Shown in pieces: positions 1 through 64,000 of a stretch of DNA of 64,000 nt. The DNA is from Rufibacter sp. DG15C (GTDB taxonomy: Bacteria > Bacteroidota > Bacteroidia > Cytophagales > Hymenobacteraceae), in NCBI RefSeq assembly GCF_001577755.1, contig NZ_CP010776.1:3162001-3226000 (forward strand), given 5' to 3'. The position numbers and the translations under genes were made by a program. The notes beneath the pieces were generated by a model. That model was not told the DNA's origin. It ran no database searches and saw only the letters and a list, made by a program, of their open reading frames with translations. How positions within the stretch are numbered: position 1 is the first letter of the stretch; every line of letters starts with the position of its first letter.

Positions 1-2
1 GG

Positions 3-662
3 GTGTTTCTGGTGGCTACGGGCCTGTTCATGTGGGTCTTCCCAGACAGCAGTGTGCTGGACTACGGGTACGCCGATTTACAGTCCGTTTTCTCGTTGGC
101 GCCCTGGCTGTTTCTGTTCTTGATTCCGGCCATTACCATGCGGGCCTTCGCCGAGGAGCGCAAAGCCGGTACCATGGAATTACTGCTGACCAAACCTTTG
201 TCTGACACGCAATTACTGTTGGGCAAATACTTTGCCTGTCTGTTGTTGGCCTTGTTCGCGCTGCTGCCTACGCTGCTGTATTATGTGAGTGTTTACCTGC
301 TGGGCGACCCAGTGGGGAACATTGACTCGGCGGCGGTGGCGGGCTCTTATATGGGCTTGATCTTCTTGGCGGCGGTGTTCGTGGCCATGGGCATCTTTGC
401 ATCTTCGCTTACAGAGAACCAAATCGTAGCCTTCATTCTGGCGGTGTTTCTGTGCTACCTGGTGTATACCGGGTTTGATTTGCTGAGCTCTATTGACGCG
501 TGGGGAACAGCCTCTTATTACATTGCGCAACTGGGCATTTCCTATCACTACAGTTCCATCTCAAAAGGGTTGATTGACTCCAGAGATGTGCTGTATTTCT
601 TGAGCGTGATTACGGTGATGTTATTAGGGACTAAACTGGTATTGGAGAGCAGAAAATGGTAG
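3..662 (+). CDS. gldF: Gliding motility ABC transporter permease GldF (5' partial)
   Basis: This is the membrane permease of the GldA-GldF-GldG ABC transporter, which supports gliding motility in Bacteroidota. The visible 219 residues hold about five hydrophobic helices and the ABC-2 permease hallmark AFAEERKAGTMELLLTKP near residues 48-65. The start lies outside the window; compared with known GldF of about 240 residues, roughly 20 N-terminal residues are missing. The stop overlaps the gldG start by 7 bp, so the two are translationally coupled. Family assignment rests on recognised sequence and on the adjacent gldG. Confidence 0.9.
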   Translation: MFLVATGLFMWVFPDSSVLDYGYADLQSVFSLAPWLFLFLIPAITMRAFAEERKAGTMELLLTKPLSDTQLLLGKYFACLLLALFALLPTLLYYVSVYLLGDPVGNIDSAAVAGSYMGLIFLAAVFVAMGIFASSLTENQIVAFILAVFLCYLVYTGFDLLSSIDAWGTASYYIAQLGISYHYSSISKGLIDSRDVLYFLSVITVMLLGTKLVLESRKW

Positions 663-2371
663 AGCAAACGAACCCAACTCCCCAAACCACCGCAACCGTA
701 GCTGAAAGCCGAAGACGCCAGGACTGGACCTTCTTTCTGGTGGCCGTAGGCTTGCTACTGGTGCTCAATTTTGTGGCCAGCCGCTATTTCTTCAGGGTTG
801 ACCTCACCGAGGACCAGCGCTACACCATCTCTGACCAGACCAAAAGTTTGCTAGGCAACCTGAAAGAGCCGGTGCAGGTGACCGTGTACCTAGAGGGCGA
901 ATTCCCGGCGGGCTTCAGGCGGTTGCAGAACTCTACCCGTGAGATGCTGGAGGAGTTCAGGCTGTACAGTGACGGAAAACTGGATTACAACTTTGTGGAC
1001 CCCAGCGCCAATACCAATGAAGAGGCCCGCAACCAGTTCTACATGCAACTGGTGCAGCAAGGGCTGCAGCCTACCAACCTGTTCGCGCAGGAAGGCGATA
1101 AGAAAGTGGAGAAGATTGTCTTCCCGGGGGCCATTGTAGCCGGTGCCGGCAAGCAGACCGCCGCCACGCTGCTCAAAGGGAACCAAGCCGCGCCGCCAGA
1201 TGAGCGCCTGAACCAATCCATTGAAGGCTTGGAATACGAACTTGCCTCGGCGGTGCGCAAAGTAGCCGCCGCCAGCAGTGGACGCATTGGCGTCTTGCAG
1301 GGCCACGGCGAGTTGTGGGTACCCAAAGCCGCCGACTTCTTGGGCACGCTTTCTGAGTATTACACCGTCAACCGCGTAGAATTGTCACAAGTGCCGGATT
1401 TGCATTCGTTTAACCTGGTGGTGATGATGAAGCCCACCCAGCCGTATTCTGAGCAGGACAAGTACAAGCTGGACCAGTTCGTGATGCGCGGCGGCAAGAT
1501 TCTATTCCTGTTGGACGGCGTGCGCGCAGAATTGGATAGCATTCGCAATGAAGGCATGCTAGCCCTGCCCAACGATGTGAACCTGCAAGACCTGTTGTTT
1601 AAGTATGGCGCACGAGTGAACCCAGACCTGGTACAGGACCTGAATGCCAGCTTCTTGCCCATGGTGACAGGCTATATGGGGAATCAGCCGCAGACCCAGC
1701 TGGTGCCGTGGCGGTACTACCCCTTGGTGAACAACTTCAGTCAATCACCCATTACGCGCAACCTGGATGCCGTGCAGACTAAGTTTGTGAGCTCTATTGA
1801 CACCGTGAAGGCGGTTGGCATTAAAAAGACGCCGTTGCTATGGTCTTCGCAGTATTCGCGGAAGCGCCCGGCACCGGTTTCCCTTTCCTTGAATGACCCT
1901 AGAATTGACCGTGACCCAAAACTGTTCAAAGAGCAGGCGGTTCCAATGGGTTATCTGTTGGAAGGAAGTTTCAAATCTCTATGGACCAACCGCCAACCAC
2001 CCGCTGGTACTACTATTCCTTTTGTAGGCACCAGCAAGCCCACCAAATTGGTCGTTTTCTCAGACGGCGATTTGGGTGCCAATGAGGTAGACCCTAAGAA
2101 TGGGAGACCCATGGAACTGGGCTATGACCGTTTCACGCGCCTGCGCTACGCCAACAAAGAGCTCCTGAAGAATACCGTGGATTACCTGCTGGATGAGAAA
2201 GGCTTGATTGAATTGCGCGGTAAGGAAATAAAACTACGTCCGCTGGACAAAGCTAAATTACGCGATGAACGCACCAAATGGCAAACCTTGAACTTAGGTA
2301 TTCCATTGGTCTTGTTATTACTGTTTGGCGTGTTTAAATTCTGGGCAAGAAAACGCAAATACGCCAGATAA
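656..2371 (+). CDS. gldG: Gliding motility auxiliary ABC transporter protein GldG
   Basis: GldG is the extracytoplasmic partner of GldF in the gliding-associated ABC transporter. The 571-residue protein has an N-terminal membrane helix (about residues 26-44, FFLVAVGLLLVLNFVAS), a long periplasmic part of the ABC_transp_aux type, and a C-terminal helix (about residues 548-566) followed by a basic tail (WARKRKYAR). This two-anchor design and the length match the family. It starts inside the gldF stop region (ATGGTAG), which indicates coupled translation. What the transporter moves is not established. Confidence 0.92.
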   Translation: MVEQTNPTPQTTATVAESRRRQDWTFFLVAVGLLLVLNFVASRYFFRVDLTEDQRYTISDQTKSLLGNLKEPVQVTVYLEGEFPAGFRRLQNSTREMLEEFRLYSDGKLDYNFVDPSANTNEEARNQFYMQLVQQGLQPTNLFAQEGDKKVEKIVFPGAIVAGAGKQTAATLLKGNQAAPPDERLNQSIEGLEYELASAVRKVAAASSGRIGVLQGHGELWVPKAADFLGTLSEYYTVNRVELSQVPDLHSFNLVVMMKPTQPYSEQDKYKLDQFVMRGGKILFLLDGVRAELDSIRNEGMLALPNDVNLQDLLFKYGARVNPDLVQDLNASFLPMVTGYMGNQPQTQLVPWRYYPLVNNFSQSPITRNLDAVQTKFVSSIDTVKAVGIKKTPLLWSSQYSRKRPAPVSLSLNDPRIDRDPKLFKEQAVPMGYLLEGSFKSLWTNRQPPAGTTIPFVGTSKPTKLVVFSDGDLGANEVDPKNGRPMELGYDRFTRLRYANKELLKNTVDYLLDEKGLIELRGKEIKLRPLDKAKLRDERTKWQTLNLGIPLVLLLLFGVFKFWARKRKYAR

Positions 2372-2380
2372 AATATAAAA

Positions 2381-3160
2381 ATGAGAAGGTTATTTACACC
2401 ATTGGTACTGGCTACCTGCCTGTTTTCTTGTATGTCTCCTAAAAAGGAGGAAGTGAAGGACGTGGACCAGAATGGCTGGGTAAGGACCAAAGGCACCCTG
2501 GTCAACGGTCACCGGCAGGGCTACTTTGAGGATTTCTATAAAAACGGAGTTCTACGCATGGCCGCTAACTGGGAACAAGGGCAGATAGAAGGGAATTACT
2601 CTGAATACTTCACCAACGGAAACCTCAAGGTGAAAGGAGTGATTGTAGACGGGCAGCTCAACGGACCAAACGAAAAGTATGACTCCTTGGGCAACAGCAG
2701 TTGGGTCATGTATGCCAATGGTGAAAAAACCGGGGTAGAAGAATTAAAGGACAAGACCAGAATCATTACAGACAAAATCTACTACTCAGAAGAAGGAGGC
2801 CATATCCTGTATCAGGAAAAGCTTACCGTACTGGAAGATGTAAAAGAGCGCATCCTGTTTCCTGTGTTAGGTGACAATGATAATATCCTCAAATTAGGCA
2901 TAGCCAATTTGTTTACTATTCATTTAGTGGAAGCACCCGTGTGTAAAGTAACCATGGTGATTGGGAAAGAGGATAAGCAGGGTGCATTCACGCCAATTGG
3001 CAAGGGGACCTCAAAAGACAATAAAACTTTCACCTATATCTTTAAACCCAACCAGTCTGGGCCCGGCGTCCTGTCCTTTAAGATGGTGCATTCTAAAAGC
3101 CCGCAGGACAAGATATCTGTGGCTGACGGAGTTTTTCAATTTGAATACGATGTAGAATAA
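2381..3160 (+). CDS. Lipoprotein with MORN-like (YwqK-type) repeats
   Basis: This is a predicted outer-surface or periplasmic lipoprotein of 259 residues. The signal peptide ends in the lipobox LFSC, placing the lipidated cysteine at residue 17. Residues about 30-110 contain three or four MORN_2-like units (NGHRQGYFEDFYKNG, WEQGQIEGNYSEYFTNG, VDGQLNGPNEKYDSLG), the repeat found in proteins often labelled YwqK-family antitoxins. The rest is unrecognised beta-rich sequence. It lies 9 bp after gldG and may be co-transcribed with it. A toxin partner is not visible, so the antitoxin label should not be taken as function. Confidence 0.75.
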   Translation: MRRLFTPLVLATCLFSCMSPKKEEVKDVDQNGWVRTKGTLVNGHRQGYFEDFYKNGVLRMAANWEQGQIEGNYSEYFTNGNLKVKGVIVDGQLNGPNEKYDSLGNSSWVMYANGEKTGVEELKDKTRIITDKIYYSEEGGHILYQEKLTVLEDVKERILFPVLGDNDNILKLGIANLFTIHLVEAPVCKVTMVIGKEDKQGAFTPIGKGTSKDNKTFTYIFKPNQSGPGVLSFKMVHSKSPQDKISVADGVFQFEYDVE

Positions 3161-3167
3161 CCTACAT

Positions 3168-3205
3168 CGTTTTTAGCCTCGTTTTCAGGAATTAACCCAA
3201 AACCA
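3168..3205. repeat. 38-bp palindromic repeat, degenerate copy 1
   Basis: The copy starts 7 bp after the preceding stop codon. The left arm CGTTTTTAGCCT is intact, and the right arm has decayed to AACCCAAAACCA. Its right end merges into the terminator hairpin that follows. Confidence 0.6.
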
Positions 3206-3236
3206 GAGCCTCTCATGTAGAGGCTCTGGTTTTTTT
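3203..3236 (+). terminator. Intrinsic terminator of the gldFG-lipoprotein unit
   Basis: A perfect 11-bp stem (CCAGAGCCTCT at 3203-3213 with AGAGGCTCTGG at 3219-3229) and a 5-nt loop are followed by seven T residues. This is a strong rho-independent terminator. Confidence 0.93.
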
Positions 3237-3307
3237 ATAAGGACCGGTTTTCAATAGAAATCCACTATCAGAAAATAAATAGGCAGGCTAGCACCACCTT
3301 CCTTATA

Positions 3308-3315
3308 TAGTTTCG
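3308..3315 (+). promoter_or_regulatory. Possible -7 box (TAGTTTCG) for the following lipoprotein gene
   Basis: TAGTTTCG differs by one base from the Bacteroidota -7 consensus TAnnTTTG and lies 47 bp upstream of the start codon. No clear -33 TTG is seen at the usual distance. Confidence 0.35.
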
Positions 3316-3362
3316 TACAACACGGTAAAAGATAATTACCCACCCCCAAATTACCTTCCTGT

Positions 3363-4085
3363 ATGAAGCGTCTATTACTTATTTCCTATATCTTGTGTGT
3401 ATTGCCGTTCTTGGTTTCTTGTGAGAATGAGTTAGTGGCCCCGGCAGGAGCTACCAACGTACAGACCAAAGAGGCGTATGGCGCCTGCAGAACCTACCAA
3501 TACATCTCCAAGACCAGCGACGTGACCTCGTATGGAACTGCCTACAAAGACATCATTCTAGTGGGGTTTAGAGAGGGCATCACGGAACGCGAAAAACAGC
3601 AGATCGTGCGCCAGAGCTCCTTGTACAAAGAGATAGTAGGGGAGGTGGCCTTGGATTCTGGTCCCATCACCTTGGTACAGCTAAAGGCGCGAAGCACTTG
3701 CGCGGACGTGGAGTATTTACGAGCCCAACTGCAGCGCCACCCAGACGTATTGTTTGCAAACCCGGCGTTTAATACCCAAGACAGTGAAATTGCGTGGATA
3801 GGCCTGCCCAATGAGTTTCTGGTATCCATTGAGACCGGCACGCAAGCCCAGTTGGAAGCCCTGGCCGCCAGTACCAATACCCGTTTGGTATTCTCGCTTT
3901 CAGAAGAATTGCATTTAATGTCAGCAGATAAAAACTCGCAAGGCGATGCCCTGGCCATGAGCAACCTGTTCAACCAGCAGGCCTTTGTGATTTCAGCTGA
4001 GCCTAACTTTATTTTTCAGGCCAAGACCAGCGGTACCGGCGAGGCGACCACCCAGACCATGCTCAAAGGAACCAAACAGCGCTAA
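3363..4085 (+). CDS. Lipoprotein with two S8-prodomain-like modules
   Basis: This 240-residue predicted lipoprotein has the lipobox LVSC with cysteine 20. Residues about 60-138 (IILVGFREGITEREKQQIV to LFANPAF) resemble the N-terminal prodomain of subtilisin-family (S8, fervidolysin-like) proteases. Residues about 150-225 look like a second, more diverged module ending in VISAEPNFIFQ. No protease domain (Asp-His-Ser motifs) follows in this gene or its neighbours. The prodomain resemblance is recognised by pattern only; the role could be a protease inhibitor or chaperone, or something unrelated. Confidence 0.6.
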   Translation: MKRLLLISYILCVLPFLVSCENELVAPAGATNVQTKEAYGACRTYQYISKTSDVTSYGTAYKDIILVGFREGITEREKQQIVRQSSLYKEIVGEVALDSGPITLVQLKARSTCADVEYLRAQLQRHPDVLFANPAFNTQDSEIAWIGLPNEFLVSIETGTQAQLEALAASTNTRLVFSLSEELHLMSADKNSQGDALAMSNLFNQQAFVISAEPNFIFQAKTSGTGEATTQTMLKGTKQR

Positions 4086-4113
4086 TCATTCACAAAGCAG
4101 CAAGGGATTTTTC

Positions 4114-4151
4114 CGTTTTTGGCCTGGTTTCCAGAAAATAGGCCAAAAACG
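4114..4151. repeat. 38-bp palindromic repeat, copy 2
   Basis: Both outer arms are intact (CGTTTTTGGCCT and AGGCCAAAAACG); the centre is GGTTTCCAGAAAAT. It lies between the lipoprotein stop and the dnaN promoter. Confidence 0.9.
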
Positions 4152-4206
4152 CCTTTGCATGCAGAACAAACCTGTTTACGGACGTAGGAAAAGAGGCTTT
4201 TTTGTA

Positions 4207-4214
4207 TAACTTTG
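4207..4214 (+). promoter_or_regulatory. -7 promoter box (TAACTTTG) of dnaN
   Basis: TAACTTTG fits the Bacteroidota consensus TAnnTTTG and stands 43 bp before the dnaN start. It also supports using the downstream ATG at 4250, because the longer in-frame extension would begin inside the promoter. Confidence 0.65.
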
Positions 4215-4249
4215 CTTTGTTATTGACCTTTTCCAAACCGACATATAGG

Positions 4250-5374
4250 ATGAAATTCATTGTATCTTCTACGGCGCTTTTAAAGCAGCTTACCAGCATC
4301 AACGGGGTAGTGGCCAACAACCCGGTTGTTCCCATTCTGGAGAACTTCCTGTTCGAGATCAACGATGGTGTTTTGACCATCACCGCCAGTGACTTGGAGA
4401 CATCCATGATCACAGAGATACACGTAGAGGCCCGCGAGAATGGCAGAATCGCCGCTCCGGCCAAGATCCTGATTGACACTCTTAAGAACCTTCCAGACCA
4501 GCCGGTGACCTTCACCATTGACGAGGAGACTTATACCATTGAGATTAGCTCTTCTAACGGCCGCTACAAGCTGTCTGGTGAGAACGCCACAGACTTCCCG
4601 AAGGTACCGGTAGTAAGAGGCGGAACCGCCATTGAGATTCCTTCTAATGTTTTGAGCCGTGCCATCAACAAGACCATCTTCGCGGTAAGCAATGATGAGT
4701 TGAGACCTGCCATGACCGGTATTTTTGTGCAGCTGGGCAGCGACAACATCACGTTTGTAGCCACAGACGGACACCGCTTGTTGCGCTACCGCCGCAAGGA
4801 CGTGAGCAGTGAGAACTCTGCTTCCATCATCATACCTAAAAAAGCCTTTAACCTGCTTAAGTCTACGTTGCCTAGTGAGGCTACGGCGGTAAGAATGGAG
4901 TTCAATACGTCTAACGCGTATTTCAGCTTTGACAACTTAAAGATGATCTGCCGTCTGATTGATGAGCGGTATCCAGATTATGAGAACGTGATTCCGGCGC
5001 AAAACCCTAACAAGTTGAGCATTGATCGGTATGACTTCCTGAGCTCTGTGAAGCGTATCTCCATTTACTCTAACAAAACCACGCACCAGGTTCGTCTGCG
5101 CATTACGGGCAGTGAATTGCAAATCTCTGCTGAAGATTTAGATTTCTCCAACGAGGCCAGCGAGCGTCTGACGTGTCAGTATGACGGCGAGGACATGGAG
5201 ATTGGTTTCAATGCCAAGTTCCTGACAGAGATGCTGAGCAACATGGACTCTGATGAGATCACCCTGGAGCTTTCCACGCCAAACCGCGCCGGTCTTTTGA
5301 TGCCAGCCAACAATGACGACGAGGAGAACATTTTGATGCTGGTAATGCCGGTGATGTTGAATAATTACGTGTAA
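4250..5374 (+). CDS. dnaN: DNA polymerase III beta subunit (sliding clamp)
   Basis: DnaN forms the ring-shaped dimer that tethers DNA polymerase III and other replication and repair proteins to DNA. The 374-residue product begins MKFIVSSTALLKQL and shows the three-fold clamp architecture, including FVATDGHRLLRYR in the central domain and a C-terminus ILMLVMPVMLNNYV matching the family end. The ATG at 4250 is chosen over an upstream in-frame start because the protein then begins as DnaN normally does and the promoter box lies upstream. A terminator follows the gene. No dnaA is nearby. Confidence 0.97.
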   Translation: MKFIVSSTALLKQLTSINGVVANNPVVPILENFLFEINDGVLTITASDLETSMITEIHVEARENGRIAAPAKILIDTLKNLPDQPVTFTIDEETYTIEISSSNGRYKLSGENATDFPKVPVVRGGTAIEIPSNVLSRAINKTIFAVSNDELRPAMTGIFVQLGSDNITFVATDGHRLLRYRRKDVSSENSASIIIPKKAFNLLKSTLPSEATAVRMEFNTSNAYFSFDNLKMICRLIDERYPDYENVIPAQNPNKLSIDRYDFLSSVKRISIYSNKTTHQVRLRITGSELQISAEDLDFSNEASERLTCQYDGEDMEIGFNAKFLTEMLSNMDSDEITLELSTPNRAGLLMPANNDDEENILMLVMPVMLNNYV

Positions 5375-5396
5375 GCAACTTAAGTTTATAACTATA

Positions 5397-5432
5397 AAAG
5401 CCTTCTCTGGAAACAGGGGAGGTTTTCTTTTT
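5397..5432 (+). terminator. Intrinsic terminator of dnaN
   Basis: The stem CCTTCTCTG / CAGGGGAGG (two G-U pairs, GAAA loop) is flanked by AAAG on the left and a T-rich run TTTTCTTTTT on the right. Confidence 0.8.
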
Positions 5433-5438
5433 GTACCT

Positions 5439-5476
5439 CGTTTTTGGCCTGATTTCCGGAAAACAGCCCAAAAACG
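5439..5476. repeat. 38-bp palindromic repeat, copy 3
   Basis: Arms are CGTTTTTGGCCT and AGCCCAAAAACG around GATTTCCGGAAAAC. It sits directly behind the dnaN terminator. Confidence 0.9.
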
Positions 5477-5527
5477 ATTGGCGGGTTTACCAGAGGATAG
5501 GAGGCAGTAGAACTGGGAAAAAGCTAT

Positions 5528-5535
5528 TACCTTTG
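5528..5535 (+). promoter_or_regulatory. -7 promoter box (TACCTTTG) of gldC
   Basis: TACCTTTG followed by CA matches the TAnnTTTG consensus and lies 37 bp upstream of the gldC start. The -33 region has no good TTG. Confidence 0.6.
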
Positions 5536-5572
5536 CAGGAGTGAACCAAAGCGCCTGAGGGGGCTAAGAACC

Positions 5573-5938
5573 ATGAAACAGATGAAAAAATCAGAGATAC
5601 ACTTCAGCATCGCCTTGGATGACCAGCGCGTGCCAGAGGCCATTAGCTGGCGGGCCACCGATGCAGGTGATGACATTCACTTCGCCAAGGCCATCAACAT
5701 TGCCCTATGGGACCGCAATGACAGCGGTACTATGAAGATTGACCTATGGACCAAGGACATGCCCGTAGATGAGATGAAGTACTTCTACATTGACACCCTG
5801 GGTGCCATGGCCCAAAGCCTGGAGGGCGCTACCAATGACAAGGTAATGGCCGAGAAGATGCGCTCCCTTTGCCAGGAGTTGATGAAACACGTAGAAGACC
5901 AGCAGAGGCTGAACGCTCAGAACAATCCAACCAAGTAA
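5573..5938 (+). CDS. gldC: Gliding motility protein GldC
   Basis: This 121-residue cytoplasmic protein matches GldC, a small protein needed for efficient gliding in Flavobacterium and conserved in gliding Bacteroidota. Recognisable parts are KKSEIHFSIALDDQRVPEAI at the N-terminus and ALWDRNDSGTMKIDLWTKDM in the middle. An alternative ATG at 5582 would start at MKKSEIHF, as in many homologues; the purine-rich GAGGGGGCTAAGA fits either. It stands alone between a promoter and a strong bidirectional hairpin. Its biochemical role is unknown. Confidence 0.9.
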   Translation: MKQMKKSEIHFSIALDDQRVPEAISWRATDAGDDIHFAKAINIALWDRNDSGTMKIDLWTKDMPVDEMKYFYIDTLGAMAQSLEGATNDKVMAEKMRSLCQELMKHVEDQQRLNAQNNPTK

Positions 5939-5949
5939 TACAAGAAACT

Positions 5950-5998
5950 CATATAAACAGAAAAGCCGCTCAACTAGAGCGGCTTTTCTGTTTATATG
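5950..5998. terminator. Long bidirectional terminator hairpin
   Basis: A perfect 21-bp inverted repeat (5950-5970 with 5978-5998, 7-nt loop) lies between convergent genes. On both strands the GC-rich core AAAAGCCGCT/AGCGGCTTTT is followed by a T-rich stretch, so it can end transcription from either side. Confidence 0.9.
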
Positions 5999-6011
5999 AA
6001 ATATCTGGAGA

Positions 6012-6491
6012 CTATTTGTTCACAGAAGAGTTGGCTTTTACAACGGCTACATCAGGCTTAGGAAACGTTCTTTGAGATTCCTGTGATGTCTGAGAAACCA
6101 TGCCTTTTGCGGTTCTTCCATTTTGTTTCTCCAACTGCATGGCATATTGTTGGTCATGGGCCACTAAGGCTTTACGCGAGCTATAGTAGCGTGAGTATTG
6201 CGAGGTGCTTAGCAGGCTTTCTAACTGCGTATCACGCTCCTTACAAACACCTTTGATACATCTATCCAATTCAGCAGGGTTTTCGGCAAACTTCTGCTCA
6301 AAGGCAATCATTTTATTAGCGTTTGCTAGGTTAAGCGCACGTAGCTTTCTTGCCTGGAAATTATTCAACTGTAGTTCCTTGATCATCTTGTCAGACAAGT
6401 TGGTGGCCCTTTTCTCTGCTTCCACATTCTGGGCAAAAGAAGCTACACCAGATAAAAGCACAATTGCGAAGGCAAACACAAAATTTCTCAT
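6012..6491 (-). CDS. Secreted hypothetical protein
   Basis: This is a 159-residue protein with a clear signal peptide (MRNFVFAFAIVLLSGVASFA, cleavage after about residue 20). The mature part is charged and helical (DKMIKELQLNNFQARKLRAL) and has two cysteines close together (DRCIKGVCKE). The helical, Q/L/R-rich layout recalls Spy/CpxP-like periplasmic proteins and related short Bacteroidota secreted proteins, but no diagnostic LTxxQ pair is certain. It is monocistronic and convergent with gldC. I do not recognise a function. Confidence 0.7.
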   Translation of the reverse strand: MRNFVFAFAIVLLSGVASFAQNVEAEKRATNLSDKMIKELQLNNFQARKLRALNLANANKMIAFEQKFAENPAELDRCIKGVCKERDTQLESLLSTSQYSRYYSSRKALVAHDQQYAMQLEKQNGRTAKGMVSQTSQESQRTFPKPDVAVVKANSSVNK

Positions 6492-6687
6492 AGCTAATCA
6501 GTTTTAGTGATAATAACACAAATCCCGTGCCATCTTTATCAGAACAAAGGCGGCAGAAAAAAAGTTGTCATATCTATTAAAAAGTTAAACGAGTCTAGTG
6601 CCTAAGAGTTATGTGACTGGGTCAAGAAACCTATTGCACAGGCCTTTTGGGGGCAGTGAGGTAACTTAATAATTCCCTGAAAATCAA

Positions 6688-7224
6688 TTAGAAGCTATTT
6701 TTCCACATCATAGACTCTACCGGGTAGGGCGTGCGGTCATTGTACTTGGCGTTGGCCTTCTGGTTGTAGTAGTTCTCAATGCCGCCGTTCACCACAAAGT
6801 AGATGAGCTGGCCAATGGGCATGTTGTGGTACACGCGCACTTTCTGGCTCACAGAGATCTCCAAAGTCCAGTGGTTGCAGAAGCCCACATCGCCTTTACC
6901 AGCTGTTGCATGGATGTCAATACCCAAACGTCCTACACTGGACTTTCCTTCCAGGAAGGGCACGTGCGCGTGGGTTTCAGTGTATTCCTCAGTGACCCCT
7001 AGATAGAGTTTGCCTGGTTCTAAAACATATCCTTCCTCTGGGATTTCAAAGACGTCAATCTGGTTGTGCTTGCGGGCATCTAGCACCTCATCGCGGTAAG
7101 AGGCCAGGTACTTGCCCAAGTGCACATCATAGGAGTTGGTGCCCAGGCAAGAACGGTCATAGGGCTCAATCTTGATGGTGCCTTTCTCTATTTCTTCCAG
7201 TATTTGACGGTCGGTGAGGATCAT
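6688..7224 (-). CDS. dcd: dCTP deaminase
   Basis: The enzyme deaminates dCTP to dUTP, feeding dTMP synthesis. The 178-residue protein begins MILTDRQILEEIEKG, and contains the trimeric dUTPase-fold motifs GTNSYDVHLG (about residues 30-39), FLEGKSSVGRLGIDIHATAG and GFCNHWTLEISV, in which the glutamate of the TLE segment corresponds to the catalytic position in Dcd. Length and start match the family. It lies alone on the minus strand with a palindromic repeat upstream. Confidence 0.93.
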   Translation of the reverse strand: MILTDRQILEEIEKGTIKIEPYDRSCLGTNSYDVHLGKYLASYRDEVLDARKHNQIDVFEIPEEGYVLEPGKLYLGVTEEYTETHAHVPFLEGKSSVGRLGIDIHATAGKGDVGFCNHWTLEISVSQKVRVYHNMPIGQLIYFVVNGGIENYYNQKANAKYNDRTPYPVESMMWKNSF

Positions 7225-7299
7225 GCGGGTAGGATGGTTGTATTAGCCCGCAAGGTACGGTGAAATTGTGTGTTTTGCCACGGGCAAGGTGCGAAGTGC

Positions 7300-7337
7300 C
7301 GTTTTTGGCCTGTTTTCTAGAAATAAGACCAAAAAAG
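7300..7337. repeat. 38-bp palindromic repeat, copy 4
   Basis: Arms are CGTTTTTGGCCT and AGACCAAAAAAG around GTTTTCTAGAAATA. It lies just downstream of the thioesterase stop, between two minus-strand genes. Confidence 0.85.
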
Positions 7338-7345
7338 GGGTGCGG

Positions 7346-7747
7346 TTACAGCAAGTCAATCAATTCCTGCTCAATGCGTCTGGGTCGCATGGTCTGGGCA
7401 TCCAGTAAACACCAGGTGGTATTGGCCGATGCCAGCAGCTCTTCTGTTCCGCCTCTGTACAAACTCACGAAGCGCTCAAACTTAGCCCCTTGGTGTTCTC
7501 CTACCCACGTATAGCCCGTAATCTCATCATGTGGCATGGCAGGCTTTAGGAAGTCAATCTCATGGCGTAAGATCACCCACAGGTATTTTTCCTTGATCTC
7601 CTGCGGTGCCACGTGGGCCCAATGCGCGGCAGAAACCTCCTGTACCCAGCGTACATACACTACGTTGTTCACATGGCCTAGCTCGTCAATATCTTCTGGC
7701 TTTACGCTGATGGATAAACTGAATTTGTCTTGGTGTGAATGCGCCAT
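7346..7747 (-). CDS. Acyl-CoA thioesterase, hotdog fold (YbgC/4HBT family)
   Basis: This is a single-domain hotdog-fold thioesterase of 133 residues. The motif DIDELGHVNNVVYVRWVQE near residues 18-36 contains the catalytic aspartate region of the 4-hydroxybenzoyl-CoA thioesterase family. Such enzymes hydrolyse acyl-CoA thioesters; the natural substrate cannot be read from sequence. The gene is monocistronic, flanked on both sides by copies of the 38-bp palindrome. Confidence 0.88.
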   Translation of the reverse strand: MAHSHQDKFSLSISVKPEDIDELGHVNNVVYVRWVQEVSAAHWAHVAPQEIKEKYLWVILRHEIDFLKPAMPHDEITGYTWVGEHQGAKFERFVSLYRGGTEELLASANTTWCLLDAQTMRPRRIEQELIDLL

Positions 7748-7798
7748 AACGAACTTGATGCTAGAAAGAAAGATAGTAAGAACCTAAAATAACCACTT

Positions 7799-7836
7799 CA
7801 TTTTTGGCCTATTTTCTGGGATAGAGGCCGAAAACG
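7799..7836. repeat. 38-bp palindromic repeat, copy 5
   Basis: Arms are CATTTTTGGCCT and AGGCCGAAAACG around ATTTTCTGGGATAG. It lies upstream of the thioesterase gene and downstream of the hemL terminator. Confidence 0.85.
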
Positions 7837-7850
7837 GAGCGTACTGGCCT

Positions 7851-7886
7851 AAAAAGAAAAAGGCACCTGAAGATGCCAAGTGCCTT
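7851..7886 (-). terminator. Intrinsic terminator of hemL
   Basis: Read on the minus strand, the stem AAGGCAC / GTGCCTT with a 13-nt loop is followed by TTTTCTTTTT. It is 26 bp past the hemL stop. Confidence 0.85.
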
Positions 7887-7911
7887 ATCTAGTCAATGAT
7901 GTTTTGAACGA

Positions 7912-9207
7912 CTACAGAGTCGCTTGCAAAGCTTCCAAGTTGGCTTTTAAATATTGATCTGCCAAGTCCTCCGTGATTGCTGCTGATACAAACAGGGTCT
8001 CGTACTGGGAAGGAGCCAGGTAAATGCCACGCTGCAACATCTCATGGAAATACCTGCCAAAGCGACCAAGGTCTGAGGTTTTGGCTGAGGCGAAGTCTGT
8101 CACCGGCTGCTCCGTAAAGAACAAGCTGAACATGGAGCCTACCTGGTTGATGGTATAGTTCAAGCCCAGCTGCTGCATGTTTTGCTTGGTGCCGTTCACC
8201 AGTTTGTCAGTGATGGTTTGCAGTTGGGTGTAGACATCTGGGTGTTCATTTAAATACGTCAAGGCCGCCATGCCAGCCGACATTGCAATGGGATTCCCCG
8301 AAAGCGTTCCAGCCTGATAAACGGGTCCCGCTGGGGCCACCGAGTTCATGATTTCGCGCTTTCCGCCGTAAGCACCCACCGGCATGCCGCCGCCGATAAT
8401 CTTACCCAACGTGGTCATATCAGGCATCACACCATATAATTCCTGCGCACCTCCTTTAGCCAACCTAAAACCGGTCATCACCTCGTCGAAAATCAACACG
8501 ATGCCTTCTTTAGTACATAAGTCACGCAGGCCTTGCAAGAAGCCCTGGGCCGGCACCACCAAGCCCATGTTTCCTACCACCGGTTCCAGGATAATGGCCG
8601 CAATCTGGGCTGGGTTCGCATCAATCAAAGTCTGGACAGCAGCCAGGTCATTGTACGGAGCAGTCAAGGTATCATTGGCCACGCCTTTCGTCACGCCCGG
8701 GCTGTCCGGTACGCCCAAGGTCACGGCTCCGCTGCCGGCGGCAATTAGAAAAGAATCGCCGTGGCCATGGTAGCAGCCTTCAAACTTGATGATCTTGTCT
8801 CTTCCGGTATAGCCGCGGGCCACTCTGATGGCCGACATGGTAGCCTCGGTGCCGGAATTTACCATGCGCACTTTCTCCACGCTGGGAATCATGCTGATGA
8901 TGAGCTCGGCCATCTCTACTTCGCGGCGGGTAGGGGCCCCGAAGGAAAGCGAACCGGGCAAGGCATCGCGTACGGCTTTTTCAATCACCTCGTGGGCATG
9001 ACCCAGGATCATAGGACCCCAGGAATTGATGAGGTCCAGGTACTGGTTTCCGTCTTCGTCAAATAGATAAGCGCCTTTGGCAGCTTTCATGAAAAGAGGC
9101 TGTCCGCCTACGGCTTTAAAGGCTCTGACTGGTGAGTTTACGCCGCCTGGAATAGAATCCTGGGCTCTGGCAAATAGCTCTTGGCTGGTGGTATGGGTTA
9201 GGGACAT
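7912..9207 (-). CDS. hemL: Glutamate-1-semialdehyde 2,1-aminomutase
   Basis: HemL converts glutamate-1-semialdehyde to 5-aminolevulinate in the C5 route to tetrapyrroles, using PLP. The 431-residue protein contains [18 protein letters not shown] near the N-terminus, the segment [11 protein letters not shown], the PLP-phosphate region FDEVMTGFR and the lysine motif [18 protein letters not shown]. The ATG at 9207 ([15 protein letters not shown]) is preferred; an in-frame extension upstream runs into a palindromic repeat and has no family support. A terminator follows. Confidence 0.96.
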
Positions 9208-9232
9208 TATGATTTTATGGATGCAAGACACA

Positions 9233-9286
9233 AGACACAAGACACAAGATTTTTATCTTGAATCTTATATCTTGTGTCTTATGTCT
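9233..9286. repeat. Word-like palindrome (AGACACAAG units)
   Basis: An 18-bp inverted repeat with one mismatch (9233-9250 with 9269-9286) is built from tandem AGACACA words, with an 18-nt loop. It fills the gap between the stop of the upstream TPR gene (5 bp away) and the hemL start, and has the same style as other palindromes in this window. Confidence 0.8.
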
Positions 9287-9290
9287 AACA

Positions 9291-10976
9291 TTAAAGGACT
9301 GGATTCACTATTAATAAGCGGCCGTTGTCAATTTTGAGAATAGGCACGTATTGATTGTCTTGTGTAGGTTGCCCGTTTTGGTTTTGGTAGCTCAGGCCCT
9401 GGTAAAAAAGGCTAGGTAGCATGCCGCCTAAACGAAGGGGAGAAGCATAGCCATTCGTGCTCAACTGATGGCCAAGGTAATACACTAACTCAAAGCCGCT
9501 ATAGGTAAACGCCGAAGGGGGCAGATTGTGCTTGCGCGTGTAGTTTCTTCTAAATGCCTGCACCGCCGGGTCGTCTAGATCCACGAACTTAGGCGAATGA
9601 AAGTAGGCTTCCAGAAAGTCAAGCTGAGAGAACGTGATTTGAGAAAACTCCAACCAACTGGCCGGAACCAGCAAAGGCACCTTAGAAGCTTTCTGCTCTA
9701 GGTTACTCACCGCGCTTGCCGCTACGTTGGCCGCCGAGGACTGAATTACCAGCACCCCTATATCTCTCAGGTTAATGGAACCAAGTACGCCCCCTACAGA
9801 ACCGCTGGTCTTAGAGTTTATCTTCTGGAAGACCTGTACCTTGCCGCCTAGAGCCATGTACGTTCTCCTGAAATTCCCCGCAAACGTGGTGTCCTCTTTG
9901 CCACTGTCATAAATCACCGCGGCGGTTTTCTTAGAGAAGTTTTGGTACGCATGCACCGCGGCGCGTTGTCCTTGGGTAGCTGTAGAAGCCTCTAGTAAAA
10001 CCAAGTATGGATTGCCTTTGGTCATGTCTAGGTCATCAGAGAATGGATTGACCATGTTGAGGCCGCGTTGCTGGGCCAGTTTGGCCGCCTGTACGCTGGT
10101 GCTTTTGAAAATGGGTCCCACCACGGCGTCCATGCTAGAAAGCTCAGGCAACTGAAGCACCTGCCGAACCTGAGCTGAATCAGTGCCCGAGTCATATGGG
10201 AACAGGTTCACTTTAATGCCTTGGCGTTGCAAAGAGTCCTGAGCAGCTTTCATACCCGCATAGAAATCGGTGATGAACAGGTTTTTCTTCTCTAAACGCG
10301 CGCCAGAATCTGTCACGTTAAAGGGCAGAAGCACCGCCAGGTTGTACTCGTTCTTTTTAAGCGAGGTAGTGCGCGTGAGGTAGCTTCTATCCAGATTGAA
10401 TTTACGAACCAAATCCTCTAACTGGGTTCTGTCTTGAGTCGTGTACCATCCGCTGACCAACCGGTCAACATAGGCCTTACCCAAAGTAGCATCGTCTGGA
10501 TACTGGCGCACCAAATACTGGAACGTGGACTTGTCTGGCAGTTGCAACAGGTAATGACGCTTCATGGCGTTTGCCTCTTCCTGTAAGCCAGAGTTTTGCA
10601 GCGCATTGAGAGTTTGCAACGCTTTTTGATACTCCTTCTTCTCAAACTGCACCTGCGCCAACAAATACTGCCCATCTGACAAACCGCCCCAGGTAGGGAA
10701 CTGCATCTGCAATTGCGTCAACATCTGCTCTGCCTCTTTCCATTTCTTCTGCTTGGCCGCGGCTACACTATATAAGAATGCCGCATCTGGCGCGTATTGG
10801 CTACTCGCCGAAATGGAGGTGAGCGGCAACAGTTCTTCCATGGCCAGTGCGTACTTCTGCTGGTCTAAAAGAAAGCGGCCGTTGTTAAAGCGCGTAGACT
10901 GTTCTGCATTGTTCTGGGCCTGCACCTGCCACCCGAAGGTGAGAAACATGGCCGCCAAGACAAGTCGTTTTTTCAT
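9291..10976 (-). CDS. Secreted TPR and type-1 periplasmic-binding-fold protein
   Basis: This 561-residue protein has a signal peptide (MKKRLVLAAMFLTFGWQVQA), then TPR-like helices (about residues 25-190, with FLYSVAAAKQKKWKEAEQML), and then a periplasmic-binding type-1 fold (about 215-530; NLAVLLPFNVTDSG, DAVVGPIFKSTSVQAAKLA). This order resembles LpoA-type penicillin-binding-protein activators and LivK-like proteins with TPRs, but transport partners are absent, so a regulatory or sensory periplasmic role is more likely (inference). Its ATG lies inside a palindromic repeat, 27 bp after the guaA stop, so it probably belongs to the guaA transcript. Confidence 0.85.
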   Translation of the reverse strand: MKKRLVLAAMFLTFGWQVQAQNNAEQSTRFNNGRFLLDQQKYALAMEELLPLTSISASSQYAPDAAFLYSVAAAKQKKWKEAEQMLTQLQMQFPTWGGLSDGQYLLAQVQFEKKEYQKALQTLNALQNSGLQEEANAMKRHYLLQLPDKSTFQYLVRQYPDDATLGKAYVDRLVSGWYTTQDRTQLEDLVRKFNLDRSYLTRTTSLKKNEYNLAVLLPFNVTDSGARLEKKNLFITDFYAGMKAAQDSLQRQGIKVNLFPYDSGTDSAQVRQVLQLPELSSMDAVVGPIFKSTSVQAAKLAQQRGLNMVNPFSDDLDMTKGNPYLVLLEASTATQGQRAAVHAYQNFSKKTAAVIYDSGKEDTTFAGNFRRTYMALGGKVQVFQKINSKTSGSVGGVLGSINLRDIGVLVIQSSAANVAASAVSNLEQKASKVPLLVPASWLEFSQITFSQLDFLEAYFHSPKFVDLDDPAVQAFRRNYTRKHNLPPSAFTYSGFELVYYLGHQLSTNGYASPLRLGGMLPSLFYQGLSYQNQNGQPTQDNQYVPILKIDNGRLLIVNPVL

Positions 10977-11003
10977 TGTTTTCCGGAAATTAGGCCAAAA
11001 ACG
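10966..11003. repeat. 38-bp palindromic repeat, copy 6, overlapping a start codon
   Basis: The right arm AGGCCAAAAACG is intact and abuts the guaA stop codon. In the left arm the usual GGCC is replaced by TCAT, which on the minus strand reads ATGA and supplies the start codon of the downstream gene. Confidence 0.85.
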
Positions 11004-12533
11004 CTATTCCCACTCAATGGTAGCGGGTGGTTTTGAGCTGATGTCATAGACCACGCGGTTGACCCCGCGCACCTTGTTAATGATTTCATTAGAAACATCA
11101 GCCAAGAACTCATACGGCAAATGCGACCAGTCGGCGGTCATTCCGTCAATGCTGGTCACGGCGCGCAAAGCCACTACGCGCTCATAGGTGCGCTCATCGC
11201 CCATCACGCCCACGCTCTGTACCGGCAATAGCATGGCACCGGCCTGCCAAACCTGGTCATACAAGCCAGAATTTTTGAGCGACTTGATAAAAATATGGTC
11301 TACCTCTTGCAAGATGGCTACTTTCTCTGGGGTTACATCGCCTAGAATCCTGATGGCCAAGCCGGGGCCCGGGAAAGGATGACGGCCTAAGATAGCCGGA
11401 TCAATGCCTAAGGTTTTGCCTACCAACCTGACCTCGTCTTTAAATAAGGTCTTAAGCGGCTCCACTACTTTCAGTTTCATGAAATCGGGTAAACCTCCTA
11501 CGTTGTGGTGGGATTTAATAGTAGCAGATGGACCCTTCACAGATACCGACTCAATCACGTCTGGGTAGATGGTGCCCTGGCCTAGCCACTTGGCATCCTC
11601 TACCAAATGCGACTCCTGGTCAAACACGTCAATGAAAACTTTGCCAATGGCTTTGCGCTTTTCCTCTGGGTCAGAGAGACCCGCTAGGGCGGTGTAGAAC
11701 ATGTCTTTGGCATCTACGCCTTTCACGTTCAAGCCCATGTCTTTGTAAGAGTGCAGCACACCCTCAAACTCGTCTTTGCGCAACAGACCGTTGTCTACAA
11801 AGATACAGTAGAGGTTCTTGCCAATGGCCTGGTGAATGAGCATGGCTGCCACGCTGGAGTCTACCCCTCCGGATAAGCCTAATATGACCTTGTCAGTGCC
11901 AATCTGCTCTTTCAAATCAGCAACTGTGGTTTCAATGAATTGATCTGGGGTCCAGTCTTGGGAACACTCGCAGATGTGCACCACAAAGTTGCGCAGTAGC
12001 GTCTTGCCTTCTGTAGAGTGCGTTACCTCTGGGTGGAACTGGATGCCGTAGGTTTCCTGGTCTTTTACTTTATAAGCGGCCACTTGCACGGACTCGGTGC
12101 TGGCAATGATTTCAAAGTTGTCTGGAATCTGCTTGATGGTATCGCCATGGCTCATCCAAACCTGAGAGTCCATGGTGATTTCCTTTAGCAGGCGGTTGTG
12201 CTGGTCCACGTGGTTGAGCTTGGCGCGGCCGTACTCTCTAATGGTAGAGGCAATTACTTCGCCGCCGCCTTCCTGGGCCATTAACTGGGCACCGTAGCAA
12301 ACGCCTAGCACAGGTAGTTTGCCTAAAAAAGGGGTGAGGTCTGGATTAGGATAGTCTTTTTCCCGCACAGAGCAGGGGCTTCCAGATAAGATAACGCCTT
12401 TCAAGTCTGGGCTTAAGGCAGGAATCTTGTTGTAGGGATGGATCTCGCAGTAGACATTCAGTTCGCGAACCCGGCGGGCGATGAGTTGGGTATACTGAGA
12501 CCCAAAGTCAAGGATGAGAATCTTTTCTGGCAT
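11004..12533 (-). CDS. guaA: GMP synthase (glutamine-hydrolysing)
   Basis: GuaA aminates XMP to GMP using glutamine and ATP. The 509-residue protein has the class I glutamine amidotransferase domain first ([15 protein letters not shown], nucleophile [18 protein letters not shown]), then the ATP pyrophosphatase P-loop [15 protein letters not shown] and the dimerisation domain ending KPPATIEWE, as in other GuaA. ATG at 12533 gives [11 protein letters not shown]; an in-frame TTG two codons earlier is less likely. A -7 promoter box ends only 3 bp before this ATG. Confidence 0.97.
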
Positions 12534-12536
12534 GTG

Positions 12537-12544
12537 CAAAGGTA
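12537..12544 (-). promoter_or_regulatory. -7 promoter box (TACCTTTG) abutting guaA start
   Basis: On the minus strand TACCTTTG matches TAnnTTTG, and the guaA ATG begins 3 bp later. If it is used, transcription would begin at or near the start codon and the mRNA would be leaderless. The rest of the gap up to 12829 (about 285 bp) shows no gene or repeat that I recognise. Confidence 0.5.
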
Positions 12545-12829
12545 CACGGGCTGGTTAAAAAGTGAAAGAATAAATTGAATACTTCATGAGAAGCAGTTTA
12601 CGGCGTAGGGGAGGGGTAATGCTTTTAGGTCTAAGAAGGTGCCCGGTCAATTGTGGTTTACTAGTGAACACTATTTGCACTGGGAATTTCCTTCTAAAAA
12701 TATGAAAGCTTGTATCTGATTGAAAAACAACCGATTGGGCTTTTATGCCAGCGCGGGTGAATTTTTGGCAAGATATTAGCTTAGGGGAATATACAATAAA
12801 ACAGATACTCCTTTTAGTCAACAAATAGT

Positions 12830-13489
12830 ATGAAAAACTCTCTACTAAACCCTGTAAAACAAATCTTTAGCGTGTTGGCGCTTTCTTTCACGCTAGTATC
12901 CTGCAACGAGGACAAAGAGAACGAAGAACCAAAAGCCGTGGCTGGTCCTACCGAAACCGAATTCTCCATGGTGGACAGCATCAAAGTGGATGCGCGCTAC
13001 AAAGATTCGCATGCCAACTTATATAATGAGATGGATGGCGAGACCTACAAGGTTACCTCAAAAAATAAAACCGAAGTGTTTTTTGTGGAGGAAGGCAATG
13101 AAGTAATCATTCTTTTTGAAGATACTTCTAAAGTAAAAGAGCAGGCTTGGTTTGCGCTCACTTTGAAAAACAGAACCGTCAACCAATTGCCCGCCACCTT
13201 TGCCGCCAAAGACGCCAATATAGTGTGCGTAGAAAACGGCCAGAGCTTTGCTGATGGTTCGCGTGCCTTATCACCAGGCTGTGATGTGATATTAGACGGC
13301 ACTATCTCCCTGCACTATGACAAGGCCACAGATGTGATCAGTGGGTCCATCGCAAAATTAAAATATGGCCTAGAATATTATGTGCCTACCTATTCATTCC
13401 CCAACTGGGAAGTAGGCAACATTTATAAGTCTAGCGGCAGTAGCCGTAACATCAACGTCACGTTCAAAAACATCAAAAGAAAGAAATAA
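12830..13489 (+). CDS. Hypothetical lipoprotein
   Basis: A 219-residue predicted lipoprotein with the lipobox LVSC (cysteine near residue 25) followed by an acidic linker (NEDKENEE). The remainder is beta-rich with no motif I recognise; two further cysteines (IVCVENG, SPGCDV) might pair. It is monocistronic with a strong terminator. Function unknown. Confidence 0.75.
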   Translation: MKNSLLNPVKQIFSVLALSFTLVSCNEDKENEEPKAVAGPTETEFSMVDSIKVDARYKDSHANLYNEMDGETYKVTSKNKTEVFFVEEGNEVIILFEDTSKVKEQAWFALTLKNRTVNQLPATFAAKDANIVCVENGQSFADGSRALSPGCDVILDGTISLHYDKATDVISGSIAKLKYGLEYYVPTYSFPNWEVGNIYKSSGSSRNINVTFKNIKRKK

Positions 13490-13514
13490 GGAATTCCATA
13501 GGTAGAACAATGTT

Positions 13515-13561
13515 GTAAGCCTCAGATTTATCTTGTTATAAATCTGAGGCTTACTTTTTTA
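13515..13561 (+). terminator. Intrinsic terminator
   Basis: A perfect 16-bp stem (GTAAGCCTCAGATTTA at 13515-13530 with its complement at 13539-13554) and an 8-nt loop are followed by seven T residues. Confidence 0.95.
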
Positions 13562-13578
13562 CTTGACTTGTAAATCTT

Positions 13579-13616
13579 CGTTTTTAGCTTGGTTTCCAGA
13601 AAATAGACGAAAAACG
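13579..13616. repeat. 38-bp palindromic repeat, copy 7
   Basis: Arms are CGTTTTTAGCTT and AGACGAAAAACG around GGTTTCCAGAAAAT. It ends 2 bp before the -33 TTG of the SRP RNA promoter. Confidence 0.88.
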
Positions 13617-13618
13617 AC

Positions 13619-13648
13619 TTGTTCTGCTAGAAAGTGTTCGTATCTTTG
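13619..13648 (+). promoter_or_regulatory. Promoter of the SRP RNA gene (TTG-N19-TATCTTTG)
   Basis: TTG at 13619-13621, 19 bp, then TATCTTTG at 13641-13648: both elements and the spacing fit the Bacteroidota sigma-A consensus. It is the best promoter in the window. Confidence 0.82.
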
Positions 13649-13651
13649 CAA

Positions 13652-13752
13652 CGGCAAATCGGTACGGCCAGCTCCTACTGAACTCCCCCAGGCCCGGAAG
13701 GGAGCAAGGGTAAGTGGTTGAGCGGCGCGATACTCGATTTGCCGCTTTTTTT
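13652..13752 (+). ncRNA. ffs: Signal recognition particle RNA (small bacterial type)
   Basis: This is the 4.5S-like RNA that pairs with Ffh to target nascent membrane proteins. The ends pair as a closing stem (CGGCAAATCG at 13652-13661 with CGATTTGCCG at 13735-13744). The apical part has the conserved SRP core CCCGGAAGGGAGCAAGGG, including the GGAA tetraloop. A T-run (13746-13752) follows the closing stem as terminator. The protein partner Ffh is encoded 13 kb away. Confidence 0.93.
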
Positions 13753-13841
13753 GCCCATACCCCAACGGATTCTCCGTTCTCCCACTAGCCGCCTCAGGCA
13801 AAATACTTCACAACCCGGTTCGGTTTTCTTTTAGATTCAAG

Positions 13842-13849
13842 TAGATTTG
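13842..13849 (+). promoter_or_regulatory. -7 promoter box (TAGATTTG) of transaldolase
   Basis: TAGATTTG fits TAnnTTTG and lies 22 bp before the ATG at 13871. This also argues against an in-frame upstream start that would fall inside the box. Confidence 0.5.
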
Positions 13850-13870
13850 TGTTTCCTAACTCATTCTGCT

Positions 13871-14527
13871 ATGAAATTTTTCATTGACACCGCTAACCTT
13901 GATGAAATCCGCGAAGCCCATGACTTGGGCGTGTTGGATGGCGTAACCACCAACCCCTCTTTAATGGCCAAAGAAGGCATTGTAGGCTTTGACAACGTCA
14001 TGAAGCACTACAAAGCCATCTGCGAGATTGTAGACGGTGACATTTCTGCCGAGGTGATTGCCACGGATTATGAGACCATGATCAAAGAAGGCGAGGACCT
14101 AGCCCAGCTGCACCCTAACATTGTAGTGAAGGTGCCTATGATCAAGGACGGCGTGAAAGCCATCAAATACTTCTCAGACAAAGGCATTAAAACCAACTGC
14201 ACGCTGGTGTTTACTGCCGGTCAGGCTTTATTGGCGGCCAAAGCCGGTGCTACGTACGTTTCTCCGTTTGTGGGTCGTTTAGATGACATCGCTACTGACG
14301 GTTTGGCTTTGATTGAGCAAATCAGACAGATTTACGACAACTACAGCTACCCAACTGAGATTCTAGCGGCCTCTGTGCGTCACGTCATGCACCTGGTGCA
14401 GTGCGCAGAGATTGGCGCCGATGTGGTTACCTGCCCATTGAACGTGATCACTGCTTTGTTGAACCACCCATTGACAGACAGCGGCCTGGCTAAATTCTTG
14501 GCAGACCACAAGAAAGCTAATTCTTAA
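13871..14527 (+). CDS. Fructose-6-phosphate aldolase / TalC-type transaldolase
   Basis: The 218-residue protein belongs to the short transaldolase family (TalC/FSA) of the non-oxidative pentose phosphate pathway. It begins [20 protein letters not shown], has [14 protein letters not shown], and carries the Schiff-base lysine in NIVVKVPM (Lys87). [21 protein letters not shown] near the C-terminus is typical. Short members may be true transaldolases or fructose-6-phosphate aldolases; in bacteria without a long Tal, transaldolase is more likely. The stop codon is followed by a word-like palindrome. Confidence 0.93.
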
Positions 14528-14534
14528 TGACTAT

Positions 14535-14586
14535 TGAATAATGACCAATGATTAATCATCAAATATTATTCATTGGTCATTATTCA
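14535..14586. repeat. Word-like palindrome (AATGA/ATTGA units)
   Basis: A perfect 17-bp inverted repeat (14535-14551 with 14570-14586, 18-nt loop) made of TGAATAATGACCAATGA starts 7 bp after the transaldolase stop. It resembles other AT-rich palindromes at stop codons in this window and has no T-run typical of a terminator. Confidence 0.8.
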
Positions 14587-14603
14587 TTATTAATTACAAA
14601 GAA

Positions 14604-14807
14604 GTGTACATCATCAAGGTAAAAGGCAAGGCCAAGATTCCGGATTACATTCAGCTACGCGATGAGAATTTCGTGCTGATTGCGTATTTCAGGGCAGACC
14701 GTCCGTTGAAGAACATGGACCGTTACGGCCTGGCTGGAAAAGAAGAACCGCTGGCCGCGCTTATTGAGAGCCTGGAGTTTGGCAAACTACAAAAGCTGGA
14801 GATTTAG
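14604..14807 (+). CDS. Small conserved-looking hypothetical protein
   Basis: A 67-residue cytoplasmic protein starting with GTG (MYIIKVKGKAKIPDYIQLRD). Codon use, good protein-like composition and position just after the transaldolase and its palindrome suggest a real gene. I do not recognise a family. No promoter is visible, so it may be read through from the transaldolase gene. Confidence 0.6.
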   Translation: MYIIKVKGKAKIPDYIQLRDENFVLIAYFRADRPLKNMDRYGLAGKEEPLAALIESLEFGKLQKLEI

Positions 14808-14903
14808 ACCCTCGGTCAATTTCACTTAGCTTTACCCTTTACCTATCAGTTTTATCTAGTCTTGATACTAGCGTTTAATGTCTAGCATCTAACAAAAACG
14901 GCT

Positions 14904-15614
14904 ATGGAATTTTCGTCTAACCCAGTGGTAACCTTACAGAAAGTCTCAATTTTTCAAGAAGTGAACACCATCTTGAGTGATGTGACTTTTTCCATTGACA
15001 AAGGCGAGTTCGTCTACCTGGTTGGCCGTACCGGAAGCGGAAAAAGCTCCTTGCTGAAGACTCTCTATGCCGATCTTCCCCTAAAAATGGGAAGCGCCCA
15101 AGTAGCCGGTTTCAACATCCAATCCCTCACCTGGAAACAAGTCCCTTACTTGCGCCGCAAGATTGGCATTGTCTTCCAGGACTTTCAGTTGCTGTTTGAC
15201 AGAAGCGTAGCTGAGAACCTTAGATTTGTGTTAAAAGCTACCGGCTGGAAAGACAAGTCCAAGATCAAAGGCCGCATCTCTGAGGTGCTCATGCGTGTGG
15301 GTTTGGACTCGGCCGCCAACAAAATGCCGCACCAACTCTCTGGCGGTGAGCAACAGCGCGTAGTAATTGCCCGTGCCTTGCTCAACGAGCCAGTGATTTT
15401 GTTTGCAGATGAGCCAACGGGTAACCTAGACCCAGACGTGACCGATGGCATCATGCGCCTCTTTGAGGAGATCAACAATTCAGGCACGGCTATTCTCATG
15501 GCCACGCACAACCACCAGACCCTGCAACGCTATCCAAGACGCATCATTAAGTGTGACCAGGGCCGCGTGCTTGACTCTTCCCGCGAAGATTTCTCGCTGG
15601 TAGATGGTAACTGA
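14904..15614 (+). CDS. ftsE: Cell division ABC transporter ATP-binding protein FtsE
   Basis: FtsE is the ATPase of the FtsEX complex, which controls peptidoglycan hydrolases at the division septum. The 236-residue protein shows Walker A GRTGSGKSSLLK (about residues 40-51), the ABC signature LSGGEQQRVVIARA, Walker B ILFADEPTGNLD and the switch histidine in MATHNH. The FtsX permease is not adjacent but is found at 60.6-61.5 kb. The stop overlaps the next gene, a glycosyltransferase, by 11 bp. A generic LolD/MacB-type ATPase is the main alternative. Confidence 0.85.
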   Translation: MEFSSNPVVTLQKVSIFQEVNTILSDVTFSIDKGEFVYLVGRTGSGKSSLLKTLYADLPLKMGSAQVAGFNIQSLTWKQVPYLRRKIGIVFQDFQLLFDRSVAENLRFVLKATGWKDKSKIKGRISEVLMRVGLDSAANKMPHQLSGGEQQRVVIARALLNEPVILFADEPTGNLDPDVTDGIMRLFEEINNSGTAILMATHNHQTLQRYPRRIIKCDQGRVLDSSREDFSLVDGN

Positions 15615-16497
15615 GTTATCTATTTTCATTCCGGTTTATAACCGTTCTGTAATTCAGTTGGTCCAGGACTTGGTCCAACAAGCCAGCACTATTTCTATTC
15701 CGGTTGAGATACGCGTGTATGATGACGGCTCTCTGCTAGAGTATAAAAGGCTCAACCATTCGCTAGCTTCTATTCCTCAAGTAATTTACCAAGAGCTACC
15801 GGCAAATATAGGACGTTCTCAGATTAGGTACTTATTGGCGCAGGAGGCCAGGTACAAGACCCTGCTTTTTCTGGACAATGACGTTCTCCTCGTCTCTTCT
15901 GATTTCCTTGCTCGCTATATAAACCAGCATACAGGGGCGGTTACCGTAGGAGGGGTTTGCTACCAAGACACACCGCCAGTATCAGCCTTTTACTTACGGT
16001 GGCTCTATGGGAAAGCAAGGGAGCAGGCACTCGCGCAGGAGCGTCAAAAAGCGCCGTATAATCGTGTCTTTTTGAGTAATTTGGTGGTGGAGAAGGAAGT
16101 ATTTTTAAAGCATTTCCAGAGAGACACAGTCACTGCGTATGGCCATGAAGATACATTATTTGCCAGCCAGTTAAGACAACATCAACTTCCCGTTCATCAC
16201 ATAGACAACCCAGTAGAGCATTTGGGCTTGGAGACCGGTGAGGTGTTTTTAGAGAAGACATTGACAGCTCTTCAAAACCTAGTGCAGTTGCAAAAAGCAG
16301 GAAAGCTTGGGCAAGAAAGTAAGTTGCTGCAAGTACATCAACGGTTGCAAAAAATAGGAATAATGGTGTTGCTTAGGGCCAGTTCTAGCTGGTTGATGCC
16401 ATTGCTAAAAGAAAAGCTATTTTCAAAAAAGCCCTCCTTGCAGTTTTTTGACGTGTACCGGTTAATGCTACTGGATCAATTGATGCGAAGGAAATAA
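15604..16497 (+). CDS. Glycosyltransferase family 2
   Basis: The 297-residue protein has a GT-A fold N-terminus: ELSIFIPVYNRS, YDDGS (about residue 40) and LFLDNDVLL (about residues 95-103), the DxD-like metal site. The acceptor region includes YGHEDTLFASQL, similar to the ED motif of galactosyl or N-acetylgalactosaminyl transferases. It overlaps ftsE by 11 bp and so is co-translated with it. Sugar specificity is unknown. Confidence 0.87.
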   Translation: MVTELSIFIPVYNRSVIQLVQDLVQQASTISIPVEIRVYDDGSLLEYKRLNHSLASIPQVIYQELPANIGRSQIRYLLAQEARYKTLLFLDNDVLLVSSDFLARYINQHTGAVTVGGVCYQDTPPVSAFYLRWLYGKAREQALAQERQKAPYNRVFLSNLVVEKEVFLKHFQRDTVTAYGHEDTLFASQLRQHQLPVHHIDNPVEHLGLETGEVFLEKTLTALQNLVQLQKAGKLGQESKLLQVHQRLQKIGIMVLLRASSSWLMPLLKEKLFSKKPSLQFFDVYRLMLLDQLMRRK

Positions 16498-16499
16498 AG

Positions 16500-16537
16500 C
16501 GTTTTTGGCCTATTTTCCAGAAAACAGTCCAAAAACA
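16500..16537. repeat. 38-bp palindromic repeat, copy 8
   Basis: It begins 3 bp after the glycosyltransferase gene ends. Arms are CGTTTTTGGCCT and AGTCCAAAAACA around ATTTTCCAGAAAAC. Confidence 0.9.
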
Positions 16538-16540
16538 AAA

Positions 16541-16579
16541 TTCCCCAGTAAGTCCCTGACAGGGTAACTTACTGGGGAA
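16541..16579. terminator. Hairpin between convergent genes
   Basis: A 12-bp inverted repeat (TTCCCCAGTAAG at 16541-16552 with its complement at 16568-16579) has a loop that can itself fold (CCCTGACAGGG). On the minus strand it is followed by TTGTTTTTGG from the repeat next to it. It is a likely but weaker terminator. Confidence 0.6.
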
Positions 16580-16621
16580 TCACATTCACATATTTCTTGT
16601 GAATTTTATGGCTTCAAAGGA

Positions 16622-17473
16622 TTAGTCATTGTCTTTCACAACATCACCAATCTTCTGACCGGCTTTCTTAGCAGTGTTACCCACGGCTTTACCAGCGTCT
16701 TTGGTGGCTTCACCTACTTTGCTGTTAGAAATGTCTTTTCCAGTTTCTTTCACTTCTGAGCCAACGCTGCTAGCGGCGTTACCAGTTTTGCTACCAGCTT
16801 TCATAGTCTGGTATTTGGTTTTGGCTTTGGTGATTTCCCATTTGTCTTTGTCAGACAATTGGCTCTGAATGGCGTTCTTACGGTCATCTAACTGAGCCCA
16901 GTACATGTCTACTGCTTTCCAATCGTCATTGGTATAGTTGGCTTTGTTTGCCTCTACGTGGGCTACAAAATCCTCATAAGCAGTTCTAATGTTGGTAGCC
17001 GTGTAAGAAGGTATTTTTTTCACGTCCATAGAAGACATGTCCACTTTAGTCATGGCTTTGCCACCGCTTTGGTTGGTCTGCTTCCAAGTGTTGTACTGCT
17101 GTTCGCGGGTGGTCCAGGCAGTGTTCCAACGTGATTGTAGTTCTTCATACTCTGCGCGGCGGGTGTCGTCAAAATCACCAGCGTACTGGTTAACGGCATT
17201 GTAGCGGGTGTCATAGTCCGTGCGGGCAGCTTCCATACGGGTATCCCAGTCTGTGGCGGTAGAATCCCAGCCAGAATTAACGTCGGTTTCCATCTGGGTC
17301 ACGTAGTTTTTGTAATCGTCATACGCTTCATCACTGGTTTTGGTAGTAGTGGTGGTGGTAGTGCTGGCAGTTTCTTTCGTATCGGTTTTGCTGCAGGCAA
17401 ACTGAGTAGATACCAATAGAAGAGAAGCGCCATACACCAGCGTATGTTTTTTGAAGAAATTAGTGCTTTTCAT
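16622..17473 (-). CDS. Lipoprotein with LEA-like C-terminus
   Basis: This 283-residue predicted lipoprotein (start MKSTNFFKKH at 17473; lipobox QFAC) has a Thr-rich linker, a Trp/Tyr/Asp-rich helical middle (KNYVTQMETDVNSGWDSTA) and a C-terminal Ala/Gly/Lys/Asp-rich region (KVGEATKDAGKAVGNTAKKA) that resembles LEA or CsbD-like stress proteins. An upstream in-frame ATG would add 14 residues in front of the signal peptide and is rejected. The role is unknown; envelope stress protection is inference only. Confidence 0.75.
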   Translation of the reverse strand: MKSTNFFKKHTLVYGASLLLVSTQFACSKTDTKETASTTTTTTTKTSDEAYDDYKNYVTQMETDVNSGWDSTATDWDTRMEAARTDYDTRYNAVNQYAGDFDDTRRAEYEELQSRWNTAWTTREQQYNTWKQTNQSGGKAMTKVDMSSMDVKKIPSYTATNIRTAYEDFVAHVEANKANYTNDDWKAVDMYWAQLDDRKNAIQSQLSDKDKWEITKAKTKYQTMKAGSKTGNAASSVGSEVKETGKDISNSKVGEATKDAGKAVGNTAKKAGQKIGDVVKDND

Positions 17474-17673
17474 AGTTGTGGTTAGTTTAGTTTCCGGAAG
17501 AATATCTTCTTCCATGCCTTTGAACGGTCCTTGTACGTGTTTGTTTCAAATAAGGCTAATCCATTTCAAGAACAATGGGCTTTTGTACTTTAAATGTATT
17601 GCCGCTCTTCTATGTATCTGATATCTTTTTTAGAATGATAGATAGAGACGCAAGGCTTCTGAAAAGCTATCTG

Positions 17674-17681
17674 TATATTTG
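17674..17681 (+). promoter_or_regulatory. -7 promoter box (TATATTTG) of the aminotransferase gene
   Basis: TATATTTG matches TAnnTTTG and is 19 bp upstream of the start codon. Confidence 0.55.
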
Positions 17682-17699
17682 TCTGCAATTTTTTAGAGC

Positions 17700-18830
17700 A
17701 TGAACCCACTCCAGATGGTAGACCTGAAAGGTCAGTACCAACGCCTGAAACCAGAGATAGACGCCGCCATGCAAGCCGTGGTAGACAGTACCGCTTTTAT
17801 TAACGGTCCGCAGGTGCAGTCCTTTGCTAAATCATTAGGTAATTATTTGCACGCACAACATGTGGTACCCTGTGCTAATGGAACAGATGCCTTACAGATA
17901 GCTCTTATGGCCTTGGATTTGCCAGTAGGCGGAGAGGTGATTGTGCCGGCGTTTAACTATGTGGCCACCGCCGAGGTGATTGCTTTGTTGGGTTTAAAGC
18001 CTGTCTTTGTAGACGTGCTGCCAGACACCATGTGCATTGACCCTGCCAAGGTACGTGCTGCTATTACAGACAAGACCGTAGCGATCATGCCCGTGCATCT
18101 GTTTGGCCAGTGTGCTCCCATGGAAGAGCTTATGGACTTGGCAATTGCGCAGGAATTGTACGTGATTGAGGACAACGCTCAGGCCATTGGCGCGCAGTAT
18201 ATAGATGCCGAGGGCGGGACTTCTTTTGCCGGCACCATGGGCCATATAGGCACCACGTCCTTCTTTCCGTCTAAGAACTTAGGTTGCATGGGAGACGGCG
18301 GGGCCATTTTCACGCAAGATGAGGAACTGGCAGCTGTCATTAAGCAGATTGCCAACCATGGGCAGCAGAAGAAATACCATTACTCCAGAGTAGGCGTCAA
18401 TTCCAGGTTAGATACGCTACAGGCCGCCTTATTGGAAGTGAAACTGCAGCACTTAGATGACTTTATCCTGCGCCGCCAAAAAGCTGCGGCCACGTATGAT
18501 TCCTATTTCTCAGATTTAGAAGGCATCTCCATTCCAACTCGGGCGCCTTACAGTTCGCATGTATTCCATCAGTATACCTTGCAGGTGGTTCCAGAAAAAC
18601 GCGATGCTTTAAAAGACTACCTACAACAGGCGGGTGTCCCCAGCATGGTGTACTATCCGGTGCCCTTGCATTTGCACGAAGCCTATGCTTATCTAGGGTA
18701 CAAAGCCGGAGACTTCCCGGTGTCTGAGCTTCTTTGTAAGTGCGTGATCTCCTTGCCCATGCATACAGAGTTGACAGAGTTACAACAAGCTTTTATCGCA
18801 GAGAAAGTAATCAGATTTTTTCAGCAGTAG
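17700..18830 (+). CDS. DegT/DnrJ/EryC1/StrS family sugar aminotransferase
   Basis: This PLP enzyme of 376 residues transaminates keto-sugar nucleotides. Evidence is the N-terminal MVDLKGQYQRLKPEIDAAM, the cofactor segment PCANGTDALQIAL, EDNAQAIGAQY and the Schiff-base lysine in SFFPSKNLGCMGDGGA (about Lys199). Together with the following Gfo/Idh dehydrogenase it suggests synthesis of a 3-amino-3-deoxy sugar nucleotide, as in WlbA/WlbC systems (inference). It heads the polysaccharide region. Confidence 0.92.
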   Translation: MNPLQMVDLKGQYQRLKPEIDAAMQAVVDSTAFINGPQVQSFAKSLGNYLHAQHVVPCANGTDALQIALMALDLPVGGEVIVPAFNYVATAEVIALLGLKPVFVDVLPDTMCIDPAKVRAAITDKTVAIMPVHLFGQCAPMEELMDLAIAQELYVIEDNAQAIGAQYIDAEGGTSFAGTMGHIGTTSFFPSKNLGCMGDGGAIFTQDEELAAVIKQIANHGQQKKYHYSRVGVNSRLDTLQAALLEVKLQHLDDFILRRQKAAATYDSYFSDLEGISIPTRAPYSSHVFHQYTLQVVPEKRDALKDYLQQAGVPSMVYYPVPLHLHEAYAYLGYKAGDFPVSELLCKCVISLPMHTELTELQQAFIAEKVIRFFQQ

Positions 18831-18874
18831 AGTACCATAAGTAATACGGGCCTTTAGGTAATCCATTAAAATGC

Positions 18875-18911
18875 CGTTTTGGGCTATTTTCCAGAAAGCA
18901 GGCTAAAAACG
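18875..18911. repeat. 37-bp palindromic repeat, copy 9
   Basis: The only copy one base short: left arm CGTTTTGGGCT (four T), right arm AGGCTAAAAACG. It lies between the aminotransferase and dehydrogenase genes. Confidence 0.82.
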
Positions 18912-18927
18912 AATAACACGACAGTAC

Positions 18928-19965
18928 ATGTCAGAGAAGATAAAATTTGCGGTAATAGGAGCGGGGCACATTGGCAAGCGCCATGCCACCATGGTACAGC
19001 GCCACCCCGAGGGCGAGTTGGTGGCCATGGTTGACACGGACCCCGCGCGCGAGTCAGAGGTGGACCCCTACGGCGTGCCCTTCTTCCTGAGCATGGAAGA
19101 ATTCTTGGCCCATGGTCCCAAAGCCGATGTCATCTGCATTTGTACACCCAACGGTTTTCACGCCGATCAAGCCATGCTGGCCCTGGAAAGCGGCAGCCAC
19201 GTGGTTTGCGAAAAACCCATGGCCCTGAGCAAAGCCGACTGTGAACGCATCATCTACAAGTCTTTGCAGACATCCAAACTGGTATTCTGCGTGATGCAGA
19301 ACCGGTATAGCCCGCCGTCCCTGTGGCTGAAAGAGATGATCATGGAGAATCGTCTGGGCGAAATCTTCATGGTACAGATTAACTGCTACTGGAACCGTGA
19401 TGCCCGCTATTACAAACCCGGCACCTGGAAGGGCGACCAAGCACTGGATGGTGGTACGCTGTTCACGCAGTTCAGCCACTTCATTGACATCATGTATTGG
19501 CTGTTCGGGGACATCAAGAACATCTCTGGAAGGTTCAAGGACTTCAACCATGCCCAGCTCACCGACTTTGAAGACAGTGGCCTGATTCAATTTGAGTTTA
19601 TGAACGGCGGAGCCGGTACGCTTAATTACTCTACGGCCGTCTGGGACAATAACCTGGAAAGCAGCATGACCATCATTGGCGAAAAAGGAAGTATCAAAGT
19701 GGGCGGCCAATACATGAATGAGGTAGAATATTGCCACGTGCAGGATTATGTGATGCCTGAGTTACCACCTAGCAGCCCCGCCAACGACTACGGTCATTAC
19801 AAAGGCAGCGCCGCCAACCACCATTTCATCTTTGAGAATGTGATTGATACGCTCAAAGGCAAGACCTTCGCCACCACCAACGCCCTGGAAGGCCTGAAAG
19901 TGGTAGAAATAATTGAACGAATCTATGCCCTTCGAAGCCAAGACCAATTAAAAATTAGAAATTAG
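18928..19965 (+). CDS. Gfo/Idh/MocA family oxidoreductase (WlbA-like)
   Basis: This 345-residue NAD(P)-dependent sugar dehydrogenase has the Rossmann motif FAVIGAGHIGKRH (about residues 7-19), the family lysine in VVCEKPMALS and the substrate-side GGTLFTQFSHFIDIMYWLFG with the catalytic His. The overall pattern, including QNRYSPP, resembles UDP-N-acetyl-hexosaminuronate or UDP-GlcNAc 3-dehydrogenases. Its stop codon lies within the left arm of a palindrome. Exact substrate is not provable here. Confidence 0.9.
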   Translation: MSEKIKFAVIGAGHIGKRHATMVQRHPEGELVAMVDTDPARESEVDPYGVPFFLSMEEFLAHGPKADVICICTPNGFHADQAMLALESGSHVVCEKPMALSKADCERIIYKSLQTSKLVFCVMQNRYSPPSLWLKEMIMENRLGEIFMVQINCYWNRDARYYKPGTWKGDQALDGGTLFTQFSHFIDIMYWLFGDIKNISGRFKDFNHAQLTDFEDSGLIQFEFMNGGAGTLNYSTAVWDNNLESSMTIIGEKGSIKVGGQYMNEVEYCHVQDYVMPELPPSSPANDYGHYKGSAANHHFIFENVIDTLKGKTFATTNALEGLKVVEIIERIYALRSQDQLKIRN

Positions 19966-20028
19966 AAATGCCTTTCATCTTTACAGAGGCACTTTCTACT
20001 TATTGCCATCCATTTCTAATTTCTAATT
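19953..20028. repeat. Word-like palindrome (AATTAGAA units)
   Basis: A perfect 18-bp inverted repeat (AATTAGAAATTAGAAATG at 19953-19970 with 20011-20028) has a 40-nt spacer, and a further TAATTTCTAATTA follows on the right. The dehydrogenase stop codon (TAG) is part of the left arm. Confidence 0.82.
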
Positions 20029-20049
20029 CATAATTTCTAATTAATCATA

Positions 20050-20736
20050 ATGAGCGTTTCCAATTTCTACGACGACTATACAGAGCAACAGTTCAAGAAA
20101 GGCATCCACATCCGGCACCGGACCATCTTAAATAACCTAAAGAAGGCGGGCTTGAAGGCTAATTCCAAGGTGCTAGAGATTGGTTGTGGGATTGGAACCG
20201 TGACGCATTTGCTGGCTAAGGCCACACCGCAAGGCAAGGTACTGGCCGTGGACATCTCGCCTAAGAGCATTGACATGGCCCGCCGCTTTAACCAGGAATT
20301 CAACCACGTAGAGTTTGTGGTGTCTGACATGACGGACTTCGCCCGGCCCGAAAAGTTTGACTTTGTGGTCTTACCAGACGTGATTGAGCATATCCCTTTG
20401 GAGCAGCATCCGCATCTGTTTCAGGTGATTACTCAGCATTTACACGCAGGCTCTGTGGTAGCTATCAATATTCCCCATCCTTTGTATTTGACGTGGGTGC
20501 GCGAGAATCAGCCTGAGTTGTTACAGGTAATTGATCAGCCCATTCACACAGATGAGTTGTTGCGCAATACCTATGCCGCTGGTCTTTATTTACATTCTCT
20601 GGAGAGCTACTCCCTATTCTCGCAGATAGAAGATTACCAGTGGATTGTGTTAAAGCAACGCTTGGTACCTGCCAAAGTAGAACCAAAGTCGAAGGTTGAC
20701 TTGAAGTTGCAGGATCTTTCCTCAAAGTGGCTGTAA
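20050..20736 (+). CDS. Class I SAM-dependent methyltransferase
   Basis: The 228-residue protein shows motif I VLEIGCGIGTVTHLLA (about residues 40-55), the acidic loop VLAVDISPKSIDMARR and motif post-I FVVLPDVIEHIPL. It lies between sugar-modifying genes, so O-methylation of a sugar or lipid is likely (inference). It starts 21 bp after the AT-rich palindrome. Confidence 0.9.
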   Translation: MSVSNFYDDYTEQQFKKGIHIRHRTILNNLKKAGLKANSKVLEIGCGIGTVTHLLAKATPQGKVLAVDISPKSIDMARRFNQEFNHVEFVVSDMTDFARPEKFDFVVLPDVIEHIPLEQHPHLFQVITQHLHAGSVVAINIPHPLYLTWVRENQPELLQVIDQPIHTDELLRNTYAAGLYLHSLESYSLFSQIEDYQWIVLKQRLVPAKVEPKSKVDLKLQDLSSKWL

Positions 20737-20751
20737 CCACCTAAGTTGTCT

Positions 20752-21813
20752 ATGTCTGCCCGCCGTCCGGTTCTTCTCTATTTCTATCCTGGCCTTTCCT
20801 CGTTTGTGGTGAAGGACTTGCAGATCATGGAGAAGGCGTACGAGGTGCGGCATATAGGATTTCTACCGGCCAAAAAGTGGCAGACGCCTTTGGTTTGTTT
20901 GAGGCAGTTTTTCTTTTTGTTGCGGCATATCTGGACAGCAGGGAAACTGGTCTGCATGTTTGCCGGTTACCATTCCTGGTTTCCGGCTCTTTTCGGGAAA
21001 ATAGCCCAAAAGCCGATCTTGATAGTGGCCGGCGGCACTGACTGTGTTTCCTTTCCCAGCATTGGCTACGGTTGTTTCGCTAAACCCATTTTAGGCAAAT
21101 TCACACGGTGGTCGTACCAGTTGGCCAGCCACATTGCACCGGTGCATGAGAAGCTGGTGTGGCAGGACTATACCTATCAGCCTGATGATTTTCCGCACCA
21201 AGGGTTTCGGTTCCATTGCCCCAGTTTAAAGACGCCGCACACGGTAGTATTCAATGGGTATGACGCCAGCTTCTGGAGACCAGATGCTACTGTTCAGCGA
21301 CAACCTAATTCTTTCCTGACGGTCTGCGCCGGTTTGCACATGCGCTTTACTCAGCGCTTGAAAGGGGTAGACTTAATTTTGGAGGCGGCCCGGCAGTTAC
21401 CTGAAGCCAGTTTTACCATTGTGGGTGCGCCAGCCGGATTTGCCTTTCCTGACCAGCCTGCAAACGTAAAGCTATTGCCTAAAATGCCGCTGGCTGATTT
21501 AAAGGCGGTGTACAGTGCGCATACCTTCTACATGCAACTTTCCATGTCTGAAGGCTTCCCGAATGCCTTAAGCGAAAGCATGCTTTGTGGTTGCGTGCCT
21601 GTGGTGAGCAATGTTTCTTCTATGCCGGAAATTGTGGGAGATGCTGGGTTTGTGCTGGAGAAAAGAGATAGCAATCTATTAGTGAAAGTACTACAGAAAG
21701 CAATGGCTTCTGATGCTTCTACTTTAGGGAATATGGCCCGGGAAAAAATATCTAATCAATACCCAGAAGCAAGACGCGAGCAGGAATTACTTCAATTGTT
21801 ACAAAGGTTATAA
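20752..21813 (+). CDS. Glycosyltransferase family 4/1
   Basis: A GT-B-fold enzyme of 353 residues. The C-terminal half has the nucleotide-sugar binding pattern FLTVCAGLHMRFTQRLKGVD, GVDLILEAARQLPEASFTIVG and SMSEGFPNALSESMLCGCVPV, the ESMLCGCVPV segment holding the family EX7E glutamates. ATG at 20752 is preferred to a TTG two codons upstream. It probably acts in surface polysaccharide assembly with the neighbouring flippase. Residues about 76-88 are encoded by a sequence resembling the 38-bp repeat. Confidence 0.88.
   Translation: MSARRPVLLYFYPGLSSFVVKDLQIMEKAYEVRHIGFLPAKKWQTPLVCLRQFFFLLRHIWTAGKLVCMFAGYHSWFPALFGKIAQKPILIVAGGTDCVSFPSIGYGCFAKPILGKFTRWSYQLASHIAPVHEKLVWQDYTYQPDDFPHQGFRFHCPSLKTPHTVVFNGYDASFWRPDATVQRQPNSFLTVCAGLHMRFTQRLKGVDLILEAARQLPEASFTIVGAPAGFAFPDQPANVKLLPKMPLADLKAVYSAHTFYMQLSMSEGFPNALSESMLCGCVPVVSNVSSMPEIVGDAGFVLEKRDSNLLVKVLQKAMASDASTLGNMAREKISNQYPEARREQELLQLLQRL
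20978..21015. repeat. Possible decayed 38-bp repeat inside a coding region
   Basis: The stretch GGTTTCCGGCTCTTTTCGGG followed by AAAATAGCCCAAAAG resembles the repeat with several changes and a one-base shift. It is fully translated in the glycosyltransferase frame. It could be chance similarity. Confidence 0.3.
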
Positions 21814-21842
21814 GCGCAAAATTTCTAGTAGCAAAGGTGGAA

Positions 21843-23342
21843 TTACAACCACTTCCATTCCCTGAATCCAAAACGCACTAGTGTTTTCCGGATGCCATTG
21901 TTTACCTCAGGCGAAACTTTTAATAGCACCAATAATCCTCCATATACGGCGGTAATCAATACGGATCTCACCGCAATATCCAAAACCACAATCGGCAATT
22001 GTGGAAGCAACCAGGAAGCGCCAAAGGCTAAAATGGAGATGACCACAATCAGCAGAGAATCCCAACCAAAGGGTTGCATCTTGAAGAAGTGCGCCACCAA
22101 CACCACCCGGAAAAGGTTGTATATTACAAACACCACCATAGACGCGAAGGCCGCGCCACTAATGCCATACTCTGGGATTAACAAGTAATTGGTATAGGCC
22201 ACCAAGACCATCATGAGGATGTTGAAATACAGGTCATAGCGGTACTTGTTGCTTGTGAGCAAAATCATACCGTTAATTCCCGTAGCCAAATCAAACAGTC
22301 GGCTGAGGCCCATAAACAGAATCACGTACTTTCCTTGGCTGAAGTCCTTGGGCATAATCGCGAAGATGTTGTCCACGTTGCACCAAATGCCCAAAAAGAG
22401 CAGGAAGCCAATCACCATGTTCACGCGGGTCATCTGGCGGTAAAGCCCTTTCAACCCTGTCATGTTGCTAGCTTTAAAATAGTCTGCTACTTGGGGGTAG
22501 ACAATCTTATTGAGGCTCCTGGACGGCACCATAATGGCCGAGGTGATGAAGTAGCCGGTGGTATAATAGGCTACCCCGTCCAAACCCAGATAATGGGCTA
22601 TCATGCCTGTGTCAATAAAGCTGATAATGGAGGAGGAGACGTTGCCTAAAAACGAGAAGAGGCCGTATTGCACCACTTCGCGCATGGGTACAACTTGGAA
22701 CATATTGCGGTTGGGCCGTACAAAAAACTGCCGGAGCCACAGCAAATACACAATGCTCACAAACGTCACTGCCGAGTTCGCCCCGATGAACAGCACCAGA
22801 AACCACTGAAAATCTACCCAGCCCCAGGCATAGCATAGCACCGCAGCCAGCATCAACACCCGCTCTAAAAAATCTTTTAAAAACGACTGTACCACCGTCT
22901 TATACAAAGACCGCAAATACGCATCCAGCAAGATGAAGAGGAGCGTGAAGAAGCTGAGCGGAATGATGTAATAATAATAATCAACGGCCAGCGGCGAGTT
23001 CTTTCCGAAATAGTCTACCACTGCCGGCTTCATCAGCAAGAACAAGACCGTCACAACCGCAAATCCCGCCATCGGGATTAAGAGCATCAGGAACAGAAAG
23101 CCGTTGTGCTTTTTGTCCCGGTCTCTAAAGTAGGGGAAGTATTTGGCGCTGATGTTGGTGAAGCCCAGTGCCGCAAACTGGGCATAAATAGCCGCCACCG
23201 ATAGCAGGAAACGCGTCAGGCCCAGCTCATGGTCATCTGGAATGAGGTTCGGGAAAAGCACTACCAGGTTCACATATCCAATAATCATCCCTGCGTAAGA
23301 GATGATGGAGTTCAGGAAACCCTGCTTACGGATAGTGTCCAT
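21843..23342 (-). CDS. Polysaccharide flippase (Wzx-like, MOP superfamily)
   Basis: The 499-residue integral membrane protein has about 12-14 hydrophobic helices and begins MDTIRKQGFLNSIISYAGMI, typical of Bacteroidota lipopolysaccharide or O-antigen flippases. It would move undecaprenol-linked repeat units across the inner membrane. It is on the opposite strand to the preceding glycosyltransferase, ending 29 bp away (convergent). Confidence 0.9.
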   Translation of the reverse strand: MDTIRKQGFLNSIISYAGMIIGYVNLVVLFPNLIPDDHELGLTRFLLSVAAIYAQFAALGFTNISAKYFPYFRDRDKKHNGFLFLMLLIPMAGFAVVTVLFLLMKPAVVDYFGKNSPLAVDYYYYIIPLSFFTLLFILLDAYLRSLYKTVVQSFLKDFLERVLMLAAVLCYAWGWVDFQWFLVLFIGANSAVTFVSIVYLLWLRQFFVRPNRNMFQVVPMREVVQYGLFSFLGNVSSSIISFIDTGMIAHYLGLDGVAYYTTGYFITSAIMVPSRSLNKIVYPQVADYFKASNMTGLKGLYRQMTRVNMVIGFLLFLGIWCNVDNIFAIMPKDFSQGKYVILFMGLSRLFDLATGINGMILLTSNKYRYDLYFNILMMVLVAYTNYLLIPEYGISGAAFASMVVFVIYNLFRVVLVAHFFKMQPFGWDSLLIVVISILAFGASWLLPQLPIVVLDIAVRSVLITAVYGGLLVLLKVSPEVNNGIRKTLVRFGFREWKWL

Positions 23343-23356
23343 GGAGGCGAATAGAT

Positions 23357-23394
23357 CGTTTTTAGGCTATTTTCTTGAAACTAGGCCAAAAACG
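23357..23394. repeat. 38-bp palindromic repeat, copy 10
   Basis: Arms are CGTTTTTAGGCT and TAGGCCAAAAACG around ATTTTCTTGAAAC. It lies 14 bp upstream of the flippase start. Confidence 0.88.
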
Positions 23395-23477
23395 ACCCAG
23401 ATAGAAGGGGCAAAAATAACAGCTTCTGCCGGGGCAATTGCTATGTCAGTGAAAATAGACGATTTACACCTAGTATT

Positions 23478-24797
23478 TCAGGAGTGGAGGGTCACCGCTT
23501 GCTGAGCAGTGAGAAACTGAGAGCCTCTTTTTTGCACGTACTGCGTGATTTCCCTGAACAGTTCCAAGCCTTGGGGCAGCGCGTAGGGCGTGAAATTCTC
23601 ATTATGCCAGAGCAGGGTAAACACCCCATGGAACTTCTCAATCTCCTGCAGCATGGGCGTAAGGGCAGGCATCACTTCCTCTGGTTTCAATTGCAAGTAG
23701 TTGGGATGGTTTAAGGTGATGTCCATCAGGTTGAGGGGCAGTTCCCACACGCCGCTCATCTGCCGTTTTTTAAAATCAAACAGCCTAAACGGATGGCAGT
23801 AGCTGTTCCTGAACCCAAACCGTTCAGGAAAGCCCAGACTGCTGTCGTAGTGTATATTAGTTTCCTCTAGAACCTCTAATGACTTCACAGGGTCAAAGCG
23901 TAGGTAATGAAACCGGTTGCCTTGAACAGATTGCCCAATTTTCTCCCGCTCTTGCTTCAGTTGACGGGCTTTATGGCTGCTTCCGTGACTACCGTGCAGG
24001 GCAATCTCATGACCTGCGCTTTTCAGTCTTTTTATTTCATTTTGAATTTTAGGAGAGGCAATGTCATAATCAGCGTTTGGGTGGCCTTGGTAAGGTGATT
24101 TTTCTGGGAGGAAGAAGAAGGTGCCTTTGGCGTTGAGCGCCAGAAGCTCTTTTTCCACCTGGGGCAGGTTGAACCACGCGTCTTGGCCTTTCAGATGCTT
24201 GAGGTAGAGTTGCAGGAAGAGCTTAATGTTCCCTTTTTGCAAGGCGGGTTTGCCGGCTACCTTCCAGGCAGTTTGGCAGTAGTCAACGTCATGCGTGAGG
24301 CAGGTGGCAAACGGTTTCCCGTCCCAAAGCTTGGGTTCTATCTTTTGGCCGTAGGCTACTTCTAAGGCTTCCCGAAGGACGCCAAAGTAATAGTTAACCA
24401 ATGGCTTGGTGATGAACCGGTGCCGGGCCTGGAGCGAGGCTTTGAAAGGGAACCTTCCAAACTGATCGCGGTCCTTGCCGTAGTATTCCTGCCATCCGCT
24501 CAAGAGGTAAAACGCCGAGGCGATGACGTCATACGGCACAATCACCTGGCCTTGCGTATTCTGGAAGAACCAAGGCTGGTCAATGGCCTCGTCGAAGAAA
24601 AGGGGGAGTTTGGTGCCGCGCCATTCCTTCCAAACCACTTGCACAGGCTGGGCCTGCTGGCGCTCAAAAAAGGTGCTGGTGGTCTGCGTAATCTGGATGC
24701 GGCTCTGGCCGTCATGCCCATAGCTTATCTCTAAGGTAGCAGGCAGATGGTACAGTTTCCTAAAATGAAAGAGGACGTACTCAAAAAGGATATTCAC
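23478..24797 (-). CDS. Polysaccharide deacetylase family protein (DUF7033-type N-terminus)
   Basis: The 439-residue protein has a C-terminal NodB-like deacetylase domain: metal-binding aspartate motif ATCLTHDVDYC (about residue 166) and the HxxxH motif in ALHGSHGSSHKA. The N-terminal ~140 residues match the extra domain seen in Bacteroidota enzymes of this type. Start is GTG at 24797; no nearby ATG fits. A role in deacetylating or trimming a surface polysaccharide is inferred from neighbours. Confidence 0.87.
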   Translation of the reverse strand: MNILFEYVLFHFRKLYHLPATLEISYGHDGQSRIQITQTTSTFFERQQAQPVQVVWKEWRGTKLPLFFDEAIDQPWFFQNTQGQVIVPYDVIASAFYLLSGWQEYYGKDRDQFGRFPFKASLQARHRFITKPLVNYYFGVLREALEVAYGQKIEPKLWDGKPFATCLTHDVDYCQTAWKVAGKPALQKGNIKLFLQLYLKHLKGQDAWFNLPQVEKELLALNAKGTFFFLPEKSPYQGHPNADYDIASPKIQNEIKRLKSAGHEIALHGSHGSSHKARQLKQEREKIGQSVQGNRFHYLRFDPVKSLEVLEETNIHYDSSLGFPERFGFRNSYCHPFRLFDFKKRQMSGVWELPLNLMDITLNHPNYLQLKPEEVMPALTPMLQEIEKFHGVFTLLWHNENFTPYALPQGLELFREITQYVQKRGSQFLTAQQAVTLHS

Positions 24798-24832
24798 GGT
24801 CAGAAAACGATACGCCTCTGGATATTGGTATG

Positions 24833-24870
24833 CGTTTTAGAGCTACTTTCTGGTAAACAGCCCGAAAACG
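24833..24870. repeat. 38-bp palindromic repeat, copy 11
   Basis: A diverged copy: CGTTTTAGAGCT and AGCCCGAAAACG around ACTTTCTGGTAAAC. It lies between two minus-strand genes. Confidence 0.8.
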
Positions 24871-24874
24871 GCGC

Positions 24875-26200
24875 TTAGGACACTAACAGCCTGGATAATT
24901 TTTCTGTGAGCGCCCGGCGCGAATACTGGGTGTAATTAATGAAAGGCAGGTCCAGGTTCGGGTTGATTTTCCAGGTCTTGCTCATCTGCATGAGGTGGTC
25001 AGTCATCAGTTCATAGCCCGAGTAATGGAACACCCGGCCCGCGCCGCATTCGTCAATGATTCTATCAGCGTCGCCGTGGATAGGCCCGATGCAGATGATG
25101 GGTTTGTTGGCGGCCAGGTACTCAAACAGCTTGCCCGTCAGAATCCCAAAGTTGTTGGGCACGTCCGGTATCGCCATTAGTAGCACGGTGCTGGACATGA
25201 GGTATTTGATGGACTCGTCATGCGGCACAAAGTCAATGTACTCCGTAATGAGCGGCAGGCTGGCGCCTTCAATCTGCTTTTTGATGCCCTCCGAGACCTT
25301 GCCTACAAACCGCAGTTTGTACCTAATGAACGGGTTGCGGGTCACGGTATCGCAGAGCGCCTGGAAGAAACCTTCCACGTTGTAGGCTTCGGTGAGCGTG
25401 CCGGTGTAGGTGATGATGAACTCCTCAGAAGAAGGCGTGGAAGGGTGCACAAAGTCAGCCTCGTCGTAGCCGTTGGGAATCACGTGTATCTTGTTGGGGT
25501 TGAGCGCAGCGGATTTCTTGAGGAACAGGCGCTTCATGTCATCACTCACTACAATAACTTCATCCGCGTTCTCTAAGACCTCGCGCTCGTATTTGGCGTC
25601 CAGCTTTTGGGCCAGCGCGGTGTGGTTCAGGTCCTGGTAATAGTAAATGTCGGTCCAGGGGTCGCGCATGTCGGCAATCCAACGCAGGCCGTGCTTTTGT
25701 TTGAGCTTAAGGCCAATCAACTGGGTGGAATGCGGCGGGCTGGACGTGACCACCGCTTTGATGTCCTTGCGCTTCATGACCTTGGTGGCAGCGTCTAGGG
25801 CAAAGCGGTTCCAGCCAATGCGCGGGTCGGGGATGAACAAGTTTCCGCGCAGGAACTTGAAAAGCTTCTGCTTCCAGTTCTCTCTGCCGGTGTTCGCGAA
25901 GCCGCCAAACGGAATGTCTTTTTTGCCGGTAATCTTTTTATAGAACTCAAACGGCTCACGCGTGGCGGTTTTAATCACTTGCACGCTGGCCGGTATCTCG
26001 CCCTCCAGAGAATGGTCTAAAATAGGGTAGGAGGCCTGTTTTTCATCTACAGTGATGACCGTAGGCGTAATCCCAAACTCTGGTAAATGCTTTACAAACT
26101 TAAGACAGCGCTGTACCCCAGCCCCACCCGAGGGCGGCCAGTAATACGTCATGAACAACACGTTTTGAGCGGCAGTTTTGTCAGCAGATTCCAAAGGCAA
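24875..26200 (-). CDS. Glycosyltransferase family 4
   Basis: A GT-B enzyme of 441 residues. The N-terminus NVLFMTYYWPPSGGAGVQR (residues 13-31) is the acceptor-side glycine loop, and ADEVIVVSDDMK, IHVIPNGYDEADF and LTGKLFEYLAANKPIICIG mark the C-terminal donor domain. The start appears to be TTG at 26200: the first strand NVLF must be included, and no ATG lies upstream of it in frame. The gene ends 4 bp from repeat copy 11. Confidence 0.88.
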   Translation of the reverse strand: MPLESADKTAAQNVLFMTYYWPPSGGAGVQRCLKFVKHLPEFGITPTVITVDEKQASYPILDHSLEGEIPASVQVIKTATREPFEFYKKITGKKDIPFGGFANTGRENWKQKLFKFLRGNLFIPDPRIGWNRFALDAATKVMKRKDIKAVVTSSPPHSTQLIGLKLKQKHGLRWIADMRDPWTDIYYYQDLNHTALAQKLDAKYEREVLENADEVIVVSDDMKRLFLKKSAALNPNKIHVIPNGYDEADFVHPSTPSSEEFIITYTGTLTEAYNVEGFFQALCDTVTRNPFIRYKLRFVGKVSEGIKKQIEGASLPLITEYIDFVPHDESIKYLMSSTVLLMAIPDVPNNFGILTGKLFEYLAANKPIICIGPIHGDADRIIDECGAGRVFHYSGYELMTDHLMQMSKTWKINPNLDLPFINYTQYSRRALTEKLSRLLVS

Positions 26201-26236
26201 TGGTCTTAACTTTTAGTCTGGTAGAAGAACAGGTTT

Positions 26237-26274
26237 CGTTTTTGGATTGTTTTCCGGGAAAAAGGCCAAAAACG
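26237..26274. repeat. 38-bp palindromic repeat, copy 12
   Basis: Arms are CGTTTTTGGATT and AGGCCAAAAACG around GTTTTCCGGGAAAA. It lies in the divergent gap between a glycosyltransferase gene and ffh. Confidence 0.88.
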
Positions 26275-26355
26275 GTTTCTTATTGTTACACGTTTAGAAA
26301 CCTCCGAATATACGCGTCTGTATTGAAAAGATGGTGAACTTGCCGAAATTCTGCG

Positions 26356-26363
26356 TATTTTTG
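26356..26363 (+). promoter_or_regulatory. -7 promoter box (TATTTTTG) of ffh
   Basis: TATTTTTG fits TAnnTTTG and is 46 bp upstream of the ffh ATG. Confidence 0.5.
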
Positions 26364-26409
26364 TAGTTACTGACACTAGATAATCACCTAACTCAGCCAT
26401 ATAAACCAC

Positions 26410-27747
26410 ATGTTTGAGAATTTAAGTACCAAGCTAGACCGCGCCTTTAAAACCCTTAAGGGCCAAGGCAGCATCACTGAAATCAACGTTGCCCAGACCA
26501 TCAAAGAAGTTCGTCGCGCCTTGGTGGACGCTGACGTGAACTACAAGGTGGCCAAGACCGTGACCGACAAAATCAAGGACGAGGCCATGGGCCGCGACGT
26601 TCTCATTGCTGTGTCACCAGGCCAGTTGATGGTGAAGATTGTGCACGAAGAACTCACCGAACTAATGGGCGGCGAGAAGAAGGACATCAACATCACTGGT
26701 TCACCAGCTATCATATTAATCGCCGGTCTTCAGGGTTCTGGTAAGACTACCTTCACAGGTAAGCTTTCTAACTTCTTGAAAAAACAAGGCAAAGGCGTTC
26801 TGGTTGCGGCCTGTGACGTGTACCGTCCGGCGGCTATTGACCAGTTGAGCGTTTTGGCTGAGCAGGTAGGCGTGGAGTTCTACGCGGAGCGCGAGTCCAA
26901 AGACCCGGTTTCCATTGCCCGCAACGCCGTGGAGCATGCCAAGAAAACCGGCAAAAAAGTAGTCATCATTGACACCGCCGGGCGTTTGGCCGTGGATGAG
27001 GCCATGATGAAGGAAATCTACGACATCAAGGAGGCCATCAAGCCAACCGAGACCTTGTTTGTGGTAGACTCCATGACCGGTCAGGATGCGGTGAACACCG
27101 CCAAGACGTTCAACGAGCGCATCAACTTTGACGGTGTTGTTTTGACCAAGTTGGACGGTGACTCCCGCGGTGGAGCGGCTCTTTCCATTAGAGCCGTAGT
27201 AGAGAAGCCTATTAAATTCATCTCTACCGGTGAGAAGATGGAGGCTCTTGACCTGTTCTACCCTGACCGTATGGCCCAGCGTATCTTGGGCATGGGTGAC
27301 GTTATCTCCTTAGTAGAGCGTGCCCAGCAGACCTTTGACGAGGACGAAGCTAAGCGTATCAACAAGAACATCCGCAAGAACCAGTTCAATTTTGATGACT
27401 TCTTGTCGCAGTTGGAGCAAATCAAGCGGATGGGTGATATCAAAGACTTGGTGGGCATGATACCGGGCGTGAGCAAGATGATGAAGGACGTGGAGATTGA
27501 CGAAAGCGCCTTCAAACCGATTGAGGCCATCATCAAGTCCATGACCAAGGAAGAGCGTCAGAACCCAGACATGATTTCGGGTAGCCGCCGTAACCGCATC
27601 GCGAAAGGTTCTGGTACCAACATTCAGCAGGTGAACAACCTGATGAAGCAGTTCAACGACATGCGCAAAATGATGAAGTCCATGAACAAAATGGCCGGCA
27701 CCAAAGGCGGTCTTGCCAAACTGGGCAGCATGATGGGGCGCAGATAA
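26410..27747 (+). CDS. ffh: Signal recognition particle protein Ffh
   Basis: Ffh is the SRP GTPase that binds SRP RNA and signal sequences. The 445-residue protein has the N domain (MFENLSTKLDRAFKTLKGQG), the G domain with GLQGSGKTTFTGKL (about residues 104-117), DVYRPAAIDQL, DTAGRLAVDE and TKLDGDSRGG, and the methionine-rich M domain with SGSRRNRIAKGSG for RNA binding. It is monocistronic with its own promoter box and terminator. Confidence 0.97.
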   Translation: MFENLSTKLDRAFKTLKGQGSITEINVAQTIKEVRRALVDADVNYKVAKTVTDKIKDEAMGRDVLIAVSPGQLMVKIVHEELTELMGGEKKDINITGSPAIILIAGLQGSGKTTFTGKLSNFLKKQGKGVLVAACDVYRPAAIDQLSVLAEQVGVEFYAERESKDPVSIARNAVEHAKKTGKKVVIIDTAGRLAVDEAMMKEIYDIKEAIKPTETLFVVDSMTGQDAVNTAKTFNERINFDGVVLTKLDGDSRGGAALSIRAVVEKPIKFISTGEKMEALDLFYPDRMAQRILGMGDVISLVERAQQTFDEDEAKRINKNIRKNQFNFDDFLSQLEQIKRMGDIKDLVGMIPGVSKMMKDVEIDESAFKPIEAIIKSMTKEERQNPDMISGSRRNRIAKGSGTNIQQVNNLMKQFNDMRKMMKSMNKMAGTKGGLAKLGSMMGRR

Positions 27748-27781
27748 TTACTGATTGCCAATTGCTAATTGCTTGATATAA

Positions 27782-27820
27782 AAGAAGCCCGGACCTGTAG
27801 GTTCGGGCTTCTTCGTTTTT
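27782..27820 (+). terminator. Intrinsic terminator of ffh
   Basis: Stem AAGAAGCCCGGACC / GGTTCGGGCTTCTT with a TGTA loop is followed by CGTTTTT. That T-run is the left arm of repeat copy 13. Confidence 0.88.
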
Positions 27821-27851
27821 GGCCTTTTTTGGTGAAATAAGACCAAAAACG
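27814..27851. repeat. 38-bp palindromic repeat, copy 13
   Basis: Arms are CGTTTTTGGCCT and AGACCAAAAACG around TTTTTGGTGAAATA. It begins on the base after the ffh terminator stem. Confidence 0.88.
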
Positions 27852-27946
27852 GAATGGTCCTGGTAAAAAGATTTATTCTGAGCGAAAGCTACGGGTTGCT
27901 ATCTTCTGTTTGAGTAAACAAGCAATTGACAATCAACAATTAACAA

Positions 27947-28435
27947 TCAATAATCCGTTCGGCCTTCGTGCTTCTCCCATTCCTGAAAGCCTTTCAGAGC
28001 TTCTTCGCGGAGGAATTGTTGCATGGGAATGGTACGGTGGTGGAGAGGCAGTTTTAGCTCCTCATAAATAAAGGCATCGTCAAACCCGATAGCGGCGGCG
28101 TCTGCCTTGGTGTTGCCGTAGAAAACGCGGTCGGGGCGGGCCCAGTAGATGGCGCCCAAGCACATGGGGCAAGGCTCGCAGCTGGTGTAGAGTTCACAAC
28201 CGGTCAACTGAAAGGTTCCTAAGGCTTGACAGGCTTTTCTAATGGCGTCCACCTCGGCGTGGGCGGTAGGGTCATTGCTAGAGGTGACGTTGTTGTAGCC
28301 TCGGGCAATGACTTTTCCATCCTTGACAATGACGGCGCCAAAGGGACCGCCTTTGCCTTCCTTCATTTTCTCAATAGACAATTGAATGGCTTCGCGCATG
28401 AAGCCTGCTGCGGGCATGTTCTCTTCCTGGTTCAT
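27947..28435 (-). CDS. Guanine deaminase-like nucleoside deaminase
   Basis: The 162-residue protein is a cytidine-deaminase-fold zinc enzyme with TAHAEVDAIRKACQALG (His and catalytic Glu, about residues 59-75) and TSCEPCPMCLGAIYWARPD (zinc cysteines). These segments match the small guanine deaminase (GuaD) of Bacillus type, which converts guanine to xanthine. TadA-like tRNA deaminase is a less likely alternative. The C-terminal tail is long and charged. Confidence 0.85.
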   Translation of the reverse strand: MNQEENMPAAGFMREAIQLSIEKMKEGKGGPFGAVIVKDGKVIARGYNNVTSSNDPTAHAEVDAIRKACQALGTFQLTGCELYTSCEPCPMCLGAIYWARPDRVFYGNTKADAAAIGFDDAFIYEELKLPLHHRTIPMQQFLREEALKGFQEWEKHEGRTDY

Positions 28436-28483
28436 ACAAAACCGTACGCAAGAAAAGGCCGCAGTGATGTCCCTGGCTTTAAA

Positions 28484-29005
28484 TTAAGGCAGTAGGCTCT
28501 TCATCTGTCTTTTATGGTGATTGGCGTGTTCAATCAAAAAATCCAGCGTCTGACCCAGCGAGATGACGCCGGCGCGTGGATGCTTGAATATTTCTTTGTC
28601 CAGCAACTCAGCCGGGAAATCAGTTAAAAACTGCTGCAAGGTGTTCCTGGTGTCCTGCCAATTTTTCTCCACCTCCATAGGGTTTACCGTCTCGGGCATT
28701 TCGCCAATGACTTTGGGCACCTTTAACTTGGTAGGTAATATGAGAAACATGTTCAGGAGAAAAGAGCGCCAGCGGGTGTTAAAAGAAATAGGACGGCGTT
28801 TGCGGTCAGAGGCCATGTTATCTTTGATGGATTGGATGACCACCTGCTCTACCTTCCAGAGGTGGTAATACAACTGCGCCGCCGACCATTGGTCTTCTGC
28901 GGGTTTCTTTGCTTGCTGCGCTGGCGTGAGGGAATTGAGTTGGGAGGTGTAAGCTTGGCGTTGTTGTTCTAGGCGGTCAAACTTGGCCTGAAGTGCGGTT
29001 TGCAT
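28484..29005 (-). CDS. DinB-like four-helix metal-binding protein
   Basis: This 173-residue protein has the DinB/YfiT layout with three candidate metal-binding histidines: one in AAQLYYHLWKVEQ (near residue 47) and two in LIEHANHHKRQM near the C-terminus. Such proteins include thiol-dependent transferases, but the substrate is unknown. ATG at 29005 is chosen; the frame stays open upstream only because it runs through the neighbouring 38-bp repeat. Confidence 0.8.
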   Translation of the reverse strand: MQTALQAKFDRLEQQRQAYTSQLNSLTPAQQAKKPAEDQWSAAQLYYHLWKVEQVVIQSIKDNMASDRKRRPISFNTRWRSFLLNMFLILPTKLKVPKVIGEMPETVNPMEVEKNWQDTRNTLQQFLTDFPAELLDKEIFKHPRAGVISLGQTLDFLIEHANHHKRQMKSLLP

Positions 29006-29034
29006 AGGAGTACCTGAATATTTGGCAAAAGGTA

Positions 29035-29072
29035 CGTTTTTGGCCTGATTTCCGCAAAACAACCCAAAAACG
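29035..29072. repeat. 38-bp palindromic repeat, copy 14
   Basis: Arms are CGTTTTTGGCCT and AACCCAAAAACG around GATTTCCGCAAAAC. It lies 29 bp upstream of the DinB-like start. Confidence 0.9.
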
Positions 29073-29086
29073 GATTCTTCTCAATC

Positions 29087-30514
29087 TTAGGCGGCCTTCT
29101 TGGCTGCAAAGCCGGCTCTGGTCATTTCGCCCCAGCTTTTCTTACCGGTAATCAAGTCTTTATTGCCCAGAACGGCCCAGCGCACCGTCAATGGATGGTA
29201 GACAAACGGCTCTAGCAACGCCGTGCCCATGAGCTTGAAAATGTCCTTCCGGTCTGAGTATTGATAATAAGAAAGCTCGTCAAAGAGAATGGCCATGAAG
29301 GATACCATTACCGCAAACGTATACACGCTGCCCAATAACAACAGAAAGAATGGCCAGTTGAGCCACCCCATGATAGCCGCCAACAGCAGGTAAACTAAGC
29401 CGCCAGCTTCAATTAAAGGGGCCAGCCATTCAAAAAAGAACCAATATGGGTAACTTACCAAACCCAGAACGCCATATTTAGGGTTGAAGAACATTTTCTT
29501 GTGGTATAGAAGCGTTTCAATGGTGCCGCGGGTCCAGCGGTTGCGCTGGCGGCCCAGAATCTTAATAGAAGCCGGCGCTTCTGTCCAGCAAAGGGGATCA
29601 GGGATGAAGTGCACGTGGTATTTTAGCCTACGCTCCTTCATGTAGCGGCGCATGCGCACAATGAGTTCCATGTCCTCGCCTACGGTGTTGTGGTTATAGC
29701 CACCGGCGGCAATGGCTATCTCTTTGTCAAACAACCCGAAGGCCCCAGAAATGAGCAGCAATCCGTCAATGCGGCTCCAACCCATGCGGCCCAGCAAAAA
29801 GGCCCTAGTGTATTCCAATACCTGAATTCTGGCCAAGAAACTTTCGGGGGCGTGTACTTTTACTAAACGGCCGTCCTCAATCTCACAGCTGTTGGCAATT
29901 CTAATAACGCCGCCGGTGGCAATGGTAGGATGCTCTGTCTCAATAAAAGGCTTCACCATTTTAAGGATGGAGTTCTGGTCCAGCACGCAGTCCACGTCAA
30001 TGCAAGTAATAAGCTTCTGGGTAGACACGTTGATGCCTACGTTGAGGGCATCGGCTTTGCCGCCGTTCACTTTGTCTACCACCACCAGCTTGCTGTAAGC
30101 ATTGTTGGTTGATTTGTACACGCCTTTGATGGGTTTGGTGGACAGTCGTTCATTGACGGCAAACTCCACCTTCTCCAGTTCATAGACGTCAATCATTTTC
30201 TGGAGCGTGTCATCCTTGCTGCCGTCATTGACAATGATCACCTCAAAGTTGGCATAGTGCAGAGACAGGAGGGAGCGCACGTTGTCTACAATGGTCAGGC
30301 CTTCATTGTAGGCAGGGGCAATCAGGCTAACAGACGGGGCCAGCGGCGAAGTTAAAATGGCGCGGTACTCTGTAAAGCTGTTTTTGCGTTTGTAATAGAC
30401 CATCTCCATACCTGACACTGCCGCCAGAAACAGGTAAGAGACGGCCAAGGTGATGGCGTATACCAAAATGCCATAGCTGAAAAAATCAGTAAAGAGCTCA
30501 AAAACGAAAGCCAT
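29087..30514 (-). CDS. Membrane glycosyltransferase family 2 (processive polysaccharide synthase-like)
   Basis: The 475-residue protein has an N-terminal helix, a GT2 domain (SLIAPAYNEG, VNDGSKDDT, CIDVDCVLD, GEDMELIVRMRR) with the QxxRW-like motif RQRNRWTRG (about residue 326), and three or four C-terminal helices. This plan matches PgaC/IcaA or cellulose-synthase-like processive synthases that polymerise and export a beta-linked polysaccharide. It lies 1 bp after the HEAT-repeat protein gene, so the two form an operon, following a receiver gene on the same strand. Confidence 0.9.
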   Translation of the reverse strand: MAFVFELFTDFFSYGILVYAITLAVSYLFLAAVSGMEMVYYKRKNSFTEYRAILTSPLAPSVSLIAPAYNEGLTIVDNVRSLLSLHYANFEVIIVNDGSKDDTLQKMIDVYELEKVEFAVNERLSTKPIKGVYKSTNNAYSKLVVVDKVNGGKADALNVGINVSTQKLITCIDVDCVLDQNSILKMVKPFIETEHPTIATGGVIRIANSCEIEDGRLVKVHAPESFLARIQVLEYTRAFLLGRMGWSRIDGLLLISGAFGLFDKEIAIAAGGYNHNTVGEDMELIVRMRRYMKERRLKYHVHFIPDPLCWTEAPASIKILGRQRNRWTRGTIETLLYHKKMFFNPKYGVLGLVSYPYWFFFEWLAPLIEAGGLVYLLLAAIMGWLNWPFFLLLLGSVYTFAVMVSFMAILFDELSYYQYSDRKDIFKLMGTALLEPFVYHPLTVRWAVLGNKDLITGKKSWGEMTRAGFAAKKAA

Positions 30515-30515
30515 G

Positions 30516-32021
30516 TTAGTTTCTGCTGTCTAAGGCGTGTTTAATGATTTGCTGAAGCTGCGCGTTTTGGATTTGTGGTTCCAGTACTTGGTAGCTTTCC
30601 AATTCCTGCAAGTCATGCAAAGCCTTGGCTGCCACCAATTGTAAATCATGATGCCCAGATAAAAGCTGCTGGGCAAAAAAATCATTGGGAGCGCCGCCCA
30701 AACTAGCCACCGCCGAGAGAATGGCCACTTGGTTGCCTTTGGTGTCTGTGGCAAACCTTTCCAGCAAAACAGGTACTGCTTGGGCAGCATCTAACAGCCG
30801 TATGGTTTCAATGGCCGTCAACCTAATGGCTTCTACCGGATGTCCCAACAAAGCCTCTATTGCCGGTAAGGCGTTTACCTGATTATAAATGCCAATCATC
30901 TTGGCACTGAACTCCACAACCTCTATGTTAGAAGAAAAGAGAAACTCACTAAAATCTGGAATATCTTCCCGGTCAAGCTTAGAAAGGGCGTTTTGCAAAT
31001 TAAGTTGCTGCCATTTTGTAAAGGTCCTATGCAATTGATGCAGGAAAGACAAGCCTCTTTGCTTCTCTAACTTCACCAAGGCAATATGCGATTCCATCCT
31101 GACCAGGTCATTGGAGTGGTTAATGAGCGCTTTGATATAGGGGGCCGCCTCAAACACCAACATTTGGGCCAGCTCACAGATGCCCTGGGCTTTCAAGTTC
31201 CAACGTGGGTTATGAAGCAAGGCGAAGGAGTCCTTCTGCAAATTCAAGTAAATAAAGAGCAGACGAAGGTTCTCTGCGAACTGCCCCGTGAAGTTTTTGT
31301 TCAAATCCAGAATCTCATCGATGAGGATTTTTCTCTTAAAACCGCTTTTGAGGTAGTGCTTTTTAAAATGTTGCACAATCTTATCCTGGTCCCAATCAGA
31401 AGATGGCTTGTCTTCGTCAAAAAAGAGGACGTGCATCAATAACAGCTCATACCGCTTTCGTAAACGCTCGGCATTGGCCTGCACTGCTAACTTGTAAAAA
31501 CGGCTGGCCAAAACCGCAATCAGCATGGCCACAGTGAGCACAAAAAAGACCGTGATTAAGATTATCAATATTTTGTGCCTCAGGCGAATATCCTCCCAGT
31601 GTTGGTAAGGGTTTACAGGGCTGATCTTTTCAATACCTGAGAGCAGTCTTTGCTTTTTTTCTGCTATGGTTGGGAATTGGAAGCGCGGTGAGTCTTCCGC
31701 AGTTGAGGATTTTACAGGATCAACCCCTTTGACTGCCGGCTTAATAACCGGAGAAATGCTCTCACTGCTTGGTTGAGCATATACGATCCCTACCTCTGGT
31801 GCCAAAGTACTAAGTTCAGTTTCAATTGACTCTGTAGGAGCAGGAGCAGTTGGCTCAACCTCTAACAAGAAGGTTTCTTCAGAAATCAATGCTGAGGAAG
31901 CCATCTGGGCAGAGAAATCCATAGACTGAAAAGAAAGCACAGGCTGCCCTTTTGTAGGTTGGGTAAGAACCAAGAGAAAAGGGAGAAGGAATCGCTTTTT
32001 AGACAGTAAAGTTTTAATCAT
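30516..32021 (-). CDS. Membrane protein with HEAT-like repeats
   Basis: The 501-residue protein has a signal-like N-terminus (KKRFLLPFLLVLTQPTKG), a Pro/Glu/Ser-rich outer segment, a central membrane helix (about residues 151-172, ILIILITVFFVLTVAMLIAV) and a cytoplasmic helical part with HEAT-like repeats (VNALPAIEALLGHPVEAIRL, ETIRLLDAAQAVPVLLERF). HEAT repeats usually mediate protein binding. It precedes the polysaccharide synthase by 1 bp and probably acts with it, perhaps receiving signals from nearby regulators (inference). Confidence 0.82.
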   Translation of the reverse strand: MIKTLLSKKRFLLPFLLVLTQPTKGQPVLSFQSMDFSAQMASSALISEETFLLEVEPTAPAPTESIETELSTLAPEVGIVYAQPSSESISPVIKPAVKGVDPVKSSTAEDSPRFQFPTIAEKKQRLLSGIEKISPVNPYQHWEDIRLRHKILIILITVFFVLTVAMLIAVLASRFYKLAVQANAERLRKRYELLLMHVLFFDEDKPSSDWDQDKIVQHFKKHYLKSGFKRKILIDEILDLNKNFTGQFAENLRLLFIYLNLQKDSFALLHNPRWNLKAQGICELAQMLVFEAAPYIKALINHSNDLVRMESHIALVKLEKQRGLSFLHQLHRTFTKWQQLNLQNALSKLDREDIPDFSEFLFSSNIEVVEFSAKMIGIYNQVNALPAIEALLGHPVEAIRLTAIETIRLLDAAQAVPVLLERFATDTKGNQVAILSAVASLGGAPNDFFAQQLLSGHHDLQLVAAKALHDLQELESYQVLEPQIQNAQLQQIIKHALDSRN

Positions 32022-32062
32022 TTATACGCTTTTGCAGTGTTGCTATCAGGGATTTTACTTGT

Positions 32063-32100
32063 TGTTTTTGGCCTGTTTTCTAAGAATTAGGCCAAAAATG
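32063..32100. repeat. 38-bp palindromic repeat, copy 15
   Basis: Arms are TGTTTTTGGCCT and AGGCCAAAAATG: both ends carry the same outermost change (C to T, and C to T at the mirror position on the other strand is not seen). The centre is GTTTTCTAAGAATT. It separates the receiver gene from the HEAT-protein gene. Confidence 0.88.
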
Positions 32101-32110
32101 GAGGGTTTTC

Positions 32111-32479
32111 CTATTTGGCCCGCAGCAAGATCTTCTTTACTCTCACTGACAGTTCATTTGGGCTGAAGGGTTTGGTAATGAAATCATCGGCGCCTAGTTC
32201 AAAGGCTTCTAAAACCGTTTTCTCTAAACCTACTGCAGATAGTATGATGATGGGCGAAGGGCGATTTAAGATGTTTTTGGAGTAGTTGATGATCTCTAAA
32301 CCTGAGGCGAAGGGTAACATGATGTCTGTGAGGATGAGGTCAAATTGATTGGCCTCAATGGCTTCCAAGGCAGATTTGCCGTCTCTGGCTACTTCTACTT
32401 GGTGACCATCTTTCTTCAGTCTAAACTCCAATGCTTTGAGCATCATCTGCTCATCTTCAATGACTAAAATTTTTGCCAT
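32111..32479 (-). CDS. Single-domain response regulator (CheY-like)
   Basis: The 122-residue protein is a lone receiver domain: acidic pair IEDE (residues 7-10), phosphoacceptor Asp52 in LILTDIMLP, Ser/Thr switch in IILSAVG and lysine in FITKPFSP. There is no output domain, so it must act by binding a partner. It starts 1 bp after the hybrid kinase stop. The synthase/HEAT pair lies immediately downstream. Confidence 0.92.
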   Translation of the reverse strand: MAKILVIEDEQMMLKALEFRLKKDGHQVEVARDGKSALEAIEANQFDLILTDIMLPFASGLEIINYSKNILNRPSPIIILSAVGLEKTVLEAFELGADDFITKPFSPNELSVRVKKILLRAK

Positions 32480-32480
32480 G

Positions 32481-34865
32481 TTACGCGCTGTGTTTCAGGC
32501 GTTGCACTTCTACCTGCAACTGTTGAATTACATTGTGTGTCAAATGAGCCAACTCCGCAATAAGGCTTTCAAGCTCATTAGTGTGCACACGATGCAAGGC
32601 AGAATGCTCAATTTGGCTGTTTAGTTCCTGTATTTCTTCTACTCCAATTAAAGCCAGTGAGGACTTCATCTTGTGCGCAAGGGCACGCACCTCTGTCCAG
32701 TCAGATTTACTGGCAGCCTCCTGCATTTCTTCAAGTTGGCCGGGTGTCTGGCTTATGAAAATTTCTATGATTTCCAGCATGAACTGCGTATTCCCATCCG
32801 CGAATTGCTCTAGGTAGGACAGGTTGATTCCCTGAGAATTTTCCATTTCATTTGATGGCAAACCGTCAGCAATGGATGCGGCTGGAGCGACTGGATTCGT
32901 TTGGGAGGCAAATGGGGAAGCAGCAGGAATGCTTGCTCTGTGACTCAAGAACGTGGCCATTTCATGCAGTAGAACCTGCGCCTTGAATGGTTTAGACACA
33001 AAAGAATTTGCGCCTGCCATGATGCATTTGGTAGCCTCGCCTTGGCTGGCGTGTGCGGTCAATGCAATAATAGGAATGCTGCTTTTTGACCCCATATCAT
33101 GCCTGATGTGGTGCATCGCTTCATAGCCATCCATTTCGGGCATCTGCATATCCATTAGGACTAAGTCAAAGTCATACTCGGCCAGTAGATCCATTGCCTC
33201 TTTGCCGTTGTTGGCAATCTGGTAGGTCATGCGGCCGTCTTCCAGTAATTTTTTGACCAGCAGTTGGTTAATGGGGTTGTCTTCTGCTAATAGGATGTGG
33301 GCGCCCTGTAATACTTCAAGAGAGACCTCAGCCTCCGGTGCATGCGTGCCTACGGATTCTGGAATGGCATCTGACTTAAAAAAAGGAATTACTACTCTAA
33401 AGGTGCTTCCGCGGCCTATCTGGCTTTCTACTGCAATCTTGCCACCTTGTACTTCTACCAATTCTTTGGCAATGGAAAGACCTAATCCCGTCCCTCCAAA
33501 CCGACGTGTGGTATCGCTGCTGCCCTGCGTGAATTTCTCAAAGATGCTGGCCAGCTTTTCTTCTTGAATGCCAATGCCGGTATCTGTGACGGTAAACTCC
33601 AGAAACACCCGTTCAGCTTCTTGGGCTACTACTTCAATGCTTAGTTTTATGCTACCGTTTTCTGTGAACTTTAGGGCATTGCCAATGAGGTTGTTCAAGA
33701 TCTGGCTCAACCTTACCGGGTCTCCCTGCACAAAATCTGGGATGTCACTGTCCAGTAAGAATTTAAGGGTGTTGTTACGTTCCTTGGCTTTAATCTCTAA
33801 GATGGCGAGCAGTTGCTTGATGAGCAGCCGCAAGTCAAAAGGAATGGACTCCAAGGTGATTTTACCGGCTTCAATTTTAGAGAAGTCAAGAAGGTCATTG
33901 ATGATGACCATGAGGTTATTGGCCGAGGTATTGATGGCTTGCAGGTAATCCCGTTGGTTGTCGTCCAATTTGGTGTTCCAGAGCACTTCGGTCAAGCCAA
34001 GAATACCGTTCATGGGCGTCCTTATCTCATGACTCATGTTGGCCAGAAACTGCTCTTTTACGCGCGCCACTCCCAAGGCCGCGTCTTTGGCGTTCTTGAG
34101 TTCCTGTTCAATGACAATGCGCTCTGTGATATCATAGCATACGCCAATGACGCCCGTCACCACATTATTATCCCGGATGGGAAGAAACAGACAGTCAAAC
34201 CAGACGGCCTGCATTTGAATGGTACACTTACAGGAATGCCCACTTAAGGCGCGGCGCATGCAGGCCATTACACTAGAAAACTCCTTGAATACTTCGAACG
34301 CAGAGGTGCCCACCAATTCATCCTGCTGCAGGCCAATCAAGGATAGCCCGTTTCCCCGGCACATGGTATAACTGCCGGCATTGTCAATGGCCCAAAGAAT
34401 GATAGGTGCCCCAGAAATAACGGTTTCTAATTGTTCCTGAGTATGACGAAGCTCCTGTTCCGTTCTAAGGCGCTCTTCTTCAATGCGGTGGAGCCTAATT
34501 GCGTTTCTGATGCTTTGCGAAATGCCCTCAGGGGTCAGAAGGGTCTTAGGAAGGTAGTCTGAGGCCCCGGTCTTCATGGCCTCTACGGCTATGCGCTCAT
34601 CTCCCTGGGACGTGACAATCTGTACCGGTGTGGTAATGCCCCGTTCCCTGATGATCTGTAACAACTCCAGCCCATTCATGTCTGGGAGCATGAAGTCAAT
34701 GAAAATAAAGTCAAACTGCTTTTGGGCCAAGGCTTGCAAGGCTTCCTCGCCCTTGGCAGCGTTGGTCACTACGGCGTCTACGTTGGCAGTGTGCAGAGAC
34801 CGCTTTATGATCATGCGGTCTACTTCATCGTCATCTACAACTAAAAGTCGGACTTGGGGCTCCAT
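32481..34865 (-). CDS. Hybrid histidine kinase: REC-PAS-HisKA-HATPase-REC-HPt
   Basis: A 794-residue soluble phosphorelay protein. Domains in order: receiver 1 (Asp57 in FIFIDFMLPDMNG), PAS (about residues 145-260, with CYDITERIVIEQ at its end), HisKA (phospho-His in LANMSHEIRTPMNG), HATPase (NNLIGNALKFT, TDTGIGI, GGTGLGLSI), receiver 2 (DLVLMDMQMPEMDGYEA) and C-terminal HPt (ALAHKMKSSLALIGVEE). A full relay can run within one molecule and then to the separate receivers encoded next to it. No membrane segment is present. Confidence 0.93.
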   Translation of the reverse strand: MEPQVRLLVVDDDEVDRMIIKRSLHTANVDAVVTNAAKGEEALQALAQKQFDFIFIDFMLPDMNGLELLQIIRERGITTPVQIVTSQGDERIAVEAMKTGASDYLPKTLLTPEGISQSIRNAIRLHRIEEERLRTEQELRHTQEQLETVISGAPIILWAIDNAGSYTMCRGNGLSLIGLQQDELVGTSAFEVFKEFSSVMACMRRALSGHSCKCTIQMQAVWFDCLFLPIRDNNVVTGVIGVCYDITERIVIEQELKNAKDAALGVARVKEQFLANMSHEIRTPMNGILGLTEVLWNTKLDDNQRDYLQAINTSANNLMVIINDLLDFSKIEAGKITLESIPFDLRLLIKQLLAILEIKAKERNNTLKFLLDSDIPDFVQGDPVRLSQILNNLIGNALKFTENGSIKLSIEVVAQEAERVFLEFTVTDTGIGIQEEKLASIFEKFTQGSSDTTRRFGGTGLGLSIAKELVEVQGGKIAVESQIGRGSTFRVVIPFFKSDAIPESVGTHAPEAEVSLEVLQGAHILLAEDNPINQLLVKKLLEDGRMTYQIANNGKEAMDLLAEYDFDLVLMDMQMPEMDGYEAMHHIRHDMGSKSSIPIIALTAHASQGEATKCIMAGANSFVSKPFKAQVLLHEMATFLSHRASIPAASPFASQTNPVAPAASIADGLPSNEMENSQGINLSYLEQFADGNTQFMLEIIEIFISQTPGQLEEMQEAASKSDWTEVRALAHKMKSSLALIGVEEIQELNSQIEHSALHRVHTNELESLIAELAHLTHNVIQQLQVEVQRLKHSA

Positions 34866-34879
34866 GCTGGTAAGGCAGA

Positions 34880-35308
34880 TTAATTGGGCAGTTCAATCAA
34901 TTCCCAGAAAGAATTGAGCGTAGCCACGGTCTCTGTGTAGGATCCGTACTGGATGGGTTTTACAATATAGCCAGCCACATTGAGGTCATAGGCATTGAGT
35001 ACGTCTTTCTCATCATGCGAGGAAGTCATGACAAACACGCTGCAAGACCTCAAGGCGTGGTTAGCCCTAATAGCCTGCAAAACTTCCAATCCGCCCATGC
35101 CTGGCAGGTTTAGGTCCAGCAGGATGATTTTGGGTGCAGGAGACAAGACTTCTTCTGAGGTGCCCAAAAGCATGTCCAAGGCCATGGTGCCGGTGCTGGC
35201 CACATATACCTTGTTCTCCATGCCCTGAGCCTTAAAAGCTCTGCGTATGTTTTCTACATCCAGTGGGTCATCTTCTACCAACAGGATGGGCGTGTTCTTG
35301 CTATTCAA
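34880..35308 (-). CDS. Single-domain response regulator (Rcp1-like)
   Basis: A 142-residue lone receiver with VEDDPLDVENIRRAF and Asp65 in IILLDLNLPGMGG, switch Thr in FVMTSSHDE and Lys in YIVKPIQ. The sequence resembles the Rcp1-type receivers that partner phytochrome-like kinases. The only in-frame start is TTG at 35308, since a stop codon lies nine codons upstream and no ATG intervenes. It is 14 bp upstream of the hybrid kinase gene. Confidence 0.88.
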   Translation of the reverse strand: MNSKNTPILLVEDDPLDVENIRRAFKAQGMENKVYVASTGTMALDMLLGTSEEVLSPAPKIILLDLNLPGMGGLEVLQAIRANHALRSCSVFVMTSSHDEKDVLNAYDLNVAGYIVKPIQYGSYTETVATLNSFWELIELPN

Positions 35309-35358
35309 TGGCGTGGCTTTAAAGGCAAAAGTTTACATTGATAATAAATGGCTGTTCC

Positions 35359-35772
35359 TTATGGACGCTCACAAAGCTTCCAGTACCGGTCCAAAGTAGC
35401 CACCGCCGAGATGAATTTCTCAAATGACAAAGGTTTTAAGATATAGCCGGCCACGTTTAGATTGTAAGCGTTTATCTTGTCACTGTCCTCATTAGAGGTG
35501 GTCATCACAAACACGCTTATTCTGTTGAGAACAGGGTCCTGCCGCAGTTCCTGCAAGAACTCAATGCCGTTCATCTTGGGCATGTTAATGTCTAGGATAA
35601 TGATGGGCGGCATGGGGATGGCATTAGAACGTAGCATCTCCAGAGCCTCAATGCCATTATGGGCTATATGCAAGGGGTTGTTGATGTTGTTTTTCTTGAA
35701 GGCGCGCTGCACGTTCATGATATCCACTTCATCATCCTCCACCAACAATATGTTTACCACTTTCTCTTCCAT
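35359..35772 (-). CDS. Single-domain response regulator (Rcp1-like)
   Basis: A 137-residue lone receiver closely similar to its downstream neighbour: NILLVEDDEVDIMNVQRAF, Asp61 in IIILDINMPKMNG, FVMTTSNED and YILKPLS. The pair looks like a local duplication that has diverged (both end with a WxLCE or FWELIE tail). It is followed by the other signalling genes on the same strand. Confidence 0.92.
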   Translation of the reverse strand: MEEKVVNILLVEDDEVDIMNVQRAFKKNNINNPLHIAHNGIEALEMLRSNAIPMPPIIILDINMPKMNGIEFLQELRQDPVLNRISVFVMTTSNEDSDKINAYNLNVAGYILKPLSFEKFISAVATLDRYWKLCERP

Positions 35773-35799
35773 GATATATAACCTAATAGGTAATTACTA

Positions 35800-36513
35800 T
35801 TATAAAATATGTTTAGGCCAGGTAAACTGAAACGTGGCACCTTGGTCCATGGTAGGCTGCACCTGAATGGTGCCCCCTACAAACTGCACTATCTTTTTCA
35901 CGATGGTAAGGCCCGCGCCTAGGTGTTCTTCCTCGTCTTTGGGTTGCACCGTGTAAAACAGCTTGAATACTTTTTCCTTGGCGTCTTCACTAATACCTAT
36001 GCCATTGTCCGTCACAGTAAAGGTATAAAACGACTCCTGCTCTGCAGCAGAGATGTGTACCTCTGGTTTTCCTGACTCATTAAAGGTGACGGCGTTTTCT
36101 AGAAGCTTAGCAAAAACGGTCTCTAGTTTCTTGGCATAAGTAGTAAACGTAGGCAACGGCTCTACCGTTAAGTGTAGGCCATGGCTTTTCTGAAAAAGAG
36201 CCGCTACTTCTAGTACCAACTCTTTTACATCTACCTCTCCTATGTCAAGTTCCTGACGGTTTACCCGCGAGAAGGACAACACGGCATTGATCATGCGCTC
36301 CATGCGTTCTGCCCGGTTTTGCAAAAGTTTGATGTTATGAGCGATGTCTGGGTCAATGTTTTCGCCTAGGTCTTCACTTATCCAGCCAGACAGGTTACAA
36401 ATGGCGCGCAAAGGAGCCTTCAAATCATGAGAGACAATGTAGGCAAACTCTTCATACTCTTGTTTTAAGAGGGCAAGCTGCTCTTGGCAGGTAGTGTCTG
36501 GGGCTTGGTTCAT
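35800..36513 (-). CDS. Histidine kinase (HisKA-HATPase, no sensor)
   Basis: A short 237-residue kinase with HisKA (His29 in AYIVSHDLKAPLRAI) directly at the N-terminus and HATPase (AKLLENAVTFN, VTDNGIGI, GAGLTIVKKIVQF). No sensor or membrane segment is present, so another protein likely provides input. Its start overlaps the stop of the CHASE3 kinase by 1 base (coupled). The phospho-acceptor motif is nearly identical to that of the upstream kinase, suggesting duplication. Confidence 0.92.
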   Translation of the reverse strand: MNQAPDTTCQEQLALLKQEYEEFAYIVSHDLKAPLRAICNLSGWISEDLGENIDPDIAHNIKLLQNRAERMERMINAVLSFSRVNRQELDIGEVDVKELVLEVAALFQKSHGLHLTVEPLPTFTTYAKKLETVFAKLLENAVTFNESGKPEVHISAAEQESFYTFTVTDNGIGISEDAKEKVFKLFYTVQPKDEEEHLGAGLTIVKKIVQFVGGTIQVQPTMDQGATFQFTWPKHIL

Positions 36514-38033
36514 TATACTTCTTGGTTAAGCTCTTCTTCCTCTTGGGAAGCATCTACCACTTTCTCTTTGGGCCAGGTGAATTTAAAGATGGAGCCATTT
36601 CCTTTCACTGATTCAATCCAGATTTCACCGTCCTTTTCCTCTACAATCTTTTTCACGATGGCCAGGCCCACGCCCGTGCTTTCTTTCACGTCGCGGGCTT
36701 CCATGGTCTGGAACATGCCAAACACCTTCTTGTGATACTCCTGCGGAATCCCCGGACCGTCATCTTCCACTTCAAACTGGTAAACGTCTGACAGTTCCAC
36801 GCAGCGTACTTGGATGAGGCCCTCGGTTTTGTGGTGGTACTTAAAGGCATTGCTTAAGAGATTCGCCAACACTTGATAAAATAAGGTTCGCTCTGTGAAC
36901 AAGGTAGGAAGCGGGGTAGTAGCCACAATCTTGAACCCGGGAGGAGGGGACAGGTTCTCTATGGTTTCCTTCAAAAGGTCCTGCACAGAAAAGTGTGTGC
37001 TGGGTAGTTCTTTTCTACCTACACGGCTGTAATCCAGAATGCCGTTGATGAGGTTCTCCATGCGGTGCACGCGGCCCCGCATCATAGACAGGTTCTGGAG
37101 AATGTCTGGATCTTTTTCTGTGAGGTCTTCAGATATCCACTCAGCTAGGTTATTAATGGCCCGTAAAGGCGCTTTCAGGTCATGAGACACCACGTAGGCA
37201 AACTGGTCCAGCTCCTTGTTTACTTTGGTTAAGTGGGCAAAACTGTCCTGCAACTTGGCCGCCATCTTGTTTAAAGACTTGGTCAGGCTGCTTATCTCAT
37301 CCTTTCGGTCATCCACCAAGGCCACGTTGTAGTTTCCATTGGCAATGCTGTTGGCCAGCGCCGTCATTTTCACAAACCGCCGGCTAATACTTTTGCCAAT
37401 CATGTAGGAGATTAACACGCCCGCCAGAATGGCAATCAACGTAAGCCCGATGGCAATGTAATTGGTTCTGGCAAAGGAACCATTCAATTCCTTTACCCTT
37501 AGTTGTTTGGCAATTTCCTCGTCCTCTTCAATTATGGTGAACTTGGCTCGTATGCCGTCCACAATCTTTTTACCCACTGCCCGCTGCGCCGTGGCATTGA
37601 ACAGTGAATCATAATAAGCTTTGGCAACGGGGCTTGTACTTGAAACAGCCCTCGCTTTTCTTAGAGGCTCAGTGAAGGTGGTAATCCAAACGTTAGCCTC
37701 ATCGCCAATGGTATGAACAATCTTGTTCTGGGTAGGAAGCGCTTCTGTTAAGGTATCTAGTGTGGCCAGTGACGTGAAGAAATCCTTCTGGCCTCTATAA
37801 TAAGGGTCTAAAAAAGCTTCTTCGCCGGTCAAAAGGTAGCCTCTAAAGCCTGTTTCCATATCAATCAACTGCTTTTGGGCGGTTTCAGACTGCTTAATGG
37901 TGTTGGAGGCGTACAACACTTCATTAATGTCTGCACGTACCTGTCTGGTTTGTTGCACATACCCCAGCGTCACTATGCAGAACATAAGCAAGATAAACCC
38001 GATGCCCAAGTGGATGGTGGTGATTAGTTTCAT
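36513..38033 (-). CDS. CHASE3-HAMP membrane histidine kinase
   Basis: The 506-residue kinase has an N-terminal helix (IHLGIGFILLMFCIVTLGYV), an extracytoplasmic CHASE3 domain (METGFRGYLLTGEEAFLDPY), a second helix (AIGLTLIAILAGVLISYMI), HAMP, HisKA (YVVSHDLKAPLRAINNLAEW) and HATPase (NLLSNAFKYHH, DDGPGIP, GVGLAIVKKIV). ATG at 38033 (MKLITTIHLG) is preferred; a TTG 48 bp upstream would add residues before the helix. Ligand unknown. It heads the six-gene signalling run. Confidence 0.9.
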   Translation of the reverse strand: MKLITTIHLGIGFILLMFCIVTLGYVQQTRQVRADINEVLYASNTIKQSETAQKQLIDMETGFRGYLLTGEEAFLDPYYRGQKDFFTSLATLDTLTEALPTQNKIVHTIGDEANVWITTFTEPLRKARAVSSTSPVAKAYYDSLFNATAQRAVGKKIVDGIRAKFTIIEEDEEIAKQLRVKELNGSFARTNYIAIGLTLIAILAGVLISYMIGKSISRRFVKMTALANSIANGNYNVALVDDRKDEISSLTKSLNKMAAKLQDSFAHLTKVNKELDQFAYVVSHDLKAPLRAINNLAEWISEDLTEKDPDILQNLSMMRGRVHRMENLINGILDYSRVGRKELPSTHFSVQDLLKETIENLSPPPGFKIVATTPLPTLFTERTLFYQVLANLLSNAFKYHHKTEGLIQVRCVELSDVYQFEVEDDGPGIPQEYHKKVFGMFQTMEARDVKESTGVGLAIVKKIVEEKDGEIWIESVKGNGSIFKFTWPKEKVVDASQEEEELNQEV

Positions 38034-38544
38034 GCGCGATTTGCCAAAACGCAGAAGGTGGAGTATGGTGGAATTTTTCAAATATATAAAATCAGCCTTG
38101 TGGATAGGACCGGTGCCAGCAGTCTTTCAGTAAACAAAGAAAAAACAAATAAATCAGACCTGGGTACCCATCAGCGAAGGCTTTTGAGAAACTCAACTTA
38201 GCCTTTATAAAAAAATAGTAGGTCGCAAGATAAACTGATTGATTTTCTTCAACCCTTGCACCGTGCAACATGCTTAAAACCTGAAAAGTATAACTTCAGC
38301 ATTGAAAGCTTTGTTGGCAGTTTCTCACTATAAGGGAAATATAAATTTCAAGGTTCTACAAGAAGATAAAAAAGATATTTCGATGAATGAGGCGTTTTGC
38401 ACGTTCAAACTTTAAAGTCCTTTATGCAATCTAGTCTTCATCTTATGACAATGGGTATGACATAGGATGGCATGAGATTCATTAGTGACCTAATACCTTC
38501 TAAAAAGGCTCTTATCCATGCCCTGATTTATTTGCTGGCTTGAT

Positions 38545-38582
38545 CGTTTTTAGGCTGTTTTCCAGAAATTAGGCCAAAAACG
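38545..38582. repeat. 38-bp palindromic repeat, copy 16
   Basis: Arms are CGTTTTTAGGCT and AGGCCAAAAACG around GTTTTCCAGAAATT. Confidence 0.9.
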
Positions 38583-38657
38583 ATTTCCGAAGGGAAAGGG
38601 CAGCCTCAGCAAGGAGCTATCCCTTCAAATAGTTTATTAGTGGGCCTTTAGATTGCG

Positions 38658-38665
38658 TACTTTTG
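38658..38665 (+). promoter_or_regulatory. -7 promoter box (TACTTTTG) of the methyltransferase gene
   Basis: TACTTTTG fits TAnnTTTG and lies 23 bp upstream of the ATG. Confidence 0.5.
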
Positions 38666-38687
38666 CAGAACATATTCACGAACCAAG

Positions 38688-39407
38688 ATGACTCCTCAAA
38701 ACTCCGCAGATCCGCTGGGCACGGCCATTTTAGATTTCTGGCAGGGAAATAAGACCGCCGAAGTTCAGGTTTTCTCAGACCAGGCTGACCCAGATGTCCT
38801 ACCGGTGTCCTATTTGTTCAGGTCAAAAGCTGAGATGCCTGAGCGGGAGCAGGAGGCCTTGACTATGTGCAAAGGCCGCATTTTGGACGTAGGGGCGGGA
38901 GCGGGGTCACATGCCTTGGCGCTACAGCAGAAAGGAGAGTCTGTCACGGCTCTTGAACTATCCGAGAAAGCCTGCGAGGTAATGCAAGCCAGAGGCATTC
39001 AGCATGTTCTCTGCGGCGATTTCTTCGGTTTAGCGCCAAAGCCCTTTGATACGTTATTGCTATTGATGAATGGCGTGGGCTTGGCAGGAACCTTGGACAA
39101 CCTGCCTCATTTTCTGGAAACATGTAAAAAATGGTTGGCCCCCAACGGACAAATTCTTCTGGAGTCATCTGATATCCTTTACCTCTATGAAGAGGAGGAT
39201 GGATCTGTGCTTGTTGATTTAAACGGCGATTATTACGGTGAACTCACCTATGTCATGCAGTACCAAGAAGAGCAGACCAAACCCTTCCCTTGGCTTTTTG
39301 TGGACTTCGGCTTGTTGCAACAGTATGCAGAAGAAGTTGGTTTGTCAGCTGAATTGGTGAGGAAGGAAGAGGACAACCATTATTTGGCCAGGCTAACCTT
39401 TCAATAG
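38688..39407 (+). CDS. Class I SAM-dependent methyltransferase
   Basis: A 239-residue protein with motif I RILDVGAGAGSHALALQQKG (about residues 64-83), VTALELSEKACEVMQARG and LLLMNGVGLAGTLDNLPHFL. The fold is clear but the substrate is not; small-molecule methylation is possible. It lies 2 bp from repeat copy 17. Confidence 0.87.
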   Translation: MTPQNSADPLGTAILDFWQGNKTAEVQVFSDQADPDVLPVSYLFRSKAEMPEREQEALTMCKGRILDVGAGAGSHALALQQKGESVTALELSEKACEVMQARGIQHVLCGDFFGLAPKPFDTLLLLMNGVGLAGTLDNLPHFLETCKKWLAPNGQILLESSDILYLYEEEDGSVLVDLNGDYYGELTYVMQYQEEQTKPFPWLFVDFGLLQQYAEEVGLSAELVRKEEDNHYLARLTFQ

Positions 39408-39408
39408 C

Positions 39409-39446
39409 CGTTTTTGGCCTGTTTTCAGAAAAACAAGCCAAAAACG
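39409..39446. repeat. 38-bp palindromic repeat, copy 17
   Basis: Arms are CGTTTTTGGCCT and AAGCCAAAAACG around GTTTTCAGAAAAAC. It starts 2 bp after the methyltransferase gene ends. Confidence 0.9.
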
Positions 39447-39507
39447 CTTACCTTTTTCAAGCTAATGGTATTACTTCTCTAAACGCACCTTTAGAGTTGA
39501 ATTTGCC

Positions 39508-41352
39508 ATGGCGCTGTCTGCTTCCTTTCCCATTCCGGCCGGATTTTTAGAAGTCCTGCCAGACCCTACGGTTTTGATGAACCTGGCAGGGGAGATGCTG
39601 TATGCCAATCAAGCTGCGCAGCATACATTTGGATGGGATAAGGCAACCATACATGAGCATTCCCTGAAAGCAATTCTTAGCCCCGAAGAAAGCCAAAAAC
39701 TGCAGGCAGCCATAACTGGTCAAACAGCCCAAGAAAAAGTAACGATTGCCATATCGCTTCCAGAGGGTTCTTACCCTCAAGTCTTGGACGTTCAAATAAT
39801 TGCGCACCCTGTAGAAAATCCTTTCTACTTTTTGTTGACGTTTCAGTCACAAAATGCCAACAGCCAGGTTAAAGCGCAAAAAAGGAATTCTGTCTTTCCT
39901 GCGCTTATGCAGTCAGAAGAAACCCAAAAGGCCTTACTACACCATTCAGCCTTTCTAAAGCATAGCATAGATGGTTTGTTTGCTTTTGATATGGAACTAC
40001 GGTATACGCTCTGGAATCCCTACATGGAAGGGTTGACCGGCAAGCCCAAGGAGCAGGTGGTTGGCCGGAAAGTCGCAGACGTTTTCCCGTATTTCGAGAA
40101 AACACAGGAGTACACTTATTTTAAAGAAGCCCTCACAGGCGAGTATTTCAAGGTGACCGGCCGCCAGGCCCACCATGACCGTGACAAATTCCATGACGGC
40201 TACCTTTTCCCTATTAAAGACAGCGCGCAGGAGATTATTGGGGCCATGTGCATTCTCCATGAGGTCACCCAGCAAATCAAAGCAGAACAAGAGGCGCAGG
40301 CCAAAGGACAGCTATTACAAGAGGCCCAGACCATGGCCCAGACTATTTTGAGTAACAGTCCCGTTGGTATTTTTACCTTTACCGGCCCAGAACTTGTCAT
40401 CACTTCCTGGAACCCTACCATTGAAAAATTGTCTGGCATTGCAGCCAAGGATATTATTGGCAAATCTGCCTTTGAGTTCTACCCAGATTACCGCTCGTCG
40501 CCCATTGTTGCCCAACTGTCCAGGGTATTTTTGGGGGAGACCCTCCAAATGCTTAATCATGTGAGCAAAGATGGCAAGCGCGTTCTTAACGTCTATTTTA
40601 AACCCCTGATCACCACAGATGGCACCGTAAAAGGAGGGGTGGGGCACATCCAGAACGTGACGGCGCAGTTTAACCTGGAGAAAAAGAATGCGATGGCTGC
40701 CCAAGAAAAGCAATTGGCCATCATGCGCGCGGTGCTGCAAACCCAGGAAGAGGAGAAAAAGCGTATGGCCGAGCTGCTCCATAACAACTTGGGCCAGACG
40801 CTTTATGGGACCGGTATGCAATTGAAGCAGTATTTGGCCACCCAGAAACTAAGCAAAAAACATCAGGAGTTTTTACAACGCATAGAAGCTTTGGTTTCAG
40901 AGGCCATCTCAGATACCAAGAAAATCTCCTTTGAGTTAATGCCCTCGCTGTTGGATGATTTTGGGTTGGCTGTTGCCTTAGAGGAGCTTGCTTCTAAAAT
41001 TGCTCCTGCCTCCCTGCAAGTACAGATTAAGATGGAACTAGGGGAGAAGCGGCCCATTGCCAGATTAGAAATTTGCCTGTACCGCATTGTGCAAGAGTTG
41101 ATGAACAACGCCATTAAGCACGCACAAGCCTCACACCTCTTTGTTCTCATAAAAAGAACGGGCAAATTGCTGGAGGTTTCCGTGAAGGACAACGGCGTAG
41201 GGTATGCGCATCCGCCTAAATCAAAAAATAGAGGGGCAGGATTGGTCAATATTCAGAACCGCGTAAATGCACAGGGCGGCACTTGGACTGTACAGTCAGA
41301 GCCTGGCAAAGGCACCTACAATCAAATTCTGTTACCAGTTAAAGGTAGATAG
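39508..41352 (+). CDS. PAS-domain histidine kinase of the NarX/HisKA_3 type
   Basis: The 614-residue soluble kinase has three PAS domains (about residues 10-120, 145-255, 275-390; for example FDMELRYTLWNPYMEG and ELVITSWNPTIEKLSG), then HisKA_3 (phospho-His in EKKRMAELLHNNLGQTL) and HATPase (QELMNNAIKHAQASHLF, VKDNGVGY, GAGLVNIQNRV). Kinases of this type pair with LuxR-type regulators, one of which is encoded 0.7 kb downstream. The signal is unknown, probably a small molecule or redox cue bound by PAS. Confidence 0.92.
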   Translation: MALSASFPIPAGFLEVLPDPTVLMNLAGEMLYANQAAQHTFGWDKATIHEHSLKAILSPEESQKLQAAITGQTAQEKVTIAISLPEGSYPQVLDVQIIAHPVENPFYFLLTFQSQNANSQVKAQKRNSVFPALMQSEETQKALLHHSAFLKHSIDGLFAFDMELRYTLWNPYMEGLTGKPKEQVVGRKVADVFPYFEKTQEYTYFKEALTGEYFKVTGRQAHHDRDKFHDGYLFPIKDSAQEIIGAMCILHEVTQQIKAEQEAQAKGQLLQEAQTMAQTILSNSPVGIFTFTGPELVITSWNPTIEKLSGIAAKDIIGKSAFEFYPDYRSSPIVAQLSRVFLGETLQMLNHVSKDGKRVLNVYFKPLITTDGTVKGGVGHIQNVTAQFNLEKKNAMAAQEKQLAIMRAVLQTQEEEKKRMAELLHNNLGQTLYGTGMQLKQYLATQKLSKKHQEFLQRIEALVSEAISDTKKISFELMPSLLDDFGLAVALEELASKIAPASLQVQIKMELGEKRPIARLEICLYRIVQELMNNAIKHAQASHLFVLIKRTGKLLEVSVKDNGVGYAHPPKSKNRGAGLVNIQNRVNAQGGTWTVQSEPGKGTYNQILLPVKGR

Positions 41353-41362
41353 GCCTTCCCTT

Positions 41363-41692
41363 TTAAGATAGGCTGGACGTACTACGCACTTGTAGGTTCA
41401 AGTAGCGGTCCATGCCTAGCATAACCAAGACTGCATTGATTTTAGGGCAAAGCTGGCGTAGGGTCAGAGAGATTCGGTGGTCTTCATAATAGGGCAGGTA
41501 AGCCATTAGCAAACCAATTCCTTTGCTGGATAGTGTAGTCAGCTGCCCACAGTCAAGGACCACTTGTTTTTTGCAGGAAAGACCACCTTTTTCCAATGCT
41601 TCTTCAAAGAGATGCGCCGTCTTAGCAGTAATGATGCCGGATAAAATAATAGTGTACACCTCCCTCTCATCCGTAAAAGCAATCTCAAGCAT
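41363..41692 (-). CDS. STAS-domain protein (anti-sigma-factor-antagonist-like)
   Basis: The 109-residue protein is a single STAS domain: YTIILSGIITAKTAHLFEEA and VVLDCGQLTTLSSKGIGLLM, where the SSKG serine sits at the phosphorylation-site position of SpoIIAA-type antagonists. It is convergent with the PAS kinase (10 bp apart). No anti-sigma kinase of RsbW type is adjacent. Partner-switching in signalling is inferred from fold only. Confidence 0.85.
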   Translation of the reverse strand: MLEIAFTDEREVYTIILSGIITAKTAHLFEEALEKGGLSCKKQVVLDCGQLTTLSSKGIGLLMAYLPYYEDHRISLTLRQLCPKINAVLVMLGMDRYLNLQVRSTSSLS

Positions 41693-42053
41693 AAGTCAAC
41701 TGTCAGAAGCCTAAGATTAAAATCATACAAAATCTAAGAGCAAAGATGCTAAAAGAAGCTAGGCTTTTCTTAAGGCTAAGGTAGCGCTCAAAACGAATGA
41801 TTTTAGTTGAGGGAATACTTATTTTTAGCTAAGTATTAATACGTAGGATATGATTACCTAATAGTATGCTTGATGCAATGACTTGATTATTAGACAACTA
41901 CAAAGTAGCGTTCTCGTTAAAGTCTTTCAAAAACTATTTCTTTAAAATATACTATTTGCGGATGGTGAGTATTATACATAATATAGGGCTAAATAGATAT
42001 TAAAACCACGGTTGCCCCCTACAATTGCGGTCTTTAGTTTTATAATATATTAA
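41693..42053. other. AT-rich divergent intergenic region
   Basis: This 361-bp gap between the STAS gene and the LuxR-type regulator gene is strongly AT-rich. I see no gene, no 38-bp repeat and no clear TAnnTTTG box. It presumably carries promoters for both genes. Confidence 0.55.
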
Positions 42054-42728
42054 ATGAAAACTAAGTATAAAGTAATATTAACCGATGATCATACCATCAT
42101 TAGGGACGGCATAAAAGCCCTCCTGCAGGATGATTTGGACATACAGGTAATAGGGGAGGCCTCCAGCGGCGAAGAGTTATTATTTCTATTGCCTTCTACT
42201 CCTGCAGACGTAGTGGTTTTAGACATTAAGATGCCCGGCATGGACGGATTTGAAACGGCCTCACAGGTAAAATCCTTGATGCCTGAAACGCAGGTTTTGG
42301 CCTTGACCATGATGGACCATGAACACTACATCATGCAAATGCTCAAAGCAGGTGCCAATGGGTATTTACTAAAGAGTGTAGGAAAACGGGAACTGGCCCA
42401 TGCTATTAAGATGGTGGGCAATGGCGGCTCATATATCAGCACCGAAATTGCCTTGAACCTGCTGCATAAGTACTGCAGCTTAGAGGCTCCCAAGTCTCAA
42501 GAGCCGAGAAGTCTGGGAACCGGCAACGAACTCTCCAAGCGGGAGCTGGAAGTCCTGAAGCTCATAGCAGACGGGCTCACCAACAGTGCGATTGCAGAGA
42601 AGCTGTTCACCAGCAAACGCACCATTGAAACCCACCGCCAGAACCTGTTAGAGAAGACGCAGACTAAAAACACGGCCTCCTTGATAACCTATGCCTTTAA
42701 TTACGGCATCCTGAAAACAGAAGCTTAG
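42054..42728 (+). CDS. LuxR/NarL-family response regulator
   Basis: The 224-residue regulator has a receiver (ILTDDHTIIRDGI, Asp57 in VVVLDIKMPGMDG, Lys in LLKSVGK) and a C-terminal LuxR-type helix-turn-helix (LSKRELEVLKLIADGLTNS, IAEKLFTSKRTIETHRQNL, residues about 155-215). It is the likely partner of the HisKA_3 kinase upstream. Its stop codon interlocks with the stop of the next, convergent gene. Confidence 0.93.
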   Translation: MKTKYKVILTDDHTIIRDGIKALLQDDLDIQVIGEASSGEELLFLLPSTPADVVVLDIKMPGMDGFETASQVKSLMPETQVLALTMMDHEHYIMQMLKAGANGYLLKSVGKRELAHAIKMVGNGGSYISTEIALNLLHKYCSLEAPKSQEPRSLGTGNELSKRELEVLKLIADGLTNSAIAEKLFTSKRTIETHRQNLLEKTQTKNTASLITYAFNYGILKTEA

Positions 42729-43165
42729 TTGCGAGCAATCACTTCCACGGTATCTGCAACAACCTCAGTATCGCTTTTCCAAAACCTGAAGACGTGTTTG
42801 CCTACAGTGGTAGGCTTAAAGTTGATGGTGTAAATGCTCCGGCGGGCTTGGGCCGTGCACACTACATCCTGTCCTTCTTCCGGGTACGCCGCGTAAATTT
42901 TGATAGTGGTGATGTTGGTGTTAGGCTTGTTAGGCTCCGGCACCGTGCTAGAATCTCTCATGGCAAACCTACCACAGCCATTGCTTGGCTGGTAATATAC
43001 CCTTAAAAATAAGGTAGTGTCTACTTTGACTTGTCCAGTAGGAAAATTTGCAGTGCTGTCTGCCGGCACCGGTTTTATCACCTCTACCAAGTCTGCAGTT
43101 TCGGTGCAAGCATTTAAGGCGAACAAGCCCAGAGCCAAGCTAAATACCAAAAGATTTCTTTTCAT
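42725..43165 (-). CDS. Hypothetical lipoprotein
   Basis: A 146-residue predicted lipoprotein with lipobox LNAC (cysteine 20). The mature part is beta-rich with two further cysteines (SNGCGRF, DVVCTAQ) and ends in a segment like an immunoglobulin-type strand (VGKHVFRFWKSDTEVVADTV). No family recognised. It overlaps the LuxR-type gene tail to tail by 4 bp. Confidence 0.75.
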   Translation of the reverse strand: MKRNLLVFSLALGLFALNACTETADLVEVIKPVPADSTANFPTGQVKVDTTLFLRVYYQPSNGCGRFAMRDSSTVPEPNKPNTNITTIKIYAAYPEEGQDVVCTAQARRSIYTINFKPTTVGKHVFRFWKSDTEVVADTVEVIARN

Positions 43166-43171
43166 AGGTTT

Positions 43172-43209
43172 CGTTTTTGGCCTCTTTTGGAGGAATCAGG
43201 TAAAAAACG
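43172..43209. repeat. 38-bp palindromic repeat, copy 18
   Basis: A diverged copy: CGTTTTTGGCCT and AGGTAAAAAACG around CTTTTGGAGGAATC. It is 6 bp upstream of the lipoprotein start, in its 5' untranslated position. Confidence 0.85.
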
Positions 43210-43217
43210 CCTGAAAG

Positions 43218-43255
43218 CACAAGAGCCGCCCATAAACAAACGGCCGGCTCTTGTG
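43218..43255. terminator. Hairpin after pdhB
   Basis: An 11-bp inverted repeat (CACAAGAGCCG at 43218-43228 with 43245-43255) lies 20 bp beyond the pdhB stop. The following bases on the minus strand are only weakly T-rich, so termination is likely but not certain. Confidence 0.6.
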
Positions 43256-43274
43256 AACTAGTATACGATTTTGC

Positions 43275-44258
43275 CTAGGCTTTGGCGTACGTCACCGATT
43301 TTACGGCTTCAATCACGCGCTGCACGTTTGGCAAAGAAGCTTCAATTAACGTAGGAGCATACGGCAACGGAACGTCGCGGCAGGTTACGCGTTTTACTGG
43401 AGCGTCTAAATAGTCAAACGCATTGTGCTGAATGTTGAAGGCAATCTCAGAAGAGATAGACGCCAACGGCCAGGCTTCCTCTACCACCACCAGACGGTTG
43501 GTGCGTTTTACAGACTCAATGATGCACTTGTAGTCAATAGGACGCACGGAGCGTAAGTCAATCACCTCAGCGTCAACGCCGTCTTTGGCCAACTCTTCAG
43601 CGGCTCCCAGGGCAATCTTCATCATCTTCCCGAAGGAAACAATGGTCACGTCCTTGCCTTTGCGCTTTACATCTGCTACGCCGATTGGAATTAGGTATTC
43701 TTCTTCCGGAACTTCGCCTTTATCACCGTACATCTGCTCAGACTCCATGAAGATCACCGGGTCGTTGTCACGGATGGCGGTCTTTAAAAGGCCTTTGGCG
43801 TCATACGGGTTAGATGGAACCACCACTTTCAAGCCGGGGGTGTTGGCGTACCAGTTCTCAAAGTTCTGAGAGTGCTGGCTGGACAGCATGCCCGCGCTAC
43901 CTGTTGGACCTCTGAACACCATAGGGCAAGAGTACTGACCACCCGACATGGACATCATCTTAGCCGCTGAGTTGATCACCTGGTCAATGGCTACCAAGGA
44001 GAAGTTGAAGGTCATGAACTCCACGATAGGTCTAAGACCATTCATAGAAGCACCCACGCCAATACCGGCAAAACCCAGCTCAGCGATAGGCGTGTCAATC
44101 ACGCGCTCCGGCCCGAACTCGTCCAGCATGCCTTGGCTTACTTTATAGGCACCGTTGTATTGGGCTACTTCCTCGCCCATCAGGAACACCTTTGGGTCGC
44201 GGCGCATTTCCTCTGACATTGCTTCGCGCAATGCTTCTCTGAATTGTATAGTACGCAT
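43275..44258 (-). CDS. pdhB: Pyruvate dehydrogenase E1 component, beta subunit
   Basis: This is the beta subunit of the E1 enzyme (pyruvate to hydroxyethyl-ThDP) of the 2-oxoacid dehydrogenase complex. The 327-residue protein has FLMGEEVAQYNGAYKVSQG, with the E1-beta glutamate that contacts the cofactor, ELGFAGIGVGASMNG and SQHSQNFENWYANTPGLKVV. The alpha subunit and E2 are not in the window, a common split arrangement in Bacteroidota. Related branched-chain E1 beta is the alternative. Confidence 0.93.
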   Translation of the reverse strand: MRTIQFREALREAMSEEMRRDPKVFLMGEEVAQYNGAYKVSQGMLDEFGPERVIDTPIAELGFAGIGVGASMNGLRPIVEFMTFNFSLVAIDQVINSAAKMMSMSGGQYSCPMVFRGPTGSAGMLSSQHSQNFENWYANTPGLKVVVPSNPYDAKGLLKTAIRDNDPVIFMESEQMYGDKGEVPEEEYLIPIGVADVKRKGKDVTIVSFGKMMKIALGAAEELAKDGVDAEVIDLRSVRPIDYKCIIESVKRTNRLVVVEEAWPLASISSEIAFNIQHNAFDYLDAPVKRVTCRDVPLPYAPTLIEASLPNVQRVIEAVKSVTYAKA

Positions 44259-44359
44259 GTTAAGTGGTTTCTACGTCAGTATAGGTTGTAAAATTAAGAC
44301 TTGCGGCCTAAATAAAAAAACGCCGGGGCGGGTTAGGGCCTTCAAATCTCAGGTTCTTC

Positions 44360-44397
44360 TGTTTTTGGCCTGTTTTCTGGGAATTGAGTCAAAAACG
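44360..44397. repeat. 38-bp palindromic repeat, copy 19
   Basis: Arms are TGTTTTTGGCCT and GAGTCAAAAACG around GTTTTCTGGGAATT. It lies 8 bp beyond the stop of the OmpA/TPR lipoprotein gene. Confidence 0.87.
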
Positions 44398-44404
44398 GCC
44401 CTTT

Positions 44405-46195
44405 TTATTTTTGAAAAGCGCTGTTGAAGGCCGGTGTTTTATGGTAGTCTATAAACTCCAGGTCCTCAATGGCTTTGCCTGCTAGTTCTGCGTCTGCCTG
44501 AACCGCCTTCTTCAAGTGCTCAGTGAGCTGCTGCTCATTTTTAGTTCTGGCTCCCATCACCGCCAATAAATAATGGGTGGTGGCATCATTGGGCTGCAGG
44601 CCTAATACTTTCTGGGCTAGCTTTGCCGCGTCTTCATAATTCTCCTTCAGGAAGTAGAGTAGGGCGCGGTTGTATTGGGCGGCGTAGCCGTCTCCGGCGT
44701 AGGCCAGGCTGCCGGCGGCATCGTCATATTGTCCCACCTCTAGTTCAAGGGCGGCCTTGTCTGTAAAAACCTGTTGCAAGACGGGCAACGGGCCGCCCAG
44801 CTTCACGCTGTAGTTGTAGCTGTGCAGGGCCTCTAGGTAGTCGCCGTGCTGGTGGTGGGCAATGGCCAGGTTGTAGAACAGCTGGGCCGTGGGCTGACGG
44901 TGCGCGGCGTACCTAAAGTTGAGGATAGCGTTCTCCAGCAGGCCTTTCTTGACTTTCGGCTTCAACTCCTTTTGGGCCTGCTCCAGGTAAATCATGCCCA
45001 GGTTGTTCAAGGCGCGCCACTGCATGTGGGTGGCCACGGCCACCTCATACATTTTCTTCTTCTCGGCTAGGAGCGGGGTGAGAGTGGCAGCATACTGCAT
45101 TTCCTCGGGGCTGAGGGCGTCCGTTCCCAGTTTGTTTTCTACAATCTTGCGGGCAGTCAGGTAGATTTCATAGTCCTTGCGCGGGTTGGGAATGTAGTCT
45201 ACGGAGACCTCGGCGTAGCGCAGCACCGGGTACACGTACATCTCTAGGTACTCAAACGAGGGAAGCTTTTGAAGCAGGGCCTCTTTCTCTGAGAAACTGC
45301 CTTCGCCGTTGACTATTTCCAGGATCTCGTTGACTTGCTCTTTGGGCAATGCAGAAGTTTGCACGCGCCCTAAAAACGCGTCCCAGTTCTGTTGCAGGGA
45401 CCGGACCTTGAACTTGACATTTTTGGTGTCATTGACATAGGACTCTGTGTCAAATTTCTGTTTGATGTACCGCTCCAGCGCTACTGCCCTGCGCGAGGCC
45501 AAGTTGCGGGCTGTCGTCTCTTCGGCGTCTGGAGAATGCGTGCCTAGAATCTCTACTACTTTGGTTTTTTTATTGGACAGGATGAAGTCATCCAACAGTT
45601 GCAGGTTGTTTCCGAAACCGTGTTTAAGCGTAGCCAGGCCCTGATCAAAGTAGATGGTGAATGTAAGCGGTTCATTACTTTCATTCTTGTACTCGCCGGG
45701 CACGTATGCTGCACCAAACGCGTGTTTGACTAGGTTGGGCGTGGTCCTGATACCGGGTGCCAAGGCGACCGGCTTGGTATAGCGCATCTTGCCTTTAGGG
45801 TTAGTGAGCACGCCCTGGGCCATCAACTGACCACGGGCCTTGGAAGGCGTGTAGGGAAAGCTGAAGGAGCGCTGCAGAAAGGCTTTGCCGGCCTCAAAAT
45901 TATACTCGCCAAAATCAAAGGGCAGGGAGCCCACATGGTCTTGCGTGCCCTTGTCGGTTTTGTAGTACACCCGAATGCCGTACCGGTAATCTTTCTTGAG
46001 CAGGAGCTGGGGCACCTCGGCTTTCACTTCTACGGGCACCTCTTGACCGCGCGTCATGAGTACCTTGGGTTTTACGGTTAGGGTCTGTTGCCGCTCCAAT
46101 TTTTTAACCAACCTTGGGAAGGTACAGGCGCTTGCCAAACACAATAAGAGCAGTACCAAGGCAGTTGAAAAGGAGCGGAGCGCGGAAAGGGGCAT
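44405..46195 (-). CDS. Lipoprotein with OmpA-like and TPR domains
   Basis: A 596-residue predicted lipoprotein: ATG at 46195 gives a signal peptide ending in the lipobox ASAC. Residues about 185-300 look like an OmpA-type peptidoglycan-binding unit (VEILGTHSPDAEETTARNLA, then RRAVALERYI), and the C-terminal third has TPR-like helices (LFYNLAIAHHQHGDYLEAL, NRALLYFLKENYEDAAKLA). This plan recalls envelope proteins linked to gliding or type IX secretion, such as PorE-like lipoproteins, but the assignment is tentative. The longer open frame upstream would place 74 residues before the signal peptide. Confidence 0.78.
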   Translation of the reverse strand: MPLSALRSFSTALVLLLLCLASACTFPRLVKKLERQQTLTVKPKVLMTRGQEVPVEVKAEVPQLLLKKDYRYGIRVYYKTDKGTQDHVGSLPFDFGEYNFEAGKAFLQRSFSFPYTPSKARGQLMAQGVLTNPKGKMRYTKPVALAPGIRTTPNLVKHAFGAAYVPGEYKNESNEPLTFTIYFDQGLATLKHGFGNNLQLLDDFILSNKKTKVVEILGTHSPDAEETTARNLASRRAVALERYIKQKFDTESYVNDTKNVKFKVRSLQQNWDAFLGRVQTSALPKEQVNEILEIVNGEGSFSEKEALLQKLPSFEYLEMYVYPVLRYAEVSVDYIPNPRKDYEIYLTARKIVENKLGTDALSPEEMQYAATLTPLLAEKKKMYEVAVATHMQWRALNNLGMIYLEQAQKELKPKVKKGLLENAILNFRYAAHRQPTAQLFYNLAIAHHQHGDYLEALHSYNYSVKLGGPLPVLQQVFTDKAALELEVGQYDDAAGSLAYAGDGYAAQYNRALLYFLKENYEDAAKLAQKVLGLQPNDATTHYLLAVMGARTKNEQQLTEHLKKAVQADAELAGKAIEDLEFIDYHKTPAFNSAFQK

Positions 46196-46328
46196 ATCTA
46201 AAGTTAAGGAAATTCGTATAAAACGCCTTACAGCGGCAGTCAAAGATACACCAAAGCGCCATTTGCGGTTTTGATTATTGACGTTTCGCTTTAAAATTAA
46301 GTATCTTAGGCATCCTAATTCTCTTACC

Positions 46329-46547
46329 ATGAAACAAGTGCAGTATTTCTTAGAAAGCCAGGCCTTCGGAGTGTGTACGAAACTCGGGGAGAAGCTGGGC
46401 TTTGCCACCAGCAGCATTCGGCTGTCGTTTATCTACCTGTCCTTTTTAACGTTCGGGTCACCGGTAATCGTCTACTTGATCATGGCCTTCTGGTTGAACG
46501 TGCGCAAGCACTTACGCCGGGAGCGCAGCACTGTCTGGGACGTCTAG
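46329..46547 (+). CDS. Small PspC-domain membrane protein
   Basis: The 72-residue protein (ATG at 46329) has a PspC-like sequence: an N-terminal GVCTKLGEKLGFATSSIRLSF followed by a membrane helix (LTFGSPVIVYLIMAFWLNV). PspC domains sense envelope stress or bind partners in the membrane. The 3' end overlaps the end of the convergent glycosyltransferase gene by 36 bp. Confidence 0.8.
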   Translation: MKQVQYFLESQAFGVCTKLGEKLGFATSSIRLSFIYLSFLTFGSPVIVYLIMAFWLNVRKHLRRERSTVWDV

Positions 46548-47567
46548 GGCGGTAAACGTTTTCCGGCCTTTTATAAAATATTGCCAAACCACGCTTTTGC
46601 CGTACCAACCGGTCAGCTGCGTGGTTTCTTTTTTAGTGGGGAAGGCCGCTCGCTTCTCTTTCCAGTAGTGGTTCTTCTGCGCGAAGAACTCCTGGTGCGC
46701 GTCCCAGATGGCCTGCACCTGCTTAAACTGCCCCTTCAACAAAAACTGCACCGCCGCCACGCCGTCTAATATCAACCTGGTCAACAATACCCGGGTTAAC
46801 TCACTGTCTGCCAAATTTTTATACAGCAGCGCCACGCCATTCCTGAAGTTGAGGAAGGTCTTTCTGGGGTTGGCCTTGGGTAGCGTGCCGCCGCCCACGT
46901 GGTATACCTGGCTCTCGCCCTGGTAATAGATCTGGTAGCCCAGATTCTGGAAGCGCCAGCAAAGGTCAATCTCCTCCATGTGCGCGAAAAAGGCTTTCTC
47001 CAATCCCTGGGCCTCCCAGTAGGCGCTGGCGCGCACCACCATGCAGGCACCTGTGGCCCAGAAGATAGGACGCGTGTCATCGTATTGGCCCAGGTCCTCT
47101 TCTACCGTGTCAAAGAGGCGGCCGCGGCAGAAGGGATAGCCATAGGCATCTAAGAAGCCACCGGCCGCGCCGGCGTACTCAAAGTGCATGCGTTGGTAAT
47201 ACGCCTTGATCTTGGGTTGGCAGGCGGCAATCTTGGGGTTGGACTCCATCAAGGAAACCAGCGGCGACAACCAATTGGGCGTGACCTCCACATCTGAGTT
47301 GAGCAGCACATAATAAGTGGCCTCCACCTGCTTTAATGCCTGGTTGTAGCCCTCGCAGAACCCGAAGTTCTCTGGCAAAAGAATCTGGCGTACCTGCGGG
47401 AAGTTCTCTGTTAAATATGGCACAGAGTCGTCTGAGGAATCATTGTCCGCGACGATGACCTCGGCGTCCTGGCTGTGTTCCAGGACCATGGGCAAAAACT
47501 GCTCTAACCAGCGGCGGCCGTTCCAATTGAGAATGACCACCGCCACGGTAGGTTTCTTATAATCCAA
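46512..47567 (-). CDS. Glycosyltransferase family 2 (rhamnosyltransferase-like)
   Basis: The 351-residue protein has VAVVILNWNGRRWLEQFLP, VIVADNDSSDDSV and YYVLLNSDVEVTPNWL, the pattern of dTDP-rhamnosyltransferase-like GT2 enzymes. The frame starts at TTG (47567), overlapping ebfC by 11 bp; no ATG precedes the first strand, so TTG or a nearby GTG must be used. It is coupled to ebfC. The tail overlaps the PspC gene on the other strand. Confidence 0.86.
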   Translation of the reverse strand: MDYKKPTVAVVILNWNGRRWLEQFLPMVLEHSQDAEVIVADNDSSDDSVPYLTENFPQVRQILLPENFGFCEGYNQALKQVEATYYVLLNSDVEVTPNWLSPLVSLMESNPKIAACQPKIKAYYQRMHFEYAGAAGGFLDAYGYPFCRGRLFDTVEEDLGQYDDTRPIFWATGACMVVRASAYWEAQGLEKAFFAHMEEIDLCWRFQNLGYQIYYQGESQVYHVGGGTLPKANPRKTFLNFRNGVALLYKNLADSELTRVLLTRLILDGVAAVQFLLKGQFKQVQAIWDAHQEFFAQKNHYWKEKRAAFPTKKETTQLTGWYGKSVVWQYFIKGRKTFTALDVPDSAALPA

Positions 47568-47892
47568 AGCCGCTCAAATCTAAGCCAGGGATGTTGGGCA
47601 GCATGCCCGAAGTGTGTTTCTTCAACTCCTCCTGCGCTTTCTCACCAGCGTCTGCCAGAGCCTTGTTGACGGCGGCCACCACCAGGTCAGACAGCATCTC
47701 GCGGTCCTCTGGCTTCATGAGGGTTTCGTCAATCTCAATTTTCAAGATGCGCTTTTCGCCGCTGGCCGTGGCCTTTACCAGTCCGCCGCCCGCCTCTGCT
47801 GAGACCGTGATGTGCTTGAGGTTTTCCTGGGCCTCTTTCATTTTGGCCTGCATCTCCTTCACCTTGCCCATCATTCCCATCATATCAAACAT
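47557..47892 (-). CDS. ebfC: YbaB/EbfC family nucleoid-associated protein
   Basis: A 111-residue DNA-binding protein of the YbaB/EbfC family: MFDMMGMMGKVKEMQAKMKE, VSAEAGGGLVKATASGEKRI and the C-terminal helix with AGEKAQEELKKHTSGMLP. Such proteins form a tweezer-like dimer on DNA and are often next to recR/dnaX, which are not seen here. It is upstream of and overlaps a glycosyltransferase gene. Confidence 0.94.
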   Translation of the reverse strand: MFDMMGMMGKVKEMQAKMKEAQENLKHITVSAEAGGGLVKATASGEKRILKIEIDETLMKPEDREMLSDLVVAAVNKALADAGEKAQEELKKHTSGMLPNIPGLDLSGFGL

Positions 47893-48040
47893 AGCTTCTC
47901 CTTTCTATTTAGTGGATAGGTAGAGGATCTCCACCTTAGAATTTTATTAACGCGAAACAGCTTTCCAGGGATTTTCCTGCGCTGCCTCTACTGCCAAAAG
48001 TACAGCCAAAGCCAAAAATTTCAAACGTAAAGTGAAATTC

Positions 48041-48078
48041 CGTTTTTGGCCTGATTTCCGGAAAACACCCCAAAAACG
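48041..48078. repeat. 38-bp palindromic repeat, copy 20
   Basis: Arms are CGTTTTTGGCCT and ACCCCAAAAACG around GATTTCCGGAAAAC. It touches the stop of the next gene (1 bp away). Confidence 0.9.
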
Positions 48079-48079
48079 A

Positions 48080-49714
48080 CTAACGCACCAGCGTGACGGG
48101 CCCGCTTTTGCTGAGCCGCTGACCGTTCACGTCTACGGCCTCAAACCGGTACAAGTAGGTGCCGGCCGGGGCTGGTTTGCCTTGGTAGGTGCCGTCCCAG
48201 CCCTGCCTAAAATCCTTGGTCTCAAAGACCACCTGGCCCCATCGGTTGAGCACCTGCAACTCAAACTGACTGGCAAACTTGCCTATGGCCTTGAACGTGT
48301 CATTGAGGCCGTCCTGGTTTGGCGTAAACGCATTTGGGAAGTAGAACTGAAAGGCCTGTTCTACGCTGGCCGTGTTAGAGTAACTTTGGTAAGTTGCGTT
48401 TCTGGCCTTAGAAAGAATACGGTAATTAAGGCGCTGGAAACGGTCCTGGGGGTGCACATCTACATAGCCCTGACCGGTGACTAGCGTGCTCCAGTAAACT
48501 GAGCCTTGCTCATCCAGCAGTTCTAAGGTCTGGCTATCAACGCCCTCCGGAAAACCTTCATACGCCGACCAACTCAATTTTACCTGACCATTCTGTTGCC
48601 GCTCGGCGGTAAGGATGGCCGGGCATGCGGTGTTACTTCTGGCAGAGGTGAGGCTACAAGAGTCTGCGTAGGTGGTTTGATAGCAGGGCCTGGCGGTTAA
48701 GGTTGGCAAAGTGGCGTCTACCGCATTTTTGGCTTGTTTTTCAGAAAGTAGACCAAAAACACCGTTGTTCAGGTTTCGGTAAATGCTTTGCTCCTTAAAC
48801 GTTTCCTGGGCAGGGATAAAGGATTCTACCTGTACCTGGTTCTGCAGATTGAAGCTCACCAGCAGGAAAGGCGCCGCCGGTGGGGTGGTACCGGTTGTCA
48901 CGATTTGCACGGGCAGGGAGATGCTTTGGCTTCCATTATTCAGCAAGGCCACCAATTGGTAAGTATAGGTTCTTCCGCAGGCCACCTGGGCGTCTGTGAA
49001 AGTAGTTTGAGTGCCTAGAAGATTTTGATAGAGTTGCCCCCCGCGCAGTAACTGGTAGTTAACCACGCTGCCAGGGCTAGGATTGGCCGACCAGGTGATT
49101 ATATTTTGGCGGTCTCCGGCAGTGACTTGCAATCCTTGCGCACAGACCATGTTGGAGATAATGTCCTCCTGCCCGGTGCACACATTAATCACACGCACCC
49201 TAAAACAACCAGAGACAGATGGTAGAGACATAGTATGGGTGCTCTGCCCGAAAGGGACATTGGCTAAAGTAGTAACAGGAGAGAAGGTTCCGGTTGAAGA
49301 GGAGGCTTGTTCAACCATCAAATCATTAATGGCGCTGACTTGGATTTGCAATTGAATGCCGTTGGCCTGATGCGTTAACTTTTGAACGATGGGAGGCGAA
49401 GAAGGCACAGCAGCTTTGACCACAAACGTGCGTTCACAGAGCGTGCTGCTGACGTTCTTGAGCTGGGTGACGGTATAGATGCCGGGCGCAGTGAAGGTAA
49501 AAGACGTTTGCTGGGCATTGAAGTCCAGGCCGTTGCTCTTGTCAAAATCGTAGTACTCGGTGCCGCCCGTGGTATTGTCTTTAAACGTAATGCGCTGGCC
49601 TACGCAAAAAGTCTCTACTACCTGGTTCTGTTCATTGTAGGCTAAAAAGCACTGAGCCTGGGAGTTGAACGCCCAGCCACACACCATGAACAAAATCAGG
49701 AGAAGGTTTCTCAC
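48080..49714 (-). CDS. Secreted protein with gliding-associated C-terminal (T9SS type B) domain
   Basis: The 544-residue protein has a signal peptide (MRNLLLILFMVCGWAFNSQA), a PKD-like segment (GTEYYDFDKSNG, FTAPGIYTVTQLKN), Fn3-like domains (GDRQNIITWSANPSPGS) and the C-terminal gliding-associated sorting domain (FYFPNAFTPNQDGLNDTF, LQVLNRWGQVVFETKDF, GTYLYRFEAVD) that sends cargo to the type IX secretion system. The start is GTG, overlapping the hutH stop in a GTGA motif, so translation is coupled. Residues about 318-331 are encoded by an in-frame copy of the 38-bp repeat. Confidence 0.9.
   Translation of the reverse strand: MRNLLLILFMVCGWAFNSQAQCFLAYNEQNQVVETFCVGQRITFKDNTTGGTEYYDFDKSNGLDFNAQQTSFTFTAPGIYTVTQLKNVSSTLCERTFVVKAAVPSSPPIVQKLTHQANGIQLQIQVSAINDLMVEQASSSTGTFSPVTTLANVPFGQSTHTMSLPSVSGCFRVRVINVCTGQEDIISNMVCAQGLQVTAGDRQNIITWSANPSPGSVVNYQLLRGGQLYQNLLGTQTTFTDAQVACGRTYTYQLVALLNNGSQSISLPVQIVTTGTTPPAAPFLLVSFNLQNQVQVESFIPAQETFKEQSIYRNLNNGVFGLLSEKQAKNAVDATLPTLTARPCYQTTYADSCSLTSARSNTACPAILTAERQQNGQVKLSWSAYEGFPEGVDSQTLELLDEQGSVYWSTLVTGQGYVDVHPQDRFQRLNYRILSKARNATYQSYSNTASVEQAFQFYFPNAFTPNQDGLNDTFKAIGKFASQFELQVLNRWGQVVFETKDFRQGWDGTYQGKPAPAGTYLYRFEAVDVNGQRLSKSGPVTLVR
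48724..48761. repeat. 38-bp palindromic repeat, copy 21, inside a coding region
   Basis: CATTTTTGGCTT and AGACCAAAAACA frame the centre GTTTTTCAGAAAGT, 38 bp in all. On the minus strand it is translated without a stop as VFGLLSEKQAKNA within the gliding-associated protein. Confidence 0.85.
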
Positions 49715-51216
49715 GCTATAATTTCTTGAAACGGAAACTTCCGAATAAACTGCACACTCAGCTGAATATCATCATGCAACACGCGGTCTTTCTCCAGCAC
49801 AGGCACCTGCGTCCTGTAGGCTTCTAAGACGCGTTCTAAGGCGGGAGAGGTGCGGGCCGGGCGTCTGAACTCCATGGCCTGCGCCGCCGTCATCAGCTCA
49901 ATGGCCAGTACGCGCTCCACATTTTCCAGCACTTTGTACGCTTTGGTGGCGGCGTTGGCGCCCATGCTCACGTGGTCTTCTTGTCCGTTGCTGGAGACAA
50001 TGGAATCCACGCTGGCCGGGGAGCACAATTGCTTTGTCTGACTAACGATGGACGCCGCCGTGTATTGCGGAATCATCAACCCCGAATTGAGGCCCGGGTT
50101 GGACACCAGAAAATGCGGTAATCCTCTCTGACCAGAAATCAATTGGTACGTGCGGCGTTCCGAGATGCTTCCCCATTCTGCCAAGGCAATGCTGAAGAAG
50201 TCTAAGGCCAAGGCCAAAGGCTGACCATGGAAATTGCCACCCGACAAGATCAAATCATCCTCCGGGAAGATGTTCGGGTTGTCCGTCACCGAGTTCATCT
50301 CGGTGGTAATGACCTGCTGCACGTAGGCCAAAGCATCTAAACTGGCACCGTGCACCTGCGGCACGCACCTAAAGGAATATGGATCCTGAACGTGCTGTTT
50401 GTGCTGCTGCTGCAACTCGCTTCCGGCTAATAGGTGGAGAATAGTAGCCGCTGACTGTCGTTGCCCATTGTGCGGACGCACTTGATGGATATGCGGTTGG
50501 AACGGGTCTGCTTTTCCGTCAAACGCCTCTAGTGACAGGGCGGCCAGAACGTCGGCGGCGGCGGCAATCTGGCGAGCGCGTAGGCACAGTAAAACGCCAT
50601 AAGCATTCATGAACTGGGTGCCGTTCAACAGCGCCAAGCCTTCCTTCGCCTGTAGTTGAATGGGGTCCCAGCTGAAGATGTCCAGAATTTCATGGCCCTT
50701 CAGTTTAAAGTCCTGAAACCGCACTTCGCCCAAGCCCAGCAAAGGCAGACACAAATGCGCCAGAGGAGCCAAGTCGCCGCTGGCGCCTAGAGAACCCTGC
50801 TGGTAGACGACGGGGAAAATTTCTCTATTGTAAAAGGAAATCAACCTGTTCACGGTAGCCAGTTGCACGCCGCTGTGCCCGTAGGCCAAAGACTGTACCT
50901 TGAGCAGGAGCATGATTTTCACCACCTCGGCGGGAACCTCATCCCCGGTACCGCAGGCGTGGGACATCATGAGGTTACGCTGCAGTTCTTCCAGGCTGTC
51001 GTGGCCAATGATGGTGTTGCACAATGACCCGAAGCCCGTGTTAATGCCGTACACCGGCGCCTGCGACCGCTCCAGCCGCTGTTGCAAGTACTCAAAACAG
51101 TGCGTGATGCGTTGCTCCGCATCCTGTGACAGGGCCAAGGACATGTTGCCGCGCAAAACCTGGCTTATTTGTGCTAAGGAAAACGGGGCCGCCGAAATCA
51201 GGTGTAGCTCAGGCAT
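49711..51216 (-). CDS. hutH: Histidine ammonia-lyase
   Basis: HutH deaminates histidine to urocanate, the first step of histidine breakdown. The 501-residue protein contains YGINTGFG (residues 56-63, catalytic Tyr) and the MIO cofactor triad Ala-Ser-Gly in GSLGASGDLAPLAH (residues 145-147), then QDPYSFRCVPQVHGAS and NGQEDHVSMGANA. Other hut genes are not in the window. It overlaps hisS by 1 base (TAATG) and the next gene by 4 bases. A tyrosine or phenylalanine lyase is possible but less likely, given the HutH-type motifs. Confidence 0.92.
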   Translation of the reverse strand: MPELHLISAAPFSLAQISQVLRGNMSLALSQDAEQRITHCFEYLQQRLERSQAPVYGINTGFGSLCNTIIGHDSLEELQRNLMMSHACGTGDEVPAEVVKIMLLLKVQSLAYGHSGVQLATVNRLISFYNREIFPVVYQQGSLGASGDLAPLAHLCLPLLGLGEVRFQDFKLKGHEILDIFSWDPIQLQAKEGLALLNGTQFMNAYGVLLCLRARQIAAAADVLAALSLEAFDGKADPFQPHIHQVRPHNGQRQSAATILHLLAGSELQQQHKQHVQDPYSFRCVPQVHGASLDALAYVQQVITTEMNSVTDNPNIFPEDDLILSGGNFHGQPLALALDFFSIALAEWGSISERRTYQLISGQRGLPHFLVSNPGLNSGLMIPQYTAASIVSQTKQLCSPASVDSIVSSNGQEDHVSMGANAATKAYKVLENVERVLAIELMTAAQAMEFRRPARTSPALERVLEAYRTQVPVLEKDRVLHDDIQLSVQFIRKFPFQEIIA

Positions 51217-52598
51217 TAGGCAGAAAAGTAGGTTTGTAGATGATCAATAATCTCAGTGAGGCTTAAGCGGTGCTGTTCGCCGGTACGCATGTTGCGCAGG
51301 TTGAGCAGGCTGGTTTCCATCTCCTCAGAACCAATCAAGAGCACAAACGGAATCTGCTTCTGGTCTGCGTACGTCATTTGCTTTTTGAGCTTGGTAGAAT
51401 CTGGGTAGAGCTCCGTAGAAATACCCATGGTTCTAAGTGCCTGCAACACGGGTAAGGAGTAGCGCATAGAGGCCTCGTCAAAGTTCGCGATAAGGACCTG
51501 CGTGATGGTCTGGCTACCTTCGGGGAAGAGGTTTAATTCTTCTAGCACGTCAAAAATACGGTCCACGCCAAAGGAGAAACCCACGCCTGACACGCCCGGC
51601 AACCCGAACATGCCCGTGAGGTTGTCATAGCGGCCACCGCCACTGATGGAGCCCATCTGCACGTTGTTAACCTTCACCTCAAAAATACAGCCGGTGTAGT
51701 AGGATAGGCCACGCGCCAGGGTCACATCCAACTGTAATTTGGCCTGTTTTACTTCCAGGCTTTCCAAATAACTTAACATGCTTCTGATGTCCTGCAAGCC
51801 GCGTTTCCCTTCGTCAGAGTTCTGCAGAAGCGTATCCAACTGCGGAAGCAAATCAGCCACCTCGCCAGTCAAGCCTAACACAGGTTGCAGTTTGGTGACA
51901 GCATCTGGGGAGAATCCTTTTTCTAGTAATTCCTGGTTCACCGCTTCCTGGCCAATCTTGTCCAGTTTGTCAATAGCTACGCACAAATCTGCCTCGCGGC
52001 CGTTGGCGCCAATGGCTTCGGCAATGCCCGCTAATAAGCCACGGTGGTTGAATTTAATGGTAAAGTCATCCAAGCCCAGGGTGCTCAACACCTCGTCCAT
52101 CATGAGGATGATTTCGGCCTCGCAGAGCAGGGAGTTGGTGCCTACCACGTCTGCGTCGCACTGGTAGAATTCGCGGTAGCGGCCCCGCTGAGGACGGTCG
52201 GCGCGCCAAACAGGTTGGATCTGGTAACGCTTGAACGGGAAGGCCACCTCGTTGCGGTTCATGACCACGTAGCGCGCAAACGGCACGGTTAAGTCATAGC
52301 GAAGGGCTTTCTCTGATATTTTTGGGGTGAGCGGCTTGGAGCCTTTCTCCAGGTCCTGCGCCGTGATCTTGCTGGTGTAGTCACCAGAGTTGAGGATCTT
52401 GAAAATAAGCTGGTCGCCTTCGTCGCCGTACTTGCCGGTTAAGACAGACAGGTTTTCCATGGCCGGCGTCTCTAGCGGCAAGAACCCGAATTTCTCAAAC
52501 GTGCGCTTGATGACAGAAAAGATATAATTACGTTTCACCACCGTGGCCGGCCCGAAATCACGGGTGCCTTTGGGGATGGATGGTTTGTCTTTGCTCAT
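51216..52598 (-). CDS. hisS: Histidyl-tRNA synthetase
   Basis: HisS charges tRNA-His. The 460-residue class II synthetase has motif 1 region IPKGTRDFGPATVVKRNYIF, motif 2 RADRPQRGRYREFYQCDADV, the histidine-binding LARGLSYYTGCIFEV and motif 3 SGVGFSFGVDRIFDVL. ATG at 52598 (MSKDKPSIPKG) is preferred over an upstream in-frame start. A TATCTTCG box on the minus strand (52619-52626) is a possible promoter. It is translationally coupled to hutH. Confidence 0.96.
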   Translation of the reverse strand: MSKDKPSIPKGTRDFGPATVVKRNYIFSVIKRTFEKFGFLPLETPAMENLSVLTGKYGDEGDQLIFKILNSGDYTSKITAQDLEKGSKPLTPKISEKALRYDLTVPFARYVVMNRNEVAFPFKRYQIQPVWRADRPQRGRYREFYQCDADVVGTNSLLCEAEIILMMDEVLSTLGLDDFTIKFNHRGLLAGIAEAIGANGREADLCVAIDKLDKIGQEAVNQELLEKGFSPDAVTKLQPVLGLTGEVADLLPQLDTLLQNSDEGKRGLQDIRSMLSYLESLEVKQAKLQLDVTLARGLSYYTGCIFEVKVNNVQMGSISGGGRYDNLTGMFGLPGVSGVGFSFGVDRIFDVLEELNLFPEGSQTITQVLIANFDEASMRYSLPVLQALRTMGISTELYPDSTKLKKQMTYADQKQIPFVLLIGSEEMETSLLNLRNMRTGEQHRLSLTEIIDHLQTYFSA

Positions 52599-52677
52599 GG
52601 GTAAAATGGGTAAGTCCGCGAAGATAGCAAAAACCAATGAGTTGGCAGGAAGGGCAGGAGAGAAGCTAATAGGAAAT

Positions 52678-52715
52678 CGTTTTTGACCTATTTTCCGGAA
52701 AACAAGCCAAAAACG
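52678..52715. repeat. 38-bp palindromic repeat, copy 22
   Basis: Arms are CGTTTTTGACCT and AAGCCAAAAACG around ATTTTCCGGAAAAC. It is in a divergent gap. Confidence 0.9.
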
Positions 52716-52806
52716 AAGCTGCTTTTAAAAAAGGCGAAAGGGTAGCTTTACCTGCGAGTGAGCCGGATTTAGTACCTTCACGTTCCAAAATTGAATTTGA
52801 ATCGCC

Positions 52807-53583
52807 ATGACGTCTGTTTCGCTTTCTTGCTACATTCTTACCCACAACAGCCAGGAGTATCTGGAGCAAGTGATTGCTCCGCTGCAGTACGTAGTGGATG
52901 ATCTGGTGCTCATAGATTCGGGCAGTACCGATAGAACCAAAGCCATAGCCGAACAGTACGGAGCTCGGTTCGTGTACAGGCCGTTGGACAACTTCAAGAA
53001 CCAGCGCAATTTCGGGTTGGAGCAATGCCAGCATACGTGGGTCTTGAGTCTGGATTCTGACGAGGTTCCTGACCAAAGTTTAGTGGATGCTTTGCGAATT
53101 TTTAAAGAAACGGCAGGCACTACTAATATTCAGGCGTTAAAAATTCAGCGTAAATGGGTGGTGATGGGGCAGGAGGTGCAGACGTTTTATCCTATCAAGA
53201 GCCCAGACTTCCCGCTAAGGTTGTTCAGAAAAGACGTGGTCAACTTCAATGACCGAAGTAACATGGTGCATGAAACCCCAAGTGGTCACGAGCGGGAAGC
53301 TACTTTAGACGGATTCGTGCTACATTACACGTTCAACAAAGTAGAAGACCTCTACAGAAAGCTGAACCTCTACACCTCCATCGCCGCGCAAGACATGGCC
53401 GCGAGGGGCAAAAAAGCCAGTTGGAATAAAATCCTGTTCAGCCCGTTTGCCGCCTGGGTGAAATGGTACCTGATCAAGCAAGGATTCAGGGACGGCGCCG
53501 TAGGTTGGGTCTTAGGGCAATATGCATATGATTATACTTTACAAAAGTATTTGAAGCTTCGATTTGATTTAAAGCAGAAGTAA
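52807..53583 (+). CDS. Glycosyltransferase family 2 (WaaE/KdtX-like)
   Basis: The 258-residue enzyme begins MTSVSLSCYILTHNSQEYLE and has DLVLIDSGSTDRTKAIAEQY, FKNQRNFGLEQCQHTWVLSL and LDSDEVPD (about residues 80-86), characteristic of the WaaE-type GT2 group that adds core sugars to lipopolysaccharide. The C-terminal VKWYLIKQGFRDGAVGWVLG is typical. It is monocistronic and followed by a repeat and a terminator. Confidence 0.9.
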   Translation: MTSVSLSCYILTHNSQEYLEQVIAPLQYVVDDLVLIDSGSTDRTKAIAEQYGARFVYRPLDNFKNQRNFGLEQCQHTWVLSLDSDEVPDQSLVDALRIFKETAGTTNIQALKIQRKWVVMGQEVQTFYPIKSPDFPLRLFRKDVVNFNDRSNMVHETPSGHEREATLDGFVLHYTFNKVEDLYRKLNLYTSIAAQDMAARGKKASWNKILFSPFAAWVKWYLIKQGFRDGAVGWVLGQYAYDYTLQKYLKLRFDLKQK

Positions 53584-53586
53584 ATC

Positions 53587-53624
53587 CGTTTTTGCCCTAT
53601 TTTCTGGTAAATAGGGCAAAAACG
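53587..53624. repeat. 38-bp palindromic repeat, copy 23
   Basis: Arms are CGTTTTTGCCCT and AGGGCAAAAACG around ATTTTCTGGTAAAT: the G-to-C change on the left is matched by C-to-G on the right, keeping the palindrome. It starts 3 bp after the glycosyltransferase gene. Confidence 0.92.
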
Positions 53625-53638
53625 GAATTCCCATTAAA

Positions 53639-53670
53639 CAGCAGAGGCGCCTACTAGGGCGCCTCTGCTG
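53639..53670. terminator. Bidirectional hairpin between convergent genes
   Basis: A perfect 13-bp stem (CAGCAGAGGCGCC at 53639-53651 with 53658-53670) and 6-nt loop lie 6 bp from the stop of the minus-strand gene. T-runs are weak on both sides. Confidence 0.7.
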
Positions 53671-53675
53671 CTATA

Positions 53676-55229
53676 TTAAATCTCGGTGAGATCGTCTTCC
53701 TTCTGGTGGAGCCAGCTTAGGTTATACAAATCCTTCCGGCGGTCTCTTAGGTTGCGCACGCTGCCGGTGGTGTTCAGGTCCTTGAGCAAGTCCAGGTCCA
53801 GGTCGGCAATCAAGGTCATCTCTGTGTTAGGCGTGGCCTCAGCGATGATGGCATCATGCGGGAAGGCGACGTCTGAAGGCGAGAATACCGCACTTTGGGA
53901 GTATTGGATGTCCATGTTCTCTACGCGGGGCAGGTTACCTACGCTTCCTGTAATGGCCACGTAGCACTCGTTCTCAATGGCGCGGGCTTGGGCGCAATGG
54001 CGCACACGCAGGTAGGCGTTCTTGGTATCCGTTTGGTACGGCACGAACAAGATTTTCATCTCTTGGTCAGACAACATACGCGCCAGCTCCGGGAACTCCA
54101 CGTCATAGCAGATCAGGATTCCAATCTTCCCGAAGTCGGTGTCAAAGACGTTCAGCTTGTTACCACCGCGCATCCCCCAATAATGGGCTTCGTCTGGAGT
54201 CACGTGCAGCTTGTATTGCTTGTCATAGGTACCATCGCGACGGCATAAGTAGCTTACATTGTGCAACTTGTTGTCAATGTACTCAGGCATGCTGCCCGCA
54301 ATGATGTTGATGTTATAAGACAAGGCCAAGTGAATCAGCTTCTCCCGGATGCCGTCTGTATAGTCCGCTAGTTTTCTGATGGCCGCCGAAGGTGATTTCT
54401 CATCCGTCAAGGCCATTAACGGCGCGTTGAAGAACTCGGGGAACATGACCATGTCGGCTTTGTACGAGCTCACCGTGTCCACGAAGAACTCCAGCTGTTG
54501 CTCAAAGTCTTCCAAAGAGGTCATCTGGCGCATCTGCCACTGAATGACGCCAATGCGCACCACCTTTTTGGTACCGCCCACAAGCTTTTCCTTCTCTTCA
54601 TAGTAAACGTTAATCCACTCTAGTAGAGATGCATACGCCTTGGATTCTTTGTCCTGCGGCATGTAGCCTTTGATGATTTTTCTTACGTGGAAACCGTTAC
54701 TCAGCTGGAAGGTCAGGATAGGATCGTAGATTTCCTTGTTGCGGACCTGTTCAATGTACTTGCCCGGGGTCATCTTATCAGAATGCTCTTTGTAGCCGGG
54801 GATGCGGCCACCCAAAATGATACCACGCAAGTTCAGGTTTTCGCATAGCTCCTTGCGGGCATCATACAGACGACGGCCTAAGCGTAGGTTGCGGTACTCT
54901 GGGTGCACAAATACGTCCACGCCGTACAGCGTATCCCCGTTGGGATCATGGGTGTCAAACTTTCCGCCACCGGTAATCTGCTCGTAGCTGTGCTTGTCTC
55001 CAAACTCAGAATACTGCACAATCAGGCCCAGGGCGGCCGCCACTACGCGGCCCTTGTCTTCAATACACAACTGGCCGTCTGGGAAGCGCTTTAGCAGCGA
55101 GGAGAATTCTTTCTGGGTCCAGGAGCCGCCCAGGTTGGTGTAGACCAGCTCCATGATTTGTTTCACCTCCTTGTAATCGGCGGTGGTAAGCGGACGAAGT
55201 ATTAATTTATGTTCGGTATTTTCACTCAT
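53676..55229 (-). CDS. GNAT acetyltransferase fused to carbon-nitrogen hydrolase
   Basis: The 517-residue protein has an N-terminal GNAT domain (about residues 8-200; VDVFVHPEYRNLRLGRRLYD for acetyl-CoA) and a C-terminal nitrilase-superfamily domain (about 225-490) with the catalytic Glu in MVMFPEFFNAPL, Lys in YKLHVTPDEAHYWG and Cys in GILICYDVEFPE. The fusion is known in many bacteria, but its substrate is not firmly established. It is a single gene with a -7 box upstream. Confidence 0.9.
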   Translation of the reverse strand: MSENTEHKLILRPLTTADYKEVKQIMELVYTNLGGSWTQKEFSSLLKRFPDGQLCIEDKGRVVAAALGLIVQYSEFGDKHSYEQITGGGKFDTHDPNGDTLYGVDVFVHPEYRNLRLGRRLYDARKELCENLNLRGIILGGRIPGYKEHSDKMTPGKYIEQVRNKEIYDPILTFQLSNGFHVRKIIKGYMPQDKESKAYASLLEWINVYYEEKEKLVGGTKKVVRIGVIQWQMRQMTSLEDFEQQLEFFVDTVSSYKADMVMFPEFFNAPLMALTDEKSPSAAIRKLADYTDGIREKLIHLALSYNINIIAGSMPEYIDNKLHNVSYLCRRDGTYDKQYKLHVTPDEAHYWGMRGGNKLNVFDTDFGKIGILICYDVEFPELARMLSDQEMKILFVPYQTDTKNAYLRVRHCAQARAIENECYVAITGSVGNLPRVENMDIQYSQSAVFSPSDVAFPHDAIIAEATPNTEMTLIADLDLDLLKDLNTTGSVRNLRDRRKDLYNLSWLHQKEDDLTEI

Positions 55230-55276
55230 AGTAACTGTAAATTTTGCTCAAAAAGACAAATGTGCGTTTGGCCTAC

Positions 55277-55284
55277 CAAAGGTA
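55277..55284 (-). promoter_or_regulatory. -7 promoter box (TACCTTTG) of the GNAT-hydrolase gene
   Basis: On the minus strand TACCTTTG fits TAnnTTTG and lies 47 bp upstream of the ATG. Confidence 0.55.
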
Positions 55285-55303
55285 ACGCAATTTGCTCAGT
55301 TTC

Positions 55304-55341
55304 TGTTTTTAGCCTGATTTCTGGCAAATAGGCCAAAAACG
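55304..55341. repeat. 38-bp palindromic repeat, copy 24
   Basis: Arms are TGTTTTTAGCCT and AGGCCAAAAACG around GATTTCTGGCAAAT. It lies about where the -33 element of the neighbouring promoter would be. Confidence 0.88.
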
Positions 55342-55391
55342 ACAAAGGCCCTTACATAGAAGAGCCTTCGCCTGAAGCATAACGCAACGTT

Positions 55392-56048
55392 TTATACTTT
55401 AATTTCGGGGATGTCGCCTTCCACAATCAGCTTTCCTTCGGTGGCCGCCTGAATCTCTTCTACGGTCACGCCCGGCGCCCTTTCCAATAGCCTGAAGCCC
55501 TCTGGCGTTACGTCAATTACCGCTAAGTCCGTTACAATCTTCTTCACGCAGGCCAGGCCAGTGATAGGAAGTGAGCAGTTTTTTAAAAGCTTGGACTGAC
55601 CGTCCCGGGAATTGTGTTGCATAGCCACGATGATATTTTTAGCCGAGGCCACCAAGTCCATGGCGCCGCCCATGCCTTTCACCATCTTGCCTGGAATCTT
55701 CCAGTTTGCAATGTCGCCGCGCTCAGAAACTTCCATGGCGCCCAGAATGGTCAACTGCACATGTTCGCCTCTGATCATGGCAAAGCTTTCGGCTGAACTG
55801 AAAAGGGAAGAACCAGGCAGATACGTCACCGTCTGCTTGCCCGCGTTGATCAAGTCTGGGTCTACCTCTGCCTCAGTGGGGAAGGGGCCCATGCCCAGCA
55901 ATCCGTTCTCAGACTGCAAGACCACGTTCATTCCCGCTGGAATGTAGTTGGCTACCAAGGTGGGTATGCCAATGCCCAGGTTCACGTAGAAGCCGTCTTC
56001 TACTTCCTGCGCTATTCTTTTTGCTATGCCGTGTTTATCAAGACTCAT
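55392..56048 (-). CDS. scoB: 3-oxoacid CoA-transferase subunit B
   Basis: This is the catalytic subunit of a succinyl-CoA:acetoacetate (SCOT-type) CoA-transferase. The 218-residue protein has YVNLGIGIPTLVANYIPAGM and the catalytic glutamate in QSENGLLGMG (about residue 47), then GMGGAMDLVASAKNIIVAMQ. ATG at 56048 (MSLDKHGIAKRI) is chosen; the frame upstream enters the inverted repeat of the inserted cassette. Its partner scoA lies 0.5 kb upstream, separated by that cassette. Confidence 0.93.
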   Translation of the reverse strand: MSLDKHGIAKRIAQEVEDGFYVNLGIGIPTLVANYIPAGMNVVLQSENGLLGMGPFPTEAEVDPDLINAGKQTVTYLPGSSLFSSAESFAMIRGEHVQLTILGAMEVSERGDIANWKIPGKMVKGMGGAMDLVASAKNIIVAMQHNSRDGQSKLLKNCSLPITGLACVKKIVTDLAVIDVTPEGFRLLERAPGVTVEEIQAATEGKLIVEGDIPEIKV

Positions 56049-56058
56049 GTTGTTCGTC

Positions 56059-56532
56059 AATTTGAAGATGTGAAGATTTGGAGATTTGAAAATGGATCTT
56101 CTGGTTCACACCTTATTTAGATTTTGATTTAGAACTTATGATAATTTTTGAGATGATTTTTTTGATGGAAGTAAGTGATTTTTGGAGTTGACTTGGGTCT
56201 GGATAAGAAGGAGTTTTCTGGCAAAGCAACAGCCAGTACTCGGTCTCTTCCACTTCCTTGGCGGCAATTTTAAATTTATGAATGAAGTCAGCTTTGCTTT
56301 CAGTATTCTGAGCTTCACGCACATTTGCGCCAATGGACGTTCCGCTTTTAAGTAATTGATTAGCCAACACAAATTTTCGTTTTGCCTCTAATTCTTCCGT
56401 GTACAGGATGACAGATACCGCGAAATCTAAGGTTAATTCCAAGATTAAATTCTTTGGCTCTTTCTGATCCATAGAAAAATCATTAATCAATCACAGCATC
56501 TCCAAATTTCCAAATCTTCACATCTTCAAATT
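56059..56532. mobile_element. Four-helix-bundle cassette with 36-bp terminal inverted repeats
   Basis: Left end 56059-56094 and right end 56497-56532 are inverted copies of each other with 33 of 36 positions matching; each begins at its outer side with AATTTGAAGATGTGAAG. Between them lies only the four-helix-bundle gene. The unit separates two genes that normally abut (scoA and scoB). Its plan recalls intervening sequences of 23S rRNA genes, which also carry an S23-type gene and terminal inverted repeats. No target duplication is evident. Confidence 0.65.
56113..56472 (-). CDS. Four-helix bundle protein (S23/23S-rRNA-IVS family)
   Basis: The protein has about 119 residues from the ATG at 56472 (MDQKEPKNLILE) and belongs to the four-helix-bundle family first found in intervening sequences of 23S rRNA (TIGR02436-type). 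Marks are VILYTEELEAKRKFVLANQL, SGTSIGANVREAQNTESKAD (the family signature) and KIAAKEVEETEYWLLLCQ. Avd, the accessory protein of diversity-generating retroelements, has the same fold, but no reverse transcriptase is near. It lies between inverted repeats and is more AT-rich than its neighbours. Confidence 0.88.
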   Translation of the reverse strand: MDQKEPKNLILELTLDFAVSVILYTEELEAKRKFVLANQLLKSGTSIGANVREAQNTESKADFIHKFKIAAKEVEETEYWLLLCQKTPSYPDPSQLQKSLTSIKKIISKIIISSKSKSK

Positions 56533-56543
56533 AGGAAGGCAAG

Positions 56544-57242
56544 CTACGCTTGCCGCACCGTCCTCTGCTCAATGCGTTTCTCGTAGTCTTTGCCTTGGAA
56601 AATGCGTTGCACGTAGATGCCGGGGGTGTGGATCATGTTGGGGTTCAGTTCGCCTACGGGCAACAGTTCCTCTACCTCGGCAATGGTGATTTTACCAGCG
56701 GTGGCCATCATGGGATTGAAGTTGCGGGCCGTGCCTTTGTAGATGAGGTTACCGGCGGTGTCGCCTTTCCAGGCTTTCACAATGGCAAAGTCAGCCTTCA
56801 GCCATTCTTCCATCAGGTACATTTTGCCATGGAACTCGCGACTTTCTTTGCCTTCGCCCACCTCAGTACCATAACCGGCAGGGGTGAAGAATGCAGGGAT
56901 TCCGGCTCCTCCAGCTCTGATGCGCTCGGCCAAGGTACCCTGCGGAATCAATTCCACTTCCAACTCACCAGACAACAGCTGACGCTCAAACTCGGCGTTC
57001 TCACCCACGTAGCTGGAAATCATTTTCTTGACTTGGCGTTTCTGCAATAATAGACCAATTCCGAAGTCGTCTACACCCGCATTGTTAGAGATGCAAGTAA
57101 GGTCTTTCACGCCTTTGTTTAGAAGCTCTTTAATCGAATTCTCTGGGATGCCGCACAAGCCAAAACCACCCAGCATCAAAGTGGCTCCGTCTGGAATGTC
57201 CTGGCAAGCGGCCGCGGCGTCTTGTACTACTTTATTAATCAT
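56544..57242 (-). CDS. scoA: 3-oxoacid CoA-transferase subunit A
   Basis: This is the A subunit of the SCOT-type CoA-transferase, which moves CoA from succinyl-CoA to acetoacetate or a related acid. The 232-residue protein has [20 protein letters not shown] (the GGFGLxGxPE motif, about residues 21-40) and [16 protein letters not shown]. It comes first in the transcript, then the four-helix cassette, then scoB. Confidence 0.93.
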
Positions 57243-57312
57243 AAAAAGAAATATAGTATGAAGATGAGCAATCGTGATTTTAGTTAGCGTGTGGCCAATA
57301 GAGCAACAAGGT

Positions 57313-57350
57313 CGTTTTTAGCTTGATTTCTGGAAAATAAGCCAAAAACG
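57313..57350. repeat. 38-bp palindromic repeat, copy 25
   Basis: Arms are CGTTTTTAGCTT and AAGCCAAAAACG around GATTTCTGGAAAAT: GCTT pairs with AAGC, a matched change relative to GCCT/AGGC. Confidence 0.92.
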
Positions 57351-57356
57351 GAATTC

Positions 57357-57761
57357 TTACGGCATGTCTCTGGAACCCATGGCTCCGCCGAAGAAGGACA
57401 TCAAAGGATAGATGATGACCGACGAAATGATAAACCAGATAGGGTGAGGCAGTAGATAAAAATTGGCAACACAGGCCAGCAGCAGCAAGAAACCCACGAG
57501 CAGCGCATGCATCATTTTTCTGGATTTTGCTAGGCGGGCCGCCACCATGCCTCCTAAGAATGAACCCAGCGCGTATGCTAATAGGACAAGCATCAGGGAG
57601 CCCATAGGCGCACTGGCCAGGTAGGTTCCCATGGCCTCGGGGTCTTGTAGATTGACTTCAGAAGGAACTGGGTACACTTGTTGGGCCACCAATTCAACCA
57701 GAAAGATGGTGAGGAAGCCGGTCACTACTCCAGTGAGGACTGCAAAAATGCTTTTGAACAT
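57357..57761 (-). CDS. Small integral membrane protein, hypothetical
   Basis: A 134-residue protein (ATG at 57761, MFKSIFAVLTG) with four predicted membrane helices, including GSLMLVLLAYALGSFLGGMV and ALLVGFLLLLACVANFYLL, and a small outside loop between the first two. No known motif. It is a single gene, separated by 96 bp from ribF. Confidence 0.72.
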   Translation of the reverse strand: MFKSIFAVLTGVVTGFLTIFLVELVAQQVYPVPSEVNLQDPEAMGTYLASAPMGSLMLVLLAYALGSFLGGMVAARLAKSRKMMHALLVGFLLLLACVANFYLLPHPIWFIISSVIIYPLMSFFGGAMGSRDMP

Positions 57762-57857
57762 AGCCAAGAAGTTTAATGACAGTGAATCAGCAATGAGGGC
57801 TGCCTGCTCTTCTTCCTTATCGTGTAAGCCCGAGGTGAAGTTACGGATTTGCCAGAT

Positions 57858-58787
57858 TTATCCTAACAGGTGTAAGGCAGATTCCTGGTCTTGGTGCAGT
57901 TGCTGGGTGAGCGCTTCCAATCCGTCAAACTTCAATTCTGGCCGAATGTAGCCGATGAACAGAAGCGTAATGTCCTGACCGTACAAGTCCCCATTGAAAT
58001 CAAAGATATGCACTTCAATGGTCTGCTTACCGCTGTCATCCACGGTAGGGTTCACGCCAATGTTGAGCATGCCCTTATACTGGCCTTGCGGCGTATTGAC
58101 TAAAACGGCATACACGCCCTGCGCGGGTATAAGCTTGAGCGCATCTTTTACCTCCAGGTTGGCAGTCGGGTAGCCGATAGTGCGGCCTAGCTGTTTGCCT
58201 TTTACCACGGTGCCTGTTATCGTATAAGGTCGGCCCAAGTACTTGTGAGCGGTTTCTACCTCACCTTTCTCAAGGGCGGTTCTTATTTTGCTGGAGCTTA
58301 CGCCTACTTCTTCAATGTCCTGGCGAGGAATCTCCTCAACCACGAAGCCGTAGCGCGCCGCGTTTTGCTGGAGGTAGTCAAAGTTGCCTTCGCGGTTTCT
58401 ACCAAAATGGTGGTCATACCCAATCACCAGTTTCTTGGTGTGCAGGGTGTTGAGCAGAATCTGCTGGATGTATTCTTCTGAGGAAAGCTGCGCAAACTCT
58501 TTGGTGAACGGCAGAATCAAGAGATAATCCACGCCGTAATTCTCCAGCGCCTCTATGCGTTCCTCTATGGTAGAAAGTAACCTAAGCGAAGTGTCATTTG
58601 GATTGAGTACCGTGCGCGGGTGCGGCCAGTAGGTGAGCACCACGCTTTGGCCGTTGTGTTGGCGGGCAGTTTCTGTCAGACGCGACAAGATTTTCTGATG
58701 ACCCACGTGCACCCCGTCAAAGGTACCCGACGTCACCACTGCCTGCGGCAGTTCTGGAAAATCTTTCAGCTCCCTAATGACAATCAT
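57858..58787 (-). CDS. ribF: Bifunctional riboflavin kinase/FAD synthetase
   Basis: RibF makes FMN and then FAD from riboflavin. The 309-residue protein has the N-terminal FMN adenylyltransferase motif SGTFDGVHVGHQKIL (about residues 21-35), YDHHFGRNREG and SSSKIRTALEKG, and the C-terminal flavokinase domain with KQLGRTIGYPTANLEV. It starts within the truB stop (ATGA, 4-bp overlap), in the usual truB-ribF coupling. Confidence 0.96.
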   Translation of the reverse strand: MIVIRELKDFPELPQAVVTSGTFDGVHVGHQKILSRLTETARQHNGQSVVLTYWPHPRTVLNPNDTSLRLLSTIEERIEALENYGVDYLLILPFTKEFAQLSSEEYIQQILLNTLHTKKLVIGYDHHFGRNREGNFDYLQQNAARYGFVVEEIPRQDIEEVGVSSSKIRTALEKGEVETAHKYLGRPYTITGTVVKGKQLGRTIGYPTANLEVKDALKLIPAQGVYAVLVNTPQGQYKGMLNIGVNPTVDDSGKQTIEVHIFDFNGDLYGQDITLLFIGYIRPELKFDGLEALTQQLHQDQESALHLLG

Positions 58788-59476
58788 GCCGGCCCTAGTT
58801 GTTTCTCGCGGAGTTCTTGTAATTGGTCTAAAGACATGGCATCCTCTATGCGGTATTCCCCAATACGGGTACGCACCAGTTCAGACAGATACGCGCCGCA
58901 ACCAAGCTTTACGCCAAAGTCACGGGCCAGGCTCCTGATGTACGTGCCTTTTGAACATACCACTCTAAATGACACTTGGTTTCCCTCAATGGCAGTTAAG
59001 TCAAAGGCTTTAATGGTGATGCGCTTGGACTTGATTTCAGCCTCGCCGCCGCGACGGGCAATGTTGTACGCGCGCTCGCCATTCACCTTCACCGCCGAAT
59101 AAATAGGCGGCGTCTGGTCAATCTCACCCATGAAGGAGGCGGCTGCCTCTTGGAGCATTTCTTCTGTTAAATGATCAATGGGAGAGGTGCTGTCTACTTC
59201 GGTCTCCAGGTCAAAAGAAGGCGTGGTATGACCTAGGATGAATTTGCCGGTGTACTCCTTTTCCTGCGCCTGAATCTCTTCTATGCGCTTGGTGAATTTG
59301 CCCGTGCACATGATGAGCAAGCCTGTCGCCAATGGATCCAAGGTTCCCGCGTGGCCAATCTTTTTAATCTTGAGGGCGAACTTGGTTTTCTTGACCAGGT
59401 CAAAAGAAGTCCAGGTCAGCGGTTTGTTGAAAAGCAGGATGGCTCCCGCTTCAAAATCATACGGTGATTCTTGCAT
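58784..59476 (-). CDS. truB: tRNA pseudouridine-55 synthase
   Basis: TruB makes pseudouridine 55 in the T-loop of tRNAs. The 230-residue protein has ILLFNKPLTWTSFDLV, the catalytic aspartate in GHAGTLDPLATGLLIM (about Asp47), PPIYSAVKVNGERAY and SKGTYIRSLARDFG. It overlaps uppP by 1 base and ribF by 4 bases. Confidence 0.96.
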   Translation of the reverse strand: MQESPYDFEAGAILLFNKPLTWTSFDLVKKTKFALKIKKIGHAGTLDPLATGLLIMCTGKFTKRIEEIQAQEKEYTGKFILGHTTPSFDLETEVDSTSPIDHLTEEMLQEAAASFMGEIDQTPPIYSAVKVNGERAYNIARRGGEAEIKSKRITIKAFDLTAIEGNQVSFRVVCSKGTYIRSLARDFGVKLGCGAYLSELVRTRIGEYRIEDAMSLDQLQELREKQLGPA

Positions 59477-60318
59477 TATACCAACTGTATGTCAATGCCC
59501 AAGGCCAGGAGCAACAAAATGATCAAGCCTACTAAAATGCGGTAATAACCAAACAACTTAAACCCGTACTTGGTCAAGAAGTCCACGAAGAACCTGATAG
59601 CCGCCATGGCCACCACAAACGCAACCACATTGCCAATTATCAAAACTTGCCAGTCCTGGGTATTGATGGCGGATAGGGCCAATTGAAACTTAGGGACGTT
59701 AAAAGAGACGATGTCAGAGAGTTCCAGCTTCAGGAAGTCTGTTAGAACTGAGTAGGTTGCAGCCGCCAGCATGGTGGGCACTGCCATAAAAAAAGAGAAC
59801 TCAGCGGCGGTTTTACGGGTCATGTTCTGTGTCAAGCCGCCAATAATACTAGCCGCCGACCTTGACACGCCCGGAATCATGGCAATGCACTGGAAAAACC
59901 CTATGATAAAGGCATTCTTGTAACTTGGTGTAGTAACCGGATTTTCTACGTCTTTGAACCATTTGTCCACGAACACCAGAATGATTCCGCCTAACACCAA
60001 ACTGATGGCCACCACCTCTACGCGCTCCAGCATGGCGTCTACCACGTCCTTTAAGACAAAGCCAATCAAGAGCGCGGGCACCACTGCCACGAACAGCTTT
60101 TTATAGAAGTCAAAAGAGTTGATCCAACGCTTCCAATACAACACCACCACAGACAAGATGGCGCCAAATTGTATAGTTACCGTGAACATCTTAGTAAACT
60201 CAAAGGCACTGATGCCCATGAGGCTGGAGGCGATGACCATGTGTCCGGTAGAGGACACTGGTAAAAACTCGGTTAATCCCTCAATAATGGCCAGAATGAT
60301 TGCTTGCCAAATATCCAT
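59476..60318 (-). CDS. uppP: Undecaprenyl-diphosphatase (BacA type)
   Basis: UppP removes a phosphate from undecaprenyl pyrophosphate, recycling the lipid carrier for peptidoglycan and polysaccharides. The 280-residue membrane protein has about eight helices, the active-site segment [15 protein letters not shown] (residues 14-28) and [14 protein letters not shown]. It starts right next to the DUF3098 gene stop. Confidence 0.95.
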
Positions 60319-60549
60319 CTAGACGTCTTTGCGGGGTTTGGCCAGGATAGCGTAAAACTGGAACAGGAAGCCTGCCACCAACACAATTGGGCCTAGGGTC
60401 AAGCCTAGAAAACCGTAGCCATACGGCTCTGAGTCTAGTGACATCAAAATGAAACCAACCGACATAATCACTAAACCAATGATCATGAGCATAAAATTGC
60501 GGCGCCCAAAGGCCGAAGAAGGGGACGTGTTGTTGGTGTTATTTTCCAT
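60319..60549 (-). CDS. DUF3098 family membrane protein
   Basis: The 76-residue protein has two membrane helices (NFMLMIIGLVIMSVGFILM and LGLTLGPIVLVAGFLFQFYA) joined by a short loop with SLDSEPYGYG, matching the Bacteroidota DUF3098 family. It is characteristically placed between ftsX and uppP. Its function is unknown; a role in envelope or division is suggested only by position. Confidence 0.88.
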   Translation of the reverse strand: MENNTNNTSPSSAFGRRNFMLMIIGLVIMSVGFILMSLDSEPYGYGFLGLTLGPIVLVAGFLFQFYAILAKPRKDV

Positions 60550-60562
60550 GAGGAAGAATATT

Positions 60563-61462
60563 TTAATAAAGATCGTCTAGGGAAGAGCGAAGGTACTTAC
60601 GCACCGCGCGGTAAGAACTGAAAAAGCCAATCACACTGCCCAGCACCAATAAGGTAGCCATGAGAATGAGGATCTGCTCATCGTTTCTAAGTAGGTAAAG
60701 CTCGGCAATTTGGCTATAGGCGTATTGCAACAAACCCATTAGCAGGGCAGAGGCAATTAAACCGCTAATCAAGCCTTGAATGGTGGCTCGGTTCAAATAA
60801 GGTCTTTGAATGAAGAAGGAAGTAGCGCCTACCAACTGCATACTCCTTATCAGGAAACGCTGCGAAAAGAGCGCCAACTTGATGGTATTGTTAATTAAAA
60901 TCATGACCACCAACACCAGAATGGCCGCAAAGGAAAGCAAGACAATGCTCACCTTCTGTAGGTTTTCATTGATGGAGTTAATAAGGCTTTCTACATAGCC
61001 CACTTCATACACCCCAACCGTATTCTGCAAGTCCTCTTGAATTTTCTTGAGTTGAGCCGAGGTGGCATATTCTGGGTTGATCCGCAGGATAAAGGCATCT
61101 CTCAATGGATTTTCGCCTAGGAAGGTTAGGAAATCCTCTCCGCTTTCGTCAATGAATTCGCGGGCCCCATCTTCCTTAGACATGTAGGTTACCTGCGGTT
61201 TACCGTTGTCTAAGGCTATAAATTCTTTGCGGCTGAGGGTGTTTTTGAGTTTTTCAATCTCAAGCGGGGTAAGGTCACGCTCCAGATACACCTGCACCTC
61301 CATGTTCTCTTTTACAAGGTTGAAAATCTCTTTGGCGTGAATGAGCAAAACTCCAAACAGGCCAATGACAAACAACGCCAGCGTGATGCTGAAGACTACC
61401 ATGGCGTGCGGGTAAGCGCCCAGTTTTTTCTTTTTGGTATGTTGAAGATGTTTTGCAGCCAT
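60563..61462 (-). CDS. ftsX: Cell division permease FtsX
   Basis: FtsX is the membrane partner of FtsE. The 299-residue protein (ATG at 61462, MAAKHLQHTKKK) has one N-terminal helix (VVFSITLALFVIGLFGVLLI), an extracytoplasmic domain with VQVYLERDLTPLEIEKLKNT, and three C-terminal helices typical of the FtsX fold. It begins the ftsX-DUF3098-uppP-truB-ribF group. FtsE is about 45 kb away at 14.9 kb. Confidence 0.92.
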   Translation of the reverse strand: MAAKHLQHTKKKKLGAYPHAMVVFSITLALFVIGLFGVLLIHAKEIFNLVKENMEVQVYLERDLTPLEIEKLKNTLSRKEFIALDNGKPQVTYMSKEDGAREFIDESGEDFLTFLGENPLRDAFILRINPEYATSAQLKKIQEDLQNTVGVYEVGYVESLINSINENLQKVSIVLLSFAAILVLVVMILINNTIKLALFSQRFLIRSMQLVGATSFFIQRPYLNRATIQGLISGLIASALLMGLLQYAYSQIAELYLLRNDEQILILMATLLVLGSVIGFFSSYRAVRKYLRSSLDDLY

Positions 61463-61517
61463 AAGGGAGTATCCCGACAAAAATAGCAATTATTTCAAAC
61501 TTAGCCGGAGCGCTGTC

Positions 61518-61555
61518 CGTTTTTGGACCGTTTTCTGGAAAATAGGCCAAAAACG
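61518..61555. repeat. 38-bp palindromic repeat, copy 26
   Basis: Arms are CGTTTTTGGACC and AGGCCAAAAACG around GTTTTCTGGAAAAT. It is 3 bp beyond the tamB stop. Confidence 0.9.
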
Positions 61556-61557
61556 GC

Positions 61558-64000
61558 CTATTGCTTCACGGGCGGTGGCACTACCGGTCTTGGCGTGATA
61601 TCATCATCTGTGATGACGGGCGTTTCGCGTTCTTGGGCCCGTTGGGCACGGCGGCTTAGGCGTTTGCGCCGGAACAACTCTCCAAAGCGGTCAAAGTTGG
61701 CCTGGTGCAATACACTGACGGTCTGGCGGCTGGTAGCCGAAACGGCCTCAAAATCTCGTGGCGTGGTTTCATAAGTAGCGCGCAGACGCAGCTGTCCGTT
61801 TTTGCTCAGGTAGTATTCCAGTGACCAGTCCCCAGTAGCGGTGCTGCGGGTCCCGCCGGGGCGGTTGGCGTTGTTATTATTGAAATTGCCTTCGCGCGTA
61901 ATCTTCAAACGGCCTTCTAACAAAGTATAACTCAAACGCAGCTGCACGTCATCCAGCACTTGGTCCTGCGAGCCACTCACCCCAATGTCTACTTCCAGGT
62001 TGGTGTCAATCTGGGACAGCCAGTAGCTTAGCTGGTTAGAGAATAATTCGCCCACAGAAGAGCCAATGTCTGCGGTGCCAATCTGGAATTCATCCTTGGC
62101 AGAGAGGCGCTTAAAGGCCAGCAGGGAGAACACCTGCCGGTTGAGTTCCTGCTCATCATTCCGTATGTCACTTAGATAGCCCGAAAGCAGCGTTTCCAGT
62201 GTTCCCGGCAGGTTGTTGAACTCTAGGTTCAGACGGACCTGCGGGGTAGTGAGCGGGCCGTCCAGGTCCATCACCGCGGTCACCGGGTACCGGACGGTCT
62301 GTTGGGCTTCCTGGCCCAGGATAGGTTGTAGGGACACGCGTTGGGTATAGGTGGCGGTGATATCCAGGATGCCTTCCAGCGGGTCTCCGTTCCAGGTCAC
62401 GGTACCGCCCGGACGTACGTTAAATTCCTTGTTCACCAGGCCCAGCATGGTAAAGTTGTAGCGGCCCTGCACAATCTCATAGGACCCAAACATGGCAAAC
62501 TCGCCGCGGGTGTCAATGGTCATTTTGATGTTGCCCCGGCCGCGGCCCCGGATGATGTCACCGGTACGCTCGTCAAAAATCAATTCCAAGTACGCGTTCT
62601 CGGTGATGTCGAAGTCAAAGTTGAGGCGTATGCCAGACAAGTCTACTTTCTTCTGCACCAGCGGGATGGGCGTAGCCGTGCTGTCCGTTACGTTGCGGTT
62701 TACAAACGTGATAAAATTCTGTTTCTGCAGGGCGGCTTGGTTGTCCAGCGGGATGGAGATGTTGGTGTTGTCCTCGCTTCGGGCAGTGATGTCTACGGTG
62801 AGGTTGCTGGGGGCGCCAAACGCCGAGGCCGTGCCCGTGGCGAAGGCTGTCCCATAGTACATGGGGTTGTCGTTCTTGGTAGTGTTCAAGACCATGAACC
62901 GGGTAAAGCGCGCCTTCAAGTCCAGGACCATGTTCTGAAAGCCATCGTGGAAGATGCCGCCGTTCAAGATGGCCACGTTGTTGTAAATATCGCGCAGCCT
63001 AATGTTCCGGAAGGAGATGTCGTTCTCACTGAAGAAGACGCGGTCTGCAAAGGTGTACCTGGTTTTAAGATAATTGAACACAAACGAGCCCTCTGAGACC
63101 AGCACGGAACCTTTGAGAATGGGCGCCGACAGTTTCCCCATGATCCTGACCCTACCGTCCATGGTACCTCCCAAATCTGACATGATGGTTTTCAGCAAGG
63201 GCTCCACCAACTTCAGTTGTGCGTCATCCATCACCGCCAAAAGATCCAGTTGGTTGGTCGCGGCACTAGGGGTGTAAGTACCGGTCAGGTTGAGCACTTT
63301 CTGGGCATCACGGCTAATGCCGGCGTCCACCTCCAAATACTTCTTGGCGTTGTCCCAGTTGGCCAGCCCGTCTATGTTGCCAATGTAGATGTCATCCATC
63401 ATGAAGGAGTCCACCTTGACCATAGAGGAGAGGCCCGGCTGGTTGTACACGTCCCGCAAGGTGAATTCACCGTTCAAGCGACCATCAATCTTAGTGGTGA
63501 GCAAGGGGTTCAGGTTCTCTAACCTGAATTCGGCAATTTTAATGTTGAGTTGGTCTTGCGGGTTTCTGGAAATCATCCCGAACAGGTTCACGCTTTGCGG
63601 ACCGTAGGATAGATTCACATTGTCAAACCGAATACCGTTTCTATTAAAGATAATGGTGTTGTTCGGCGAGATGGTCCATTCCTTGTTGAGCAGGTTGATG
63701 TTAGACCGGTTAAAGACCATCTTCACGTCGTTCCGCTCAAAGGCCACGTCCCCACTAATGTTGGCGCGGTTGGTGGTGCCGGTCTGCGCAATGTTGCTGG
63801 AGAAATTGATGCGGCGCTCGTTCCAAACGGCCTCTACGTACAGGTTGTCTGTGTCTCCGGCGCCTTGCAGGTTCTGGCGCTCAGAAGTAACTACGGCATT
63901 GGCCAGCACGTCTGGACTGTTCCAGAGTTTAGAAGACGTGAATTCTATGTCATTCTGGTAAAAAGCATTTTTACCCACCAGCACCGTATCTACCTGGCCT
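61558..64000 (-). CDS. Translocation/assembly module TamB-like protein (5' partial)
   Basis: The last ~814 residues of a very large envelope protein of the AsmA/TamB (DUF490) family; the frame stays open through the window edge. It is rich in beta strands, with repeated layers such as LNIKIAEFRLENLNPLLTTK and VDLSGIRLNFDFDITENAYL, and the C-terminal TamB domain FAMFGSYEIVQGRYNFTMLG, then LVNKEFNVRPGGTVTWNGDP, and QLSYWLSQIDTNLEVDIGVS. TamB-type proteins link inner and outer membranes for lipid or barrel-protein transport. In Bacteroidota its partner is a BamA-like protein, not seen here. Confidence 0.9.
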   Translation of the reverse strand, partial: GQVDTVLVGKNAFYQNDIEFTSSKLWNSPDVLANAVVTSERQNLQGAGDTDNLYVEAVWNERRINFSSNIAQTGTTNRANISGDVAFERNDVKMVFNRSNINLLNKEWTISPNNTIIFNRNGIRFDNVNLSYGPQSVNLFGMISRNPQDQLNIKIAEFRLENLNPLLTTKIDGRLNGEFTLRDVYNQPGLSSMVKVDSFMMDDIYIGNIDGLANWDNAKKYLEVDAGISRDAQKVLNLTGTYTPSAATNQLDLLAVMDDAQLKLVEPLLKTIMSDLGGTMDGRVRIMGKLSAPILKGSVLVSEGSFVFNYLKTRYTFADRVFFSENDISFRNIRLRDIYNNVAILNGGIFHDGFQNMVLDLKARFTRFMVLNTTKNDNPMYYGTAFATGTASAFGAPSNLTVDITARSEDNTNISIPLDNQAALQKQNFITFVNRNVTDSTATPIPLVQKKVDLSGIRLNFDFDITENAYLELIFDERTGDIIRGRGRGNIKMTIDTRGEFAMFGSYEIVQGRYNFTMLGLVNKEFNVRPGGTVTWNGDPLEGILDITATYTQRVSLQPILGQEAQQTVRYPVTAVMDLDGPLTTPQVRLNLEFNNLPGTLETLLSGYLSDIRNDEQELNRQVFSLLAFKRLSAKDEFQIGTADIGSSVGELFSNQLSYWLSQIDTNLEVDIGVSGSQDQVLDDVQLRLSYTLLEGRLKITREGNFNNNNANRPGGTRSTATGDWSLEYYLSKNGQLRLRATYETTPRDFEAVSATSRQTVSVLHQANFDRFGELFRRKRLSRRAQRAQERETPVITDDDITPRPVVPPPVKQ

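What the first reader, a model, noticed from the sequence alone, without database searches (positions are those of the whole stretch)
3168..61555. A 38-bp palindrome repeated 26 times across 64 kb
Seen: a unit with outer arms CGTTTTTGGCC and GGCCAAAAACG around a TTTTCCGGAAAA-like centre occurs 26 times, 25 of them exactly 38 bp and one 37 bp (18875). Copies start at 3168, 4114, 5439, 7300, 7799, 10966, 13579, 16500, 18875, 23357, 24833, 26237, 27814, 29035, 32063, 38545, 39409, 43172, 44360, 48041, 48724, 52678, 53587, 55304, 57313 and 61518. They occupy tandem, convergent and divergent gaps, often within 1-10 bp of a stop codon. Such density and fixed length suggest a REP-like family or the binding site of an abundant DNA-binding protein. 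No RAYT transposase is in the window. Whether it is described elsewhere I cannot check.
Basis: partly seen in the sequence, partly recalled or inferred. Interest (0 to 1): 0.88.

Follow-up and report, generated by a model that had tools for sequence, protein, structure and literature searches.

The report
Genus-wide 38-bp DNA recognition code
A 38-base mirror-symmetric DNA site sits between genes about once every 2.5 kb in one bacterial genus, keeps its places from species to species with local "dialects", and looks like a landing site for a still unknown DNA-binding protein rather than a mobile repeat or an RNA hairpin.

Summary
The palindromes are real: all 26 listed copies, plus one weak in-gene match. 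A 21% sample of the chromosome holds 342 copies, about 1,640 per genome, against none in reversed sequence. The frame GTTT-N9-TTT-N4-AAA-N9-AAAC occurs 186-1,561 times in each of 16 genomes of the genus (Rufibacter, inferred). 134 other genomes of the family have 0-3, and 394 other genomes of the phylum have 0-2 of a close variant.

It does not behave like a REP: places are inherited, longer target duplications are not seen, islands have few copies, and this genome has no Y1/RAYT gene. It is mostly not an RNA hairpin: within genomes the arms pair no better than shuffled arms, and G-U is not commoner than A-C. Length is rigid and lone half-sites are rare. Frame bases 4-6 show 0 substitutions in 144 ortholog comparisons; other bases follow species dialects.

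Best reading: a double-stranded, two-fold-symmetric site of an unidentified protein acting chromosome-wide. A DNA-uptake-sequence-like drive is the main rival. About 16% of copies are near-perfect, consistent with template switching, and some cap intrinsic terminators. The binder was not found.

The parts
3168..3205 (.). 38-bp palindrome copy
   Evidence: PWM score 37.7; orthologous copy in sister genome G013
4114..4151 (.). 38-bp palindrome copy
   Evidence: PWM 59.3; ortholog in G013
5439..5476 (.). 38-bp palindrome copy
   Evidence: PWM 61.0; ortholog in G013
7300..7337 (.). 38-bp palindrome copy
   Evidence: PWM 49.5; no counterpart in G013, where the gap differs by about 1.3 kb
7799..7836 (.). 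38-bp palindrome copy
   Evidence: PWM 46.0; ortholog in G013
10966..11003 (.). 38-bp palindrome copy
   Evidence: PWM 44.9; ortholog in G013
13579..13616 (.). 38-bp palindrome copy
   Evidence: PWM 46.8; ortholog in G013
16500..16537 (.). 38-bp palindrome copy
   Evidence: PWM 54.9; ortholog in G013
18874..18911 (.). palindrome copy, 37 bp (one T missing in the left arm)
   Evidence: PWM 46.7; orthologous gap A filled in 10 of 11 species
20977..21014 (.). weak palindrome-like match inside a glycosyltransferase gene; possibly coding coincidence
   Evidence: PWM 29.9; at the same codon in 13 of 14 species, encoded residues also look conserved
23357..23394 (.). 38-bp palindrome copy
   Evidence: PWM 52.3; gap C filled in 16 of 16 species
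24833..24870 (.). 38-bp palindrome copy
   Evidence: PWM 37.1; gap D filled in 14 of 16 species, mostly near-perfect arms with species-specific bases
26237..26274 (.). 38-bp palindrome copy upstream of ffh
   Evidence: PWM 50.0; gap E filled in 16 of 16 species
27814..27851 (.). 38-bp palindrome copy downstream of ffh
   Evidence: PWM 41.1; gap F filled in 16 of 16 species but over 1 kb from ffh in six
29035..29072 (.). 38-bp palindrome copy
   Evidence: PWM 54.9; gap H filled in 14 of 16 species
32063..32100 (.). 38-bp palindrome copy
   Evidence: PWM 50.8; no counterpart in G013, flanks not aligned
38545..38582 (.). 38-bp palindrome copy
   Evidence: PWM 58.0; script found no counterpart, paired by hand with a nearby G013 copy
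39409..39446 (.). 38-bp palindrome copy
   Evidence: PWM 57.6; ortholog in G013
43172..43209 (.). 38-bp palindrome copy
   Evidence: PWM 44.3; ortholog in G013
44360..44397 (.). 38-bp palindrome copy
   Evidence: PWM 46.6; ortholog in G013
48041..48078 (.). 38-bp palindrome copy
   Evidence: PWM 55.9; ortholog in G013
48724..48761 (.). 38-bp palindrome copy inside an open reading frame (48080-49714, CHU_C type IX secretion signal protein, residues about 317-330)
   Evidence: PWM 45.2; reading frame and aligned proteins in G013, G006, G012; CHU_C domain
52678..52715 (.). 38-bp palindrome copy
   Evidence: PWM 57.7; ortholog in G013
53587..53624 (.). 38-bp palindrome copy
   Evidence: PWM 47.2; ortholog in G013
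55304..55341 (.). 38-bp palindrome copy
   Evidence: PWM 48.5; ortholog in G013
57313..57350 (.). 38-bp palindrome copy
   Evidence: PWM 55.7; ortholog in G013
61518..61555 (.). 38-bp palindrome copy
   Evidence: PWM 52.7; ortholog in G013

Best explanation
Each copy is a double-stranded DNA recognition site, read as two facing half-sites (YCGTTTTTGGCCTGTTTTC and its mirror) whose phase is fixed by the 38-bp length, by a two-fold-symmetric protein (dimer or pair of dimers) present in this genus. Some 1,500-3,500 sites per chromosome fill the intergenic space that promoters and coding sequence leave free, are inherited by position, and are re-tuned half-site by half-site when the protein's preference drifts, giving species dialects. 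The role is chromosome-wide (nucleoid organisation or a mark of core DNA) rather than local regulation. As a side effect, replication template switching sometimes makes a copy and its flanks perfectly complementary; copies of that sort next to gene ends can serve as intrinsic terminators. Shown: abundance, rigidity, constraint, inheritance, dialects, weak arm coupling within genomes. Inferred: the protein, its symmetry and the chromosome-scale role.
For: Rigid length, 331 of 345 pairs at 38 bp. Lone half-sites few: at score 14 or more, G000 667 in copies vs 16 outside (null 7), G005 266 vs 14 (null 1), G012 321 vs 6 (null 6). Within G000 arms mismatch as often as column-shuffled arms (4.98 vs 4.91 of 19 pairs, 342 copies), likewise in three more species apart from pair 7/32. 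In 200 codirectional copies read along transcription, 201 G-U and 243 A-C mismatches. In 24 ortholog pairs bases 4-6 changed 0 of 144 times, bases 10, 13, 19 in 42-46%; 60-bp flanks are 77% identical. Same gap filled in 100 of 105 species-by-gap tests (70 of 75 without the coding gap B and the loose gap F); uvrB 16 of 16, ruvC 15 of 16. Dialect arms in G005 combine as chance predicts (DD 66, Dr 80, rr 30; expected 64, 84, 28). Frame seen in 16 of 16 congeners and only at chance level in 134 family and 394 phylum genomes. Few copies in island stretches.
Against: No binder identified: HU and ParB are not expanded, other families were not searched. Across species the arms do covary at orthologous sites (71% vs 67% paired, z 6.5, 100 sequences), and 144 of 908 copies are near-perfect with complementary flanks, as a hairpin would be. 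Asymmetric copies show slightly fewer complementary pairs than chance (7,810 vs 8,008, z -4.4; G005 pair 6 z -6.1) and an orientation model gains 0.2-1.6 bits per copy in three of four species, so exact two-fold symmetry is a simplification. Pair 7/32 covaries within three of four species. Positions look like leftover space and spacing is not regular, so no specific task is shown.
Confidence: 0.55

Rival explanations
1. DNA-uptake-sequence-like drive: the sites are favoured because DNA carrying them is preferentially taken up or recombined, so they accumulate in permissive core DNA with no local function.
For: Thousands of copies, dialects per species, core DNA rather than islands, permissive gaps, association of some with terminators: the passages seen in PMC3630211 describe all of these for Neisseria DUS. 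Placement is close to leftover space, and constraint is uniform over sites.
Against: The DUS given in those passages is a 10-12-mer and 'palindrom' does not occur in that paper's text; here the unit is a rigid 38-bp palindrome and lone half-sites are rare. Only 7 of 342 copies lie well inside called genes. Competence genes and natural transformation were not tested.
Confidence: 0.2
2. RNA or single-strand hairpin family, for example bidirectional terminators or mRNA-end hairpins.
For: Near-perfect copies are commoner than whole-arm shuffles give (18 vs 3.7, 1 vs 0, 29 vs 5.4, 21 vs 8.2); 51% of 144 near-perfect copies have 4 or more further complementary flank bases vs 3% of 600 imperfect ones; they are followed by more T (3.29 vs 1.99 of 8) and lie more in convergent gaps (36% vs 22%). 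At uvrB and ruvC the site caps terminator-like stems in many species, also some with imperfect arms. Arms covary across species.
Against: Most copies do not pair better than shuffles and keep the frame as strictly; no G-U excess; terminator-like hairpins are as common at gene ends with and without a copy (34% vs 30%, 53% vs 47%); T tracts lie at the wrong end of the stem for a terminator; the dsDNA frame extends into a coding gene.
Confidence: 0.12
3. REP/REPIN- or MITE-like mobile repeat, active or recently active.
For: Copy number, intergenic bias and intragenomic subfamilies; 15 of 16 genus genomes carry 1-6 Y1_Tnp genes.
Against: This genome has none of them; one of the RAYT-size Y1 genes looked at (L132) has no copy within 1.2 kb; places are shared by 25 of 27 window sites with the sister species and across the genus; direct flank repeats of 5 bp or more occur 1 time vs 0.7 expected, though 2-bp (23 vs 14) and 4-bp (6 vs 2) are in slight excess; islands have few copies; end tags GTAG/CGTC absent.
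Confidence: 0.08

Closest known systems
Neisseriaceae DNA uptake sequence (DUS) dialects, PMC3630211 (passages seen)
   Same: Thousands of copies, species dialects that follow core-genome phylogeny, permissive core positions, some in terminators.
   Different: DUS there is a 10-12-mer used singly or as inverted pairs; here a rigid 38-bp palindrome with rare lone halves, nearly all intergenic; uptake not tested.
REP/REPIN and GTAG/CGTC-tagged palindromes, PMC3733652 and PMC8049555 (passages seen)
   Same: Short intergenic palindromes, mostly downstream of genes, some inside genes; CGTC type reported in Bacteroidetes.
   Different: Stems of 8-9 bp with GTAG or CGTC tags; here 17-bp arms, CGTTTT ends, inherited places, no RAYT in this genome, frame fixed while arms do not pair better than shuffled in most copies.
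Noc/ParB-type palindromic sites (NBS, parS; recalled)
   Same: Two-fold-symmetric chromosomal sites read by one protein.
   Different: Recalled as 14-16 bp and far fewer; spacing TTT-N4-AAA differs; ParB has one copy in each genus genome.
Rickettsia palindromic elements (recalled; also named in PMC3733652)
   Same: Palindromes can sit in frame within coding genes, as at 48724.
   Different: In-gene copies are the exception here (7 of 342).

Membership tests
REP / REPIN-RAYT | GTAG or CGTC tag at one end | tested here: not met
   Base 4 is T in 99% of arms; both ends read CGTTTT
REP / REPIN-RAYT | Associated Y1/RAYT transposase | tested here: not met
   0 in the window's genome; weak ones in the 15 other genus genomes, one RAYT-size locus viewed without an adjacent copy
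REP / REPIN-RAYT | Hairpin selected (arms compensate) | tested here: inconclusive
   Not within genomes for most copies; near-perfect minority and cross-species covariation exist
MITE | Target-site duplication | tested here: inconclusive
   None of 5 bp or more beyond chance; slight excess at 2 and 4 bp
DNA uptake sequence | Thousands of copies with species dialects in core DNA | tested here: met
DNA uptake sequence | Short unit recognised on its own | tested here: not met
   Lone half-sites rare
DNA uptake sequence | Promotes uptake or transformation | not testable with these tools
   Needs experiments; competence genes not searched
Intrinsic terminator | GC stem directly followed by a U tract | tested here: not met
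   Unit ends in AAAAACG; 16% near-perfect copies are partly embedded in terminator-like stems
Rfam RNA families | Match at gathering score | tested here: not met
   Only an SRP RNA in the window
Noc/ParB site | Extra ParB paralog in the genus | tested here: not met
   One HTH_ParB match in each of 16 genomes
HU/IHF-type nucleoid protein site | Extra HU-family paralog in the genus | tested here: not met
   1-2 PF00216 matches per genome, as in relatives; other HU-like families not searched

The most novel reading that the evidence does not exclude
A chromosome-wide self-identity code: a rigid, two-fold-symmetric 38-bp duplex mark, about 1.5% of the genome, that arose at the root of one genus, is read by a dedicated genus-specific protein, and has been re-tuned at thousands of fixed positions half-site by half-site as that protein's specificity drifted, so that each species' core DNA carries its own dialect and newly acquired islands are largely unmarked.
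Probability: 0.25. Interest if true: 0.92.

Novelty: new variant of a known kind. Interest (0 to 1): 0.75.

Why it matters
If a protein reads these sites, one genus offers a natural experiment in how a DNA-binding protein and thousands of its sites change specificity together, site by site, with 16 species to compare. It would also be a large, undescribed layer of chromosome organisation or self-recognition in Bacteroidota. The near-perfect copies with outward complementary tracts are a ready data set for replication template switching and for the birth of terminators.

Tried and rejected
RNA hairpin by covariation and G-U bias: not supported for most copies. A first impression that terminators abut the sites and borrow their T tract shrank on control: adjacent stems on sides facing gene ends are 11-17% against 3-7% shuffled, but stems 29-40 bp away are also 7-14%. 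A special 3'-end role: placement is near what leftover space predicts. Regular spacing: CV 0.75 vs 0.77 by chance, long gaps slightly rarer than chance. Hidden orientation: weak. HU and ParB as expanded binders: no. RAYT association: no in this genome. Viral contigs (exact pattern) and plasmids: nothing. Sister genera: four 15-kb stretches gave no site and 1-2 other palindromes each. A low-occupancy stretch that is not an island: L012 (1 of 3 eligible gaps, core-looking genes); and island stretch L013 still holds two copies.

Rows dropped or chosen: the ortholog comparison used 24 pairs; 27814 was left out for a register shift, 38545 was paired by hand, 7300 and 32063 have no counterpart. Both members had to be detected as sites, which favours conserved frames. 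Gene calls are from my own simple caller, not a published one. The four-species tests used all stretches that I held that gave a hit (864, 420, 420, 440 kb).
Full report
Observation. All 26 coordinates carry the unit. A position matrix from 25 copies recovers all 26, adds a weak 27th at 20977 inside a gene, and gives no hit in 10 Markov-random sequences. The window is part of a single 4,143,738-bp contig. In 864 kb of it (window plus 40 spaced stretches) 342 copies score above 25 and the reversed sequence gives 0 at the lower cut of 18; this extrapolates to about 1,640 copies, or about 1.5% of the chromosome, spread over all 41 pieces (2 to 14 per 20-kb stretch).

Who has it. The frame GTTTN9TTTN4AAAN9AAAC is found 186-1,561 times in each of 16 genus genomes (reversed-pattern control 0-2) and 0-3 times in each of 134 other family genomes (control 0-2), a sample drawn from a larger group. 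A close variant is found 592 times here and 0-2 times in each of 394 other genomes of the phylum (control 0-3). Density is 28-62 copies per 100 kb in the species sampled, from 32 kb upwards each, which scales to roughly 1,500-3,500 per genome. Viral contigs (exact pattern) and plasmid records gave none.

Where it sits. With my own gene caller (700 genes), copies occupy 66 of 94 convergent, 185 of 474 codirectional and 33 of 91 divergent gaps; 19 of 20 convergent gaps of 120-200 bp, 2 of 147 codirectional gaps under 45 bp, and 0 of 13 divergent gaps under 120 bp (1 of 9 divergent gaps of 60-120 bp at the looser cut). Seven of 342 lie at least 90 bp inside a called gene. Placement in codirectional and convergent gaps is close to uniform once promoter space is barred, and spacing between sites is not clearly regular. 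Stretches with few copies for their gaps include ones with phage-type integrase, DNA methylase, type I restriction genes or metal-efflux genes and the accessory-looking first part of L041 (judged by eye); but L013 still holds two copies and the low stretch L012 looks like core DNA.

What is constrained. Of 345 inverted half-site pairs 331 have total length 38, 10 have 39, 4 have 37, and lone half-sites are few, though above background in two of three species. Copies disagree freely at bases 8, 10, 11, 13, 14 and 19 but hardly at 4-6, 15 and 16. Against the sister genome G013, 25 of 27 window sites have a counterpart (24 by script, one by hand). In 24 pairs bases 4-6 changed 0 of 144 times, bases 10, 13 and 19 in 42-46%, and generous alignments of 60-bp flanks are 77% identical. 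In seven gaps around ffh, 100 of 105 species-by-gap cases have a site; one of these gaps is inside a gene and in another the site is over 1 kb from ffh in six species; without these two it is 70 of 75. Downstream of uvrB, ruvC and ribC it is present near the stop in 16, 15 and 13 of 16 species, a further ribC case lying 168 bp away and one of the 13 lacking the outer frame. One copy (48724) is in frame within a CHU_C protein and its counterparts in three other species lie at the matching codons (place worked out by hand).

Duplex or hairpin. In G000 the arms mismatch as often as column-shuffled arms (4.98 vs 4.91 of 19 pairs). In four species pairs 1-18 show little excess pairing, except pair 7/32 (z 2.6, 4.1, 0.8, 4.3), and the centre pair is anti-paired (z -3.2 to -7.9). 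Read along transcription, G-U (201) is not commoner than A-C (243) in 200 copies. Among copies with three or more other mismatches, total pairing is slightly below chance (z -4.4) and G005 pair 6 strongly so; an orientation model gains 0.22, -0.03, 1.58 and 0.60 bits per copy over shuffled arms. Arms of the local dialect combine as expected in G005 (66/80/30 vs 64/84/28); in G012 and G000 both-dialect copies are in excess, which in G000 vanishes without the near-perfect copies, while G005 and G012 then show an excess of mixed copies. I read this as half-sites evolving largely on their own on a duplex, with small departures unexplained.

The near-perfect minority. Copies with perfect arms exceed whole-arm shuffles (18 vs 3.7, 1 vs 0.0, 29 vs 5.4, 21 vs 8.2), including arms unlike the consensus. 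Of 908 copies, 144 have at most one arm mismatch; 51% of these have four or more further complementary flank bases, against 19% of 164 intermediate and 3% of 600 imperfect copies. They are followed by more T and lie more in convergent gaps. At uvrB and ruvC the sites cap terminator-like stems whose sequence differs between species, in some with imperfect arms. Template switching, which can create and repair perfect stems (PMC8794818, abstract seen; PMC3820800, start of abstract seen), explains perfect arms with outward tracts; selection for termination may keep them. It may also explain part of the arm covariation across species (71% vs 67%, z 6.5), the rest following from symmetric dialects.

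What it is not, and what it may be. Terminator-like hairpins are as frequent at gene ends with or without a site. It lacks GTAG/CGTC tags, a Y1 gene in this genome and target duplications of 5 bp or more. HU and ParB are not expanded in the genus. The closest pattern in print that I saw is the DNA uptake sequence of Neisseriaceae, with thousands of copies, dialects, permissive core positions and terminator pairs (passages of PMC3630211). The rigid 38-bp palindrome with rare lone halves sets this apart, and uptake could not be tested. My searches for a description of this repeat listed nothing that names it; only listings were seen, and subscription papers are mostly not held.

Verdict. A chromosome-wide duplex site for an unidentified protein is the best-supported reading (0.55); uptake-like drive 0.2, hairpin or terminator family 0.12, mobile REP-like repeat 0.08.

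Noticed in passing
window 13645-13748 (+): Small SRP RNA (Rfam RF04183) directly after the palindrome at 13579-13616.
   Followed up: no
window 48724-48761 within 48080-49714: A palindrome copy translated in frame within a type IX secretion-signal (CHU_C) protein; matching codons in three other species also carry a copy.
   Followed up: partly
window 20977-21014: Weak in-gene palindrome match at the same codon in 13 of 14 species; could be protein conservation alone.
   Followed up: partly
L138, L144, L146, L113, L120, L125: A second interspersed sequence, CGTAGGAGCTGCGCACACTACGAGGTC, seen downstream of uvrB in several species; 7 exact copies in 6 fetched loci.
   Followed up: partly
centre bases 19-20 of the unit, all four sampled species: The central dinucleotide is rarely self-complementary (CA/TG 54-71% in two species, CC/GG 50% in another); reason unknown.
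   Followed up: partly
downstream of ruvC in L155, L161, L163: Short tandem runs resembling TTAGTGATTAGTTTTTAGT next to the palindrome in some species.
   Followed up: no
G008, G015: The two genus genomes with the fewest exact frame matches (186 and 269) may be losing the code or have a laxer one.
   Followed up: no
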